Position numbers and translations under genes: made by a program
Notes under the pieces: generated by a model
What the model was told of the DNA's origin: nothing
Database searches by the model: none
Seen by the model: the letters and a program-made list of their open reading frames with translations, nothing else
Shown: positions 1-45,909 of the stretch, in pieces
Layout of the letters: every line of letters begins with the position of its first letter
Position numbering within the stretch: position 1 is the stretch's first letter
Source: an uncultured Flavonifractor sp.
GTDB lineage: Bacteria > Bacillota > Clostridia > Oscillospirales > Oscillospiraceae
Assembly (NCBI RefSeq): GCF_944385615.1
Contig: NZ_CALWXV010000017.1
Coordinates: 1 to 45,909, forward strand
DNA: 45,909 nt
Direction: 5' to 3'

Positions 1-23
1 ACTTCTTTGGCCTCTATACGCCA

Positions 24-60
24 GAAACCCGGCTTATACTTGATGCATAAACCGGGTTTC
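24..60. other. 9-bp inverted repeat at window edge
   Basis: GAAACCCGG (24-32) and CCGGGTTTC (52-60) can pair around a loop of about 19 bases. There is no T-tract on either side, so it is not a clear intrinsic terminator. No gene is visible in positions 1-102. Confidence 0.4.
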
Positions 61-71
61 TCGACAGGCTG

Positions 72-104
72 AAGCCTGTATCCCGTGGGATACAGGCTTT
101 TTTT
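72..104 (+). terminator. Rho-independent terminator (plus strand)
   Basis: A perfect 13-bp stem (72-84 with 87-99) with a 2-base loop is followed by seven T residues on the plus strand. It overlaps the stop codon of the minus-strand DUF1576 gene. Read on the minus strand the hairpin is preceded by A residues and has no T-tract after it. It therefore most likely ends a plus-strand transcript that enters from left of the window, and at best is a weak terminator for the DUF1576 operon. Confidence 0.7.
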
Positions 105-1422
105 AATGCTTTTTGGAGATGGGGGGCGGAACGATAGGACTGTCCTGTTCGAAGGCGTCGAAGTAATCCTCGTCCTGAAGCTCGGGACGGCGGTGGCGGA
201 TGGCCTCCGTGATGATGGGATAGAGCACGATGGCCAGCAGGCCGCCGGAAAAGCCGTTGTTGTACAGGTTGAAGCCCTCCACCGGGGTTCCGGCCCGCAG
301 CACCACCGAGGAGTGGAGGAAGCCAGCCACGACGCCGAAGGGCCAGCCAAAGTAGCCAGAGATGGGAGCCAAAGTGGTACCGAAGAGCAGCGCCAGCTGC
401 ACGGCACTGTCGTTGATGCTCCAATGCATACAGAAGCTGCCCAGTACCACACCCAGCATGATGGGGATGATGTTGCGGGCGTGCTTGCCGAAGGCGGAGA
501 AGCCCATGATGGTAAAAATACCGCCCAGAGTGGGGCCGTTCAGATCGCCGCCGGTAGCAAGGATAAAGGCCGTACCGATGAAACCGTTAACTCCCACATT
601 GACCAGAGTAGGCGCCGCGCCGAACATACGCAGGTAATCGCTGGGAGCCCGGCCGGTGGTGAGCAGCAGCCGCCGGTAGCCCGCCCAGGCGGCCCATACC
701 GGCCGCCCGCTGAACCACAAACCAATGACGATCAGCACCAGGCACAGCCCGCCCAGGCAGATTCCCAGCTCCAGATTATAGCCGGTGGCCCAGTGGTGGG
801 CCACGGTGGGCCGTGCACCCAGGGAGGTCATCACCGGCACCAGAATGGTGGCCAGCAGGCCGCAGGCAAAGCCCATGTTGTACAGGTTCATGCCGTTCTG
901 GATCTTGTATGTATAGGCGGACAGAGGGGGCAGTACAAAGCCGATGATGGCGCCGATGAGAATGGCCCACCAGATGTTGCCCCAACCGTTGTCCAGGGCC
1001 ACATAGCTCACCACCGGTGACAGCGAGGTGGCCAGCAGGGATACCGAGGCGTACTTGCCGAACTCCTCCCGGCGAACCTTGGCGTACAGGAAGGTACCGA
1101 AGATGATGGGCCAGATGTTGGCGATGTTCTTGCCGAAGAGCGCAAAGCCAGCCATCAGACCGATCTCCACCATGGTATAGCCGTTGAGCGGGTCCTTACT
1201 CAAGTGGAGGATACCCAGACTGATGAGGGTGACCAGGGCTGCGTTAACAAAGGCGGCGCCGATACCCGCGATCTTGATATAGTCGGTTATCAACGCGTCC
1301 TCTGTGAGAATGATCTTCCAAAGGCCGGGCAGGATCTGGGCGGGATCCCCCAAAACCACGCCGATGGCGATCAGATAAGCACAAAAGCAGATGGTGGCGG
1401 GATAGATCTTGTGGTAGCGCAT
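103..1422 (-). CDS. DUF1576 family integral membrane protein
   Basis: A 439-residue, very hydrophobic protein with about ten or more predicted membrane helices. It matches, from memory, the DUF1576 family of Firmicutes membrane proteins, whose substrate and role are unknown. The two halves share similar patterns (for example GLYNMGFACGLLA-like and FNLYNNGFSGGLLA segments near residues 180 and 395), suggesting an internal duplication as in many transporters. The C-terminal 30 residues are polar and acidic. ATG start, preceded by AAAGGGGA. It lies 30 bp after ribF and is probably the last gene of the nusA-infB operon. A transport function is only an inference from topology. Confidence 0.75.
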   Translation of the reverse strand: MRYHKIYPATICFCAYLIAIGVVLGDPAQILPGLWKIILTEDALITDYIKIAGIGAAFVNAALVTLISLGILHLSKDPLNGYTMVEIGLMAGFALFGKNIANIWPIIFGTFLYAKVRREEFGKYASVSLLATSLSPVVSYVALDNGWGNIWWAILIGAIIGFVLPPLSAYTYKIQNGMNLYNMGFACGLLATILVPVMTSLGARPTVAHHWATGYNLELGICLGGLCLVLIVIGLWFSGRPVWAAWAGYRRLLLTTGRAPSDYLRMFGAAPTLVNVGVNGFIGTAFILATGGDLNGPTLGGIFTIMGFSAFGKHARNIIPIMLGVVLGSFCMHWSINDSAVQLALLFGTTLAPISGYFGWPFGVVAGFLHSSVVLRAGTPVEGFNLYNNGFSGGLLAIVLYPIITEAIRHRRPELQDEDYFDAFEQDSPIVPPPISKKH

Positions 1423-1452
1423 ATGGTGTCCCCTTTCGGATGGGCAGCCGTA

Positions 1453-2364
1453 TTACAGGCCGTCAAAATAAGCTCTGGTCTGTTCCGCGTTACGCATGAC
1501 TTCTCTCTTCAGTTCCTCCAGGCTCTCGAACTTCCGCTCTCCCCGCAGGCGTTTGTAAAACTCCATGCGCACGGTCTGTCCGTACAGATTGCCGCTGAAA
1601 TCCAGAATAAAGCCCTCCACCGTCACCCGGTCGCCGTCGTCCACCGTGGGGCGCACCCCTACGTTGGTTACCGCCAGGCGGCTGTCGCCATCGGCAAACC
1701 ACACCCGGGTGGCGTACACCCCATAGGCGGGAATGAGCACCCCCGGCTGAAACCGCAGGTTCACCGTGGGAAAGCCCAGGGTCGACCCCAGCTTTTTACC
1801 GTGGGCCACCGTGTCGGTGAGGGTGTGGGGGTGACCCAGAAACTCGTTGGCCCGTTCCATTTCCCCCTGGGCCACCAGGGTACGGATGTAGGTGGAGGAA
1901 ACAGTGATCTGATCCCGGGTCACCTTGGGCACAATATCGCAGCCGATGCCCAGTTCCTGGCACAGGGCCTGGAGCCGGTCCGGGTTGCCCTCCCCCTTGT
2001 AGCCGAAGTGGAAGTCGTGACCAGCCACCAGATGGACCGCCCCGTGCTCTTTCACCAGATAGTCGGTGACAAACTCCCGCCAGGGCAGGTGCATCATCCG
2101 CTCGTCAAAATGGGCCACGATCACGTCCCGGATGCCGTAATACCGACGCATCAGCTCCGCCCGGTCCAGGGGAGAGCTGAGCAGAGGCACCGCCGGGGCC
2201 TTGAGGATCAGATTTTCCGGATGGGTGTCAAAGGTGACCGCCGCCGGAATGGCCCCCAGCTGGGCGGCCTTCTCCCCCACCCGTCGCAGCAGAGCCCCAT
2301 GGCCCAGGTGGACGCCGTCAAAAAAGCCCAGGGCGATCACACGTCTTGTCTCTGTCCCGTTCAC
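1453..2364 (-). CDS. ribF: Bifunctional riboflavin kinase / FAD synthetase
   Basis: A 303-residue protein, the usual length for RibF, which phosphorylates riboflavin to FMN and then adenylates it to FAD in the cytoplasm. The N-terminal nucleotidyltransferase half shows GFFDGVHLGH (residues 13-22) and SSTYIR (156-161). The C-terminal flavokinase half begins near 185 with the conserved GFPT motif (197-200). The start is a GTG, chosen because GAGGTG lies 9 bases upstream. It begins six bases after the truB stop, so the two are translationally coupled. Placement after truB is a standard Firmicutes arrangement. Confidence 0.95.
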   Translation of the reverse strand: MNGTETRRVIALGFFDGVHLGHGALLRRVGEKAAQLGAIPAAVTFDTHPENLILKAPAVPLLSSPLDRAELMRRYYGIRDVIVAHFDERMMHLPWREFVTDYLVKEHGAVHLVAGHDFHFGYKGEGNPDRLQALCQELGIGCDIVPKVTRDQITVSSTYIRTLVAQGEMERANEFLGHPHTLTDTVAHGKKLGSTLGFPTVNLRFQPGVLIPAYGVYATRVWFADGDSRLAVTNVGVRPTVDDGDRVTVEGFILDFSGNLYGQTVRMEFYKRLRGERKFESLEELKREVMRNAEQTRAYFDGL

Positions 2365-2370
2365 TGTCTA

Positions 2371-3255
2371 TCACACCTCGAAAAAGCTTTTGATGGTGGT
2401 CATTATGCCGCCGGCACACCGGCCCAGCAGCAGAAAGTCCCCGTCTGGACCGTATACCCGCCAGATACCATCCATGGCTTTACAGGAAAAAGGGCTGCCG
2501 TTTTTGGCCTTTTTCAGCGCCCCCGCCCCAATGGTCACGGCGGGATATTCCCCAAAACAGCCGTCCACCGGGGCCAGCAGGGCCGCCGGGTCTGGGGATG
2601 CCTGCAACTCCTCCAAGGTTACCGCCCGGTCCAGCGTAAATCCAGCCGCCTCCGTCCGCCGCAGGGCGGACAGACTGCCGCCGCAGCCCAGCGCCTGCCC
2701 GATGTCGTGGCACAGGGTACGGATATAAGTGCCCTTGGAGCAGCGCACCTTCAAGTACCAGGTATTCTCCTCCTGGGGAAACCCCGCCGGGGCCTGGTCC
2801 AGCACCTCCAGGGCATAAATGGTCACCGGGCGGGGCGGGCGCTCCACCTCTTTGCCCGCCCGGGCCAGCTCATAAAGCTTTTTGCCGTCCCGCTTGATGG
2901 CGGAGTACATAGGAGGGATCTGGGAAATATCCCCCCGAAAGGAGGCCAGCGCCCCCTCCAAAGCGGTCCGGTCCACCTGGACCGGACGGGTCTCCAGCAC
3001 CTGTCCGGTGGTATCCTGGGTATTGGTGATGACGCCCAACTTTAAAGCCGCGATATATTCTTTTTTCCCCTCGGTGGCAAACTCCACCGCCCGGGTGGCC
3101 CGGCCCACAAAGACCGGCAGCACTCCGGTGGCCATGGGGTCCAGAGTACCGCCGTGGCCCACCCGCCGCTCATGGAGGATACCACGAATCTTGGCGCACA
3201 CATCCATGCTGGTCCAATCCTGGGGTTTGTCGATGATGAGAACTCCGTTAGGCAT
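2371..3255 (-). CDS. truB: tRNA pseudouridine(55) synthase
   Basis: A 294-residue TruB, which isomerises uridine 55 in the T-loop of tRNAs. Motif I is visible as GGTLDP (residues 35-40), with Asp39 as the catalytic aspartate, followed by MATGVLPV. The YSAIKRDGKKLYELAR segment and the RCSKGTYIRTL motif are also present. The start is ATG at 3255 (MPNGVLIIDKP), with AGGTGG about 7 bases upstream; an ATG-less longer frame exists but has no better site. It overlaps the end of nrnA by 8 bp, which suggests translational coupling. Confidence 0.95.
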   Translation of the reverse strand: MPNGVLIIDKPQDWTSMDVCAKIRGILHERRVGHGGTLDPMATGVLPVFVGRATRAVEFATEGKKEYIAALKLGVITNTQDTTGQVLETRPVQVDRTALEGALASFRGDISQIPPMYSAIKRDGKKLYELARAGKEVERPPRPVTIYALEVLDQAPAGFPQEENTWYLKVRCSKGTYIRTLCHDIGQALGCGGSLSALRRTEAAGFTLDRAVTLEELQASPDPAALLAPVDGCFGEYPAVTIGAGALKKAKNGSPFSCKAMDGIWRVYGPDGDFLLLGRCAGGIMTTIKSFFEV

Positions 3256-4198
3256 GGGCTTCCACCTGCCGGATGGCATCCAGGATCTGCTCCTCCGCCT
3301 TCTCCAGAGTGCCGGAGACCGTGCAGCCGGCGGCGGCGGCGTGACCGCCGCCCCCTAACAGGGCGCACACCTTGGTGGCGTTGAGCCCGCCGCTGGTGCG
3401 GACGGACAGCTTGCAGCCCCCCTCGGCCAGCTCCCGGATGGTGACGGAGGTCTCCACCCCCTCGATCTGCCCCAAAAAGGCGGCAATGTCCTCCATATCC
3501 TCCTCAGTGGCCCCGGCCTTGTCCATCAGGCCCAGGGACACGGGAGCCACGGCGATCTTGCCGTCCTCATAGCGGTGCATCCGCTCCACAAGCAGCCGCT
3601 CCACCTGGAGCCGGGCCCAGGTTTTGGTGCGGAAATGGCGCTTGTTCAGGGGAAACACGTCGATACCGGTGGCCATCAGGGCGGCGGCCACCTGGTGAGT
3701 CTCCGCCGTGGTGTTGCCGTACTGGAAGCAGCCGGTGTCGGTGGACACCGCCACATAGAGAGGCACCGCTGTCTCGGCGTTCACCTGCCCCAGCTCTTTG
3801 AGGATCTCATAGAGGATCTCTCCGCAGGCTGCCCGACTGGCATCCAGACAGGTCTCCTTGGCAAAGAACTCCTGAGAGGGGTGGTGGTCGATGGCCAGGT
3901 CAATCCCCCGCTCCAGCCAGGGCTGACCGGATTTGGTAAACAGGCTCCGGGCGGCAATATCCACGCTGACCACCGTGTCCGGTGTATAGTCCTGGGGAGC
4001 CAGCAGGCCCTCCAGGTAGGGGGTGAACAGGTGGGTCTCTTCGGTGCCGGGGCAGATGTGGGCGGTCTTGCCCAAGTTCCGCAGGCCCCGGCACAGGGCG
4101 GCGGCACAGCCGATGGTATCCCCATCGGGGCGCTTGTGGGTCAGGATCAGATAGCGGTCATGGGCATTCAGCCAGGCCGCGGCTTCGGTATAGGTCAT
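3248..4198 (-). CDS. nrnA: DHH-family oligoribonuclease / pAp phosphatase
   Basis: A 316-residue DHH/DHHA1 phosphoesterase of the NrnA type, which degrades short RNAs (nanoRNAs) and dephosphorylates 3'-phosphoadenosine 5'-phosphate. Metal-binding motifs are visible: H21, D25 and D27 in THKRPDGDT, D80 in VSVDIA, and DHH at 104-106. The C-terminal substrate-binding motif GGGHAAAAGC is at 283-292. NrnA versus another DHH phosphoesterase is inferred from length and the rbfA-nrnA-truB context, which is common in Firmicutes. ATG start with GAGGAG upstream, lying inside the end of rbfA. Confidence 0.9.
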   Translation of the reverse strand: MTYTEAAAWLNAHDRYLILTHKRPDGDTIGCAAALCRGLRNLGKTAHICPGTEETHLFTPYLEGLLAPQDYTPDTVVSVDIAARSLFTKSGQPWLERGIDLAIDHHPSQEFFAKETCLDASRAACGEILYEILKELGQVNAETAVPLYVAVSTDTGCFQYGNTTAETHQVAAALMATGIDVFPLNKRHFRTKTWARLQVERLLVERMHRYEDGKIAVAPVSLGLMDKAGATEEDMEDIAAFLGQIEGVETSVTIRELAEGGCKLSVRTSGGLNATKVCALLGGGGHAAAAGCTVSGTLEKAEEQILDAIRQVEAHA

Positions 4199-4203
4199 AG
4201 CGC

Positions 4204-4593
4204 TTACTCCTCACTGTCCAGGTCAATATGGGCGTTGGCCGGATTGGCGGGCTTGACCACCTCCGGGTCCCGCAGCATGCTCAGAATGTGGGCGCCCTTG
4301 CCAATGGAGTCGTCCTCCACAAATTGCAGCTCTGGGGTATAGCGCAGCTTGAGGGCCGCCCCCAGTTCCCGCCGCAGGTATCCTCCGGCGGACTTGAGGC
4401 CCTTCACCACTTCTTTCACATCGCTCTTGTCCAGCACGCTCACATAGACCTTGGAATAACGCAGATCAGAGGTGGTGTCCACGCTGGTGATGGACACCAG
4501 GCCGTGGACCCGGGGGTCCTTCACCGTGCGGATGAGGGCGGACATCTCCCGCTGGATCTCCTCGTTGATGCGTCCAATGCGATTACTTGCCAT
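4204..4593 (-). CDS. rbfA: 30S ribosome-binding factor A
   Basis: A 129-residue RbfA, a KH-like protein needed for late maturation of the 30S subunit and the 16S rRNA 5' end. The typical start (ASNRIGRINEEIQREMSALI), the central DLRYSKVYVSVL strand and the LRRELG...LRYTPELQF segment are all present, and the length fits the family. ATG start with AAGGAG 6-8 bases upstream. Its neighbours infB upstream and nrnA/truB downstream are the conserved partners of this gene. Confidence 0.95.
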   Translation of the reverse strand: MASNRIGRINEEIQREMSALIRTVKDPRVHGLVSITSVDTTSDLRYSKVYVSVLDKSDVKEVVKGLKSAGGYLRRELGAALKLRYTPELQFVEDDSIGKGAHILSMLRDPEVVKPANPANAHIDLDSEE

Positions 4594-4634
4594 AGTGTTC
4601 TCCTTTTTTCACAGGAGCGGGGCTTCCGCTCTCC

Positions 4635-5045
4635 TTAGATCTCAATGGTGAGGCAGGTGGGGGCATACTCCTCCAGCTGCTCCAACGTGTCCACCGCCAC
4701 ATCCGACAGAGGACCGCAAAAGCGGCGTACCCGGCTGGGGGCATCCCCCACCCACAGATACCACAGCTCCACCTGCTCGCTGGGATTAGCGTTTGCCGTC
4801 AAATAGGCCCGCAGCCCCTGGACGTCCTCCCAGGTGGCCCGCAGGTCCAACTCATACCGGCAAGGCTTCATGGGCAGATTCAGTTCATCCACCGCCGGGC
4901 GGTAATACCTGTGCTCTTGGACAGAAAAACCGTCCTCTTCCACAGTAATGGCTTCCCTGCCATATCCTGCGGTGCGGGTCCGCCGGGTGCCAGCCTCCCA
5001 AAGAGGCATAGGCCGGTCGGCACACAGCAGGTAGACACAGCTCAT
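4635..5045 (-). CDS. Hypothetical protein between infB and rbfA
   Basis: A 136-residue protein that I do not recognise. The start at 5045 is set by a strong AAGGAGGA site 6-8 bases upstream; a longer open frame to 5120 runs through a hairpin and has no good site. The protein is acidic, rich in Trp, Tyr and Leu, and lacks a signal peptide or membrane segment. It has no cysteine pattern suggesting metal binding. Infb-rbfA neighbours are normally adjacent or separated by other genes, so this is an accessory insertion in the operon. It ends 41 bp before rbfA. Function unknown. Confidence 0.7.
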   Translation of the reverse strand: MSCVYLLCADRPMPLWEAGTRRTRTAGYGREAITVEEDGFSVQEHRYYRPAVDELNLPMKPCRYELDLRATWEDVQGLRAYLTANANPSEQVELWYLWVGDAPSRVRRFCGPLSDVAVDTLEQLEEYAPTCLTIEI

Positions 5046-5068
5046 GGAAATCCTCCTTGATAGACAAT

Positions 5069-5115
5069 ACAGACCCGTCCCCTCCTCAAATGACTTGGGG
5101 ACGGAACGGGTCTGT
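5069..5115 (-). other. Hairpin upstream of the hypothetical gene
   Basis: ACAGACCCGT (5069-5078) pairs with ACGGGTCTGT (5106-5115), extended by CCCC/GGGG (5079-5082 with 5097-5100) across a 5-base bulge. It lies between repeat copy 1 and the ribosome binding site of the 4635-5045 gene. There is no clean T-tract on the minus strand. It could be a leader structure or a weak terminator. Hairpins also sit on the same side of repeat copies 2 and 3. Confidence 0.6.
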
Positions 5116-5126
5116 TTCAATTAAGC

Positions 5127-5303
5127 TGTCGAAAAAGGCGAGCGCCTTTTTCGACAAAAGACTTCATGACGGACGAAGTTCGATTTCTTACGAAATTGTC
5201 ACCCCGTCCGTCATGAGAAGTGTCCTTTTCGAGGCTCATGTCCCCGAAAAGGACTGATTCTCATTTGATTCCGCCGCCTGGAGGCGGCGGAACTCTGCGA
5301 GGC
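5127..5303 (-). repeat. Structured intergenic repeat, copy 1
   Basis: First of three copies of a 177-179 bp element. In plus-strand order it holds hairpin I (5127-5140 with 5143-5156), hairpin II (5165-5174 with 5206-5215, with a small inner hairpin), hairpin III (5222-5231 with 5245-5254), hairpin IV (5271-5278 with 5283-5290), then the constant tail AACTCTGCGAGGC. Compared with copies 2 and 3, several stem pairs change together (see findings). It lies downstream of infB on the minus strand. Hairpin I carries runs of five A and five T, so it could act as an intrinsic terminator in either direction. Confidence 0.9.
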
Positions 5304-5336
5304 AGTTCTATGGGTATGGTTCTTCAATGTTCTAAA

Positions 5337-5381
5337 TTATACCTCGATCTGTTCCATCAGGTAGGCCTCGATCACGTCGCC
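5337..5381 (-). pseudogene. Detached second copy of the infB 3' end
   Basis: On the minus strand these 45 bases encode [14 protein letters not shown] and a stop, the same 14 C-terminal residues as infB, whose own copy is at 5569-5613. The two copies differ at four bases, and all four are synonymous third-position changes. The fragment has no start codon or ribosome binding site. It is either a duplicated target site around the hairpin cassette at 5385-5517 or the remnant of a former infB end left by recombination. Confidence 0.85.
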
Positions 5382-5384
5382 TTT

Positions 5385-5517
5385 CCCCAACAATACGGTG
5401 TATTGTTGGGGTCCCCCTCATCCAAACTTGCTCGGGCGAAGTGAATTCGCCCTGCGCCAAGGTTTTGCCTGTGGCAAAACGCTTGCACGGCGCAAGCGCC
5501 GTCCCGTCTGCGACGGG
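5385..5517. repeat. Cassette of five perfect hairpins
   Basis: Five back-to-back inverted repeats occupy this interval: 5385-5396/5400-5411 (12 bp, 3-base loop), 5434-5440/5446-5452, 5462-5469/5473-5480, 5481-5486/5492-5497 (or the alternative GGCGC/GCGCC, 5489-5500), and 5503-5508/5512-5517. It lies between the two copies of the infB end, 5337-5381 and 5569-5613. No coding potential is credible. It has the look of a small non-autonomous repeat or a structured RNA. Positions 5518-5568 show nothing further that I can name. Confidence 0.8.
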
Positions 5518-5568
5518 GCCCAAAGGAGGGCGACAGAGCAAAATCTGTTCTCACTCCAGTCTGGCAGA

Positions 5569-7941
5569 TTACACTTCAATCTGCTCCATCAGGTAGGCCT
5601 CGATCACGTCGCCCTCCTTGATATCCTGGAACTTCTCGAAGGTGATGCCGCACTCGTAGCCCTGAGCGACTTCCTTCACGCTGTCCTTGAAGCGCTGGAG
5701 GGAGGCAATGGAACCGTCGTAGATGACCACATTGTCCCGCAGCAGACGCATCTGGGCGCCCCGCTGCATCTTGCCCTCGGTGACATAGCAGCCGGCCACC
5801 ATGCCCACGCCGGTGATACGGAACACGTTGCGCACCTCGGCCTGGCCCAGATCCACTTCCTTGAACTTGGGAGCCAGCATACCCTTCATGGCGGTCTCAA
5901 TCTCGTTGATGCAGTCGTAGATCACCCGGTACATCCGCATATCCACCTTATTGCGGGCGGCGGTCTCCTTGGCGTTGGAGTCGGGACGGACGTTAAAGCC
6001 CACGATGATGGCGTTGGAGGTGGTGGCCAGCATGACGTCGCTTTCGTTGATGGCGCCCACCGCGCAGTGGATGACCCGCACCCGCACCTCGTCGTTGGAG
6101 ATCTTCTCCAGGCTGGCCTTGACCGCCTCGGCAGAGCCCTGTACGTCGGCCTTGACGATGATGTTCAGATCCTTCATCTCGCCCTGCTTGATCTGGCTGA
6201 ACAGATCCTCCAGGCTCACCTTGCCCACCGGAGCGGAGGCGGCCATCTTCTGCTCGTGCTTGCGCTGCTCCACCAGCTCACGGGCCATACGCTCGTCGTC
6301 CACGGCGTGGAAGTCGTCGCCGGCGCCGGGCACCTCGCTCATGCCGATGATCTCCACAGGCACAGAGGGACCGGCCTCGGTGAGCTTCTCGCCCCGGGCG
6401 TTGGTCATGGCCCGGACACGGCCCACAGCGGTACCGGCGATGATAACGTCGCCCTGGTGGAGGGTGCCGTTCTGCACCAGCAGGGTGGCCACGGGACCGC
6501 GGCCCTTGTCCAGCCGGGCCTCAATGACAGCGCCATGGGCGGAGCGGTTGGGATTGGCCTTCAGTTCCTGCATCTCGGCGGTCAGGTTGACCATCTCCAG
6601 CAGGTTCTCAATGCCCTCACCGGTCTTGGCGGAGATGGGGCAGATGATGGTATCGCCGCCCCACTCCTCGGGTACCAGCTCATACTTGGTGAGCTGCTCC
6701 TTGATGCGCTCGGGGTTGGCCTCCGGCTTATCCATCTTGTTGATGGCCACGATAACGGGGATATTGGCGGCCTTGGCGTGGTTGATGGACTCCACCGTCT
6801 GGGGCATGATGCCGTCGTCGGCGGCCACCACCAGAATGGCCACGTCGGTAATCATGGCGCCACGGGCACGCATGGCGGTAAAGGCCTCATGGCCGGGGGT
6901 ATCCAGGAAAGTGATAGGCTTGCCGCCCACCTCCACCTGATAGGCGCCGATGTGCTGGGTAATGCCGCCGGCCTCTCCGGCGGCCACATGGGCGTTGCGG
7001 ATATAGTCCAGCAGAGAGGTCTTGCCGTGGTCGACGTGACCCATAACCACCACCACGGGAGCCCGGGGGAGCAGATCCTCCTCCTTGTCCTCGGCGGTGT
7101 CGATCAGCCGCTCCTCGATGGTGACAATGATCTCCTTCTCTACCTTGCAGCCCAGCTCCTCAGCGATGATGGCAGCGGTATCGAAGTCGATGACGTCGGA
7201 CAGGGAGGCCATGACGCCGTTCTTCATCAGGGTCTTGACCACCTCGGCGCCCGTCTTCTTCATGCGGGAGGCCAGCTCGCCCACGCCGATCTCGTCGGGG
7301 ATCTTGACGGTGAGGGGCGTCTTTTTGGCGATCTCCATCTGGAGCCGGCGCATCTTCTCCTGCTCCTCCTGGCGGCGCTTGTTGCCGCCCTGGAAGCCGC
7401 CCTTGCGCTGGTTGCGGCCCTGGAACTTCTGCTTGCCGGCCTGCATCTGCTTGGTCTTGCCGGCGGCCAGGTTCTCCAGCCGCTCGTCGTACTTCTCCAG
7501 GTTCACCTGGCCGCCCTTCCGGGTGTCCACTACCTTTTTCTCCGGTACTCGGGTGGTGGGACGGTTCTGCTGCTGGGGCTGCTGGGCCTTGGGCTGCTCC
7601 GCCTGGGGGGCGGGCTTGGCGGGCTGGGCGCTCTCCTTGGCGGGCTTGCCGCCCTTCTGGCCCTGCTGCTGGGCGGGAGCGTGCTGCTCCTCCTTGGCGG
7701 CGGGAGCCGCCTTGGGCGCGGCCTTGGGCTCCCGGTATACATCGGCGTAGATGCTCTCAATGCTCTCCACCTGATTGTGCTGGGTGAGATACTCAAAAAT
7801 CAGGGACAGCTCCTGGTCGCTCAGGGGCTGCATGTGGTTTTTCGGGGCCGTCGCGTATTTGGTCAGAATGTCGGTGATCTCTTTAGAGTTCTTGTTGAAA
7901 TCCTTGGCCACCTCATGCACACGATACTTGTTGTTCAGCAA
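5569..7941 (-). CDS. infB: Translation initiation factor IF-2
   Basis: A 790-residue IF-2, the GTPase that brings initiator tRNA to the 30S subunit and promotes subunit joining. An IF2_N domain is at the start ([15 protein letters not shown]), followed by a long Ala/Gln/Lys/Pro-rich linker to about residue 165, and a second N-domain near 205-255. The G domain shows G1 [10 protein letters not shown] (about 299), DTPGH, and NKMD (about 401). Domains II-IV follow to the C-terminus. The start is TTG, chosen because GGAGGTGG lies about 7-9 bases upstream and the N-terminus matches the family. Its last 14 codons are duplicated downstream. Confidence 0.97.
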
Positions 7942-7971
7942 ATAAAGCCACCTCCAACTGGTCGGCTTGCG

Positions 7972-8033
7972 CCAATAGGAAAACGCGGCGGGGCCGCTGC
8001 GCTTTCTTATTGGAACAAGCCTGCTCGTTCCAA
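7972..8033 (-). other. Two hairpins in the ylxQ-infB gap
   Basis: The gap of 112 bp upstream of infB contains an imperfect long stem (CCAATAGGA at 7972-7980 against TTATTGG at 8007-8013, with a GC-rich interior) and a second hairpin TTGGAAC/GTTCCAA (8010-8016 with 8027-8033) with inner AGC/GCT pairs. The two share bases and could be alternative folds. No T-tract follows. They may influence RNA processing or infB translation, as the infB ribosome binding site lies just downstream. Confidence 0.55.
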
Positions 8034-8053
8034 TCTGTCTCTGCCATGGATGC

Positions 8054-8587
8054 TCATGGCTGCTTCTTGATGGTCAGCCTGCCCTTGGGGGCAAACCGTT
8101 TCACCTGCTTCTTCGCCTTGGGCGCTGGCTGTGCCTCTTTCCGCTCTTTTGGCGGCGGGGCCCAGGGCTTCTTGTTCTTCTTTTGCAGATTCTTCTCGTG
8201 GGCCCGCTGCTCCTTCTGCCGCTGGAGAGCCTTTTCCGACTGGGCCTTCAGCTGCTGGGCGGCAGGGCCGCACCCCTCCGGGTCGGCCTGGGCCAGCTTG
8301 GCGGCAATGGCAGCAGCCAGCCCCACATCGGTAAGGGCCAGCATGGTGCAGGCCGACCGGCCCACCGCGCTCCCCAAGCCGCCCTTGGTATAGGGGGTAG
8401 TCAGGCAAGGTACCTTGCCGGTCTCCGCAAAGTGGGCTGCCCGGCGCAGGCTGTTGTCCGCCCCATCGCAGGCAGTGAGGATCAGCTTGGCCTGATGGGC
8501 CCGGGCGGCGGCGCCTACCGGCTCCTCGCCCACCTCCACCCGGCCCGCCTTGCGGGCGATACCCAACAGATGCAGTACGCTATCCAT
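8054..8587 (-). CDS. YlxQ-type L7Ae/L30e RNA-binding protein with basic tail
   Basis: A 177-residue protein whose first 95 or so residues match the L7Ae/L30e/S12e fold ([32 protein letters not shown]), the YlxQ family found between rnpM and infB in Firmicutes. YlxQ proteins are usually about 100 residues; here a Lys/Gln/Pro-rich, strongly basic tail of about 80 residues follows (for example [17 protein letters not shown]). The tail probably adds nonspecific RNA binding. The ATG start at 8587 overlaps the rnpM stop by 8 bp, so it is coupled to rnpM. Confidence 0.88.
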
Positions 8588-8855
8588 CCTGCTCCCCCTC
8601 CCGCATCTGCTGCTCCAGGGCCTCGTATACCTCGTCGGGCATGGGGGCGGAAAAGGCCCGCTCCAGCGCCCTGGCCTTCCGGGCCCGCTTCAGACAGGCC
8701 TCGTCGGGGCACACATAGGCCCCCCGGCCCGGCTTCTTCCCTTTAAAATCCAGAGAGACCTCCCCCTCCGGGCTCTTCACCACCCGGATCAGCTCCTTTT
8801 TGGGCTTCATCTCCCGGCAGCCCACGCATTGGCGCATGGGAATTTTCTTGGGCAT
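8580..8855 (-). CDS. rnpM: RNase P modulator RnpM (YlxR)
   Basis: A 91-residue YlxR-family protein. It has the family hallmarks RQCVGCREMKPKKELIR near the start and the GRGAYVC motif near residue 45, with CVGC and later cysteines. In Bacillus subtilis YlxR (RnpM) binds RNase P RNA and modulates its activity; that role is assumed here from family. The ATG at 8855 has GAGGAGG about 9 bases upstream. It sits between nusA and ylxQ, its standard place. Confidence 0.93.
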   Translation of the reverse strand: MPKKIPMRQCVGCREMKPKKELIRVVKSPEGEVSLDFKGKKPGRGAYVCPDEACLKRARKARALERAFSAPMPDEVYEALEQQMREGEQDG

Positions 8856-8873
8856 TTTTCTCGCCTCCTCGTC

Positions 8874-8976
8874 GGCACAAGCTCCATATCCCTCGCTTCG
8901 CCGTATCCGGCAAAGCTCACTCGTTCCGCTGTGCCTCCTCTCCCCGCCAAACCCGCTGCGCTGGGCTTTGGCGGGG
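8874..8976 (-). other. Two strong hairpins in the nusA-rnpM gap
   Basis: This 140-bp gap holds a large stem closed by GGCACA/TGTGCC (8874-8879 with 8930-8935) with an inner 9-bp stem (8895-8903 with 8908-8916, one G-T pair), then a perfect 10-bp stem (8942-8951 with 8967-8976). They lie directly after nusA on the transcript. No T-tract follows, so they look like RNA stability or processing elements rather than terminators. The rnpM ribosome binding site follows the last stem. Confidence 0.7.
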
Positions 8977-8995
8977 GCCCCGTCTGGGGAACAGT

Positions 8996-10159
8996 TTACT
9001 CCTCGCTCTGAGTCTCGGTTTCGTCCTCCAGGATGACGTCCTCTTCCTCCTCCGGCACCTCGTCGGCGGGGGCGGAAGCGGGCTTGATGTCGATCTTCCA
9101 GCCGGTCAGCTTGGCGGCCAGCCGGGCGTTCTGACCCTCCTTGCCGATAGCCAGGGAGAGCTGATCGTCGGGCACCACCACCCGGCAGGTCTTGCCCTCC
9201 TCATGGATCTCCACGCTGAGCACGTCGGCGGGGGACAGGGCGGCGGCGATGTACTGGGCGGGGTCCTCCGACCACTTGACGATATCCACCTTCTCGCCCC
9301 GCAGCTCCTCCACAATGTTGTTGACCCGCTGGCCACGGGGACCCACGCAGGCGCCGATGGGGTCCACGTTGGGGTCGGCGGACCAGACGGCCAGCTTGGT
9401 GCGGCTGCCCGCCTCACGGGCGATGGACTTGACCTCCACAGTGCCGTCGTAGATCTCGGGTACCTCCATCTCAAACAGCCGCTTTACCAGGCCGGGATGG
9501 GTGCGGGAAATCAGGACCTGGGGGCCCTTGGTGGAACGGCGGACCTCCACCACATACACCCGCAGGCGCATGCCCTCCACATACTCCTCCCCCTTGACCT
9601 GCTCGCCAGCGGCCAGGAAGGCCTCGGTGGCCTCGCTGCCCGAGCCGATGCGCAGGCTGGCGGAGCCGGAGCGGGGATCAATGCGGGTGATGACGCCGGT
9701 GAGGATCTCATGCTCCTTGGATGAGAACTCGTCGTACACCATACCCCGCTCGGCCTCCCGCATCCCCTGAATAATGACCTGGCGGGCGGTCTGGGCAGCG
9801 ATGCGGCCAAAGTCCCGGGTCTTGATCTCGATGCGGATCACATCCCCCAGCTGGGCCTGGGGGATCTTGCTGCGGGCCATCTCCAGGCTCATCTCGGTGC
9901 AGGGGTTATCCACCTCTTCCACCACGTCCTTCTTGACGAACATACGGACGGTACCGGCCTCCTCATCGGCCTCCATCACGATGTTGTCACCGGCAGTCTC
10001 GTGGTCCCGCTTGTAGGCGGACACCAGCGCCTGGCCGATCTTCTCCAGCATATAGGACTTGGGAATGCCCTTTTCCTTCTCAATCAAATTGATGGCAGCG
10101 AAAAATTCCTTGCCGTCCAGCTCGTTGGTCTTCTGCGCTTTGGCGTTTTTCTTCGGCAT
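8996..10159 (-). CDS. nusA: Transcription termination/antitermination factor NusA
   Basis: A 387-residue NusA, which binds RNA polymerase and nascent RNA and affects pausing, termination and antitermination. The order is N-terminal RNAP-binding domain (to about 125), S1 domain (about 130-200) and two KH domains (VDPIGACVGPRGQRVNNI and LSLAIGKEGQNARLAAKLTGWKI). The protein ends with an acidic stretch and lacks the C-terminal repeats of proteobacterial NusA, as expected in Firmicutes. The ATG at 10159 (MPKKNAKAQ) is preferred, with AAGGAG about 10 bases upstream. The gap to rimP is 48 bp. Confidence 0.96.
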   Translation of the reverse strand: MPKKNAKAQKTNELDGKEFFAAINLIEKEKGIPKSYMLEKIGQALVSAYKRDHETAGDNIVMEADEEAGTVRMFVKKDVVEEVDNPCTEMSLEMARSKIPQAQLGDVIRIEIKTRDFGRIAAQTARQVIIQGMREAERGMVYDEFSSKEHEILTGVITRIDPRSGSASLRIGSGSEATEAFLAAGEQVKGEEYVEGMRLRVYVVEVRRSTKGPQVLISRTHPGLVKRLFEMEVPEIYDGTVEVKSIAREAGSRTKLAVWSADPNVDPIGACVGPRGQRVNNIVEELRGEKVDIVKWSEDPAQYIAAALSPADVLSVEIHEEGKTCRVVVPDDQLSLAIGKEGQNARLAAKLTGWKIDIKPASAPADEVPEEEEDVILEDETETQSEE

Positions 10160-10207
10160 AATCTTCTTACTCCTTGCACTCTCATCCGGGCACAACCGCC
10201 CGATGCG

Positions 10208-10663
10208 TCAAATCCTCACATACAGCCGGGTCTGGGCCACATCCTTCTTTTCAAAGGTCTTGGGGCCCGCCCCTGTCTCAATGGTCACGTTGCCGTTTTC
10301 ATAGCCGGACAGCACCCCCACGTGGTCCTTCCGGCCATCCATGGCCCGGTAGAGGCGCACCTCCACCTCGCTGCCCATAAACTGGGCAAAGTGCTCCGGC
10401 TTCTTCAGAGGCCGGTCGGCACCGGCGGAGGACACCTCCAGCACATAGCTGCCCTCGATGGGGTCGGCCTCGTCCAGGGCGTCGGACAGTGGGCGGCTCA
10501 CCGCCTCGCAGTCGTTGATGGAGACGCCCCCCTCCTTATCAATATAGATCCGCAGGAACCACTGCCCGGCCTCCCGGACATATTCCACGTCCCACAGGGT
10601 GCAGCCGGCCTCCTCCACCAGGGGGGCGGCCAGCGCGGATACCAGCTCTGTTACCTTGGCCAT
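10208..10663 (-). CDS. rimP: Ribosome maturation factor RimP
   Basis: A 151-residue RimP, required for early 30S assembly. It shows the family features VEEAGCTLWDVEYVREAGQWFLRIYIDKEGGVSINDCE and a following LEVSSAGADRPLKKPEHF segment (the SSPGLDRPL region, here SSAGADRPL). ATG start with GGAGGT 6-7 bases upstream. It is the first gene of the nusA-infB operon and lies about 110 bp downstream of the promoter at 10772-10800. Confidence 0.95.
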   Translation of the reverse strand: MAKVTELVSALAAPLVEEAGCTLWDVEYVREAGQWFLRIYIDKEGGVSINDCEAVSRPLSDALDEADPIEGSYVLEVSSAGADRPLKKPEHFAQFMGSEVEVRLYRAMDGRKDHVGVLSGYENGNVTIETGAGPKTFEKKDVAQTRLYVRI

Positions 10664-10771
10664 ACGCTACCTCCGGCAAGGGCTGTAAACATTTTACATA
10701 CCCTGTTTTTTCAATAAGAAAGAGCGGAGCCGCAACCCCACTCTCACCATACCTCTACTACTATCGTTTGT

Positions 10772-10800
10772 ACTATACCATAAAATATCCCTTGTTGCAA
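10772..10800 (-). promoter_or_regulatory. SigA-type promoter of the rimP-nusA-infB operon
   Basis: On the minus strand TTGCAA (10800-10795), a 17-base spacer and TATAGT (10777-10772). This is the only good promoter match upstream of rimP. It leaves a leader of about 105 bases with no clear structure. Confidence 0.75.
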
Positions 10801-10870
10801 GGGGGTGGGGCGATTTTTCCCTTGGATAAAGCAGTTCCACTTCACAGGACAGGCCGGTTCTATTTTCTGA

Positions 10871-10898
10871 TTGACATAACCCTCCACTTTGCTACAAT
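10871..10898 (+). promoter_or_regulatory. SigA-type promoter of the moxR operon
   Basis: TTGACA (10871-10876), a 16-base spacer and TACAAT (10893-10898), about 75 bp upstream of the moxR start. It is divergent from the rimP promoter; the two lie about 70 bp apart. Confidence 0.8.
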
Positions 10899-10971
10899 AA
10901 TGCTAAGTAAATTCCTTTCCATCGACGATACAATCCACCGGACGGGGAAAACGCCCGGAAAGGAGGACAAT

Positions 10972-11904
10972 ATGACGGGAAACAAGGCTGCTTTGGAGAT
11001 TCTGAGCGAGGTCCAGAAAGCAGTGGTAGGCAAAAACGACGTGCTGGCCAAGGTGCTGCTGGCCATTCTGGCCCGGGGCCATATTCTGCTGGAGGATATC
11101 CCCGGCGTGGGCAAGACCACCATGGCCCTGGCCTTTTCCAAGGCTTTGGGTCTGAAATACAACCGGGTACAGTTTACCCCCGATGTGATGCCCTCAGACA
11201 TCACCGGATTTTCCATCTACAACAAGGCCACCGGCGCCATGGAGTACCAGCCCGGCGCGGTGCTGTGCAATCTGTTTCTGGCCGACGAGCTCAACCGGGC
11301 CACCAGCCGCACCCAGTCCGCCCTGCTGGAGGCCATGGAGGAGGGACAGGTCACGGTGGACGGGGTAAGCCATCCGGTGCCCCAGCCCTTCCTGGTCATC
11401 GCCACCCAAAACCCGGCGGGGGCCTCGGGCACCCAGCTGCTCCCCGACTCCCAGATGGACCGGTTCATGGTGCGGCTGTCCATCGGCTACCCCGCCCCGG
11501 CAGACGAGCTGGACATGGTGCGCCGCAAGCAGGGGGGCAATCCCCTGGACCAGGTGCGCCAGGTCATGGACCTGTCCGGTCTGGCCGACCTGCGGGACCA
11601 GGCAGACCGGGTGTATCTCTCCGACCAGGTGCTGGACTATATCATTCGGCTGATTAACGCTACCCGCAGCCACCCCATGATCGTCCAGGGAGCCAGTCCC
11701 CGTGCTTCCCTGGCCCTTACCGCCATGTCCAAGGCGGCCGCTTTGGTGCTGGGCCGGGACTATGTGAACCCTGAGGACGTGTCCATGGTTTTTTCCGACG
11801 TGGTGACCCACCGGCTGCTCCTTTCCCCCCGGGCAGAAACCAGCGGCGGCTTTGACCCGGCGGCGGAGATTCTGGGTCAGGTCCCGCCCCCCAAGATCGG
11901 GTGA
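10972..11904 (+). CDS. MoxR-family AAA+ ATPase
   Basis: A 310-residue MoxR-type ATPase, thought to act as a chaperone for complex assembly together with DUF58 proteins. Walker A is GVGKTT (45-50), Walker B ends in ADELNRA (Asp105-Glu106), and sensor motif ATQNPAG and the lid domain follow. The ATG at 10972 is preceded by AAAGGAGGA; a longer frame upstream covers the promoter and is rejected. The gene is followed by a DUF58 gene and a transglutaminase gene, a conserved trio whose exact substrate is not established. Confidence 0.92.
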   Translation: MTGNKAALEILSEVQKAVVGKNDVLAKVLLAILARGHILLEDIPGVGKTTMALAFSKALGLKYNRVQFTPDVMPSDITGFSIYNKATGAMEYQPGAVLCNLFLADELNRATSRTQSALLEAMEEGQVTVDGVSHPVPQPFLVIATQNPAGASGTQLLPDSQMDRFMVRLSIGYPAPADELDMVRRKQGGNPLDQVRQVMDLSGLADLRDQADRVYLSDQVLDYIIRLINATRSHPMIVQGASPRASLALTAMSKAAALVLGRDYVNPEDVSMVFSDVVTHRLLLSPRAETSGGFDPAAEILGQVPPPKIG

Positions 11905-11908
11905 GGCC

Positions 11909-12910
11909 ATGGTCAGCCGTCGGATTTTCTATGTGGTTCTGGTGGGCGCAGCGGTTCTCTTCCAGATTTTTTTCCGCTTCTACCTGTCCACCTTTGTACT
12001 GGTACTGATCCTGGTGTTGCCCATCCTCTCCCTGCTGCTCTCCCTGCCAGGGCTGGTGGGCAGCAGTCTGCTGGTGCTCCCTCAAAGTCCCACCGCTACC
12101 CAGGGCGAGCAGGCGGTCTTTCAGATCACGCTGCACAATCCCTCCCCCTTTCCGCTGATCCGCCTCCGGGCCAGGCTGGTGTGGACCAACCAGCTCACCG
12201 GCGAGACCGACCGGAGCTGGATGGATGTGGGCCTTCAGGAGCCGGTTTCCCTGACAGTGACCGCCTCCCATTGCGGCCGGCTGGTGTGCCGGGCGGCAGG
12301 GGTGTGGAGCTGTGACCTGCTGGGTCTCTTTCCCCTGCCGGTACGTCAAGGCCTGGAGGGGGCCGTATTGGTGCTGCCGCCCCGGTTGGAGCTGGAGCAG
12401 GGGGAGGATCTCACCGGCGGTCAGAATGACGGGGCGGTGCTCCGTCCCCGGCCTGGCGGCGGTCCCGGAGAGGACTATGACCTGCGGGAGTACCGGCCGG
12501 GGGACCCCCTGCGCTCGGTCCACTGGAAGCTGTCCTCCAAACTGGACGAGCTGGTGGTGCGGGAGACTCTGGAGCCCCAACAGGCCGCCATTGTGGTCAC
12601 CTACGACCACTTCGGCACTCCCGAGGTGCTGGACCGCACCTTTACCCAGCTGTGCGCCCTGTCCCGCTGGCTTTTGGAGCAGGACAGGCCCCACCACATC
12701 CAGTGGGCAGCCCCCGCCACCGGAGTAACGGAGGACCGGGCGGTGGACAGCGAAACCGCTCTGCTGGCCTGCCTGGAGCTGGCCTTCTCCACCCCCGCCC
12801 CGCTGGAGGGCCGCTCCATTCTGGACGGCGCGCTCCGGCTGCCCGGCGGGCCGGGCCGGGTACGCCATTTCCATGTGACAACCGAGGGCGTGGAAGGAGG
12901 GGGACGATGA
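11909..12910 (+). CDS. DUF58 domain protein
   Basis: A 333-residue protein with two N-terminal membrane helices (about residues 5-50) and a cytoplasmic or surface DUF58 domain (VWA-like). The DUF58 signature REYRPGDPLRSVHWKLSS is near residue 193-210. DUF58 proteins pair with MoxR ATPases, and the gene begins 4 bases after the moxR stop. The ATG at 11909 has GGTGAGG just upstream. Its stop overlaps the next start as ATGA, showing translational coupling. The molecular role is unknown. Confidence 0.9.
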   Translation: MVSRRIFYVVLVGAAVLFQIFFRFYLSTFVLVLILVLPILSLLLSLPGLVGSSLLVLPQSPTATQGEQAVFQITLHNPSPFPLIRLRARLVWTNQLTGETDRSWMDVGLQEPVSLTVTASHCGRLVCRAAGVWSCDLLGLFPLPVRQGLEGAVLVLPPRLELEQGEDLTGGQNDGAVLRPRPGGGPGEDYDLREYRPGDPLRSVHWKLSSKLDELVVRETLEPQQAAIVVTYDHFGTPEVLDRTFTQLCALSRWLLEQDRPHHIQWAAPATGVTEDRAVDSETALLACLELAFSTPAPLEGRSILDGALRLPGGPGRVRHFHVTTEGVEGGGR

Positions 12911-15270
12911 AACACAGATATCCCCCCAGAGGCCGCCCCCGGCCCCTGGAGCTGCTCAGCGGCAGCCTGCTCCTCTTTTTGCTGCTCTTTGGCGCTCTGT
13001 GCTCCTTCCTCACCGCCGTGGGGCTCACACCCCCTCCCCTTCTCATACTGGGGGGCTGCGCCCTGCTGACAGCGCTGTACACCTTTCTCTGCGCCCTGCC
13101 CACCCGCTGGATGCTGGTTGGCATGGCGGCAGTGCTGGGGCTGGCAGGGGTGACAGTGTGGCAGTTTCTGGAGGTCTTTCAGCGGGGTGAGATCGCCCTG
13201 CGCTGCGCCGTGGTCAACACGGTGTGTACCAGCCTGGAGCTGGACGGCTTCATCGAACCCATCCAGCATCTGCCCGCCTATGTATGGATATGGTCGGCCA
13301 CCTTCCTGGCCCTGATGGCGGGCGTGGTGCTGGGGCTGCTGCTGGCCTTGACGGTGATCCGCTTCCCCTCCTGTGCCGCATCTTTTCTGCTCACCGCCCC
13401 CTTTCCGCTGCTCCCCCTGTGCATCTCAGTGACCCCGGCCTGGATGCCCCTGATGGCTCTGATCCTGGCCTGGTGCGTGATGGGGCTGGGTACTCTGGCC
13501 CGCCGCTGGGACCGGCGGGGGGCGGCCCGGCTCACCCTGCTGGCCTTCCCTTCTGTAGCTCTGCTGCTGGCTCTGCTCAATCTGTCCATGCCCCAGGGGG
13601 ATTATCAGCGCCCCCGGTGGGCTGATGATGCCCTGGACTCCATCAACAACTGGGTATCCGATCTGGATGTGACCCTGTTCAGCGGCAAGGGGCCTTTCGG
13701 TTTTGGGAGCGGCGGCTCCTTCACCGACGCCGACGGCAAGGTGTTCCTGTCTGACGCGGGCCCTCTGGACTTCTCCGGCCGGACGGTGCTGGAGGTGGAG
13801 ACCGACCTGCGGGGGCGCATCTACCTGCGGGGCTTTTCCAGCGCGGTGTATGACGACAACAGCTGGGAACCGTTGGATGAGTTTGATTATTTGAGTCTGA
13901 TCTGGGAGCCAGTGGACCAGGCCTATGCCCAGTCCGCCATTCTCTCTCCCACCCTGGATGGCTGGCAGCCCATGAACTTCCCCGCCCTGGCAGACCGGAA
14001 CACCTTCCCCGACAAGGACTACGCCAAGGTCACCATCCGCAACGTGGGGGCCGATCCGGGGTATGTGTACGTCCCCTACCACATTCTCTCCCTGCCCGAT
14101 GAACTCAGCGGGGCTAAATTTGTGTACGACTCCTACCTGGCCCGGGCGGATGATGTATGGACCCACACAGTATACATCCAGCCTGACTGCGATCCCCTGT
14201 CCAGGGCGAAGCTGCCAAACGCGGTTACCCTTGCAGAAGAGAATTACGCCAGTTTTGTCTATCAGAGTTCCTATCTGGCCGTGGATATCGACGCAGTGGA
14301 CGCCGTCGATGCTGTGGTTCAGGACCTGGCTACCGATATGGAGGGCAGCCTGCCCGGCGGGGCAGATAATGCCGCTTACCGGGAATATATGGATCTGCTC
14401 TATGGCCGTTTGCCTGGGGACCGCACGCTTCAGAACAACGCCTTCCGGCTTGCCATGGCCAAAATTGTGGCCGCCTATCTGGACGGTCTGGCAGAGTACG
14501 ACCCAGAGGTCCCTGTCACCCCGGAAGGGGAGGATTTTGTGTCCTACTTCCTGACCGAAAGCCGCCGGGGCTACTGTATGCACTTTGCCTCCGCCGCCAC
14601 TCTGATTCTGCGGACCATGGGTATCCCCGCCCGGTATGTAACGGGCTATGTGGCCGACGTGCCCGACTCCGGCAAAGTGTCCGTCCCCGACTCCGCCGCC
14701 CACGCTTGGGTGGAAATCTATCTGGATGGCTACGGCTGGGAGCCGGTGGAGGTCACCCCCGCCTATGCCGGCAGCAATCCCGGCCAGAGCGGCACAGCGG
14801 AACCCACCCCCACACCTACCGCCACGCCTGCCCCCACCGCTACCCAGACCCCTCAGGCCAGCGCCAAGCCCTCCGCCGCCCCTGACAGCACAGAGCAACC
14901 GGTTACTGAGACCCAGCCTCTGGACCTGCGGATCATTCTGATCCCCGTAGCGGCGGTGCTGGTCCTTCTGGCCTTCCCTGTCCGGCGGGCCATTGGCCGG
15001 GTCCGGCGGGAGAAAAAATTCCGGCAGGAGAGCACCAACCAGGCAGTCATCGCTGCCTACCTTTACCTGTCCCGGCTGACGCGCTGGGGCGGACCAATGC
15101 CGGAGGAGGTGGCCAAGCTGGCCAAAAAAGCCCAGTTCAGCCCCCATACCCTGACCGAGGAGGAGCGCCGGACAGCGGTAGACGCTGCTCATGCCGCCGC
15201 CCTTCAGGTGGACAAAACCCTGCCCTGGTACAAGAAGCTCCTGTGCCGGTATGTATTTGGACTATGTTAA
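12907..15270 (+). CDS. Membrane-anchored transglutaminase-like protein (TgpA type)
   Basis: A 787-residue protein. About six membrane helices fill residues 15-230, followed by an extracytoplasmic region with a transglutaminase core: Cys in SRRGYCMHFASAATL (about 556), His in AHAWVEIY (about 599) and an acidic residue in the GWEPVEVTPAY motif, where Glu-Val-Thr-Pro stands in the usual Asp-Pro-Thr place. A Pro/Thr-rich linker near 640-680 leads to a final membrane helix (about 676-697) and a cytoplasmic tail. The domain set matches TgpA-like proteins associated with MoxR and DUF58. A wall or surface protein substrate is likely but unknown. Confidence 0.88.
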   Translation: MKHRYPPRGRPRPLELLSGSLLLFLLLFGALCSFLTAVGLTPPPLLILGGCALLTALYTFLCALPTRWMLVGMAAVLGLAGVTVWQFLEVFQRGEIALRCAVVNTVCTSLELDGFIEPIQHLPAYVWIWSATFLALMAGVVLGLLLALTVIRFPSCAASFLLTAPFPLLPLCISVTPAWMPLMALILAWCVMGLGTLARRWDRRGAARLTLLAFPSVALLLALLNLSMPQGDYQRPRWADDALDSINNWVSDLDVTLFSGKGPFGFGSGGSFTDADGKVFLSDAGPLDFSGRTVLEVETDLRGRIYLRGFSSAVYDDNSWEPLDEFDYLSLIWEPVDQAYAQSAILSPTLDGWQPMNFPALADRNTFPDKDYAKVTIRNVGADPGYVYVPYHILSLPDELSGAKFVYDSYLARADDVWTHTVYIQPDCDPLSRAKLPNAVTLAEENYASFVYQSSYLAVDIDAVDAVDAVVQDLATDMEGSLPGGADNAAYREYMDLLYGRLPGDRTLQNNAFRLAMAKIVAAYLDGLAEYDPEVPVTPEGEDFVSYFLTESRRGYCMHFASAATLILRTMGIPARYVTGYVADVPDSGKVSVPDSAAHAWVEIYLDGYGWEPVEVTPAYAGSNPGQSGTAEPTPTPTATPAPTATQTPQASAKPSAAPDSTEQPVTETQPLDLRIILIPVAAVLVLLAFPVRRAIGRVRREKKFRQESTNQAVIAAYLYLSRLTRWGGPMPEEVAKLAKKAQFSPHTLTEEERRTAVDAAHAAALQVDKTLPWYKKLLCRYVFGLC

Positions 15271-15282
15271 GCCAATCAACAC

Positions 15283-15316
15283 AGCGCCCCCGGAGGAAAA
15301 TTCCTCCGGGGGCGCT
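15283..15316. terminator. Convergent hairpin between transglutaminase and LTA-synthase genes
   Basis: A perfect 14-bp GC-rich stem (15283-15296 with 15303-15316) and a 6-base loop lie between two converging genes, 12 bp after one stop and 5 bp before the other. T-tracts are weak on both sides, so it is likely a bidirectional but inefficient terminator. Confidence 0.7.
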
Positions 15317-15321
15317 GCCGT

Positions 15322-17241
15322 TTATTCCGCGAGGCTGAAAAAGTTCTCCAGCCGGTTGGACTTATCAAAAATGTTGTTGTACAGAAGGACCTTGTAAGTT
15401 TCTATCGCCTCTTCCAAATCGGCGGGCAACGCCTCGTTCTCCCCGTACCAGGTCCCGCCGGCATCCAGAATACCCACGGTGTTCACCGCCGGTACCGTCT
15501 CCCGCAGCCTGGTCAGAAACTTCTGATACCCGGTCATGGGCAGATTGGCGGTGTCTACCAGCAAAGAGGACAGATAGTTGAGAGAGAGCTCCACCCCCTC
15601 CGCCTCTGGGATGTCATAGTTGGCCCACAGGGCGAAGGGCACCATCTGCTTTTTCTGGGCCAGGGCGGTGTCGGGAGCAGTACCCAGCACATCGGTGTAG
15701 AAGTTGGTAGCCACCTGGGGCTGGTGGTCTCCGAAAATCAAGATCATGGTGGGCTCCTCCACCTGGGAGAAATAGTGGATGAGGTACTCCAAGGCCTGAT
15801 CGCTCTGGTAGATGAGAGACAGATACTGGTTTACCGTCTGGAAGTGATTTTCCAAATCTCCGGTAAGCCACACCTCCCGGGGCAGATTGGTCCATGGCAT
15901 CTGGTAGCCCGAGTGGTTCTGCATGGTGACGTTGAAAAGGAACAGGGGCTCCCCCTCCTTTTTCTCCTCATACAGCCGGATCAGATTCTCATAGTCGCAC
16001 TGATCGGTGACGTATCCGCTCTTTTCATCCCCCCGCATGTAGGTGCGGTTCTGGAAATCGCTTTCAAAGTACACCTCGTCAAAGCCATAGTTAGCATAAA
16101 CGGCGGGCCGGTTCCAGCCGGAGGAGCGGTAGGGGTGGGCGGCCACCGTGCGGTAGCCCAGGGCCTTCATCTGACTCACCAGGGTGGGGTCCCCGTCGGA
16201 GACATACATCTGATAGGGTACCGTTCCGGCAGGCAGGAAGGCGGTGGTGTTGCCGGTGAGGAACTCATACTCAGAGTTGGCGGTGGTACCGCCAAACACG
16301 GAGGAATAGGCGTAGCCTTTGATGGTATTCTCCTTTAAGGAGCGGAGGAAGGGCATGGCGTCCTGGTTGGTCTCCACCCCCGGCAGCACGCTCAGGTCGG
16401 AAAAGGACTCGTTCATGATGACAATGACGTTCACCGGGCGGGTGGTGCCGTCGGGGTTTACCGCCATGACCGACAGGTCGTCGCTGGTGTAGTCTTCTCC
16501 CAGTGTGTTTAACGTCTCCTGAGAATAGGTGTCCGGCTTCTCCACCTTCATGTACTTCATGCACACGGAGAAATTGAGAAACAGGCCGTTGCCCCGGGTG
16601 GTCCACATGGAGGGCTCAATGCCCAGCTTCTCCACCAGACTGGTGCCGAAAAACACTGCCAGAAAGACCGCGGTCACACCTGCCGAGGGAAGAAACACCT
16701 TCCAGGAGAACTTTTTCCGGGGCTCGTCGGGCAACGTCTTCATGGCCAGGATCACGGCCACCATGATGACCAGCGTAACGATCTGCCGCTGGGACAGGCT
16801 GTAATCATAGTTGCCCGCCACGTTGGCGGCGGTGCCCAGGCTGAGGAAATCCCCCGGAAAGAGGGTGCGGCCCCGGAAAGCGATGAGGTAGTGGTTGGCA
16901 CAGCCGAAGCCCCAGGCAATACCCAGCCCCAACTTCACCGCGCCGCTGCGGCGGCCCCGGAGGAAATAAAAGAACAGTTCCCCCAAATAATACCACACCA
17001 GATTGAGCACGATCTGGGCGGGGGTAAAATCTTTCCACGGGTCGTTGTAGTTGAGGTGCTCCACCAGGGTGAAGGAGAGCAGGGGCACCACCGCCAGCAG
17101 CACCATGGTGGTCCACCAGTACTGCCGGGCGGTCATGGTGAGCTTGGGCCATTTCAGCTTGAAGCGCTGCTTCTGCTGGGGGGTAGGCGCCGGGTCAGAG
17201 GGCGCTTCCAGAATTTCAGGGGTGTGGATGGGATCGCTCAT
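15322..17241 (-). CDS. LTA synthase family protein (membrane sulfatase fold)
   Basis: A 639-residue protein with five membrane helices between residues about 45 and 200 and a large extracellular sulfatase-type domain. The metal site NVIVIMNESFSDL (about 272) and the catalytic threonine in VFGGTTANSEYEFLTG (about 317) are visible, as is the IFGDHQPQ motif near 507. LtaS enzymes polymerise glycerol phosphate onto a lipid anchor; related enzymes add phosphoglycerol to other glycans, so the polymer is not certain. The start has only a weak AAAGG ribosome binding site. A promoter overlaps the upstream terminator. Confidence 0.9.
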   Translation of the reverse strand: MSDPIHTPEILEAPSDPAPTPQQKQRFKLKWPKLTMTARQYWWTTMVLLAVVPLLSFTLVEHLNYNDPWKDFTPAQIVLNLVWYYLGELFFYFLRGRRSGAVKLGLGIAWGFGCANHYLIAFRGRTLFPGDFLSLGTAANVAGNYDYSLSQRQIVTLVIMVAVILAMKTLPDEPRKKFSWKVFLPSAGVTAVFLAVFFGTSLVEKLGIEPSMWTTRGNGLFLNFSVCMKYMKVEKPDTYSQETLNTLGEDYTSDDLSVMAVNPDGTTRPVNVIVIMNESFSDLSVLPGVETNQDAMPFLRSLKENTIKGYAYSSVFGGTTANSEYEFLTGNTTAFLPAGTVPYQMYVSDGDPTLVSQMKALGYRTVAAHPYRSSGWNRPAVYANYGFDEVYFESDFQNRTYMRGDEKSGYVTDQCDYENLIRLYEEKKEGEPLFLFNVTMQNHSGYQMPWTNLPREVWLTGDLENHFQTVNQYLSLIYQSDQALEYLIHYFSQVEEPTMILIFGDHQPQVATNFYTDVLGTAPDTALAQKKQMVPFALWANYDIPEAEGVELSLNYLSSLLVDTANLPMTGYQKFLTRLRETVPAVNTVGILDAGGTWYGENEALPADLEEAIETYKVLLYNNIFDKSNRLENFFSLAE

Positions 17242-17278
17242 AACATTCCGCTGCCTTTACAGAAAATTGATGTCCTTC

Positions 17279-17306
17279 ATTTTATCACAAAAAGGCAAAA
17301 GTGCAA
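17279..17306 (-). promoter_or_regulatory. SigA-type promoter of the LTA-synthase gene
   Basis: On the minus strand TTGCAC (17306-17301), a 16-base spacer and TAAAAT (17284-17279), about 38 bp upstream of the gene start. The spacer and -35 hexamer lie inside the terminator hairpin of the preceding ABC operon. Confidence 0.65.
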
Positions 17307-17324
17307 CGCACTTCCGCCTTTTTT
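17289..17324 (-). terminator. Terminator of the NitT/TauT-type ABC operon
   Basis: AAAAAGGC (17289-17296) pairs with GCCTTTTT (17316-17323), with an inner AAGTGC/GCACTT stem. On the minus strand the stem is followed by a T-run, as expected for an intrinsic terminator of the ATPase gene ending at 17341. The hairpin is nearly symmetrical and could work both ways. Confidence 0.8.
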
Positions 17325-17340
17325 CAACAAACGGTAAGAT

Positions 17341-17916
17341 TCAGACCCGCACCAGCGGCGGCCCCTTCAAGGAGATCACCCGGTCGCACAGGGCCACTAC
17401 CTCCGCCTCATGGCTGGACAAAATCACCGGCACCCCCAGCTGACGGATTCGCTCCACCATCCGGGCTGCCCGAGGGGCGTCCACCCCGGTAAAGGGCTCG
17501 TCTAGCAGAAAGAGCTTGCCTCCACAGGCCAGGGCCCGGGCCAGGGCCAGCCGCCGGCCCATGCCGCCGGACAGGGCTGGGGGGAATTGCTTCTCCTCCC
17601 CCTCCAGTTCAGCCAAAGCCAGCCAGCGGGAGACCTCTCCCCGGCGGCTTTTGGGCAGCACATCGGTGATGTGCCGCTCCACCGTCCGCCAGGGCAGCAG
17701 CCGGTTTTCCTGAAAGAGCATCACCGGCGGCTGGGGGACGGTGACGGTCCCCTGCTGCACGGGCTGGAGCCCCGCCAGCACCCGCAGCAGGGTGGTCTTG
17801 CCGCATCCGGAGGGGCCGGACAGGGCGGTGATTCCCTTTTCCGGCAGTTCCAGAGAGAAGTGGTCCAGCACCACTTTTTCCCCAAAACAAACGGTAATTT
17901 CTTGGACGGATATCAC
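17341..17916 (-). CDS. ABC transporter ATPase, NitT/TauT type (short)
   Basis: A 191-residue ATPase energising import by the adjacent permease. Walker [10 protein letters not shown] (about 34-42), the Q-loop FQENRLLPW, signature [15 protein letters not shown], Walker [13 protein letters not shown] and H-loop SSHEAEV are all present. The QENRLLPW motif is typical of the nitrate/taurine/alkanesulfonate group. It is about 50 residues shorter than SsuB or TauB because it stops soon after the H-loop. The start is GTG with GGAGGGAG upstream, overlapping the permease stop as GTGA. Confidence 0.88.
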
Positions 17917-18707
17917 GGTTTACTCCCTCCCAGCCGTCGGAACAGAAGGCCCATGGCATACTCCAGTAAAAAGCTCAGCACAATAACCACCGCCGTCCAG
18001 GCAAAGAGGTCGGGGGTCTCCAAGGTGATTTTGGCCCGGTAGAGCTGGGTGCCGATGGCCAGCTTGGGCTGGCACAGCACCTCGGCGGCCACCCCCGCCT
18101 TCCAGGCCAGCCCCAGGCCGGTGGCGCAGCCGCTGGCAAAATAGGGGAGCACCGAGGGCAGGTACACCAGCCGAAGGGTCTTGCCCCGGCCAAAGCGGTA
18201 GGCCCGGGCAGCCTCCAGCAGCAGGGGGTCGGTCTGGGCCACCCCCTTGCTAACGTTGCCCCACAGCACCGGCAGCACCATGAGCCCGGACACAATGGCG
18301 GGCACCCACCCGGCAGAGGGAGCCCATAGCAGCACCAGCACAATAAAGGAGGCCACCGGGATGGCCCGGATCACCTTCACCGCCGGGGTGAGCACCCAGT
18401 CCGCCCCTTTCAAGGCAGAGGTGGCCGCCGCAGTCACCGCGCCCGCTGCCGCCCCCGCCGCAAAACCGGCAAAAATCCGGCCCAGGGTCACAACCGCCGC
18501 CTGCCAGAAGGCGGGCTGGACCGCTAGGACTTGCAGCCGCCCGGCCACCACCATGGGGGCAGGGAGCAGCAGGGCCCCGTGTCCGCTGGTGCGCAGGTCC
18601 ACCAAAAACGCCGCAAGCTGCCAAACCCCCAGCCAGAAGGCCAGGGGTATGACAGCTCGCAGGATTTTGATTCCAGTTGAATTACGGGATGTAGTAGAAG
18701 GCGTCAT
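17913..18707 (-). CDS. ABC transporter permease, NitT/TauT type
   Basis: A 264-residue membrane protein with about six helices and the BPD_transp_1 cytoplasmic loop ([21 protein letters not shown]), which contacts the ATPase. It resembles SsuC and related permeases. The ATG at 18707 (MTPSTTSRN) overlaps the end of the binding-protein gene by 26 bp; a start further upstream at 18758 would overlap more and has no better site. The order binding protein-permease-ATPase forms one operon. The substrate cannot be told from sequence. Confidence 0.85.
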
Positions 18708-19728
18708 CGGGGATGGAACCTCCGATCGAAGTGGGGTCGGCAGCAAAGAGCACCTCATAGTAGCTGGAGATGGTCTTCAAATCTTCTCCGGCGCTAAAGA
18801 TCATGTTGGCCTGGGGGATGGCGGCGGTGGCGATGGCGGCCTTGGGTACGATGCCGTACTGCTCGATGAGCTGGCCGCCCTCCTCCGGGTTGTCCTTGAT
18901 GTAGTTGATGGAGGCCTCATACTCAGTGAGGAAGGCGTTCACAGCCTCAGGGTGCTCCTGGGCAAACTCGGTACGCACCACCACGCAGCCCATGGTAAAG
19001 GTACCGGAGGCGCCGGACTGAGTCCATGCGTCGCTCAGGTCCACCGCGTCCCGCACATCGGTATTCTGCATCAGCACGGTGGTGGCGGCGGGGACGGGAA
19101 GCATGCACAGGTCGATCTCACCGGAGGCCATGAGAGAGGTGACCTCCTCGCTGGTTTTCCACTGGATGTCCACGTCGGTGTCCGGGTCCAGGCCGTTCTG
19201 GGTCAGCAGGTAGTCCAGCACATACTCGGTGTTGGTGCCCTGGTTGATGGCGTACAAGGTCTTACCGGACAGGTCGACCAGGGAATGGACGGTGTCGCCA
19301 TTCTCCAGAATGTGGAGCACACCCAGGGTATTGAGGGCCAGCAGTTGGATGTTGCCCGTCTTGTTGTACAGGTTGGCGGCCACATTGGTGGGCAGGGCGG
19401 CGATATCCAGCTCCCCGCTGTTCAGCTTGGGCACAATGTCGTTGGCCGGGTCGGAGCCCATGGTCACCGTGTAGTGGTTCACCGTCTCACCGGCGTCGTT
19501 GTCGGCCAGCAGCTTGGCAGCTCCCATGCCGGTGGGGCCGTTGAGCAGGCCCAGGTTGATATCGGTCCCCTCCAAAGTGGGGGTCTCGCTGTTCTGGGGA
19601 GTAGTCTCACTGGCCGGAGTGGTCTCGGCGGGAGGGGTACTCTCCTGGGAATCGGTATTGGAGGCGCAGGCAGTCAGGCCCAGCGCCAGGGCCAGAGTCA
19701 GGCCCAGTGCAAGCAGTTTCTTCTTCAT
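18682..19728 (-). CDS. ABC transporter substrate-binding lipoprotein, NitT/TauT type
   Basis: A 348-residue lipoprotein. The signal peptide ends in the lipobox LTAC (Cys21), followed by a Thr/Ser/Glu-rich linker to about residue 52. The mature part has the NMT1/SsuA-like pattern: a GLLNGPTGMGAAKLL start, and AALPTNVAANLYNK and GKTLYAINQGTNTEYVLDYLL segments. It captures a substrate outside the cell for the adjacent permease and ATPase. Similar proteins bind sulfonates, nitrate or pyrimidine precursors; I cannot choose. ATG start after a good promoter about 57 bp upstream. Confidence 0.87.
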   Translation of the reverse strand: MKKKLLALGLTLALALGLTACASNTDSQESTPPAETTPASETTPQNSETPTLEGTDINLGLLNGPTGMGAAKLLADNDAGETVNHYTVTMGSDPANDIVPKLNSGELDIAALPTNVAANLYNKTGNIQLLALNTLGVLHILENGDTVHSLVDLSGKTLYAINQGTNTEYVLDYLLTQNGLDPDTDVDIQWKTSEEVTSLMASGEIDLCMLPVPAATTVLMQNTDVRDAVDLSDAWTQSGASGTFTMGCVVVRTEFAQEHPEAVNAFLTEYEASINYIKDNPEEGGQLIEQYGIVPKAAIATAAIPQANMIFSAGEDLKTISSYYEVLFAADPTSIGGSIPDDAFYYIP

Positions 19729-19784
19729 GGTATCTCGTTCCTTTCTCTGCCGTCGGAGGGTCTGCCCTCTGTACGGTCCAGTTT

Positions 19785-19812
19785 AGTGTACCATGTCCCC
19801 CAGAAATGTCAA
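19785..19812 (-). promoter_or_regulatory. SigA-type promoter of the NitT/TauT ABC operon
   Basis: On the minus strand TTGACA (19812-19807), a 16-base spacer and TACACT (19790-19785). The leader to the ATG is about 50 bases and shows no riboswitch-like structure. Confidence 0.78.
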
Positions 19813-19894
19813 CGGGCAATTTCCCCAATTCTGTGCCGGAAGGACCGGCCGGGTCCCAGGCGCATAGGATGGGGAGAACAGGAGGGATTTTCCG

Positions 19895-20239
19895 ATGAAT
19901 CAACCCATCAATCAGCACGCCCGGGACCAGGCAGCCCGGCAGCGGGCCGCCGCCATCCTGGCCCAGAGCCGCCAGGGACCGATGGAGCGCCCTCAGCCGG
20001 AGGAGCCGGAAATGAAGCGGTACATACATCCCGTCCCCTGCTGGGGAAACTGCCCCGGCCCCGCTCCCGCCCCTGGTGGCGGCCCCTACATGGACCGGGT
20101 GCTGGAGGAGCTGGCCCGGCAGAATCAACTGCTGGTGGAGCTGCTGGGGGCGGTCAACGCCCTTACCGCCGCCACCCTCAGCATCCGCAGCCGCTTTGTG
20201 GGGCAAGAGTCGGGGGGAATAAAAAGTCGAATTCTGTAA
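19895..20239 (+). CDS. Hypothetical small protein, Pro/Gln-rich
   Basis: A 114-residue protein preceded by a strong AGGAGG site 8 bases before the ATG. The N-terminal third is rich in Gln, Ala and Arg, the centre contains the motif PVPCWGNCPGPAPAPGGGP with two cysteines, and the C-terminal 50 residues form a predicted leucine-rich helix (LEELARQNQLLVELLGAVNAL). No signal peptide. I do not recognise the family. The Pro/Gly/Cys core with a short helix recalls spore-coat-associated small proteins, but that is a guess. No clear promoter was found in 19813-19894. Confidence 0.65.
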   Translation: MNQPINQHARDQAARQRAAAILAQSRQGPMERPQPEEPEMKRYIHPVPCWGNCPGPAPAPGGGPYMDRVLEELARQNQLLVELLGAVNALTAATLSIRSRFVGQESGGIKSRIL

Positions 20240-20320
20240 AACCTTTTGCCCTTTTATGCCGTCTAATAAAATATGACCGCAGGAAATAGCGGATGTTACC
20301 AAAGAAAGGCGTGGTCTCCC

Positions 20321-21421
20321 ATGGCCAAACGACTGATGAAAAAGAGCAAAGCGCCCTTGTCCCCCGGCAGGCGGGTGTTGCGCATCCTGTTTGTCCTGCT
20401 GGTGATTTTGGCGGCCCTGATCGTGATCGCGTACGGAGCCTTCCGTCTGCTGGCCCAGCCCCCCAAGATCACTCAGGAGACCCCGCCTCCGGCAGAGAGT
20501 GCCGGCGTGGCCCTGGCCGACCCCTCCCCCACCCCCAGCCAGAGCGCCCAGCCTGTCCGCCAGCGGAAGGAGTACACCTACACCTTCCTGCTGTGTGCCA
20601 GCGACCAGTCCAGCGGCAATGTGGACACCATGATCGTGGCCACCTATGACACAGTGAACCAAACCATGGCCATGGTTTCCATCCCACGGGACACCCTGGT
20701 GGAAGGTGTGACCGCCAAGGGAAAACACTTTTACAAGCTATGCAGTATGTACCCCTACAACGGCATCGACGCTCTGAAAGAGGAAGTCCAGAAGATCGTG
20801 GGCTTTCCCATCGACTTCTACGTGAAGGTAAACACCAGGGGCTTTGTCCGGCTGGTAGATGCGGTGGGGGGGATCAACTTCAACGTACCTGTCCACATGT
20901 CCTATGACGACCCCAGCCAGAACCTGTATATCCATTTTGAGCCGGGGATGCAATATCTCAGCGGCACCGACGCTTTGAAGGTGGCCCGCTGCCGGAAAAA
21001 CTCTGACGGCCGGGGCCGGTACCCCAACAACATCTATGACGCCTATCCCGACGCCGACATCGGCCGCACCAAGACTCAGCGGGAGCTCATCATGGCGGTA
21101 CTGAAAAAGGCTGTCTCCCAGCCTCTGAACCTGCCCACCTACTATGATATTTTTATGGAAAATGTAGAGACCGACCTGAAGCTGTCCGACTTAGCCTTCT
21201 TCGCCGACAAGGGGCTGAGCTTTGACTTTGACAACGTGACCACCACCTCCCTGCCGGGGGACGGTGCCGTGACCTACAAGGGATGGACCTGGTGCTATGA
21301 GCTCTACCCCGACAAGGTGCTGGATATTGTGAACACCTCCGGCCTCAACCCCTACACCACCGATATTACCGCCGATATGCTGGACATCACCCAGAGCGGC
21401 ACCGCCAAACGATACGATTAA
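20321..21421 (+). CDS. LytR-CpsA-Psr (LCP) family wall polymer ligase
   Basis: A 366-residue protein with a basic N-terminus, one membrane helix (about 18-42) and an extracellular LCP domain. The hallmarks DTMIVATYDTVNQTMAMVSIPRDTLV (about 106) and a later GGINFNV and RCRKNSDGRGR segment are present; the arginines and aspartates bind the pyrophosphate of lipid-linked polymers. LCP enzymes attach teichoic acids or capsule to peptidoglycan. The ATG at 20321 is chosen because the membrane anchor follows directly; its ribosome binding site (AAAGG, about 11 bases away) is modest. Promoter not clear. Confidence 0.92.
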   Translation: MAKRLMKKSKAPLSPGRRVLRILFVLLVILAALIVIAYGAFRLLAQPPKITQETPPPAESAGVALADPSPTPSQSAQPVRQRKEYTYTFLLCASDQSSGNVDTMIVATYDTVNQTMAMVSIPRDTLVEGVTAKGKHFYKLCSMYPYNGIDALKEEVQKIVGFPIDFYVKVNTRGFVRLVDAVGGINFNVPVHMSYDDPSQNLYIHFEPGMQYLSGTDALKVARCRKNSDGRGRYPNNIYDAYPDADIGRTKTQRELIMAVLKKAVSQPLNLPTYYDIFMENVETDLKLSDLAFFADKGLSFDFDNVTTTSLPGDGAVTYKGWTWCYELYPDKVLDIVNTSGLNPYTTDITADMLDITQSGTAKRYD

Positions 21422-21458
21422 ATGAGAAAAGGACGCCGGAAGGCGTCCTTTTCTCATT
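21421..21458. terminator. Bidirectional terminator, LCP and zinc-ribbon genes
   Basis: A perfect 17-bp stem (21421-21437 with 21442-21458) with a GGAA loop, A-rich on the left and T-rich on the right, starts at the LCP stop codon. It sits between converging genes and should end both transcripts. Confidence 0.9.
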
Positions 21459-21467
21459 TTAACCGGC

Positions 21468-21659
21468 TTATACAAACTCGTAATCCGCGAATTTGTCCTC
21501 GCCCTGCTTGTTGTCCTTGGTCTCTCCCACAAAGGTGCCCATTACCTGGCAGTCCGGGCAGAAGCCGAACTCAGGCTCGGAGGCAAACTCCAGCTCATAG
21601 CGGTACTTCTTCCCGCACTGCGGGCACTCGTAAAAGAAATAGTAGGTTCCCCAGGTCAT
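21468..21659 (-). CDS. Small zinc-ribbon protein
   Basis: A 63-residue protein with two Cys-X2-Cys pairs, CPQC near residue 12 and CPDC near residue 34, which should form one zinc ribbon. The rest is acidic and aromatic, with no signal peptide. Proteins of this kind are often annotated only as zinc-ribbon domain proteins. ATG start with GAGGA about 8 bases upstream. It is separated by 25 bp from the amidase gene and may be cotranscribed. Function unknown. Confidence 0.75.
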   Translation of the reverse strand: MTWGTYYFFYECPQCGKKYRYELEFASEPEFGFCPDCQVMGTFVGETKDNKQGEDKFADYEFV

Positions 21660-21684
21660 GTTACACGTCCTCCTCAGTTTCCAA

Positions 21685-22437
21685 TTATTGTTTCAGCAGC
21701 CCCAGCCGCTCCAGCAGCAGAGCGGCCTGCTCCCTGGTCAGGGGAGCGCCGGGGGCAGTGCCGTCAAACAGCCCCGCGTCCTTGGCCTTCTTCCAGGCCT
21801 CCTTAGCCCAGTCGCTCACCGTCTGGGCGGAGCGTTCCTTCTCATAGGCGGCAAGGGCGGCGTCAAATTGCGCCTGTGTCATCTCCGGTTCACCCCCCTT
21901 CAGCAGCGCCTTTACATCGGCGCGGAGGGTGTCCATGCTTTTGCCATGCTTGGGAAACCAGTGCCCCACATCGCTGTGGTTGGTGGCCAGGCCCAGCTTA
22001 CAGCCTTCCGCATGGTCAATGATATCCTTCTCCGGGTCCAGGCCGTAGGTTTGGCACAGATAGGCGCACAGCTCCACCGCGTTGCGGTAGACCGTGTCAA
22101 AATAGGCCTGGTTTTTCACTGGATCATAACCGATCATGGTGCCGCCGGCATAGGTGTGTCCGGCGGGCTCCAGAATCTCAAAGCCGATGTGGGTGTTGTT
22201 GGCGGCGCCGCCGGCGTGCCACCCCCGCCAGTTCCAGGGCAGGGTCTCGGTGACCCCCTCCCGGTGAACGATGGCGTGGACACAGGCGTTGGCCCCCGGT
22301 TTGTCCCAGGCTTTGAGAAAGATGTTGACGTCGGGCTGGGCCACCCCGGTGGAGTGGACCATGATCCCTTTGGGCTTGATGGTGCGCCCTGCCTTGTAGC
22401 AGTCGCTGTTGGTGAGAATATGCTCTGTGATGCGCAT
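21685..22437 (-). CDS. N-acetylmuramoyl-L-alanine amidase (PGRP/amidase_2)
   Basis: A 250-residue peptidoglycan amidase. His28 in IMVHSTG, the WHAGG segment and the later DVGHWFPKHGKS motif give the zinc-dependent amidase_2 pattern. A C-terminal region of about 45 residues (WAKEAWKKAKDAGLFDG, then LTREQAALLLERLGLL) resembles an SLH-type wall-binding unit. No signal peptide, as in phage endolysins and autolysins released by lysis or sporulation. ATG at 22437 with GGGAGG 7 bases upstream; a TTG two codons earlier is less likely. No other phage genes are nearby. Confidence 0.88.
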   Translation of the reverse strand: MRITEHILTNSDCYKAGRTIKPKGIMVHSTGVAQPDVNIFLKAWDKPGANACVHAIVHREGVTETLPWNWRGWHAGGAANNTHIGFEILEPAGHTYAGGTMIGYDPVKNQAYFDTVYRNAVELCAYLCQTYGLDPEKDIIDHAEGCKLGLATNHSDVGHWFPKHGKSMDTLRADVKALLKGGEPEMTQAQFDAALAAYEKERSAQTVSDWAKEAWKKAKDAGLFDGTAPGAPLTREQAALLLERLGLLKQ

Positions 22438-22481
22438 TGGCAACCCCTCCCGGTCATCCTATGCGCATCCCCGTCCAGCGT

Positions 22482-22835
22482 TCATTCCGGCCGCTCCGCC
22501 TCCTCCGCCGCCAGCGCCGCCCGGCGGGCGTCTCTGGCCTGGATGGTCTCGGCCACGCTTCTGGGCGGGCGGGCGTTGATCTTCTCCTGCCAGGCCAGCA
22601 CCCAGTCCCGCAGCCCCTCCAGTCCCTCTTCCGTCATGGGAAAGGCGGTGGTCTCCTCCACCGTGCTGTCCTGGAGCCGCCAGGGCCCCTCCCACACCTG
22701 GGCGGTCAGGGAGGACGGGGTATCCCCCTCCCCCTTTACCGGGTCCACCCGGTAGCGCATCCGCCCGGCGCTAGCGGTCCAGAAATTATCGTTTTCAAAG
22801 TGGGACAGCACCGGTAAAAACAGGTCCTGATCCAT
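22482..22835 (-). CDS. Hypothetical protein upstream of the amidase
   Basis: A 117-residue protein with AAGGAG 9 bases before the ATG. It starts FLPVLSHFENDNFWTASAG and ends in an Ala/Glu/Arg-rich helix. It has no signal peptide or membrane helix. I do not recognise it. The gap of 44 bp to the amidase suggests one transcript. The gene is just downstream (on its strand) of the hairpin and structured repeat copy 2. Confidence 0.65.
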   Translation of the reverse strand: MDQDLFLPVLSHFENDNFWTASAGRMRYRVDPVKGEGDTPSSLTAQVWEGPWRLQDSTVEETTAFPMTEEGLEGLRDWVLAWQEKINARPPRSVAETIQARDARRAALAAEEAERPE

Positions 22836-22860
22836 GGTGTCAACTCCTTGCAGCTGAAAA

Positions 22861-22888
22861 GCGTGGTATCTTTGTTATGATACCACGC
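22861..22888 (-). terminator. Terminator-like hairpin left of repeat copy 2
   Basis: A perfect 10-bp stem GCGTGGTATC/GATACCACGC (22861-22870 with 22879-22888). On the minus strand it is followed by TTTT. It likely ends the amino acid ABC transcript coming from 23149. A decayed copy lies at 23108-23137, on the other side of the structured repeat. Confidence 0.7.
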
Positions 22889-22895
22889 TTGAGAC

Positions 22896-23074
22896 TGTCC
22901 AAAAAGACCGAAAGGTCTTTTTGGACAAAGGGCTGCATGACGGATGGGGTTCGATTTCTGACGAAATTGTCACCCCACCCGCCATGAGAAGTGTCATTTC
23001 CGAGGCGCATGTCCCCGGAAATGACGGATTTTTATCGGATTCCGCCGCCTGTGGGCGGCGGAACTCTGCGAGGC
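22896..23074 (-). repeat. Structured intergenic repeat, copy 2
   Basis: Hairpin I is 22896-22909 with 22914-22927. Hairpin II begins at 22936 and ends at 22986, with two A-C mismatches in this copy. Hairpin III is 22993-23002 with 23016-23025, hairpin IV 23042-23049 with 23054-23061, and the tail AACTCTGCGAGGC ends at 23074. It lies 74 bp downstream of the amino acid ABC ATPase gene. The 313-bp gap 22836-23148 holds only this element, the flanking hairpin and its direct repeat. Confidence 0.9.
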
Positions 23075-23107
23075 TTCCTGATAGAGGAGGTCTTTCAACA
23101 GCCCGAA

Positions 23108-23137
23108 ACGTAGCATCTTTGTTATGATACCACGCTT
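23108..23137. repeat. Direct repeat of the 22861-22890 hairpin
   Basis: These 30 bases match 22861-22890 at 27 positions, including an unbroken run of 23 bases (23115-23137 with 22868-22890). The three differences weaken the left arm of the hairpin. The two copies bracket structured repeat copy 2. Confidence 0.9.
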
Positions 23138-23148
23138 TCAGCCACTTT

Positions 23149-23934
23149 TCAATTCTCGGAATAGCGGGACAAAAACTGACGGGTCCGTTCCTCTCTGGGG
23201 CACTCGATGACCTGCCGGGCGGGCCCCTGCTCCACAATGACGCCGCCATCCATAAAGATCACCTGGTCGGCCACATCCCGGGCAAAGGCCATCTCGTGGG
23301 TGACGATAATCATGGTGGTCTTCTGCTCGGCCAGCGCGCGGATGACCTTGAGCACCTCGCCGGTGAGCTCCGGGTCCAGAGCGGAGGTAGGCTCGTCAAA
23401 GCAGAGGATATCCGGCTTCAGGGCCAGGGCCCGGGCAATGGCCACCCGCTGCTGCTGACCGCCGGAGAGCTGGCAGGGGAAATGACCGGCCCGGTCGCTG
23501 AGGCCCATTTTTTGGAGCAGCTCCTGACCCTCGGCCTGGATCTGTTCCAAAATCGTCTTTTTATTCTGCTTGAAGTCGGGCCGCTCCTGGGCCAGCAACC
23601 GGGGGGCCAGGGTCACGTTCTCCAGAGCGGTATACTGAGGAAACAGATTGAAGGACTGAAACACCAGCCCAAAGTGGAGCCGCTTTTTCCGCACCTCGGC
23701 CTCCCGCTGGGTGGCAGGGTCGGCGGCGTCAAAAAGGGTCTCCCCATTAACCAGGATACGGCCCTGGTTGGGGGTTTCCAAAAAGTTGAGGCACCGCAGC
23801 AGGGTGGTCTTGCCCGAACCGGAAGAGCCGATGATGGCCAGAGCCTGTCCCTGCTCCAGGGAAAAGCTGATGTCCTCCAGCACCCGGGTGGCGCCGAAAT
23901 GTTTTTCAATGTTCTGTACGTCCAAAATCGCCAT
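23149..23934 (-). CDS. Polar amino acid ABC transporter ATPase
   Basis: A 261-residue GlnQ/HisP-type ATPase. Walker A GSSGSGKTT (about 36-44), Q-loop VFQSFNLFPQYT, signature LSGGQQQRVAIARAL, Walker B ILCFDEPTSALD and H-loop VTHEM are all present. It powers import of a polar amino acid with the adjacent permease (14 bp upstream). A stretch before the signature (RPDFKQNKKTILEQIQAEG) is a few residues longer than in most GlnQ proteins. ATG start with AAGAAGGTG upstream. The amino acid is not determinable from sequence. Confidence 0.93.
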   Translation of the reverse strand: MAILDVQNIEKHFGATRVLEDISFSLEQGQALAIIGSSGSGKTTLLRCLNFLETPNQGRILVNGETLFDAADPATQREAEVRKKRLHFGLVFQSFNLFPQYTALENVTLAPRLLAQERPDFKQNKKTILEQIQAEGQELLQKMGLSDRAGHFPCQLSGGQQQRVAIARALALKPDILCFDEPTSALDPELTGEVLKVIRALAEQKTTMIIVTHEMAFARDVADQVIFMDGGVIVEQGPARQVIECPREERTRQFLSRYSEN

Positions 23935-23948
23935 TTCAGCACCTTCTT

Positions 23949-24620
23949 TCAGCGGAAATAGGCCAGCTTCTTCTCCACCCAGCCAAAGAGCAGGGTGAGG
24001 GCCCCGTTAAAAACCAGATAGTACACACCGGTGAAGAACAGGGGCCACAGCAGGCCGGAATAGCCGTGGGAGCCCTTCAGGAAGGCGTAGCCCGCCCAGA
24101 TGATCTCCTGCATGGAGATGATGCGGGCAATAGAGGTGTCCTTCACCAGGGTGATGATCTCATTGGACATGGGGGGCACAATGCGCTTGACCATTTGCAG
24201 CAGGGTGACGTGGAAAAAGATCTGGCTTTTGGTCATGCCCAATACCTGGCCTGCCTCCTGCTGGCCCACCGGCACGCCCTGAATGCCGCCTCGGTAGATC
24301 TCGGAGAAGTAGCAGGCGTAGTTGATGATGAAGGCCACGGCGGAGGCCAGAAACCGCCCTCCCTCGCCGCTGGGCCATGGACTGCCGCCGGGGAGCACAT
24401 AGCCGGGTATGTAGAAGATGATGATGAGCTGGAGCATCAGCGGCGTGCCCCGGATGATCCACACCACGGTTTTGGTCAGCCAGCGCAGGGGCAAAAAGGA
24501 ACTCATGGAGCCGAAGGAGACCACCAGCCCCAGGGGGATGGCGCCGATCAGCGTGACCGCGAACAGCTTCAGCGTCTGGAGAAAGCCCTCGTTCAGGGCC
24601 CCGATGACCGTGAGAAACAT
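23949..24620 (-). CDS. Polar amino acid ABC transporter permease
   Basis: A 223-residue permease of the HisM/GlnP family with about five helices. The EAA loop (GQQEAGQVLGMTKSQIFFHVTL) and the PPMSNEIITLVKDTSI segment are typical. It forms the channel with the ATPase gene that follows 14 bp later. ATG start with AGGTAGG about 8 bases upstream. Between it and the binding-protein gene lies a 341-bp gap that holds structured repeat copy 3. Confidence 0.92.
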   Translation of the reverse strand: MFLTVIGALNEGFLQTLKLFAVTLIGAIPLGLVVSFGSMSSFLPLRWLTKTVVWIIRGTPLMLQLIIIFYIPGYVLPGGSPWPSGEGGRFLASAVAFIINYACYFSEIYRGGIQGVPVGQQEAGQVLGMTKSQIFFHVTLLQMVKRIVPPMSNEIITLVKDTSIARIISMQEIIWAGYAFLKGSHGYSGLLWPLFFTGVYYLVFNGALTLLFGWVEKKLAYFR

Positions 24621-24672
24621 AGGCGGAACCTACCTTTAGTCAAAGTGTTTCAAGGGCGTAAACCGGCCAAAA

Positions 24673-24696
24673 GCAGAGAACGCAACTGTTCTCTGC
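24673..24696 (-). terminator. Hairpin left of repeat copy 3
   Basis: A perfect 9-bp stem GCAGAGAAC/GTTCTCTGC (24673-24681 with 24688-24696). On the minus strand it is followed by TTTT, so it is terminator-like although it lies inside the ABC operon. It occupies the same place relative to the repeat as the hairpin next to copy 2. Confidence 0.6.
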
Positions 24697-24702
24697 TGAG
24701 GC

Positions 24703-24881
24703 TGTCTAAAAAGACCTGTAGGTCTTTTTAGACAAAGGGTTGCATGACGGATGGGGTTCGATTTCTTGCGAAATTGTCACCTCATCCGTCATGAGAAGTG
24801 TCCTTTCCGAGGCACATGTCCCCGGAAAGGACGGATTTTGATTTGATTCCGCCGCCTGCGGGCGGCGGAACTCTGCGAGGC
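24703..24881 (-). repeat. Structured intergenic repeat, copy 3
   Basis: Hairpin I is 24703-24716 with 24721-24734. Hairpin II runs 24743-24793 and is the best paired of the three copies (14 pairs, one G-T). Hairpin III is 24800-24809 with 24823-24832, hairpin IV 24849-24856 with 24861-24868, and the constant tail ends at 24881. It lies between the binding-protein gene and the permease gene of one ABC operon, so transcription must read through it unless the permease has its own promoter; none was seen in the 82 bp after it. Confidence 0.9.
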
Positions 24882-24961
24882 TCCCTTACAAGAGAAGCTT
24901 TTCAACAAACCGAACAAAAATATAACCGTTCTTCTTTTTAGGGACTGGTTGGAAAGCAGTT

Positions 24962-25819
24962 TTATCCCTGCGGGATCAGAGCGGCCTGGACGCCGTAGGT
25001 CTCGGCCAGCTGGGTCATGGTGCCGTCGGCATAGCTGTCCACAAAGAACTGGTTCAGCTCCTGGGCCAGATCGGAGCCCTTGCGGAAGCCTACGCCGTAC
25101 TCCTCGCTGTTGAGCTGGATGGTATAGGTGAGATCGGCGTAGCTGGTGCCCGGACCCACCATGGCCCCCGCCATCAGGGAGTCGATGATGGCGGCATCGG
25201 CGGTGCCGGAGCTGACCTCCAACACGGCGGTGGCCTGGTCCACAACCTCAGTATAGGTGAAGCCGTTGGCCTCCGCCTGGGCCTGACCGGCGGAGCCGGA
25301 CTCCACAGCAAAGTTCAAGTCGCTCATACTGGCGACGTCGGGATACTGCTCAGCCAGATCGGCGGGGAGCACCACTACCTGGGCGTTGTTGCAGTAGGCG
25401 TTGGTGCACTCCATGGCAGAGGTGACCCCATCGGTCAGGGTCATACCATTCCACACCACGTCGATGGTCTTGCCGTCCAGCTCCATCACCTTATTGTCCC
25501 AGTCGATGATCTGGAACTGGACCTCCACCCCCAGGCTCTCGGCAAAGGCCTTAGCCATGTCGGCGTCAAAGCCAACCCATTCTCCGTCGGTGTTCTGATA
25601 GTCCATTGGCTCAAACTCGGTGATGCCTACCACCAGGGCGCCCTTTTCCTTCACATAGGCCAGATCGCTCTCGGCGGCAGGGGTATTGGAATTGCCGGCA
25701 GGGCCTTCATTGTTGCCTCCCGCAGGGGTGTTGGCGGCGCCGGTGGTACCGCTGCCGCAGGCGGTCAGGGAGACAGTCAGGCCCAGCGCAAGAGCCAGAG
25801 CAGTCCATCTGCGTTTCAT
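24962..25819 (-). CDS. Polar amino acid ABC transporter substrate-binding lipoprotein
   Basis: A 285-residue lipoprotein. The signal peptide ends in LTAC (lipidated Cys about 21), followed by a Gly/Asn/Pro-rich linker and a family 3 solute-binding domain: LVVGITEFEPMDYQNTDGEWVGFDADMAKA is the classic opening, and WNGMTLT and VSSGTADAAIID follow. The ATG at 25819 (MKRRW) has GGAGG 7 bases upstream, better spaced than the ATG two codons earlier. First gene of the amino acid importer operon; the separation from the permease by a structured repeat may keep its expression higher. Confidence 0.93.
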   Translation of the reverse strand: MKRRWTALALALGLTVSLTACGSGTTGAANTPAGGNNEGPAGNSNTPAAESDLAYVKEKGALVVGITEFEPMDYQNTDGEWVGFDADMAKAFAESLGVEVQFQIIDWDNKVMELDGKTIDVVWNGMTLTDGVTSAMECTNAYCNNAQVVVLPADLAEQYPDVASMSDLNFAVESGSAGQAQAEANGFTYTEVVDQATAVLEVSSGTADAAIIDSLMAGAMVGPGTSYADLTYTIQLNSEEYGVGFRKGSDLAQELNQFFVDSYADGTMTQLAETYGVQAALIPQG

Positions 25820-25859
25820 GTACATTCCTCCAAACCGTATATGTCGTGGTTGCTTTCGT

Positions 25860-25888
25860 ATGTTACCACACTAAAGCATTATTGTAAA
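25860..25888 (-). promoter_or_regulatory. SigA-type promoter of the amino acid ABC operon
   Basis: On the minus strand TTTACA (25888-25883), a 17-base spacer and TAACAT (25865-25860), about 40 bp before the ATG. Confidence 0.65.
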
Positions 25889-25904
25889 GAGGAATTTTCC
25901 GATT

Positions 25905-26486
25905 TTACCCCTCTTCCTCCACGGCCCAGCGATACTCCTGGCCGGTGTTGATATTCCACAGCATCCGCTCCAGATCAAACTCCGGCAGTTCCTCCTCCGC
26001 CAGCCAGCGGCAGTCCACCCGATCCAGCAACGCCATAACGGCCCGCCGCCCCTGGTCCAGGCAGCCGGTCAAAGGACCCAGACAGCTCCGGCGGTACAAG
26101 GCGAACAGGGGCTCGGCCTTTCCATCCCTCCGCCGGATGACGCAGGCGTCCCCCTCCCCCGCCCGCTCCAGCACTTTGGCCGCCAGGGCGGGCGCGGCAA
26201 AGGGCAGATCCACAGCAGCCAGAAAAACCGCCTCCGCCGCCGTGGAGCGGAAGGCCGCTTCCAGCCCTGCCAGAGGCCCCTGTCCCGGCCGCAGGTCGGG
26301 CAGCTCCCGCCGCCCCGGGTAGCGCCCCGGCCGGTCCACCGACACATAGACCCTGTCAAACAGCGGGGTGAGGCCCGTTGTGAGCCGCTCCAGAAAGGTC
26401 TCTCCCCCCAGCGGCAGCTCTGCCTTGTCCCGGCCCATCCGGCTGCTCCGCCCGCCGGACAAAATAACTGCAATGGTATGACCCAT
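25905..26486 (-). CDS. mobA: Molybdenum cofactor guanylyltransferase
   Basis: A 193-residue MobA-type nucleotidyltransferase, which adds GMP to molybdopterin. The signature LSGGRSSRMGRDK (residues 9-21), GPLAGLEAAF and AAVDLPF are present; the family pattern is LAGGxSxRMGxDK, with Ser for Ala here. The protein length fits. ATG start with GGGAGA upstream. No other molybdenum cofactor gene lies in the window, so its partner enzymes are elsewhere. Related GTP/CTP nucleotidyltransferases with the same motif cannot be fully excluded. Confidence 0.85.
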   Translation of the reverse strand: MGHTIAVILSGGRSSRMGRDKAELPLGGETFLERLTTGLTPLFDRVYVSVDRPGRYPGRRELPDLRPGQGPLAGLEAAFRSTAAEAVFLAAVDLPFAAPALAAKVLERAGEGDACVIRRRDGKAEPLFALYRRSCLGPLTGCLDQGRRAVMALLDRVDCRWLAEEELPEFDLERMLWNINTGQEYRWAVEEEG

Positions 26487-26520
26487 GTCCTTATCTCCCA
26501 GCTTTTTTCAAATATTTGTT

Positions 26521-26549
26521 ATTTTATCAGAAAAAATTACCCCGGTCAA
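26521..26549 (-). promoter_or_regulatory. SigA-type promoter of mobA
   Basis: On the minus strand TTGACC (26549-26544), a 17-base spacer and TAAAAT (26526-26521), about 35 bp upstream of the mobA ATG. On the opposite strand, TGTATA at 26554-26559 and CATATC at 26576-26581 weakly resemble a forespore SigG/SigF site for the carboxypeptidase gene; this is not firm. Confidence 0.65.
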
Positions 26550-26622
26550 AATCTGTATAGAAGTGTTTTTCTCTCCATATCCTCTCCAACAGAGCATTTG
26601 AGCATTGGAGGCGTCACAGACG

Positions 26623-27774
26623 ATGAAAAAACTGGCCGCGGCCCTGCTGGCCGCCACCCTACTGGCTCTGCCCGTCCAGGCCGCCGAGGCCGCCCCAGCC
26701 GCCGCCGGCGCGCCCACCGTAGACGCGGCGGGGGCCGTGCTGATGGAAAAGGAGACGGGCACCGTGCTGTATGAGCAAAACGCCCACGACAAGCTGGAGC
26801 CCGCCAGCGTCACCAAGGTAATGACCCTGCTGCTGGTGATGGAGGCCATCGACAGCGGCAGCCTGTCCAGAGACGATCTGGTCACCGTGTCCGCCTACGC
26901 CGCCTCCATGGGCGGCTCCCAGGTCTATTTAAAAGAAGGGGAACAGATGACCGTCAACGACCTTCTGAAGGCGGTGGCGGTGGCCTCGGGCAACGACGCC
27001 TCGGTGGCCCTGGCCGAGCACCTGGCAGGCAGTGAAGAGGCCTTTGTGGCCAAAATGAACGAGCGGGCCGCCCAGCTGGGCATGGCGGATACCTGTTTTG
27101 TCAACTGCACCGGCCTGCCGGCGGCGGGCCATCTCACCTCTGCCTACGATATCGCCCTGATGAGCCGGGAACTGATTCTCAACCACCCCTCTATCCGGGA
27201 CTATACCACCATCTGGATGGATTCCCTTCGGGGCGGTCAGTTCCAGCTGGCCAACACCAATAAGCTCATCCGGTTCTATGAGGGGGCTACCGGACTGAAG
27301 ACCGGCTCCACCGATGCGGCGGGCTATTGTCTGTCCGCCACAGCGGAGCGGGACGGCATGGAGCTGATCGCCGTAATCCTCAAGTCCCCCACCAAGGATA
27401 CCCGCACGGCCGCCGCTCAGACCCTGCTCAACTACGGCTTTGCCAATTACACGCTGATGGACGTATATCCCGCCCAGGCCCTGCCGCCGGTGGACGTGCT
27501 GCTGGGTGAAACGGAGACGGTACAGCCTGCGCTGGCCCAGCCCAGCCGTATTCTGGTCAACCGCTCCCTGGTCAATCAGGTAACCACCCAGCTGGAGCTG
27601 TGCGAGAATGTGGAGGCCCCGGTGGAGGCCGGTCAGACGTTGGGTAAAATGACGGTCACCGCCGGGGAGGAAACCTTGGCCTCCATCCCAATTGTGGCCG
27701 ATCAGGCCGTTGCCCGGCTCAGTACCCCCGGTATTTTCCTGCGCCTGATACGCACATTGCTGATGGCCGGCTGA
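26623..27774 (+). CDS. D-alanyl-D-alanine carboxypeptidase (DacF/PBP5 type)
   Basis: A 383-residue low-molecular-weight penicillin-binding protein that trims the terminal D-alanine of peptidoglycan stems. A signal peptide covers residues 1-22. Active-site motifs are SVTK (62-65), SGN (123-125) and KTG (226-228). A C-terminal PBP5-type beta domain starts near 300 and the last residues form an amphipathic or membrane anchor (IFLRLIRTLLM). The ATG at 26623 is preferred to the upstream TTG because the signal peptide begins there; GGAGG lies about 11 bases away. DacF orthologues are often sporulation genes. Confidence 0.92.
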   Translation: MKKLAAALLAATLLALPVQAAEAAPAAAGAPTVDAAGAVLMEKETGTVLYEQNAHDKLEPASVTKVMTLLLVMEAIDSGSLSRDDLVTVSAYAASMGGSQVYLKEGEQMTVNDLLKAVAVASGNDASVALAEHLAGSEEAFVAKMNERAAQLGMADTCFVNCTGLPAAGHLTSAYDIALMSRELILNHPSIRDYTTIWMDSLRGGQFQLANTNKLIRFYEGATGLKTGSTDAAGYCLSATAERDGMELIAVILKSPTKDTRTAAAQTLLNYGFANYTLMDVYPAQALPPVDVLLGETETVQPALAQPSRILVNRSLVNQVTTQLELCENVEAPVEAGQTLGKMTVTAGEETLASIPIVADQAVARLSTPGIFLRLIRTLLMAG

Positions 27775-27789
27775 TCTCCAGCCCCTATA

Positions 27790-27820
27790 AGGCCTGCCGC
27801 GGAATAGCTGCGGCAGGCCT
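27790..27820 (+). terminator. Terminator of the carboxypeptidase gene
   Basis: An 11-bp perfect stem AGGCCTGCCGC/GCGGCAGGCCT (27790-27800 with 27810-27820) lies 15 bp after the stop codon. The T-tract is interrupted (TGCGCGTTCTTT), so termination may be partial. Confidence 0.7.
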
Positions 27821-27889
27821 TGCGCGTTCTTTACAAAAGATATTGCATATATTTCTGGAAATTTTACATCTCGATTGGTAAACCGTGTC

Positions 27890-27918
27890 TTGACTATCTC
27901 GTTATATCGTTGTATACT
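27890..27918 (+). promoter_or_regulatory. SigA-type promoter of the glgBCDA operon
   Basis: TTGACT (27890-27895), a 17-base spacer and TATACT (27913-27918). The leader is about 107 bases and carries an AT-rich hairpin AATAAAATC/GATTTTATT (27926-27934 with 27946-27954) and a possible CCCCCAG/CTGGGG pairing just before the ribosome binding site. The leader may have a regulatory role. Confidence 0.82.
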
Positions 27919-28031
27919 TTACACAAATAAAATCTGATTATTTTGGATTTTATTTATTACCAATGACAAGAACCCCCAGTTTACGCCATTCCAGTTTTTC
28001 TGGGGAGGTTGCCGACAAGGAGAGGATACCT

Positions 28032-30173
28032 ATGGCTTCCACCAAACCGAATACAATCCTCCAGGACTTTTCGCAGGGACACGCGATCCGGGCACAGGAC
28101 TTTATGGGCGCTCACCCCGCGGTCCGCGACGGGCAGGATGGCTGGGTATTCCGGGTCTGGGCCCCCCATGCCCGATCCGTAGCTGTTATGGGCGATTTCA
28201 ACGGCTGGAACGACTCCGATCACCCTATGGAACTGCTCAGCGACGGCGTCTGGGAGACCTTTATCCCCGGACTGCAACAGTACGACAGCTATAAGTATGC
28301 CGTCCATACCGCCTCCGGTCGGGTTCTGGCCAAGTCCGACCCCTATGCTTTCCACGCGGAGACCCGCCCCGGCACCGCCTCCAAGCTCTACGATCTGTCC
28401 GGTTACGGCTGGGGAGACGACAGCTGGATGGAGTACCGGAAAAAGAATCCCATTTACCAGAAGCCACTGAATATTTATGAAGTCCATCTGGGCTCCTGGC
28501 GGCGCACCGCCGACGATCAGATGCTCTCCTACCGGGATATCGGGACCTACCTGATCCCCTATGTGAAAGAGATGGGCTTTACCCATGTGGAGCTGCTTCC
28601 CATCACGGAGCACCCCCTGGACGCCTCCTGGGGCTATCAGTGTACCGGCTACTTTGCCGCCACCAGCCGCTTCGGCACGCCCCACGACTTCATGTGGCTG
28701 GTGGACCAGCTCCACCAGGCCGGTATCGGCGTGATTCTGGACTGGGTGCCCGCCCACTTCCCCAAGGACGCCTTCGGTCTGTACGAATTTGACGGGGAGC
28801 CCTGCTACGAGTATGCCGACACCCGCAAGGGAGAGCATGCCGACTGGGGCACCCGGGTATTCGACTACGCCCGCCACGAGGTCCGCTCCTTCCTGTTCTC
28901 CTCCGCCCTCTTCTGGCTGGAACAATTCCACATCGACGGCCTGCGGGTGGACGCGGTGGCCTCTATGCTCTATCTGGACTACGGCCGCCAGGGCGGCGAG
29001 TGGGTGCCTAACATGTTTGGCGGCCATGAGAATCTGGAGGCGGTGGACTTCCTTCAGGAGCTCAACGGCCATATCTTCCAGGAGCATCCCGACACCATGA
29101 TGATCGCCGAGGAATCCACCGCCTGGCCCCGGGTCTCTCATCCGGTGGGCGTGGGCGGTCTGGAGGGCGGCCTTGGCTTCAACCTGAAGTGGAACATGGG
29201 CTGGATGAACGACATCCTCCACTACATCAAGCTGGACCCCTACTTCCGTCAGTTCAACCACAAGGATATTACCTTCTCCCTGATGTACGCCTTTTCGGAG
29301 AACTTTGTGCTCCCCCTGTCCCACGACGAGGTGGTACATATGAAGGGCTCCCTCATCAACAAGATGCCGGGCAGCAACGAGGAGAAGTTTGCCGGTGTGC
29401 GTGCCTTTTACACCTACATGCTCACCCACCCCGGCAAAAAGCTGTTGATGATGGGCAGCGAGTTCGGCCAGTGGAACGAGTGGCACTATGAGCACTCTCT
29501 GGACTGGCACCTGCTGGACCCCGATCAGGAGTGGTCCAAACCCCACCGCCAGCTGCAGCAGTTCTTCAAGCAGGCCAACGCCCTCTATCTGGCCCACCCC
29601 GAACTGTGGGAGCTGGACTTCTCCTGGGAGGGCTTTGAGTGGATCGAGGCCGACGACAATCAGGCTAACACCGTGGCTTTCCTCCGCAAGGACGCCAAGG
29701 GGGAGGCTCTGGTCATTGTGTGCAATTTCTCCCCGGTGGACCGCACCGGCTATACCGTCGGGGTACCCATTCCCGGCGTATATACCTGTATTTTCAACTC
29801 CGACGAGCTGGACTTCGGCGGTAAGGGGGGCGGCGATCATGAGCCGGTCCGCAGCCGCTATGTGGAGAGCCAGGGCCGGGAGCAGTCCATCACCATCTCC
29901 CTGCCGCCCATGAGCGCGGTGATCTACAAGTGTACCCGCAAGTTCCCCGTCCGCAAAAAGAAAGCGGACAAGGAGGCCGCCCCTGCCGCAGGGAAAAAGG
30001 CTGCCGCTCCTGCTGTGAAGGCCCCCGCCGCCAAGCCTGCGGTGCGCAAGAAGGCCGCCGCTCCCGCCGTCAAGGCCGAGACCCCCAAGCCCGCCGTACG
30101 CAAAAAGGCCCCGGCCCCTGCCGTCAAGGCGGAGGCCCCCAAGCCTGCGGTGCGGAAAAAGAAGGAAAAGTGA
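28032..30173 (+). CDS. glgB: 1,4-alpha-glucan branching enzyme with Lys/Ala/Pro-rich tail
   Basis: A 713-residue GH13 enzyme that makes alpha-1,6 branches in glycogen. It has an N-terminal CBM48 domain (VFRVWAPHARSVAVMGDFNGW), then the catalytic barrel with the nucleophile in GLRVDAVASMLYLDY, the acid in MMIAEEST and the LPLSHDEVVH motif. The core matches normal GlgB (about 640 residues), but about 70 extra residues follow: a Lys/Ala/Pro-rich tail with an 18-residue repeat. The ATG at 28032 is set by AAGGAG 9 bases upstream; an in-frame ATG at 27963 lacks a site. First gene of the glycogen operon. Confidence 0.95.
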   Translation: MASTKPNTILQDFSQGHAIRAQDFMGAHPAVRDGQDGWVFRVWAPHARSVAVMGDFNGWNDSDHPMELLSDGVWETFIPGLQQYDSYKYAVHTASGRVLAKSDPYAFHAETRPGTASKLYDLSGYGWGDDSWMEYRKKNPIYQKPLNIYEVHLGSWRRTADDQMLSYRDIGTYLIPYVKEMGFTHVELLPITEHPLDASWGYQCTGYFAATSRFGTPHDFMWLVDQLHQAGIGVILDWVPAHFPKDAFGLYEFDGEPCYEYADTRKGEHADWGTRVFDYARHEVRSFLFSSALFWLEQFHIDGLRVDAVASMLYLDYGRQGGEWVPNMFGGHENLEAVDFLQELNGHIFQEHPDTMMIAEESTAWPRVSHPVGVGGLEGGLGFNLKWNMGWMNDILHYIKLDPYFRQFNHKDITFSLMYAFSENFVLPLSHDEVVHMKGSLINKMPGSNEEKFAGVRAFYTYMLTHPGKKLLMMGSEFGQWNEWHYEHSLDWHLLDPDQEWSKPHRQLQQFFKQANALYLAHPELWELDFSWEGFEWIEADDNQANTVAFLRKDAKGEALVIVCNFSPVDRTGYTVGVPIPGVYTCIFNSDELDFGGKGGGDHEPVRSRYVESQGREQSITISLPPMSAVIYKCTRKFPVRKKKADKEAAPAAGKKAAAPAVKAPAAKPAVRKKAAAPAVKAETPKPAVRKKAPAPAVKAEAPKPAVRKKKEK
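30033..30170 (+). repeat. 54-bp tandem repeat coding the GlgB tail
   Basis: Units begin at 30033, 30087 and 30141 (the last one partial), each coding KPAVRKK followed by Ala/Pro-rich APAVKAE. The period is exactly 54 bases, so the repeat keeps the reading frame. Silent differences between units show it is not a very recent expansion. Confidence 0.88.
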
Positions 30174-30236
30174 CCCCTCTCCGGACGGACCGGAGTTTAT
30201 CTTGCCAAGTCCCAGTTCAAACTCTGAGGTGATAGA

Positions 30237-31445
30237 ATGAAAAAGGAATGTGTCGCCATGTTGCTGGCCGGCGGGCAGGGCAGTCGCCTGCACGCCCTCA
30301 CCAGCCACGTGGCCAAGCCAGCAGTCCCCTTCGGCGGTAAGTACCGCATCATCGACTTTCCCCTGTCCAACTGCATCAACTCCGGCATTGATACCGTAGG
30401 CGTGCTCACTCAGTACCGCCCCATGGAACTCAATGCCTATATCGGCAACGGTGAGCCCTGGGATCTGGACCGCTCCTACGGCGGCGTCCACATCCTGCCC
30501 CCCTACATGCGGGAGGGTGAGAAGGGTACCTGGTACAAGGGTACCGCCAACGCCATCTATCAGAACATCAACTTCCTGGATACCTATGATCCGGATTACG
30601 TGCTCATCCTGTCGGGCGATCACGTTTATAAGATGGACTATGCCGATCTGCTCCGCCGCCACAAGGAGGCAAAAGCCGCCTGCACCATCTCCGTGCTGGA
30701 GGTTCCCATGGAGGAGGCCTCCCGCTTCGGTATCATGAACGTGGATGAGAACGACGACATCTACGAGTTTGAGGAGAAGCCCAAAAAGCCCAAGAGCAAC
30801 CTGGCCTCCATGGGCATCTATATCTTCACCTGGAAGAAACTGCGGGAGTATCTGATCGCCGACGAGGAGGACGAGAAGAGCTCCAATGACTTCGGCAAGA
30901 ATATCATCCCCGCCATGCTGAATGCCGGCGAGAAGATGACCGCCTACCGCTTCAAGGGCTACTGGAAGGACGTGGGCACCATCGACTCTCTGTGGGACGC
31001 CAATATGGATATGCTCTCCCCCGACAACGGCATCGACCTGTACGATTCGGAGTGGCCCATTTTTGCCCGCACCCCCACCAAGCCCCCTCACTTCATGGGC
31101 AAGAACGCCAAGGTGGACCACTCCATGGTCACCGGCGGCTGTGAGGTGTACGGCACGGTGGAAAACTCCGTCCTGTTCCACTCTGTCATCGTGGAGGAGG
31201 GCGCCGTGGTGCGCTACTCCATCCTGATGCCCGGCACTGTGGTAAAGGCCGGCGCCGTGGTGGAATACTCCATCGTGGCGGAGAACAGCGTCATCGGCCA
31301 GCGGGCCCGTGTGGGCGCCTCCCCCGACGGCAGCGACGACTGGGGCGTGGCCGTGGTGGCCCAGAATCTGACAGTGGGCCAGGACGCGGTGGTCTCTCCC
31401 AAGGCCATGATTACTCGTAATGTGAAAGGAGGTGGGGTGAAATGA
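30237..31445 (+). CDS. glgC: Glucose-1-phosphate adenylyltransferase
   Basis: A 402-residue enzyme making ADP-glucose for glycogen synthesis. The N-terminal nucleotidyltransferase domain has [15 protein letters not shown] and [22 protein letters not shown] is the metal-binding aspartate region, and the C-terminal third is a left-handed beta-helix (hexapeptide-like repeats, about 290-390). ATG at 30237 with GAGGTGA upstream. The gene follows glgB by 63 bp. Its end overlaps the glgD start. It is the catalytic subunit of the GlgC-GlgD pair. Confidence 0.97.
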
Positions 31446-32557
31446 TGAACAAACTGCACGGCATCATCTTCTCCTACCTTTCCAACCCGGACCTGCGGGA
31501 GCTGACCCAGAACCGCAACACCTGCTCCATTCCCTACGGCGGCCGGTATCGTGTCATCGACTTCATGCTCTCCAATATGGTCAACGCCGGTATCAGCGAT
31601 GTGGGACTCATCGTCCACGCCAACTACCAGTCCCTGCTGGACCACGTGGGCTCCGGCAAGGATTGGGACCTGTCCCGCAAGCACGGCGGCCTGCGCATCC
31701 TGCCTCCCTTCAGCTACTCCGGCAAGCGGGAAGGCCTCTACCGGGGCCGTATGGACGCCCTGGCCGGTATCCGCTCCTACATTCAGAACATCCGGCAGGA
31801 CTATGTGGTGCTGGCCGGCGGCGATCTGGCGGTCAACCTGCCTCTGAAGGACATCTTTGAGACTCACATCCGCAACGACGCCGATATCACCGCCGTATGC
31901 ACCGGCCACCCCAAGGGCGACCCCAAGGGCTGCGACTACTTTACCATTGGTGCCGGCGGGCGGATCACCGACGTGTCGATCCATCCCCCCATCGCCCAGG
32001 GCTGCGAATCCCTGGAGGTCTATGTGCTCTCCAAGGAGCTGCTGCTCTCTCTGGTGGACCACTGTGCTGCCCACAACATCTATTCCTTCAGCACCGGCGT
32101 GCTCCAGAGCATGGTGGGCCAGCTGAAGATCTGCCCCTATGTGTTTGACGGCTACGCCGCCCGGCTGCAGTCGGTGGCGGGCTACTTTGCCCGCAGCATG
32201 GAGCTGCTGGACCCCCAGGTGCGGGAGCAGCTCTTCGTCCCCGACCGCCCCGTCCGCACCAAGGACCGCTCCGACCCCTCCACCTACTACGGCCCCGACT
32301 CCCGCTCTTTCAACTCTCTGGTGGCCGATGGCTGCATCATTGAGGGCGAAGTGGAGAACTCCATCCTCTTCCGGGGCGTTCGGGTGGAGAAGGGCGCCAA
32401 GGTGTCCGGCTGCGTTCTGATGCAGGGCACCACCATCCAGGCCGGCGCTGTGCTGAAGTACGCTATCACCGACAAGAACGTCCGGGTCAACCCCGGCCGG
32501 ATGCTGATGGGCCACAGCACCTATCCTTTGGCCATTGCCAAAAACGAAATCGTCTGA
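31442..32557 (+). CDS. glgD: GlgD, regulatory homologue of ADP-glucose pyrophosphorylase
   Basis: A 371-residue GlgC homologue. The nucleotide-binding loop GGxGxRL of GlgC is replaced ([12 protein letters not shown]), the typical degeneration of the GlgD subunit, which in Firmicutes raises the activity of GlgC when paired with it. The [13 protein letters not shown] segment and the C-terminal beta-helix are kept. A strong AAAGGAGGTG site lies upstream; the start overlaps the glgC stop (ATGA), and a second ATG follows directly, so the first residue is uncertain by one. Confidence 0.95.
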
Positions 32558-32569
32558 CCGATGTACGGG

Positions 32570-32596
32570 GAGGCGGCGGCGGCGTGCCGCCGCCTC
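32570..32596 (+). other. GC-rich hairpin between glgD and glgA
   Basis: An 11-bp perfect stem GAGGCGGCGGC/GCCGCCGCCTC (32570-32580 with 32586-32596) and a 5-base loop, with no T-tract after it. It is probably an RNA stabilising or processing hairpin rather than a terminator. Confidence 0.7.
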
Positions 32597-32634
32597 TCTG
32601 CCTGACAAAAGAATCTTATGGTTGGAGGTAATGT

Positions 32635-34071
32635 ATGAATATCCTGTTTGCCACTTCTGAGTGCGCTCCCTTCATCAAGACCGGCGGACTGGCCGACGTG
32701 GCTGGCGCCCTGCCCAAGGCCCTGGCCAAGGAGGGCAACGACGTCCGGGTGATCCTGCCTCTCTACGAGGGGATCGGCGAAGAATGGCGCAGCCAAATGA
32801 CCTTTCTGCAATGTTTTCATGTAACGGTAGCCTGGCGCACCCCCTACTGCGGTATCTTTGAGCTGAAGCGGGACGGCGTTACCTACTGGTTTGTGGACAA
32901 CGAGTACTATTTCAAGCGCTCCTCCATCTACGGCCACTATGACGACGGCGAGCGCTTTGCTTTCTTCTCCCGGGCCGTGGTGGAGTCCATGGGCCACCTG
33001 GACTGGCACCCCGACGTGCTCCACTGCAACGACTGGCAGACCGCTCTGGTGCCCATCTATCTGCTGGAGGAGCGCCACCGTATCCCTCAGCTCTGCGACA
33101 CCAAGAGCGTGTTTACCATCCACAACATTGAGTATCAGGGCCGCTACGGCAGCCAGACCCTGAAGGACCTCTTCGGCCTGAACGCCGGATACTTCAACGA
33201 GCATATGCTGGAGTACCACGGGGACGTAAACCTGATGAAGGGCGCCATTTACGCCGCCGATTATGTCACCACCGTGTCCCCTACTTACGCCGATGAGCTA
33301 CAGTACAGCTTCTATGCCCACGGGCTGGAGGGCGTCATTGCCGACAACCGCCACAAGCTGCGGGGCATCCTCAACGGCATCGACACCGAGGTGTACGATC
33401 CCTGGCAGGACAAGGGGCTCACCAAGCAGTTCTCCATCAAGCAGATGGGCGGCAAGAAAAACTGCAAGGCCGCCCTGCAGCAGATGTCCGGCCTGCGGGA
33501 CGCTCCCGACACCCCCATTGTAGCCTGCGTGTCCCGGCTGGTGAAGCACAAGGGCTTCGACCTGGTCACCGCCGTCATCCACGACATTATGGGCATGGAT
33601 GTGCAAATGATCGTGCTGGGCACCGGCGACTGGAACTTTGAGGAGGCCTTCCGGCAGGCGCAGAATCAGTATCCCGGCCGCTTTGCCGCCCATATGACCT
33701 ACTCCTCCAGTCTGTCCACCGCCATTTACGGCGGAGCCGATATTTTCCTCATGCCCTCCATCGCTGAGCCCTGCGGCCTGAGCCAGATGATCGCCATGCG
33801 CTACGGCACTATCCCCGTGGTGCGGGAGACCGGCGGCCTGCGGGATTCTGTCCTCCCTTACAACAAGTTCACCGGCGAGGGCACCGGCTTCTCCTTCGCC
33901 AACATCAACGCCCACGAGATGACCGGCGTGCTGGCCGAGGCGGTAGACCTCTATCACAACGACAAGAAGGCCTGGAAGGGCTTGCAGAAAAACGCCATGT
34001 CCACCGACTTCTCCTGGACCCGTTCCGCCGCGGCCTACCGGGAGATCTACGGCTGGGTTACTGGAAAGTAA
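32635..34071 (+). CDS. glgA: Glycogen synthase (ADP-glucose)
   Basis: A 478-residue GT5 glycogen synthase, which extends alpha-1,4 glucan chains from ADP-glucose. The KTGGLADVAGALPKAL motif near residue 15 binds ADP-glucose, and the C-terminal half has the GT-B features EPCGLSQMIAMRYGTIPVVRETGGL. Length and order are standard. ATG with GGAGG 6 bases upstream. It closes the glgBCDA operon; a new promoter lies 20 bp after it. Confidence 0.97.
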   Translation: MNILFATSECAPFIKTGGLADVAGALPKALAKEGNDVRVILPLYEGIGEEWRSQMTFLQCFHVTVAWRTPYCGIFELKRDGVTYWFVDNEYYFKRSSIYGHYDDGERFAFFSRAVVESMGHLDWHPDVLHCNDWQTALVPIYLLEERHRIPQLCDTKSVFTIHNIEYQGRYGSQTLKDLFGLNAGYFNEHMLEYHGDVNLMKGAIYAADYVTTVSPTYADELQYSFYAHGLEGVIADNRHKLRGILNGIDTEVYDPWQDKGLTKQFSIKQMGGKKNCKAALQQMSGLRDAPDTPIVACVSRLVKHKGFDLVTAVIHDIMGMDVQMIVLGTGDWNFEEAFRQAQNQYPGRFAAHMTYSSSLSTAIYGGADIFLMPSIAEPCGLSQMIAMRYGTIPVVRETGGLRDSVLPYNKFTGEGTGFSFANINAHEMTGVLAEAVDLYHNDKKAWKGLQKNAMSTDFSWTRSAAAYREIYGWVTGK

Positions 34072-34090
34072 GGCTCTGGATTTCCTTCTC

Positions 34091-34120
34091 TTGACAAATA
34101 GAAGGGTGTTGTGATAAAAT
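34091..34120 (+). promoter_or_regulatory. Promoter upstream of glgP
   Basis: TTGACA (34091-34096) with an 18-base spacer to TAAAAT (34115-34120), or 16 bases to GATAAA (34113-34118). This gives glgP a promoter separate from the glgBCDA operon. Confidence 0.65.
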
Positions 34121-34124
34121 TCCG

Positions 34125-34162
34125 CTCCGCAGAGGATATTTCCCTGCGGAGTGCTTATTTTG
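34125..34162 (+). terminator. Terminator or attenuator hairpin in the glgP leader
   Basis: CTCCGCAG/CTGCGGAG (34125-34132 with 34144-34151), loop of 11 bases, is followed after a few bases by the T-rich ATTTTGTT. It lies just downstream of the promoter at 34091-34120, in the leader of glgP, so it may both end the glgBCDA transcript and attenuate glgP. Confidence 0.6.
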
Positions 34163-34185
34163 TTGCTATCCTAACTGTATAGGAG

Positions 34186-36633
34186 ATGTCTGCATTGCAT
34201 AATTACACAAAAAAAGAACTGATGACCCTCATTACCGGTAAACTGCGCCGTAATTTTGGCCGCGATGTGGAAGAGGCCACCAGTCTGCATATGTTCAAAG
34301 CCTGCGCCATGGTGCTGCGGGATATTATTTCTGAGCGTCAGATGAAGACCGAGGACAAGGTGATCGAGAAGCACCAGCGTCAGGTCCACTATCTGTCCCT
34401 GGAATTTCTGATGGGCCGCTCCCTGATGAAGAACGCTTACAATCTGGGCGTGCTGGAGCCCCTGAAGGAGGCCATTGAGGGCCTGGGCTTCTCCGCCCCC
34501 GACCTGTTTGAGACCGAGCCCGACGCCGGTCTGGGCAACGGCGGTCTGGGCCGTCTGGCCGCCTGCTATCTGGACTCCATGACCACCCTGGAGATCCCCG
34601 CCACCGGCTACTCCATCTGTTATGAGCTGGGTATTTTCAAGCAGAAGATCGTGGACGGCCAGCAGGTGGAGCTGCCCGACAACTGGCTGGGCCTGGGCGA
34701 CGCCTGGCTCATCCCCAAGATGGATGAGACCGAGGAGGTCCGCTTCGGCGGCAAGGTGGAGGACGATTGGGATGAGTTGGGCCACCACCGCATCAAGCAC
34801 ACCGGCTACGACGTGGTACTGGCTGTGCCCAAGGACATGGAGATCTCCGGCTATCACACCGATCACGCCAATCTGCTCCGCCTGTGGGACGCCAAGAGCC
34901 CCACGCCGGTGGATATGCACCTGTTCTCCTCCGGCCAGTACCTGAAGGCGGTGGAGCAGCGGGCCATGGCCGAGTCCATCTCCAAGGTGCTCTATCCTGA
35001 GGACAATCACTACGAGGGCAAGTCCCTGCGTTTGAAGCAGCAGTATTTCTTTGTGTCCGCCACCATCCAGTCCATTGTGCGCAAGCACCGGGCGGAGTAC
35101 GGCACCCTGCGCAACTTCCACCAGAAGCACGTCATTCAGATCAACGACACCCACCCCACCCTGGCCATCCCCGAGCTGATGCGCATCCTGCTGGACGAGG
35201 AGGGCTACGGCTGGGACGAGGCCTGGTATATCACCACCCACACCATCGCCTACACCAACCACACCGTGCTGGCCGAGGCTCTGGAGCGCTGGCCCCAGCA
35301 GCTCATTGAGTCCCTGCTGCCCCGCATCTGGCAGATCCTGATCGAGATCTCCAACCGGTATCAGAAGGTGCTCACCGACTATTTCCACGGCGACCTGTCC
35401 AAGGTGGCTCCCATGGCCATCATCTGGGGCGGCGAGGTGCGCATGGCCAATCTGTGCGTGTGCGCCTGCTTCAAGATCAACGGCGTATCCGCCCTTCACT
35501 CCGACATTCTGAAGAAGGACGTCTTCCACGACGCCTATCTGCGCACCCCCGACAAGTTCACCAACGTGACCAACGGCATCGACCACCGCCGCTGGCTCAG
35601 CGAGTGCAACCCCCGTCTGGATGAGCTGATCCGGGACTGCTGCAAGAGCGACAAGTATCTGCTCCAGCCCGACACGCTGAAGGAGCTGGAGAAGTTCAAG
35701 AACGACGCCGGTGTGCTCTCCCGCCTGGGCGAGATCAAGACCGCCAACAAGAAGGCCTTTGCCACCTGGGTTGCCCGGGAGCACGGCATCTTCCTCAACA
35801 CCGACGCCATGTTTGACGTACAGGTGAAGCGGCTCCATGAGTACAAGCGTCAGCTGCTCAATGTGCTGCACATCATCTACCTGTACCAGCACATGAAGAA
35901 CGACTCCCACTTTGACTTTACCCCCCGCACTTACCTGTTCGGCGCCAAGGCGGCCCCCGGCTACGCTGTGGCCAAGCGGATCATCCGCCTCATCAACTCG
36001 GTGGCCCAGATGATTGAGAAGGACCCCGTGTGTAAGGACCGGCTTCAGGTGGTGTTCCTGGAGAACTACCGGGTGAGCCTGGCCGAAAAGCTGATGCCCG
36101 CCTCCGAGCTCTCCGAGCAGATCTCCACCGCCGGCAAGGAGGCCAGCGGCACCGGCAACATGAAGTTCATGATGAACGGCGCCGTTACCATCGGCACGCT
36201 GGACGGCGCCAACGTGGAGATGCACGAGGTGCTGGGCGACGACAACATCTTCCTCTTCGGCCTGAAGGCCCACGAGGTGGCCGAGCTGAAGCACAACGGC
36301 TACAAGTCCTATGAGTACTATATCCACAACTCTGACCTGCGCTCTGTGGTGGAGCAGCTCAACCTGGGCTTTGGCGACGGCATCAACTACGACGATCTGG
36401 CCCGCCGGCTCCTGTTCGGTGACGGCGGCCCCGCCGACGAGTATCTGCTGCTGGCCGACTTCGAGAGCTATCGGGACGCCCACGTCCGGGCCGGTCAGGC
36501 CTATCAGGACCCCAAGCGGTGGAACCAGATGTCTCTCATGAACATCGCCCGTTCCGGCATCTTTGCCGCCGACCGCTCCATTCAGGACTACGCCAAGGAC
36601 ATTTGGAATGTCCCTGTCCGGACCATGAAGTAA
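34186..36633 (+). CDS. glgP: Glycogen (alpha-glucan) phosphorylase
   Basis: An 815-residue GT35 phosphorylase, which releases glucose 1-phosphate from glycogen using pyridoxal phosphate. The EASGTGNMKFMMNGAVTIGT motif (about 649-668) holds the PLP lysine, and the GLGNGGLGRLAACYLDSM segment is near residue 112. Length is standard. The ATG at 34186 touches the AGGAG site (no spacing), whereas the TTG at 34195 (Leu4 in the longer form) has the same site 9 bases away and may be the true start. The protein starts either way before LHNYTKKELM. It is separately promoted. Confidence 0.96.
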   Translation: MSALHNYTKKELMTLITGKLRRNFGRDVEEATSLHMFKACAMVLRDIISERQMKTEDKVIEKHQRQVHYLSLEFLMGRSLMKNAYNLGVLEPLKEAIEGLGFSAPDLFETEPDAGLGNGGLGRLAACYLDSMTTLEIPATGYSICYELGIFKQKIVDGQQVELPDNWLGLGDAWLIPKMDETEEVRFGGKVEDDWDELGHHRIKHTGYDVVLAVPKDMEISGYHTDHANLLRLWDAKSPTPVDMHLFSSGQYLKAVEQRAMAESISKVLYPEDNHYEGKSLRLKQQYFFVSATIQSIVRKHRAEYGTLRNFHQKHVIQINDTHPTLAIPELMRILLDEEGYGWDEAWYITTHTIAYTNHTVLAEALERWPQQLIESLLPRIWQILIEISNRYQKVLTDYFHGDLSKVAPMAIIWGGEVRMANLCVCACFKINGVSALHSDILKKDVFHDAYLRTPDKFTNVTNGIDHRRWLSECNPRLDELIRDCCKSDKYLLQPDTLKELEKFKNDAGVLSRLGEIKTANKKAFATWVAREHGIFLNTDAMFDVQVKRLHEYKRQLLNVLHIIYLYQHMKNDSHFDFTPRTYLFGAKAAPGYAVAKRIIRLINSVAQMIEKDPVCKDRLQVVFLENYRVSLAEKLMPASELSEQISTAGKEASGTGNMKFMMNGAVTIGTLDGANVEMHEVLGDDNIFLFGLKAHEVAELKHNGYKSYEYYIHNSDLRSVVEQLNLGFGDGINYDDLARRLLFGDGGPADEYLLLADFESYRDAHVRAGQAYQDPKRWNQMSLMNIARSGIFAADRSIQDYAKDIWNVPVRTMK

Positions 36634-36647
36634 GATCAAAGCTTTCC

Positions 36648-36690
36648 GGCCGTCCCGCCATGTTTTGGCAGGACGGCCATTTTATTTTTT
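36648..36690 (+). terminator. Terminator of glgP
   Basis: GGCCGTCC/GGACGGCC (36648-36655 with 36671-36678) with an inner CGCCA/TGGC pairing, followed by ATTTTATTTTTT. A strong intrinsic terminator 15 bp after the stop. Confidence 0.9.
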
Positions 36691-36802
36691 CTGCCGCCGC
36701 TTTATAAAGGATTTCGACAGAAAATCGTCAGAAAGATGTAACCGGGCTGTTACCCATCTTTCCTTTCCCACTGGTATACTAGGGAAAAAAGAGGGATGCA
36801 CC

Positions 36803-37279
36803 ATGACCGAAGCATACGCCCGCAAATTAAAGCGCTGGAACCTGATCGCCCTGACCGGAACGCTGCTCTTTCTCGTTTTGCTCACGGCGGGGGCTTTCTG
36901 GCTGTGGTGCCGTGTATTTGGCCCGCCGGAAGCCTTACGGGAGAATAATCCCCTGCTCACCCCCCAGGCGGCGGCGGAGCAGCTGGACCTGGGCGCCACC
37001 GCGCTCTGGGATACCGCCTCTTACACCATTACGGAGGATTCCGGCCTGGACACCCTGCTCCACACCGACCAGTGGACCGCCACCTCTCCCTTTCAGGACG
37101 ATGAGGCGAATCTGGTGCTCCGCTTCGGGGAGCTCTATCAGCTGTCTCTCTGGTCGGATGGCCGGGCAGACTTTTACTTTGGCTATTCCGGCCGCACCAT
37201 GAAATCCCACGCCTACTATGCCATTCCCAATGATGTTGTGGGGGAATTGACCTCCTCGCTCTCCTCATACTCTGTCTAA
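36803..37279 (+). CDS. Small hypothetical membrane-anchored protein
   Basis: A 158-residue protein with a basic N-terminus, one membrane helix (about 12-36) and an extracellular domain of about 120 residues. The domain has the look of a small beta-rich sensor or ligand-binding fold. I do not recognise the family. ATG with GAGGG about 8 bases upstream. A TATACT at 36775-36780 sits at a suitable distance, but the -35 match is poor. It is separately transcribed from glgP, which ends in a strong terminator. Function unknown. Confidence 0.7.
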   Translation: MTEAYARKLKRWNLIALTGTLLFLVLLTAGAFWLWCRVFGPPEALRENNPLLTPQAAAEQLDLGATALWDTASYTITEDSGLDTLLHTDQWTATSPFQDDEANLVLRFGELYQLSLWSDGRADFYFGYSGRTMKSHAYYAIPNDVVGELTSSLSSYSV

Positions 37280-37290
37280 AAAACGAAAAA

Positions 37291-37324
37291 ACGCAGGCCG
37301 CGCAATTTCTTGCGCGGCCTGCGT
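37291..37324. terminator. Bidirectional terminator before the flavodiiron gene
   Basis: A perfect 15-bp stem (37291-37305 with 37310-37324) with a TTTC loop, A-rich on the left side. It lies between converging genes and should end both. Confidence 0.88.
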
Positions 37325-37342
37325 CCTTATGTTTAATTTTTC

Positions 37343-38719
37343 TTACTCAGCCTTCTTGAACATATCCTTGTCCACACCGCACAGGGGGCAGGACCAGGTG
37401 GCGGGCACCAGCTCCCAGGGGGTGCCGGGGGCCACGCCGTGGGCGGGATCGCCCTCGGCGGGATCATAGATGTAGCCGCAGAGGGAACAAACCCACTTGC
37501 CGCCGTCAGTCTGAGCGGCGGGGGCATCCACCGGTACGGTGCACAGGGCAGCCACGCTCCGGGCGTAATCGGCCATGGCGTCCAGATCGGCCTGGGTGGG
37601 GGTGAAGAACACCCGGAAGGGCGCCTCGGGAGCGGCATAGCGCAGACCCTTCAGGAAGGTATGGAGCATGGGGGCGGCCTCGCCGCTCCAGCCGTAGGCG
37701 CCGAAGGCGCCAGCGGCCTTGCCCTTCAGGTTGATGGGGTCGATGGAGGTGAGCACATCCCACACCGCCTTGGGCGCGGCCCGGTTGATGGTGGGGGAAC
37801 CAACCAGCAGCACGTCGGCCTCATGGGCCAGCTTGACACAGGACTCGTAGGGCTCCACGGTAACGTCGGCCACAGTGACGGCATAGCCTTCCCCTTCCAG
37901 GGCCTTGGCGGCGGCCTCAGCCAGGGTACGGGTGCAGCCATAGGCGGAGGCGTACACGATGAACGCGGTACGCTGGGTCTTGGGGGCAGGCGTGCTCCAG
38001 GTCCGGTAGAGCTCCTTGGCCTTTCCAATGGTCTCGGTCAGGCAGGGGCCGTGGCTGGGACACACCAGCTCCACATCGGCGGGCATCTTGTCCAGGCCGG
38101 CCAGCACACTGGGCTTGAAGGGCCCGAAGATTCCGGCGTAGTAGTAGGCAAACTCGCCCTCGTAGGCCTCCTTGGCATGGATGTTCTTGTCCAGCATGGT
38201 GGGCTCACAGAAGTGAGCGCCCAGGAAATCACAGGTAAAGAGGGTTTTGCCCTTGCTGTCCCAGGTGAACATGGAGTCGGCCCAGTGGAGCATGGGGGCA
38301 GGGATGAACTCCAGTACCCGGTCCCCCAGGTCCAGCGTGTCTCCGGCGGCCACGGTGCGGCAGTTCAGATCCAGATTGGTGATATCCTGCAGGTGCTTCT
38401 TGCCCGCCTTGGTGGCAATGACCTCCAGCTTGGGGCAGATCTCCAGCAGCTTGGCCACGCTGCCGGAGTGGTCGGGCTCGTTATGGTTCATAATCAGGTA
38501 GTCCACATCCTCCAGGGGGATGATCTGGCGGATGTTTTCCACATATTCATCAAAATAGTCGGTGTGCACCGTCTCAATGAGAACGTTCTTCTCACCGGTC
38601 AGCAGGTAGGCATTGTAGGAGGTGCCGTACTTGGACTCCATCACGATATCAAAGACCCGCAGGGTGGGGTTGAGCACACCCACAGACCAGAGATTCTCAC
38701 GCAGCTTGATCGCGCTCAT
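37343..38719 (-). CDS. Flavodiiron protein fused to rubredoxin
   Basis: A 458-residue FprA-type flavodiiron protein, which reduces oxygen or nitric oxide in anaerobes. The metallo-beta-lactamase domain carries the di-iron ligands H79, E81, D83, H84, H145, D164 and H223. A flavodoxin domain follows ([19 protein letters not shown] near 253), then a C-terminal rubredoxin with [12 protein letters not shown] and WSCPLCG, which replaces a separate rubredoxin as electron donor. The fusion is as in flavorubredoxin NorV of enterobacteria. ATG start. It has its own promoter at 38769-38797. Confidence 0.92.
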
Positions 38720-38768
38720 GTCGGTTTCTTCCTTTCCATTTTTGAAAAAATATTTCCTAGCAGGTCAC

Positions 38769-38797
38769 AGTATATTATCCTATTTCTCCCTTGTCAA
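38769..38797 (-). promoter_or_regulatory. SigA-type promoter of the flavodiiron gene
   Basis: On the minus strand TTGACA (38797-38792), a 17-base spacer and TATACT (38774-38769). Both hexamers are near-consensus. It is one of the strongest promoters in the window and fits a protein made at high level in anaerobes. Confidence 0.87.
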
Positions 38798-38845
38798 GCG
38801 GTATGGGATAAACTGTCACGTCTGTTTTCTGCCCTTCTGCCCGCC

Positions 38846-38874
38846 TTGACTTTCCCTCTGTGTAAGGCTACAAT
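38846..38874 (+). promoter_or_regulatory. SigA-type promoter of the cysteine desulfurase operon
   Basis: TTGACT (38846-38851), a 17-base spacer and TACAAT (38869-38874), about 47 bp upstream of the ATG. Divergent from the flavodiiron promoter, with about 50 bp between them. Confidence 0.83.
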
Positions 38875-38920
38875 GAAGAATTGCGAAACCGTAATTTTTT
38901 TGTCTGAGGTGACTGACTCC

Positions 38921-40045
38921 ATGTCCATTTATCTCGATCACGCCGCCACGACCCCAGTTTGCCCCCAGGCGGCCCAAGCGGCCTATGAGGCCATGACGGA
39001 GGGATACGGCAATCCCTCCTCCGGCTACGCCATCGGCCAGGCCGCCGCTGCCAAAGTCAAGGAGTACCGTGCCGTGGTGGCAGACAGGCTGGGCTGTCTG
39101 CCGGAGGAGCTCACCTTTACCTCCTGCGGCACCGAGGGGGACAACTGGGCCATCCGTGGCGCTGTGGAATACGGCAAGCGGACGGGAAAGCACATCATTA
39201 CCACTGCCATCGAACACTCCGCCGTGCTGGAGCCCATCCGTGCCCTGGCCGCCCAGAGCTACGAGGTCACCTATCTCAAGCCGGACAAGTCCGGCCATGT
39301 ATCAGCGGAGGAGCTGGCCCGCACGCTACGGCCCGACACAGTGCTGGTATCCATGATGCTGGTCAATAATGAGCTGGGCACCCTCCAGCCGGTGGCGGAG
39401 GCCGCCCGGGCCATTCAGTCCGCCCGCTGCCCCGCCCTGCTCCATTGCGATGCGGTACAAGCCTTTTTGAAGGTCCCCTTCACCCCCAAGGAGCTGGGGG
39501 TGGACCTGCTCACCATCAGCGGCCACAAAATCCGGGCCCCCAAGGGCATCGGAGCCCAATACATCCGCAAGGGGCTGGATCTGAAGCCCCTGCTGCTGGG
39601 GGGCGGGCAGGAAAGCGGACTGCGCTCCGGCACCGAGCCCACCGCCCAGCTGGCCGCCCTGGCCGCCGCCTGTGAGGCCTGGGACCGGGAGGCCCCCGCT
39701 CGTATCGCGGCGGTAAAGGCCCACGCCCTGGAGGTCCTCTCCGCTGTCCCCGGCCTGGAGGTGGTCAGTCCCGGGGACGCCCCCCACATCTGCGCCATCT
39801 CTCTGCCCGGCTATCCCAGTGAGATGCTGGTGCGGGACCTGTCCGACCGGGGCATCTATGTGTCCTCCGGCTCGGCCTGCCACAAGGGCAAGCCCAGCCA
39901 TGTCTTTGCCGCCCTTGGGCTGCCCAAGCGTACCCTGATGGGGGTGCTGCGGATCTCCTTCGGCCCGGACAGCACCCGGTTGGATGCCGACGCCCTGGCC
40001 AGTGCTCTGACCGAGATCACCCAAACCCGCATTGCAATGAGGTGA
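38921..40045 (+). CDS. Cysteine desulfurase (NifS/IscS family)
   Basis: A 374-residue PLP enzyme that takes sulfur from cysteine to give a persulfide for Fe-S cluster or thiocofactor synthesis. The YLDHAATTP start, TEGDNWAIRG, IEHSA, PLP lysine in SGHKIRAPKG (K203) and catalytic Cys in SSGSACHKG (C320) are present. ATG with GAGGTGA about 9 bases upstream. No iscU or other Fe-S assembly gene follows; instead MATE and metallo-beta-lactamase genes lie in the same operon. NifS-like subgroup is likely; its sulfur target is not known. Confidence 0.93.
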   Translation: MSIYLDHAATTPVCPQAAQAAYEAMTEGYGNPSSGYAIGQAAAAKVKEYRAVVADRLGCLPEELTFTSCGTEGDNWAIRGAVEYGKRTGKHIITTAIEHSAVLEPIRALAAQSYEVTYLKPDKSGHVSAEELARTLRPDTVLVSMMLVNNELGTLQPVAEAARAIQSARCPALLHCDAVQAFLKVPFTPKELGVDLLTISGHKIRAPKGIGAQYIRKGLDLKPLLLGGGQESGLRSGTEPTAQLAALAAACEAWDREAPARIAAVKAHALEVLSAVPGLEVVSPGDAPHICAISLPGYPSEMLVRDLSDRGIYVSSGSACHKGKPSHVFAALGLPKRTLMGVLRISFGPDSTRLDADALASALTEITQTRIAMR

Positions 40046-40049
40046 GGCT

Positions 40050-41447
40050 TTGTTTTCCTATCTGAACCGGGGCCGGGCCTTTTATCGAGACGTGGTCCTG
40101 CTGGCCCTGCCTATCCTGCTGCAAAATCTGTGTACCACCCTGCTGGGCCTGGTGGATACCTTTATGGTGGGCAGTCTGGGGGAGGCCCCTCTGGCCGCTG
40201 TGGCCCAGGCCAACCTGCCGGTGTTCGTTATCCAGCTGGTGATCTTTGGGCTGCAAAGCGGCTCCTCTGTGCTGATCAGCCAGTTTTGGGGCAAGGGAGA
40301 TACCGACACCATCAACCGGGTCATCGGTCTGGGCTGTTATGTAGCGGGGGCCATTGCCGCCCTCTTCGCGGCGGTCATGTGCTTCTTCCCCACCCAGCTT
40401 ATGGGACTGCTCACCGACAACACCGACCTGATCCCCCTGGCCGCCAGTTATGCCCGTATCGTAGGGCCCTCTTACCTCTTTAACAGCATCACCGGAGTCT
40501 ATGTGGGGGCTCACCGGTCCATGGAAAACCCCAAGCTGGGCATGATCGTCTTTGCCATCTCCATGAGCACCAACACCTTTCTCAACTGGGTGTTTATTTT
40601 CGGCAATCTGGGGGCTCCCGCTTTGGGGGTGGAGGGGGCCGCCATCGCCACCCTGCTCTCCCGTGTGCTGGAATTTATTATCACCATGACCTATGCCTGC
40701 ACCAACCGCCGGTTCCGCCTGAAGCCCGCCGTTTTGTTCCGGCCCGGCCGCCCCCTGCTGGCCAAGTTCTTCCGCTACTCCGGCCCGGTGGTCCTCAACG
40801 AGACGTTGTGGGGGCTGGGCACCTCCATGCACAAGGTGGTTATGGGTCATATGGAACATTCCACGGAAATTTTGGCCGCCCGGGCCCTGACTGGCAACAT
40901 TGAGGATCTGTGTACCGTGGCCATCTTCGCTGTGGGCGGCACCACCGCCATCATCATCGGCCGGGAGATCGGCGCAGGACGGCGGGAACACATCTATGAG
41001 GTGGGGGCCACCCTCAATACCCTGGCCATGGCCTGCGGCCTGGTCATTGGAGCTCTGCTGGTGATTTGTACCCACACGTTCTTCCCCCTGTGGGTCTATC
41101 CCTTCTTCCACCTGTCTCCCATGGCCGGCGAAATCGCCACCATGATGCTCACCATGATCGGGGTGTGCCTCCCCCTGCGGGCGTTCAACTCGGTGAATAC
41201 CGTGGGGGTGCTCCGGGGCGGCGGCGACGTGCGGGCCGCTTCCCTCATCGACGTGTGCCCCCTGTGGCTGGTGGCCCTGCCCCTGTCCGCCCTGTTCGGG
41301 CTGGTGCTGAAGTGGGGCATCTTCTGGGTCTATATCGGCGTTATCATGGAGCAGATCACTAAGTTCCTCATTGGCGTGCCCCGGTTCCGCTCCCGGGCCT
41401 GGATCAACGACGTGACCCAATATGGAAAGGAGGAGGTCAGCTCATGA
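40050..41447 (+). CDS. MATE family efflux transporter
   Basis: A 465-residue, twelve-helix transporter of the MATE/NorM-type family, which exports drugs or metabolites by sodium or proton exchange. The typical opening PILLQNLCTTLLGLVDTFMVGSLG and the later symmetrical half (PVVLNETLWGLGTSMHKVVMGHM) are visible. The start is TTG, 4 bp after the desulfurase stop, with GAGGTGAGG just before it. It overlaps the next gene by 4 bp (ATGA). The substrate is unknown; a link to the other two genes is only by position. Confidence 0.88.
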   Translation: MFSYLNRGRAFYRDVVLLALPILLQNLCTTLLGLVDTFMVGSLGEAPLAAVAQANLPVFVIQLVIFGLQSGSSVLISQFWGKGDTDTINRVIGLGCYVAGAIAALFAAVMCFFPTQLMGLLTDNTDLIPLAASYARIVGPSYLFNSITGVYVGAHRSMENPKLGMIVFAISMSTNTFLNWVFIFGNLGAPALGVEGAAIATLLSRVLEFIITMTYACTNRRFRLKPAVLFRPGRPLLAKFFRYSGPVVLNETLWGLGTSMHKVVMGHMEHSTEILAARALTGNIEDLCTVAIFAVGGTTAIIIGREIGAGRREHIYEVGATLNTLAMACGLVIGALLVICTHTFFPLWVYPFFHLSPMAGEIATMMLTMIGVCLPLRAFNSVNTVGVLRGGGDVRAASLIDVCPLWLVALPLSALFGLVLKWGIFWVYIGVIMEQITKFLIGVPRFRSRAWINDVTQYGKEEVSS

Positions 41448-42205
41448 AAATCATTGTTTTAATGGAAAACTCCGCCCAGGAAGGGCTGATTTGTGAACAC
41501 GGCCTGTCTTTCTACCTGGAATACCGGGGCGGGCGCTATCTGCTGGATGCGGGGGAGTGCGGCGCGGTGCTGTACAATGCCAGCAAACTGGGGGTGGACC
41601 TGTCCCAGGTGGACAAGGCCGTCCTGTCCCACGGTCACTACGACCACGCCGACGGCTTCAGCGCCTTCTTCCGGGTCAATTCCGCCGCGCCGGTCTATGC
41701 CCGGCCCAGGATCACCGACCCGGAGATCTGGGCGGAAAAGGAATATATCGGCATCAACATGGGTATGTTCTGCCGGCATGAGAAGCGGTTCGACCTGGCG
41801 GAGGGTCCCCGGGATCTGGCGGACGGCCTCCACCTGATCCCCGACCGGGTAAAGCACGAGCAATCCCTGGTAGCCGAAACGGCGGAGGGTCTGGTGGTTT
41901 TCAATTCCTGCTGTCACGCCGGGGTGGTGGACATTCTCGCTCAGTTAAAGGAGAGGTTCTCCGGCCAGCCCATCCGGGCGGTGCTGGGAGGCTTCCACCT
42001 GATGGGAAAGGGTGGCACCTCCACCCTGGGCCCTGCCCCCGAGAAGGTGCGGGCCATGGCCGCCGCGCTGCGGGATGACCTGAAGGTGAAGGATATCTAT
42101 ACCGGCCACTGCACCGGCGCTCCCGCCTACGCTTTATTACAGGAGGAACTGGGGGACCGGCTCCACCACCTCACCGCCGGAGCGGTCTATGAATTTGCCG
42201 ATTAA
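41444..42205 (+). CDS. Metallo-beta-lactamase fold hydrolase
   Basis: A 253-residue MBL-fold protein with the metal motif SHGHYDHADG (H63, H65, D67, H68) and later CCHAG and GGFHL segments. It resembles the group annotated as 7,8-dihydropterin-6-methyl aminobenzene phosphate synthases, many members of which have unproven functions. It is the last gene of the operon, overlapping the MATE gene by four bases with AAGGAGGT upstream. Cytoplasmic; no signal peptide. Confidence 0.85.
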   Translation: MKIIVLMENSAQEGLICEHGLSFYLEYRGGRYLLDAGECGAVLYNASKLGVDLSQVDKAVLSHGHYDHADGFSAFFRVNSAAPVYARPRITDPEIWAEKEYIGINMGMFCRHEKRFDLAEGPRDLADGLHLIPDRVKHEQSLVAETAEGLVVFNSCCHAGVVDILAQLKERFSGQPIRAVLGGFHLMGKGGTSTLGPAPEKVRAMAAALRDDLKVKDIYTGHCTGAPAYALLQEELGDRLHHLTAGAVYEFAD

Positions 42206-42240
42206 GAAAAGGACGCGCTTTGCAGCGCGTCCTTTTCTTA
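42203..42240. terminator. Bidirectional terminator after the MBL-fold gene
   Basis: A 17-bp stem (42203-42219 with 42224-42240) with a TTGC loop and A-rich and T-rich ends, starting at the stop codon of the MBL-fold gene and overlapping the end of the acetyltransferase gene. Very similar in design to the terminator at 21421-21458. Confidence 0.9.
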
Positions 42241-42729
42241 TAATTCCAGTTCCATTCTGACGTCGGAAAGTTGAAACCATTTGTCAGAATACGCCACGTA
42301 TTCAAACCCCAGCTTCTCATAGATCCGCAGAGCTGCCTTCAGCTTGTGGTTCGAGGTGACAACCATGGTCTTTTGCCCTGCCGCCCGGGCGGCCTGGATC
42401 ACCGCCTCCATCAGAGCGGTGCCAATGCCGTTCTGCCGGTACTCCGCCTTCACGCCAAATTTCAGAGCCTCGCACACCCCGTCCCCCTGGAGCTCCAGCA
42501 TCACCATGCCCACGATCTCCTGGCCCCGGCGGGCCAGCAGCACCCGGCCGCCTCCGGCCAGAAACCGGTTGGGATCGGCCAGCATCTCCAGATCCACCGG
42601 CTCCAACAGGTCGTACTCCAGCAGCCAGGGCAGGGAGATGTCCTCCAGAGCCTGCTTGTAGCGTTCCTCATAGTCAATGATCTCCACGGGCACCGTACCG
42701 TCCACAGAGACACCCCTCTCGTTTGTCAT
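42238..42729 (-). CDS. GNAT family N-acetyltransferase
   Basis: A 163-residue acetyltransferase. The acetyl-CoA binding motif YRQNGIGTALMEAVIQAA and the LKAALRIYEKLGFEYVA segment are typical of GNAT enzymes, which acetylate amines of small molecules or proteins. The ATG at 42729 has AGGAAAG about 8 bases upstream; the open frame upstream to 42792 has no good site. Substrate unknown. It has no neighbours on its strand and no recognised promoter. Confidence 0.85.
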   Translation of the reverse strand: MTNERGVSVDGTVPVEIIDYEERYKQALEDISLPWLLEYDLLEPVDLEMLADPNRFLAGGGRVLLARRGQEIVGMVMLELQGDGVCEALKFGVKAEYRQNGIGTALMEAVIQAARAAGQKTMVVTSNHKLKAALRIYEKLGFEYVAYSDKWFQLSDVRMELEL

Positions 42730-42849
42730 TCGTGTTCTTTCCTGGATAGAATACCATTGAACGGCCCCCACGTCAACCGCCCCAATTCGCAATCTCTCCG
42801 CCGCTCTGCTATCTTTTTTTCGTTCACATTTAATTTACAACCCTGCCTA

Positions 42850-42878
42850 TTGACTTTTTCCCCAGACGGTGCTACATT
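42850..42878 (+). promoter_or_regulatory. SigA-type promoter of the hrcA-grpE-dnaK operon
   Basis: TTGACT (42850-42855), a 17-base spacer and TACATT (42873-42878). The transcript would begin near 42885, inside the CIRCE operator, the usual arrangement for HrcA repression. Confidence 0.85.
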
Positions 42879-42882
42879 ATCT

Positions 42883-42909
42883 TTAGCACTCAGAGAGTTG
42901 GAGTGCTAA
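42883..42909 (+). promoter_or_regulatory. CIRCE operator (HrcA binding site)
   Basis: TTAGCACTC (42883-42891), nine bases, GAGTGCTAA (42901-42909): an exact match to the CIRCE consensus. HrcA binds it and represses the operon until heat shock or misfolded protein titrates GroEL, so hrcA-grpE-dnaK is autoregulated. Confidence 0.98.
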
Positions 42910-42930
42910 ATCAGAAGTGAGGTGGCAGCT

Positions 42931-43983
42931 ATGGATTTGACAGAGCGTAAAAAGCGAATCCTGCGCGCCATCATTGAAAGTTATATCCAATCGGCGGAGC
43001 CGGTGGGGTCCAAGGCCATTGCCTCCTCCATCGGTATGGAGATCTCCTCCGCCACCATCCGCAATGAGATGGCTGATTTGGAGAGTCTGGGGCTGTTGGA
43101 AAAGCCCCACACCTCCGCCGGGCGTATCCCTTCTCCCAAGGGATACCGGTTCTATGTCAATGAGCTGATGGAGGAGCACAAGCTCTCCCTTCAGGAAACC
43201 CAGAAGATCAACCAGGCTCTGCGGATGAAGATGCAGGAGCTGGACCGGGTGCTGGACCAGGCCGGCCGGGTGGTATCCCAGCTGACCAACTATCCCGCCT
43301 TCGCCCTGTCCTCTGGTATGGGCCGGGTGACCATTCGCCGGTTTGATCTTTTGATGGTAGAGCACAATGCCTTTATTATTGTGGTCATGACCGATACCAA
43401 CGTGGTGCGCAACCGGCTGATCCGGCTGCCCTCCGATCTGACGGAGGCCCAGCTGCAAATGCTCAACACCCTGCTCAACACCACCTTTACCGGCCTGCCT
43501 CTGGATGAAATTACACCGGAGCTGATGCGGGTGGCCCAGCACGCTGCCGGAGAGGCCTACGGCCTCATCTCCCTGGTGGTCTCCTTTGCCATGGAGGTAC
43601 TGGAGAGCCTGGAGCAGCGCACCGTTCACACCTCGGGCATCGCCCATCTGCTGGAGCTGCCTGAGTACCGCTCCTTGGAGCGGGCCCAGCCCCTGCTGAG
43701 CTACCTCTCCGAGGACGCCGACCCCGCTCGTTTCCCCATCCCCAAGGACGCCGCCATGAAAATTCTCATCGGCCCGGAAAATGTGGCCGACGCGCTGAAG
43801 GATACCAGCGTTGTGGTGGCCAGCTACGACATTGGCGACGGCATGCGGGGGGTCATCGGCGTGGTGGGTCCCACCCGTATGGATTATGCCAAAATTACCG
43901 CCCGCCTTTCCTATCTGGCCGAGGGTCTGTCTCGGCTGTTCGGGCAGGGCGAGCTGCCGGGCGGCAGCGACGATCATAAATAG
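42931..43983 (+). CDS. hrcA: Heat-inducible transcription repressor HrcA
   Basis: A 350-residue HrcA. The N-terminal winged helix (LTERKKRILRAIIESYIQSAEPVGSKAI) and the following HTSAGRIPSPKGYRFYV motif are diagnostic, and the C-terminal dimer/GAF-like part ends in IGVVGPTRMDYAKI. ATG at 42931 with GAGGTGG upstream. First gene of the CIRCE-controlled heat shock operon and its own repressor. Confidence 0.97.
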   Translation: MDLTERKKRILRAIIESYIQSAEPVGSKAIASSIGMEISSATIRNEMADLESLGLLEKPHTSAGRIPSPKGYRFYVNELMEEHKLSLQETQKINQALRMKMQELDRVLDQAGRVVSQLTNYPAFALSSGMGRVTIRRFDLLMVEHNAFIIVVMTDTNVVRNRLIRLPSDLTEAQLQMLNTLLNTTFTGLPLDEITPELMRVAQHAAGEAYGLISLVVSFAMEVLESLEQRTVHTSGIAHLLELPEYRSLERAQPLLSYLSEDADPARFPIPKDAAMKILIGPENVADALKDTSVVVASYDIGDGMRGVIGVVGPTRMDYAKITARLSYLAEGLSRLFGQGELPGGSDDHK

Positions 43984-43999
43984 GAGATGAATAGGTTCC

Positions 44000-44539
44000 A
44001 TGAGTAAGAAAGAAAAACAGCCTGAAGAGGTCATCCCCGAGGAGCAGACCGTAGAGACCGCCGCCCCTGAGACCGGGGAGGAGGCTTCCAACCCGCTTCT
44101 GGAGGAGCTGGAGGCTCTGAAGCAGGAACGGGCGGAGCAGGAGGACCGGTTCCTCCGCCTGGCCGCCGAGTATGAAAACTACCGCCGCCGCAGCCAGAAG
44201 GAAAAGGAATCTGCTTGGACAGACGCCAAGGCGGAGACCGCTTCCGCCTTCCTGCCGGTATACGATAACCTGGAGCGGGCCCTCAAACAGGAGACCGCCG
44301 ACGAGGCCTATAAAAAGGGCGTGGAGATGACCATGGCTGGATTGAAAGAAGTCCTCGCCAAGCTGGGCATCGAGGAAATTCCCGCCCTGGGCGAAACCTT
44401 TGACCCCAACCTGCACAATGCGGTGATGCATGTGGAGGATGAGGCCGCCGGAGAGAACACCATTGTGGAGGTCTTCCAGGCCGGTTTCCGCACCGGAGAC
44501 AAGGTCATCCGGTTTGCTATGGTTAAGGTAGCCAACTAA
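44000..44539 (+). CDS. grpE: Nucleotide exchange factor GrpE
   Basis: A 179-residue GrpE, the ADP-release factor of DnaK. The acidic N-terminal part is followed by a long coiled coil (residues about 25-85, with RFLRLAAEYENYRRRSQKEKE) and the C-terminal beta domain ending NTIVEVFQAGFRTGDKVIRFAMVKVAN, all typical. ATG with AGGAGATG about 12 bases upstream; 16 bp after hrcA. Confidence 0.96.
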   Translation: MSKKEKQPEEVIPEEQTVETAAPETGEEASNPLLEELEALKQERAEQEDRFLRLAAEYENYRRRSQKEKESAWTDAKAETASAFLPVYDNLERALKQETADEAYKKGVEMTMAGLKEVLAKLGIEEIPALGETFDPNLHNAVMHVEDEAAGENTIVEVFQAGFRTGDKVIRFAMVKVAN

Positions 44540-44737
44540 GAAGCGCTGAGCCGCCGAGCAGGGGAGCCTGGACCGGAGCGAGGGCGAGCGAAGGGCCACA
44601 AAGCGGCCCGCAGACCAGCCCGAGACGGCGGGAAGGCGACCCGCCCGCGAGGCGTGGGAAGCGTGACAACAGGGCGCGCACCGCGCCCGTTATCCCTATG
44701 TTAAAAAACAATTTACGATATATTGGAGGAATTGATT
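44540..44737 (+). other. GC-rich structured gap between grpE and dnaK
   Basis: This 198-bp gap is long for a heat-shock operon. Positions 44545-44690 are purine-rich and GC-rich, with short hairpins such as GGGCC/GGCCC at about 44593-44609 and GGGCGCG/CGCGCCC (44672-44678 with 44682-44688). I see no open frame with a ribosome binding site, no promoter and no T-tract. It may be another intergenic repeat, present once here. Confidence 0.55.

Positions 44738-45909
<1,172 letters not shown>

Follow-up and report, generated by a model that had tools for sequence, protein, structure and literature searches.

The repeat that occurs three times in the window (here the whole stretch of 45,909 nucleotides that was analysed) is, with a probability that we put at roughly 85%, a MITE of about 215 bp that is served in trans by a DDE transposase of the IS1182 family and has a structurally constrained, strand-specific body. 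It is mobile, inserts at the palindromes of intrinsic terminators and duplicates the whole palindrome. An earlier note on this DNA had proposed a non-autonomous mobile repeat, a 3' UTR RNA motif or both; the mobile repeat is now documented by empty sites in relatives and by target duplications. The same note recognized no named transposon in it, an opinion that has to be given up, as the ends and the target of the MITE tie the repeat to the IS1182 family.

Extent and parts of the three copies

The three copies lie at the positions given before and align as described, each with four hairpins and, in the alignment of the three, an identical AACTCTGCGAGGC tail. The paired changes listed for the stems were also found again: the fifth pair of hairpin I reads G-C, C-G and T-A in copies 1, 2 and 3, respectively (TGTCG..CGACA, TGTCC..GGACA, TGTCT..AGACA), and the other swaps are equally real. 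The extent of 179 bp, ending at the tail, is too short, since in copies 2 and 3 the repeat runs about 30 nt past the tail to a right end that is an inverted match of the left end; the flanking palindromes matter as well. The full length is thus about 215 bp in each of these two copies, which are devoid of a transposase gene and too short to encode one.

Copy 1 occupies 5123..5333 on the plus strand, with its left end at 5123 and a degenerate right end placed by eye at about 5317-5333. Its hairpins I, II, III (13 bp with a 7-nt loop) and IV are located at 5127..5156, 5165..5215, 5222..5254 and 5269..5292. Copy 2, with both ends, spans 22891..23105 (plus strand; hairpins I to IV at 22896..22927, 22936..22986, 22993..23025 and 23040..23063), and copy 3, with both ends, about 24698..24912 (plus strand; hairpins I to IV at 24703..24734, 24743..24793, 24800..24832 and 24847..24870). 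The conserved core of tail, hairpin IV and hairpin III is matched by the covariance model R1 on the minus strand, which is the structured one, at 5210..5304 (76.6 bits, E 3.9e-13), 22981..23075 (79.1 bits, E 1.3e-13) and 24788..24882 (85.4 bits, E 7.8e-15).

The repeat is present far beyond chance: the 2.69-Mb host genome holds 16 near-full copies and 30 matches to the tail at up to one mismatch, against none for the reversed pattern. Across one bacterial family, the MITE turned up in 79 of the 150 genomes sampled, and R1 also has matches in two cultured carriers, Sporobacter termitidis (L130) and Papillibacter cinnamivorans (L169). The loci L001-L186 were mostly fetched by means of the element or its tail, so that part of the invariance seen in the tail is due to ascertainment.

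Empty sites and duplication of the terminator palindrome

Copy 2 is bordered by two copies of a terminator palindrome, a left target duplication at 22859..22890 and a right one at 23106..23137 that differs by three one-sided stem changes. In each of the 12 loci from the same genus in which both flanks are present, the site is empty, and a single palindrome takes the place of the two in the window. Copy 3 is absent from the nine relatives listed (9/9); its intact left palindrome (24670..24697) is present singly in the empty sites of the closest two, L194 and L197. A possible decayed right copy lies at 24913..24946, assigned on position only, by eye against these empty sites; the duplication at this locus (L001) scores 7 and falls under the threshold of our duplication test. 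Copy 1 is likewise absent from all 17 relatives listed, one of them with a run of N, and L293, L294 and L296 have short spacers without MITE at its site. The terminator-like inverted repeat beside copy 1 (5071..5113) also occurs in relatives without the MITE, and by eye no target duplication is apparent at this copy, which lies outside the scored loci.

Both ends could be scored in 40 of 124 rows that contain the tail plus hairpin IV, of which two or more match by chance, among them one row each in L003 and L019. Compared to a null of swapped flanks (120 pairs), 26 of these 40 loci carry a duplication above the 99th percentile, and 14, including copy 3 of the window, have none above the threshold. 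In 21 of the 26 duplicated loci, the edges of duplication and palindrome differ by at most 3 nt on both sides. Pooled, the correlation between the lengths of duplication and palindrome is weak: for the MITE (n=26) Pearson is 0.24 (p 0.23) and Spearman 0.40 (p 0.04), and for the IS described below (n=14) the values are 0.61 (p 0.02) and 0.40 (p 0.16). We attribute this weakness to decay of the copies, which curtails the match that is measured, and to a cut that may lie up to 9 nt inside the A/T-extended palindrome. The agreement of the edges and the symmetry about the palindrome axis are better evidence than length.

Covariation and the constrained strand

The earlier note took the paired changes as selection on structure. 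The constraint itself stands, yet it finds little support in the mere fact that perfect palindromes pair, and stronger evidence comes from the geometry of hairpin III, a strand-specific wobble and an asymmetry in folding, which place the constraint on the opposite strand. A hairpin at the position of hairpin III could be scored in 99 of the 124 rows. Its stem has 12-14 bp and its loop 7 nt in 79 of them, and a stem of exactly 13 bp goes with this loop in 66, at least five of the 99 (L018, L021, L050, L071, L131) apparently representing another hairpin of a short copy; as several rows stem from one genome, rows are not independent. Covariation is strong: across 43 sequences hairpin III is 99.1% paired with 12 of its 13 pairs changed on both sides, and none of 500 shuffles was as high. 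This alignment (A2) retains 43 of 53 de-duplicated sequences (from 93), the other ten having been removed on visual inspection because their loops were odd or they fitted poorly, which biases it towards structure. A further alignment (A3), from 100 of 286 loci, restores several of these ten but is model-fitted. Over 99 distinct rows, pairing stands at 97.2% and 19 of 21 pairs changed on both sides. On a tree, hairpin III shows 67 double changes within single branches, compared to a mean of 12.9 (maximum 37) under random pairing. The body thus covaries beyond what relatedness provides.

Paired changes could also arise as a by-product of template switching, in which one palindrome arm corrects the other without selection on a transcript. 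The scarcity of G-T intermediates is in line with this explanation (10 G-T, 83 A-C and 20 other in 1313 pair cells, read on the displayed strand), as is the duplicated terminator of L065, whose loop is the reverse complement of that in its duplicate. However, in 24 ungapped duplicated terminators (two gapped duplications were left out) stem changes are one-sided in ten cases and two-sided in one, whereas hairpin III, over a longer time scale, has 47 one-sided and 67 two-sided changes. Moreover, correction would remove the G-U wobble that hairpin III keeps at one position in 31 of 43 sequences, and it does not lead one to expect a strand asymmetry in mismatches and energy. We therefore regard template switching as an unlikely source of the pattern, albeit one with some weight.

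That asymmetry is pronounced. On the displayed strand, A-C and G-T mismatches stand at 77:8 in hairpin III, 77:33 in hairpin II and 32:15 in hairpin I; hairpin IV is without such a bias (8:13). Folding energy is lower for the complement in 78 of 94 elements, compared to 91 of 166 flanks. Mismatch types and folding energies together assign a strand-specific structural constraint of the body to the strand opposite the displayed one. We infer that the constrained molecule would be an RNA from this opposite strand, in the order 5' GCCUCGCAGAG, hairpin IV, linker, hairpin III, ACUUCUCA, hairpin II and hairpin I, in which hairpin III would mostly present 13 bp, a 7-nt loop and the recurrent G-U pair.

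Alternatively, the constrained strand may be DNA that folds during transposition and is recognized by the transposase. Structure that travels with a transposon would suit this idea, and G-T wobbles are tolerated in DNA too. Yet the IS elements with the same ends lack the MITE body, minimal MITEs with hairpins I and IV only exist (L018, L021, L131), and DDE transposition does not need a single-stranded interior. A role as DNA consequently appears rather improbable, and an RNA function of the MITE body is the reading that we prefer.

A broader version of this preferred reading is offered tentatively, at somewhat less than even odds. The body would be a new structured RNA family, encoded on the complement strand and spreading into terminators by IS1182-type transposition, and a host or element factor would recognize the 13-bp/7-nt hairpin with its G-U pair together with the GCCUCGCAGAG leader. 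Since duplication takes in the entire terminator and the U-tract would be distal, each insertion would lengthen the transcript of a host gene at its 3' end by the element, with termination kept.

A probable IS1182-family partner

The window itself starts in a larger relative. Positions 1..71 (plus strand) are the right end of an autonomous IS1182-family element, within which the contig breaks; in local alignment they score 65 over 71 bases against the right end of the IS in L228, and TTTCTCGACAGGCTG is found exactly at 57-71. A terminator palindrome, AAGCCTGTATCCCGTGGGATACAGGCTT, follows at 72..99 as one copy of the target duplication of that IS, and the identical 28 nt directly abut the left end of an IS where another contig of the host (C11) begins. 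MITE and IS have in common the terminal inverted repeats AGnCTGTCGAAAAA..TTTTTCGACAGnCT (mismatches allowed), and their ends match over about 14 bp. The transposase of L230 belongs to NCBIfam NF033551 (E 1.9e-110, 370 bits, cut-off 270), the IS1182 family, and the partner ISs in G066, G117, G011 and G071 exceed the family cut-off as well. These ISs encode the transposase for which the MITE is too short.

Six of the 12 IS loci examined have these ends. Four of the six (L228, L230, L279, L280) show duplication of the whole palindrome; L278 and L281 have the ends and no duplication. Model R1 has no match in the six IS loci searched with it, indicating that the MITE body did not arise simply by deletion from these ISs.

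In the host assembly, IS ends lie at contig ends, 19 left and 16 right, and a palindrome precedes 18 of the 19 left ends at a distance of 0-1 nt. The palindrome itself served to match left with right contig ends, which leaves 5 of 19 and 2 of 16 unpaired and yields 14 pairs with a common palindrome, identical and flush to the IS in 13. These pairs score 24-41, and the best other pair 21. The 14 IS copies inferred from these contig ends have duplications of 24-47 bp, symmetric about the palindrome axis in 12.

We infer from ends and target that the MITE uses the IS1182 transposase in trans. Movement by another transposase family that has the same target by chance would agree with two observations: in the 150 family genomes, NF033551 matches and MITE presence are not associated (MITE in 32 of 55 genomes with IS vs 47 of 95 without, Fisher p 0.31), and in the host assembly the IS ends are present, but the IS interior was not seen and the best transposase match, a single one, is weak (25.1 bits), so that an intact transposase is not seen in the same genome. 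Against it stand the match of the ends and the same unusual duplication of the whole palindrome by MITE and IS, also within one genome, and we give it little credence.

The IS1182-based reading suggests a simple course of events. The MITE would borrow the machinery of a larger IS1182-family element and insert into a terminator hairpin, the whole hairpin being copied on landing. The target would be extruded as a cruciform and attacked by the transposase at its 5' feet. After insertion, the proximal hairpin would have lost its U-tract and the distal copy would retain it; transcription should thus traverse the element and then terminate.

Gene context and comparison with known elements

At least one gene 3' end faces the element in 92 of 96 contexts according to heuristic gene calls, a position that follows from terminators being the target. 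The 3' UTR motif of the earlier note is at most a possible reading of this position, and in tandem contexts (heuristic calls, n=58) the structured strand is the sense strand in the minority (19 vs 39, p 0.012). A scan near copies 2 and 3 gave three promoter-like sites vs 0.8 expected, none inside the bodies. An immobile RNA motif of the 3' UTR or terminator type, acting in cis and owing its place to function, would account for this position and for the strong covariation, but as a sole explanation it is refuted by the one-hairpin empty sites in 12 of 12 relatives, and with whole-palindrome duplications, transposon ends common to MITE and IS1182 and no preference for the sense strand we consider it extremely improbable.

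The view that the repeat is not a named RNA family was correct: Rfam has no match in the window at gathering score, and the MITE body appears to be absent from Rfam. At E up to 1, all matches in four loci are far under the gathering score; one of them, mir-1540 in L022 (E 0.88), lies inside the element. Phage and plasmid records contain no match to copy 3.

IS200/IS605-derived and REP elements are not known to make target duplications, and group IIC introns insert after terminators, are not known to duplicate the target and carry intron domains. The whole-palindrome duplications speak against both origins, the intron domains having been searched via Rfam only. The BOX and RUP repeats of pneumococcus are modular intergenic repeats that are short, non-coding and partly structured. 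The MITE resembles them in these respects, by description and not by sequence comparison, but differs by ends and a terminator-palindrome target that are those of IS1182.

The closest parallel in the excerpts of the literature at hand is IS1272/TnSha1 of staphylococci, which belongs to the IS1182 family (PMC4923244, PMC5678879). Both systems have an IS1182-family transposase and hairpin targets, several of them terminators, chosen by structure and not by sequence. According to the same excerpts, IS1272 takes away the target hairpin, partly or entirely, without leaving a duplication (PMC4923244, PMC5678879), whereas the present MITE and IS duplicate the whole palindrome. This outcome fits the cruciform pathway with attack at the 5' feet that the 2017 paper draws as a possibility for IS1272 (pathway b, PMC5678879). 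Among the matches listed from the open literature (titles and abstract starts, with subscription papers and ISfinder notes outside), neither this MITE nor a demonstration that an IS1182 element duplicates a whole palindrome was found. The main text of a paper on structured RNA candidates from human microbiomes (PMC8040213) has no word beginning with 'transpos'.

Implications

The 14 host IS copies provide many natural cases of a transposase with a duplication set by the structure of its target. As these structure-set duplications extend over 24-47 bp and 12 of the 14 are centred on the axis, they open the cruciform model of IS1182 transposition to direct testing. In addition, just over half of 150 genomes harbour a mobile repeat with a strand-specific, covarying body that appears absent from Rfam. 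The case calls for caution with intergenic RNA motifs, as those detected through covariation may be the bodies of transposons.

Results

The repeat is a MITE whose ends and target are those of IS1182-family insertion sequences (ISs), and its body carries a strand-specific structure. The three copies described in the earlier note (5127-5303, 22896-23074 and 24703-24881; whole elements 5123 to ~5333, 22891-23105 and ~24698-24912) were all found where it had placed them, and their alignment shows four hairpins and an invariant AACTCTGCGAGGC. Of 39 matches to copy 3 in the host genome (87 contigs totaling 2.69 Mb, completeness 89.55%), 16 are near-full copies and the other 23 are partial, including single hairpins matched on the reverse strand. 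Tails with at most one mismatch occur 30 times, while the reversed-pattern control gives 0. Hairpin II exists in two forms with a common layout, and minimal copies comprise only hairpins I and IV and the tail (loci L018, L021 and L131).

Comparison with relatives demonstrates that the repeat is mobile. The copy 2 element is absent from 12/12 same-genus loci holding both flanks, each of which has a single terminator palindrome of the kind that occurs twice around the element in the window. Copy 3 is absent from all nine relatives displayed, the closest of which (L194 and L197) have one palindrome at the site; in the window its left palindrome is intact and the right one, if any, has decayed under the duplication threshold (L001, score 7). 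Copy 1 is absent from 17/17 relatives displayed; L293, L294 and L296 have short spacers at the site, and several further relatives carry other insertions there. No duplication is visible by eye at this locus, which lies outside the set scored for duplications.

A second repeat (5426-5535), unrelated to the MITE and matching many places in same-genus genomes, is flanked on both sides by the end of the downstream gene, present in duplicate (~5336-5380 and ~5569-5615, by eye). Five relatives (L288, L290, L291, L292 and L304; region matching window 5120-5570) contain a third structured repeat, CCGCAGCGTTAAGAA...GCAAGAAGCAGA, next to duplicated gene-end sequence, and a sequence similar to it lies within MITE hairpin III of L057.

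Target duplication was scored in the 40 of 124 tail-plus-hairpin-IV rows with both ends scorable. The threshold was the 99th percentile of a null made of 120 pairs of swapped flanks. The match between flanks exceeds this threshold in 26 of the 40 loci (median score across all 40, 20.5; null mean, 7.0), and in 21 of these 26 both duplication edges lie within 3 nt of the palindrome edges. In a Sporobacter termitidis copy (L130), the two target copies differ by a compensated pair.

The same target use is seen in the putative partner. A full IS version (L230, genome G150) has ends resembling those of the MITE and encodes a 465-aa protein. This protein scores 370 bits against the NCBIfam model for IS1182 transposases (cut-off 270) and matches DDE_Tnp_1_6, DUF772 and DDE_Tnp_1 in Pfam. 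MITE-like ends are present in 6/12 IS loci examined, four of which show whole-palindrome duplication (L228, L230, L279 and L280) and two of which do not (L278 and L281). L228 was classed as an IS from its left-end match (89%) and its ends; the reading frames listed for it include no long one on the transposase strand.

Many contigs of the host genome carry the left-end motif ~60-75 bp from their ends, the pattern that assembly collapse of a high-copy element would produce. The window itself starts inside an IS right end (1-71), and this end pairs with contig C11 via AAGCCTGTATCCCGTGGGATACAGGCTT. Among 19 left and 16 right IS contig ends, the palindrome precedes the left end by 0-1 nt in 18/19, and 14 left/right pairs have a common palindrome, the pairing being based on the palindrome itself and leaving five left and two right ends unpaired. 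Paired ends score 24-41 and the best other pair 21. In 13 of the 14 pairs the palindrome is letter-identical and flush with the IS; the duplications span 24-47 bp, counting up to 2 mismatches in the longest, and are symmetric about the palindrome axis in 12. One left end, at the start of C71, follows only half a palindrome, while its possible right partner (the end of C21) has a full one, which may be a partial loss like that of IS1272 instead of a duplication. Presence of IS1182 does not predict that of the MITE (32/55 positive versus 47/95 negative genomes, p 0.31), a test that is blunt because ISs get collapsed, as in the host itself.

Discussion

Covariation is strong in hairpin III. Among 99 rows with a hairpin at this position, 83 have a 7-nt loop, 79 combine it with 12-14 bp and 66 with exactly 13 bp; in L056, L081, L126 and L127 the loop holds an extra insert of some tens of nt (by eye), with the arms retained. 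Pairing holds for 99.1% of cells across 43 selected sequences, with two-sided changes at 12/13 pairs, a level reached by 0/500 shuffles; slid versions pair at 40-55%. Across 99 distinct model-aligned rows, 97.2% are paired and 19/21 pairs have changed on both sides. On a FastTree tree, 67 branch changes are two-sided (random-pairing mean, 12.9), and 60 of these retain a standard pair. Arm-to-arm correction of perfect palindromes can mimic compensation. The stems of 24 duplicated terminators show ten one-sided changes and a single two-sided one, so that correction alone does not look dominant, with the proviso that time scales differ.

Mismatch types, a G-U pair, folding energies and GNRA-like loops point to the complement of the displayed strand, with 5' GCCUCGCAGAG first, as the most likely constrained molecule. 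A-C mismatches on the displayed strand, corresponding to G-U on the complement, outnumber G-T in three of the four hairpins (III, 77:8; II, 77:33; I, 32:15), hairpin IV being the exception (8:13). Read on the complement, hairpin III has G-U as the third pair from its loop in 31/43 sequences and A-U in 11/43. Folding energy is lower for the complement in 78/94 elements (p about 1e-9), compared to 91/166 flanking control windows (p 0.20), and type A loops of hairpin II, read on the complement, are GNRA-like in several copies, not all (by eye). A cis role of this strand in 3' UTRs would imply sense orientation, but the strand is sense in only 19/58 tandem contexts (p 0.012, heuristic gene calls).

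R1, a covariance model built on the tail, hairpin IV and hairpin III, matches 79/150 genomes of the family and 63/106 genera; in genomes drawn from the class it matches 4/391, of which three belong to that family and the fourth, a weak match, lies outside it. This last match (L309, 1501-1582; 43.8 bits) lies upstream of a groEL-like start (by eye) and has the hairpin III and IV shapes with a diverged tail. In L058, L068 and L069, hairpin IV and the tail stand alone directly before start codons, where GCGAGGC could serve as ribosome-binding site; the downstream gene is hemW-like in L058 and dnaX-like in L068 (by eye).

According to two papers (PMC4923244, PMC5678879), IS1272, an IS1182-family element of staphylococci, targets hairpins, several of which are terminators, and removes hairpin sequence without making a duplication. 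In contrast, the MITE and IS described here duplicate the whole palindrome. Insertion would thereby resemble pathway b, attack at the 5' feet of the hairpin, drawn as a possibility in the 2017 IS1272 paper (PMC5678879). The proximal hairpin would lose its U-tract and the distal copy would retain it, so that read-through into the element and termination beyond it can be expected. While this kind of element is known, the duplication of a whole palindrome and the conserved body are new.
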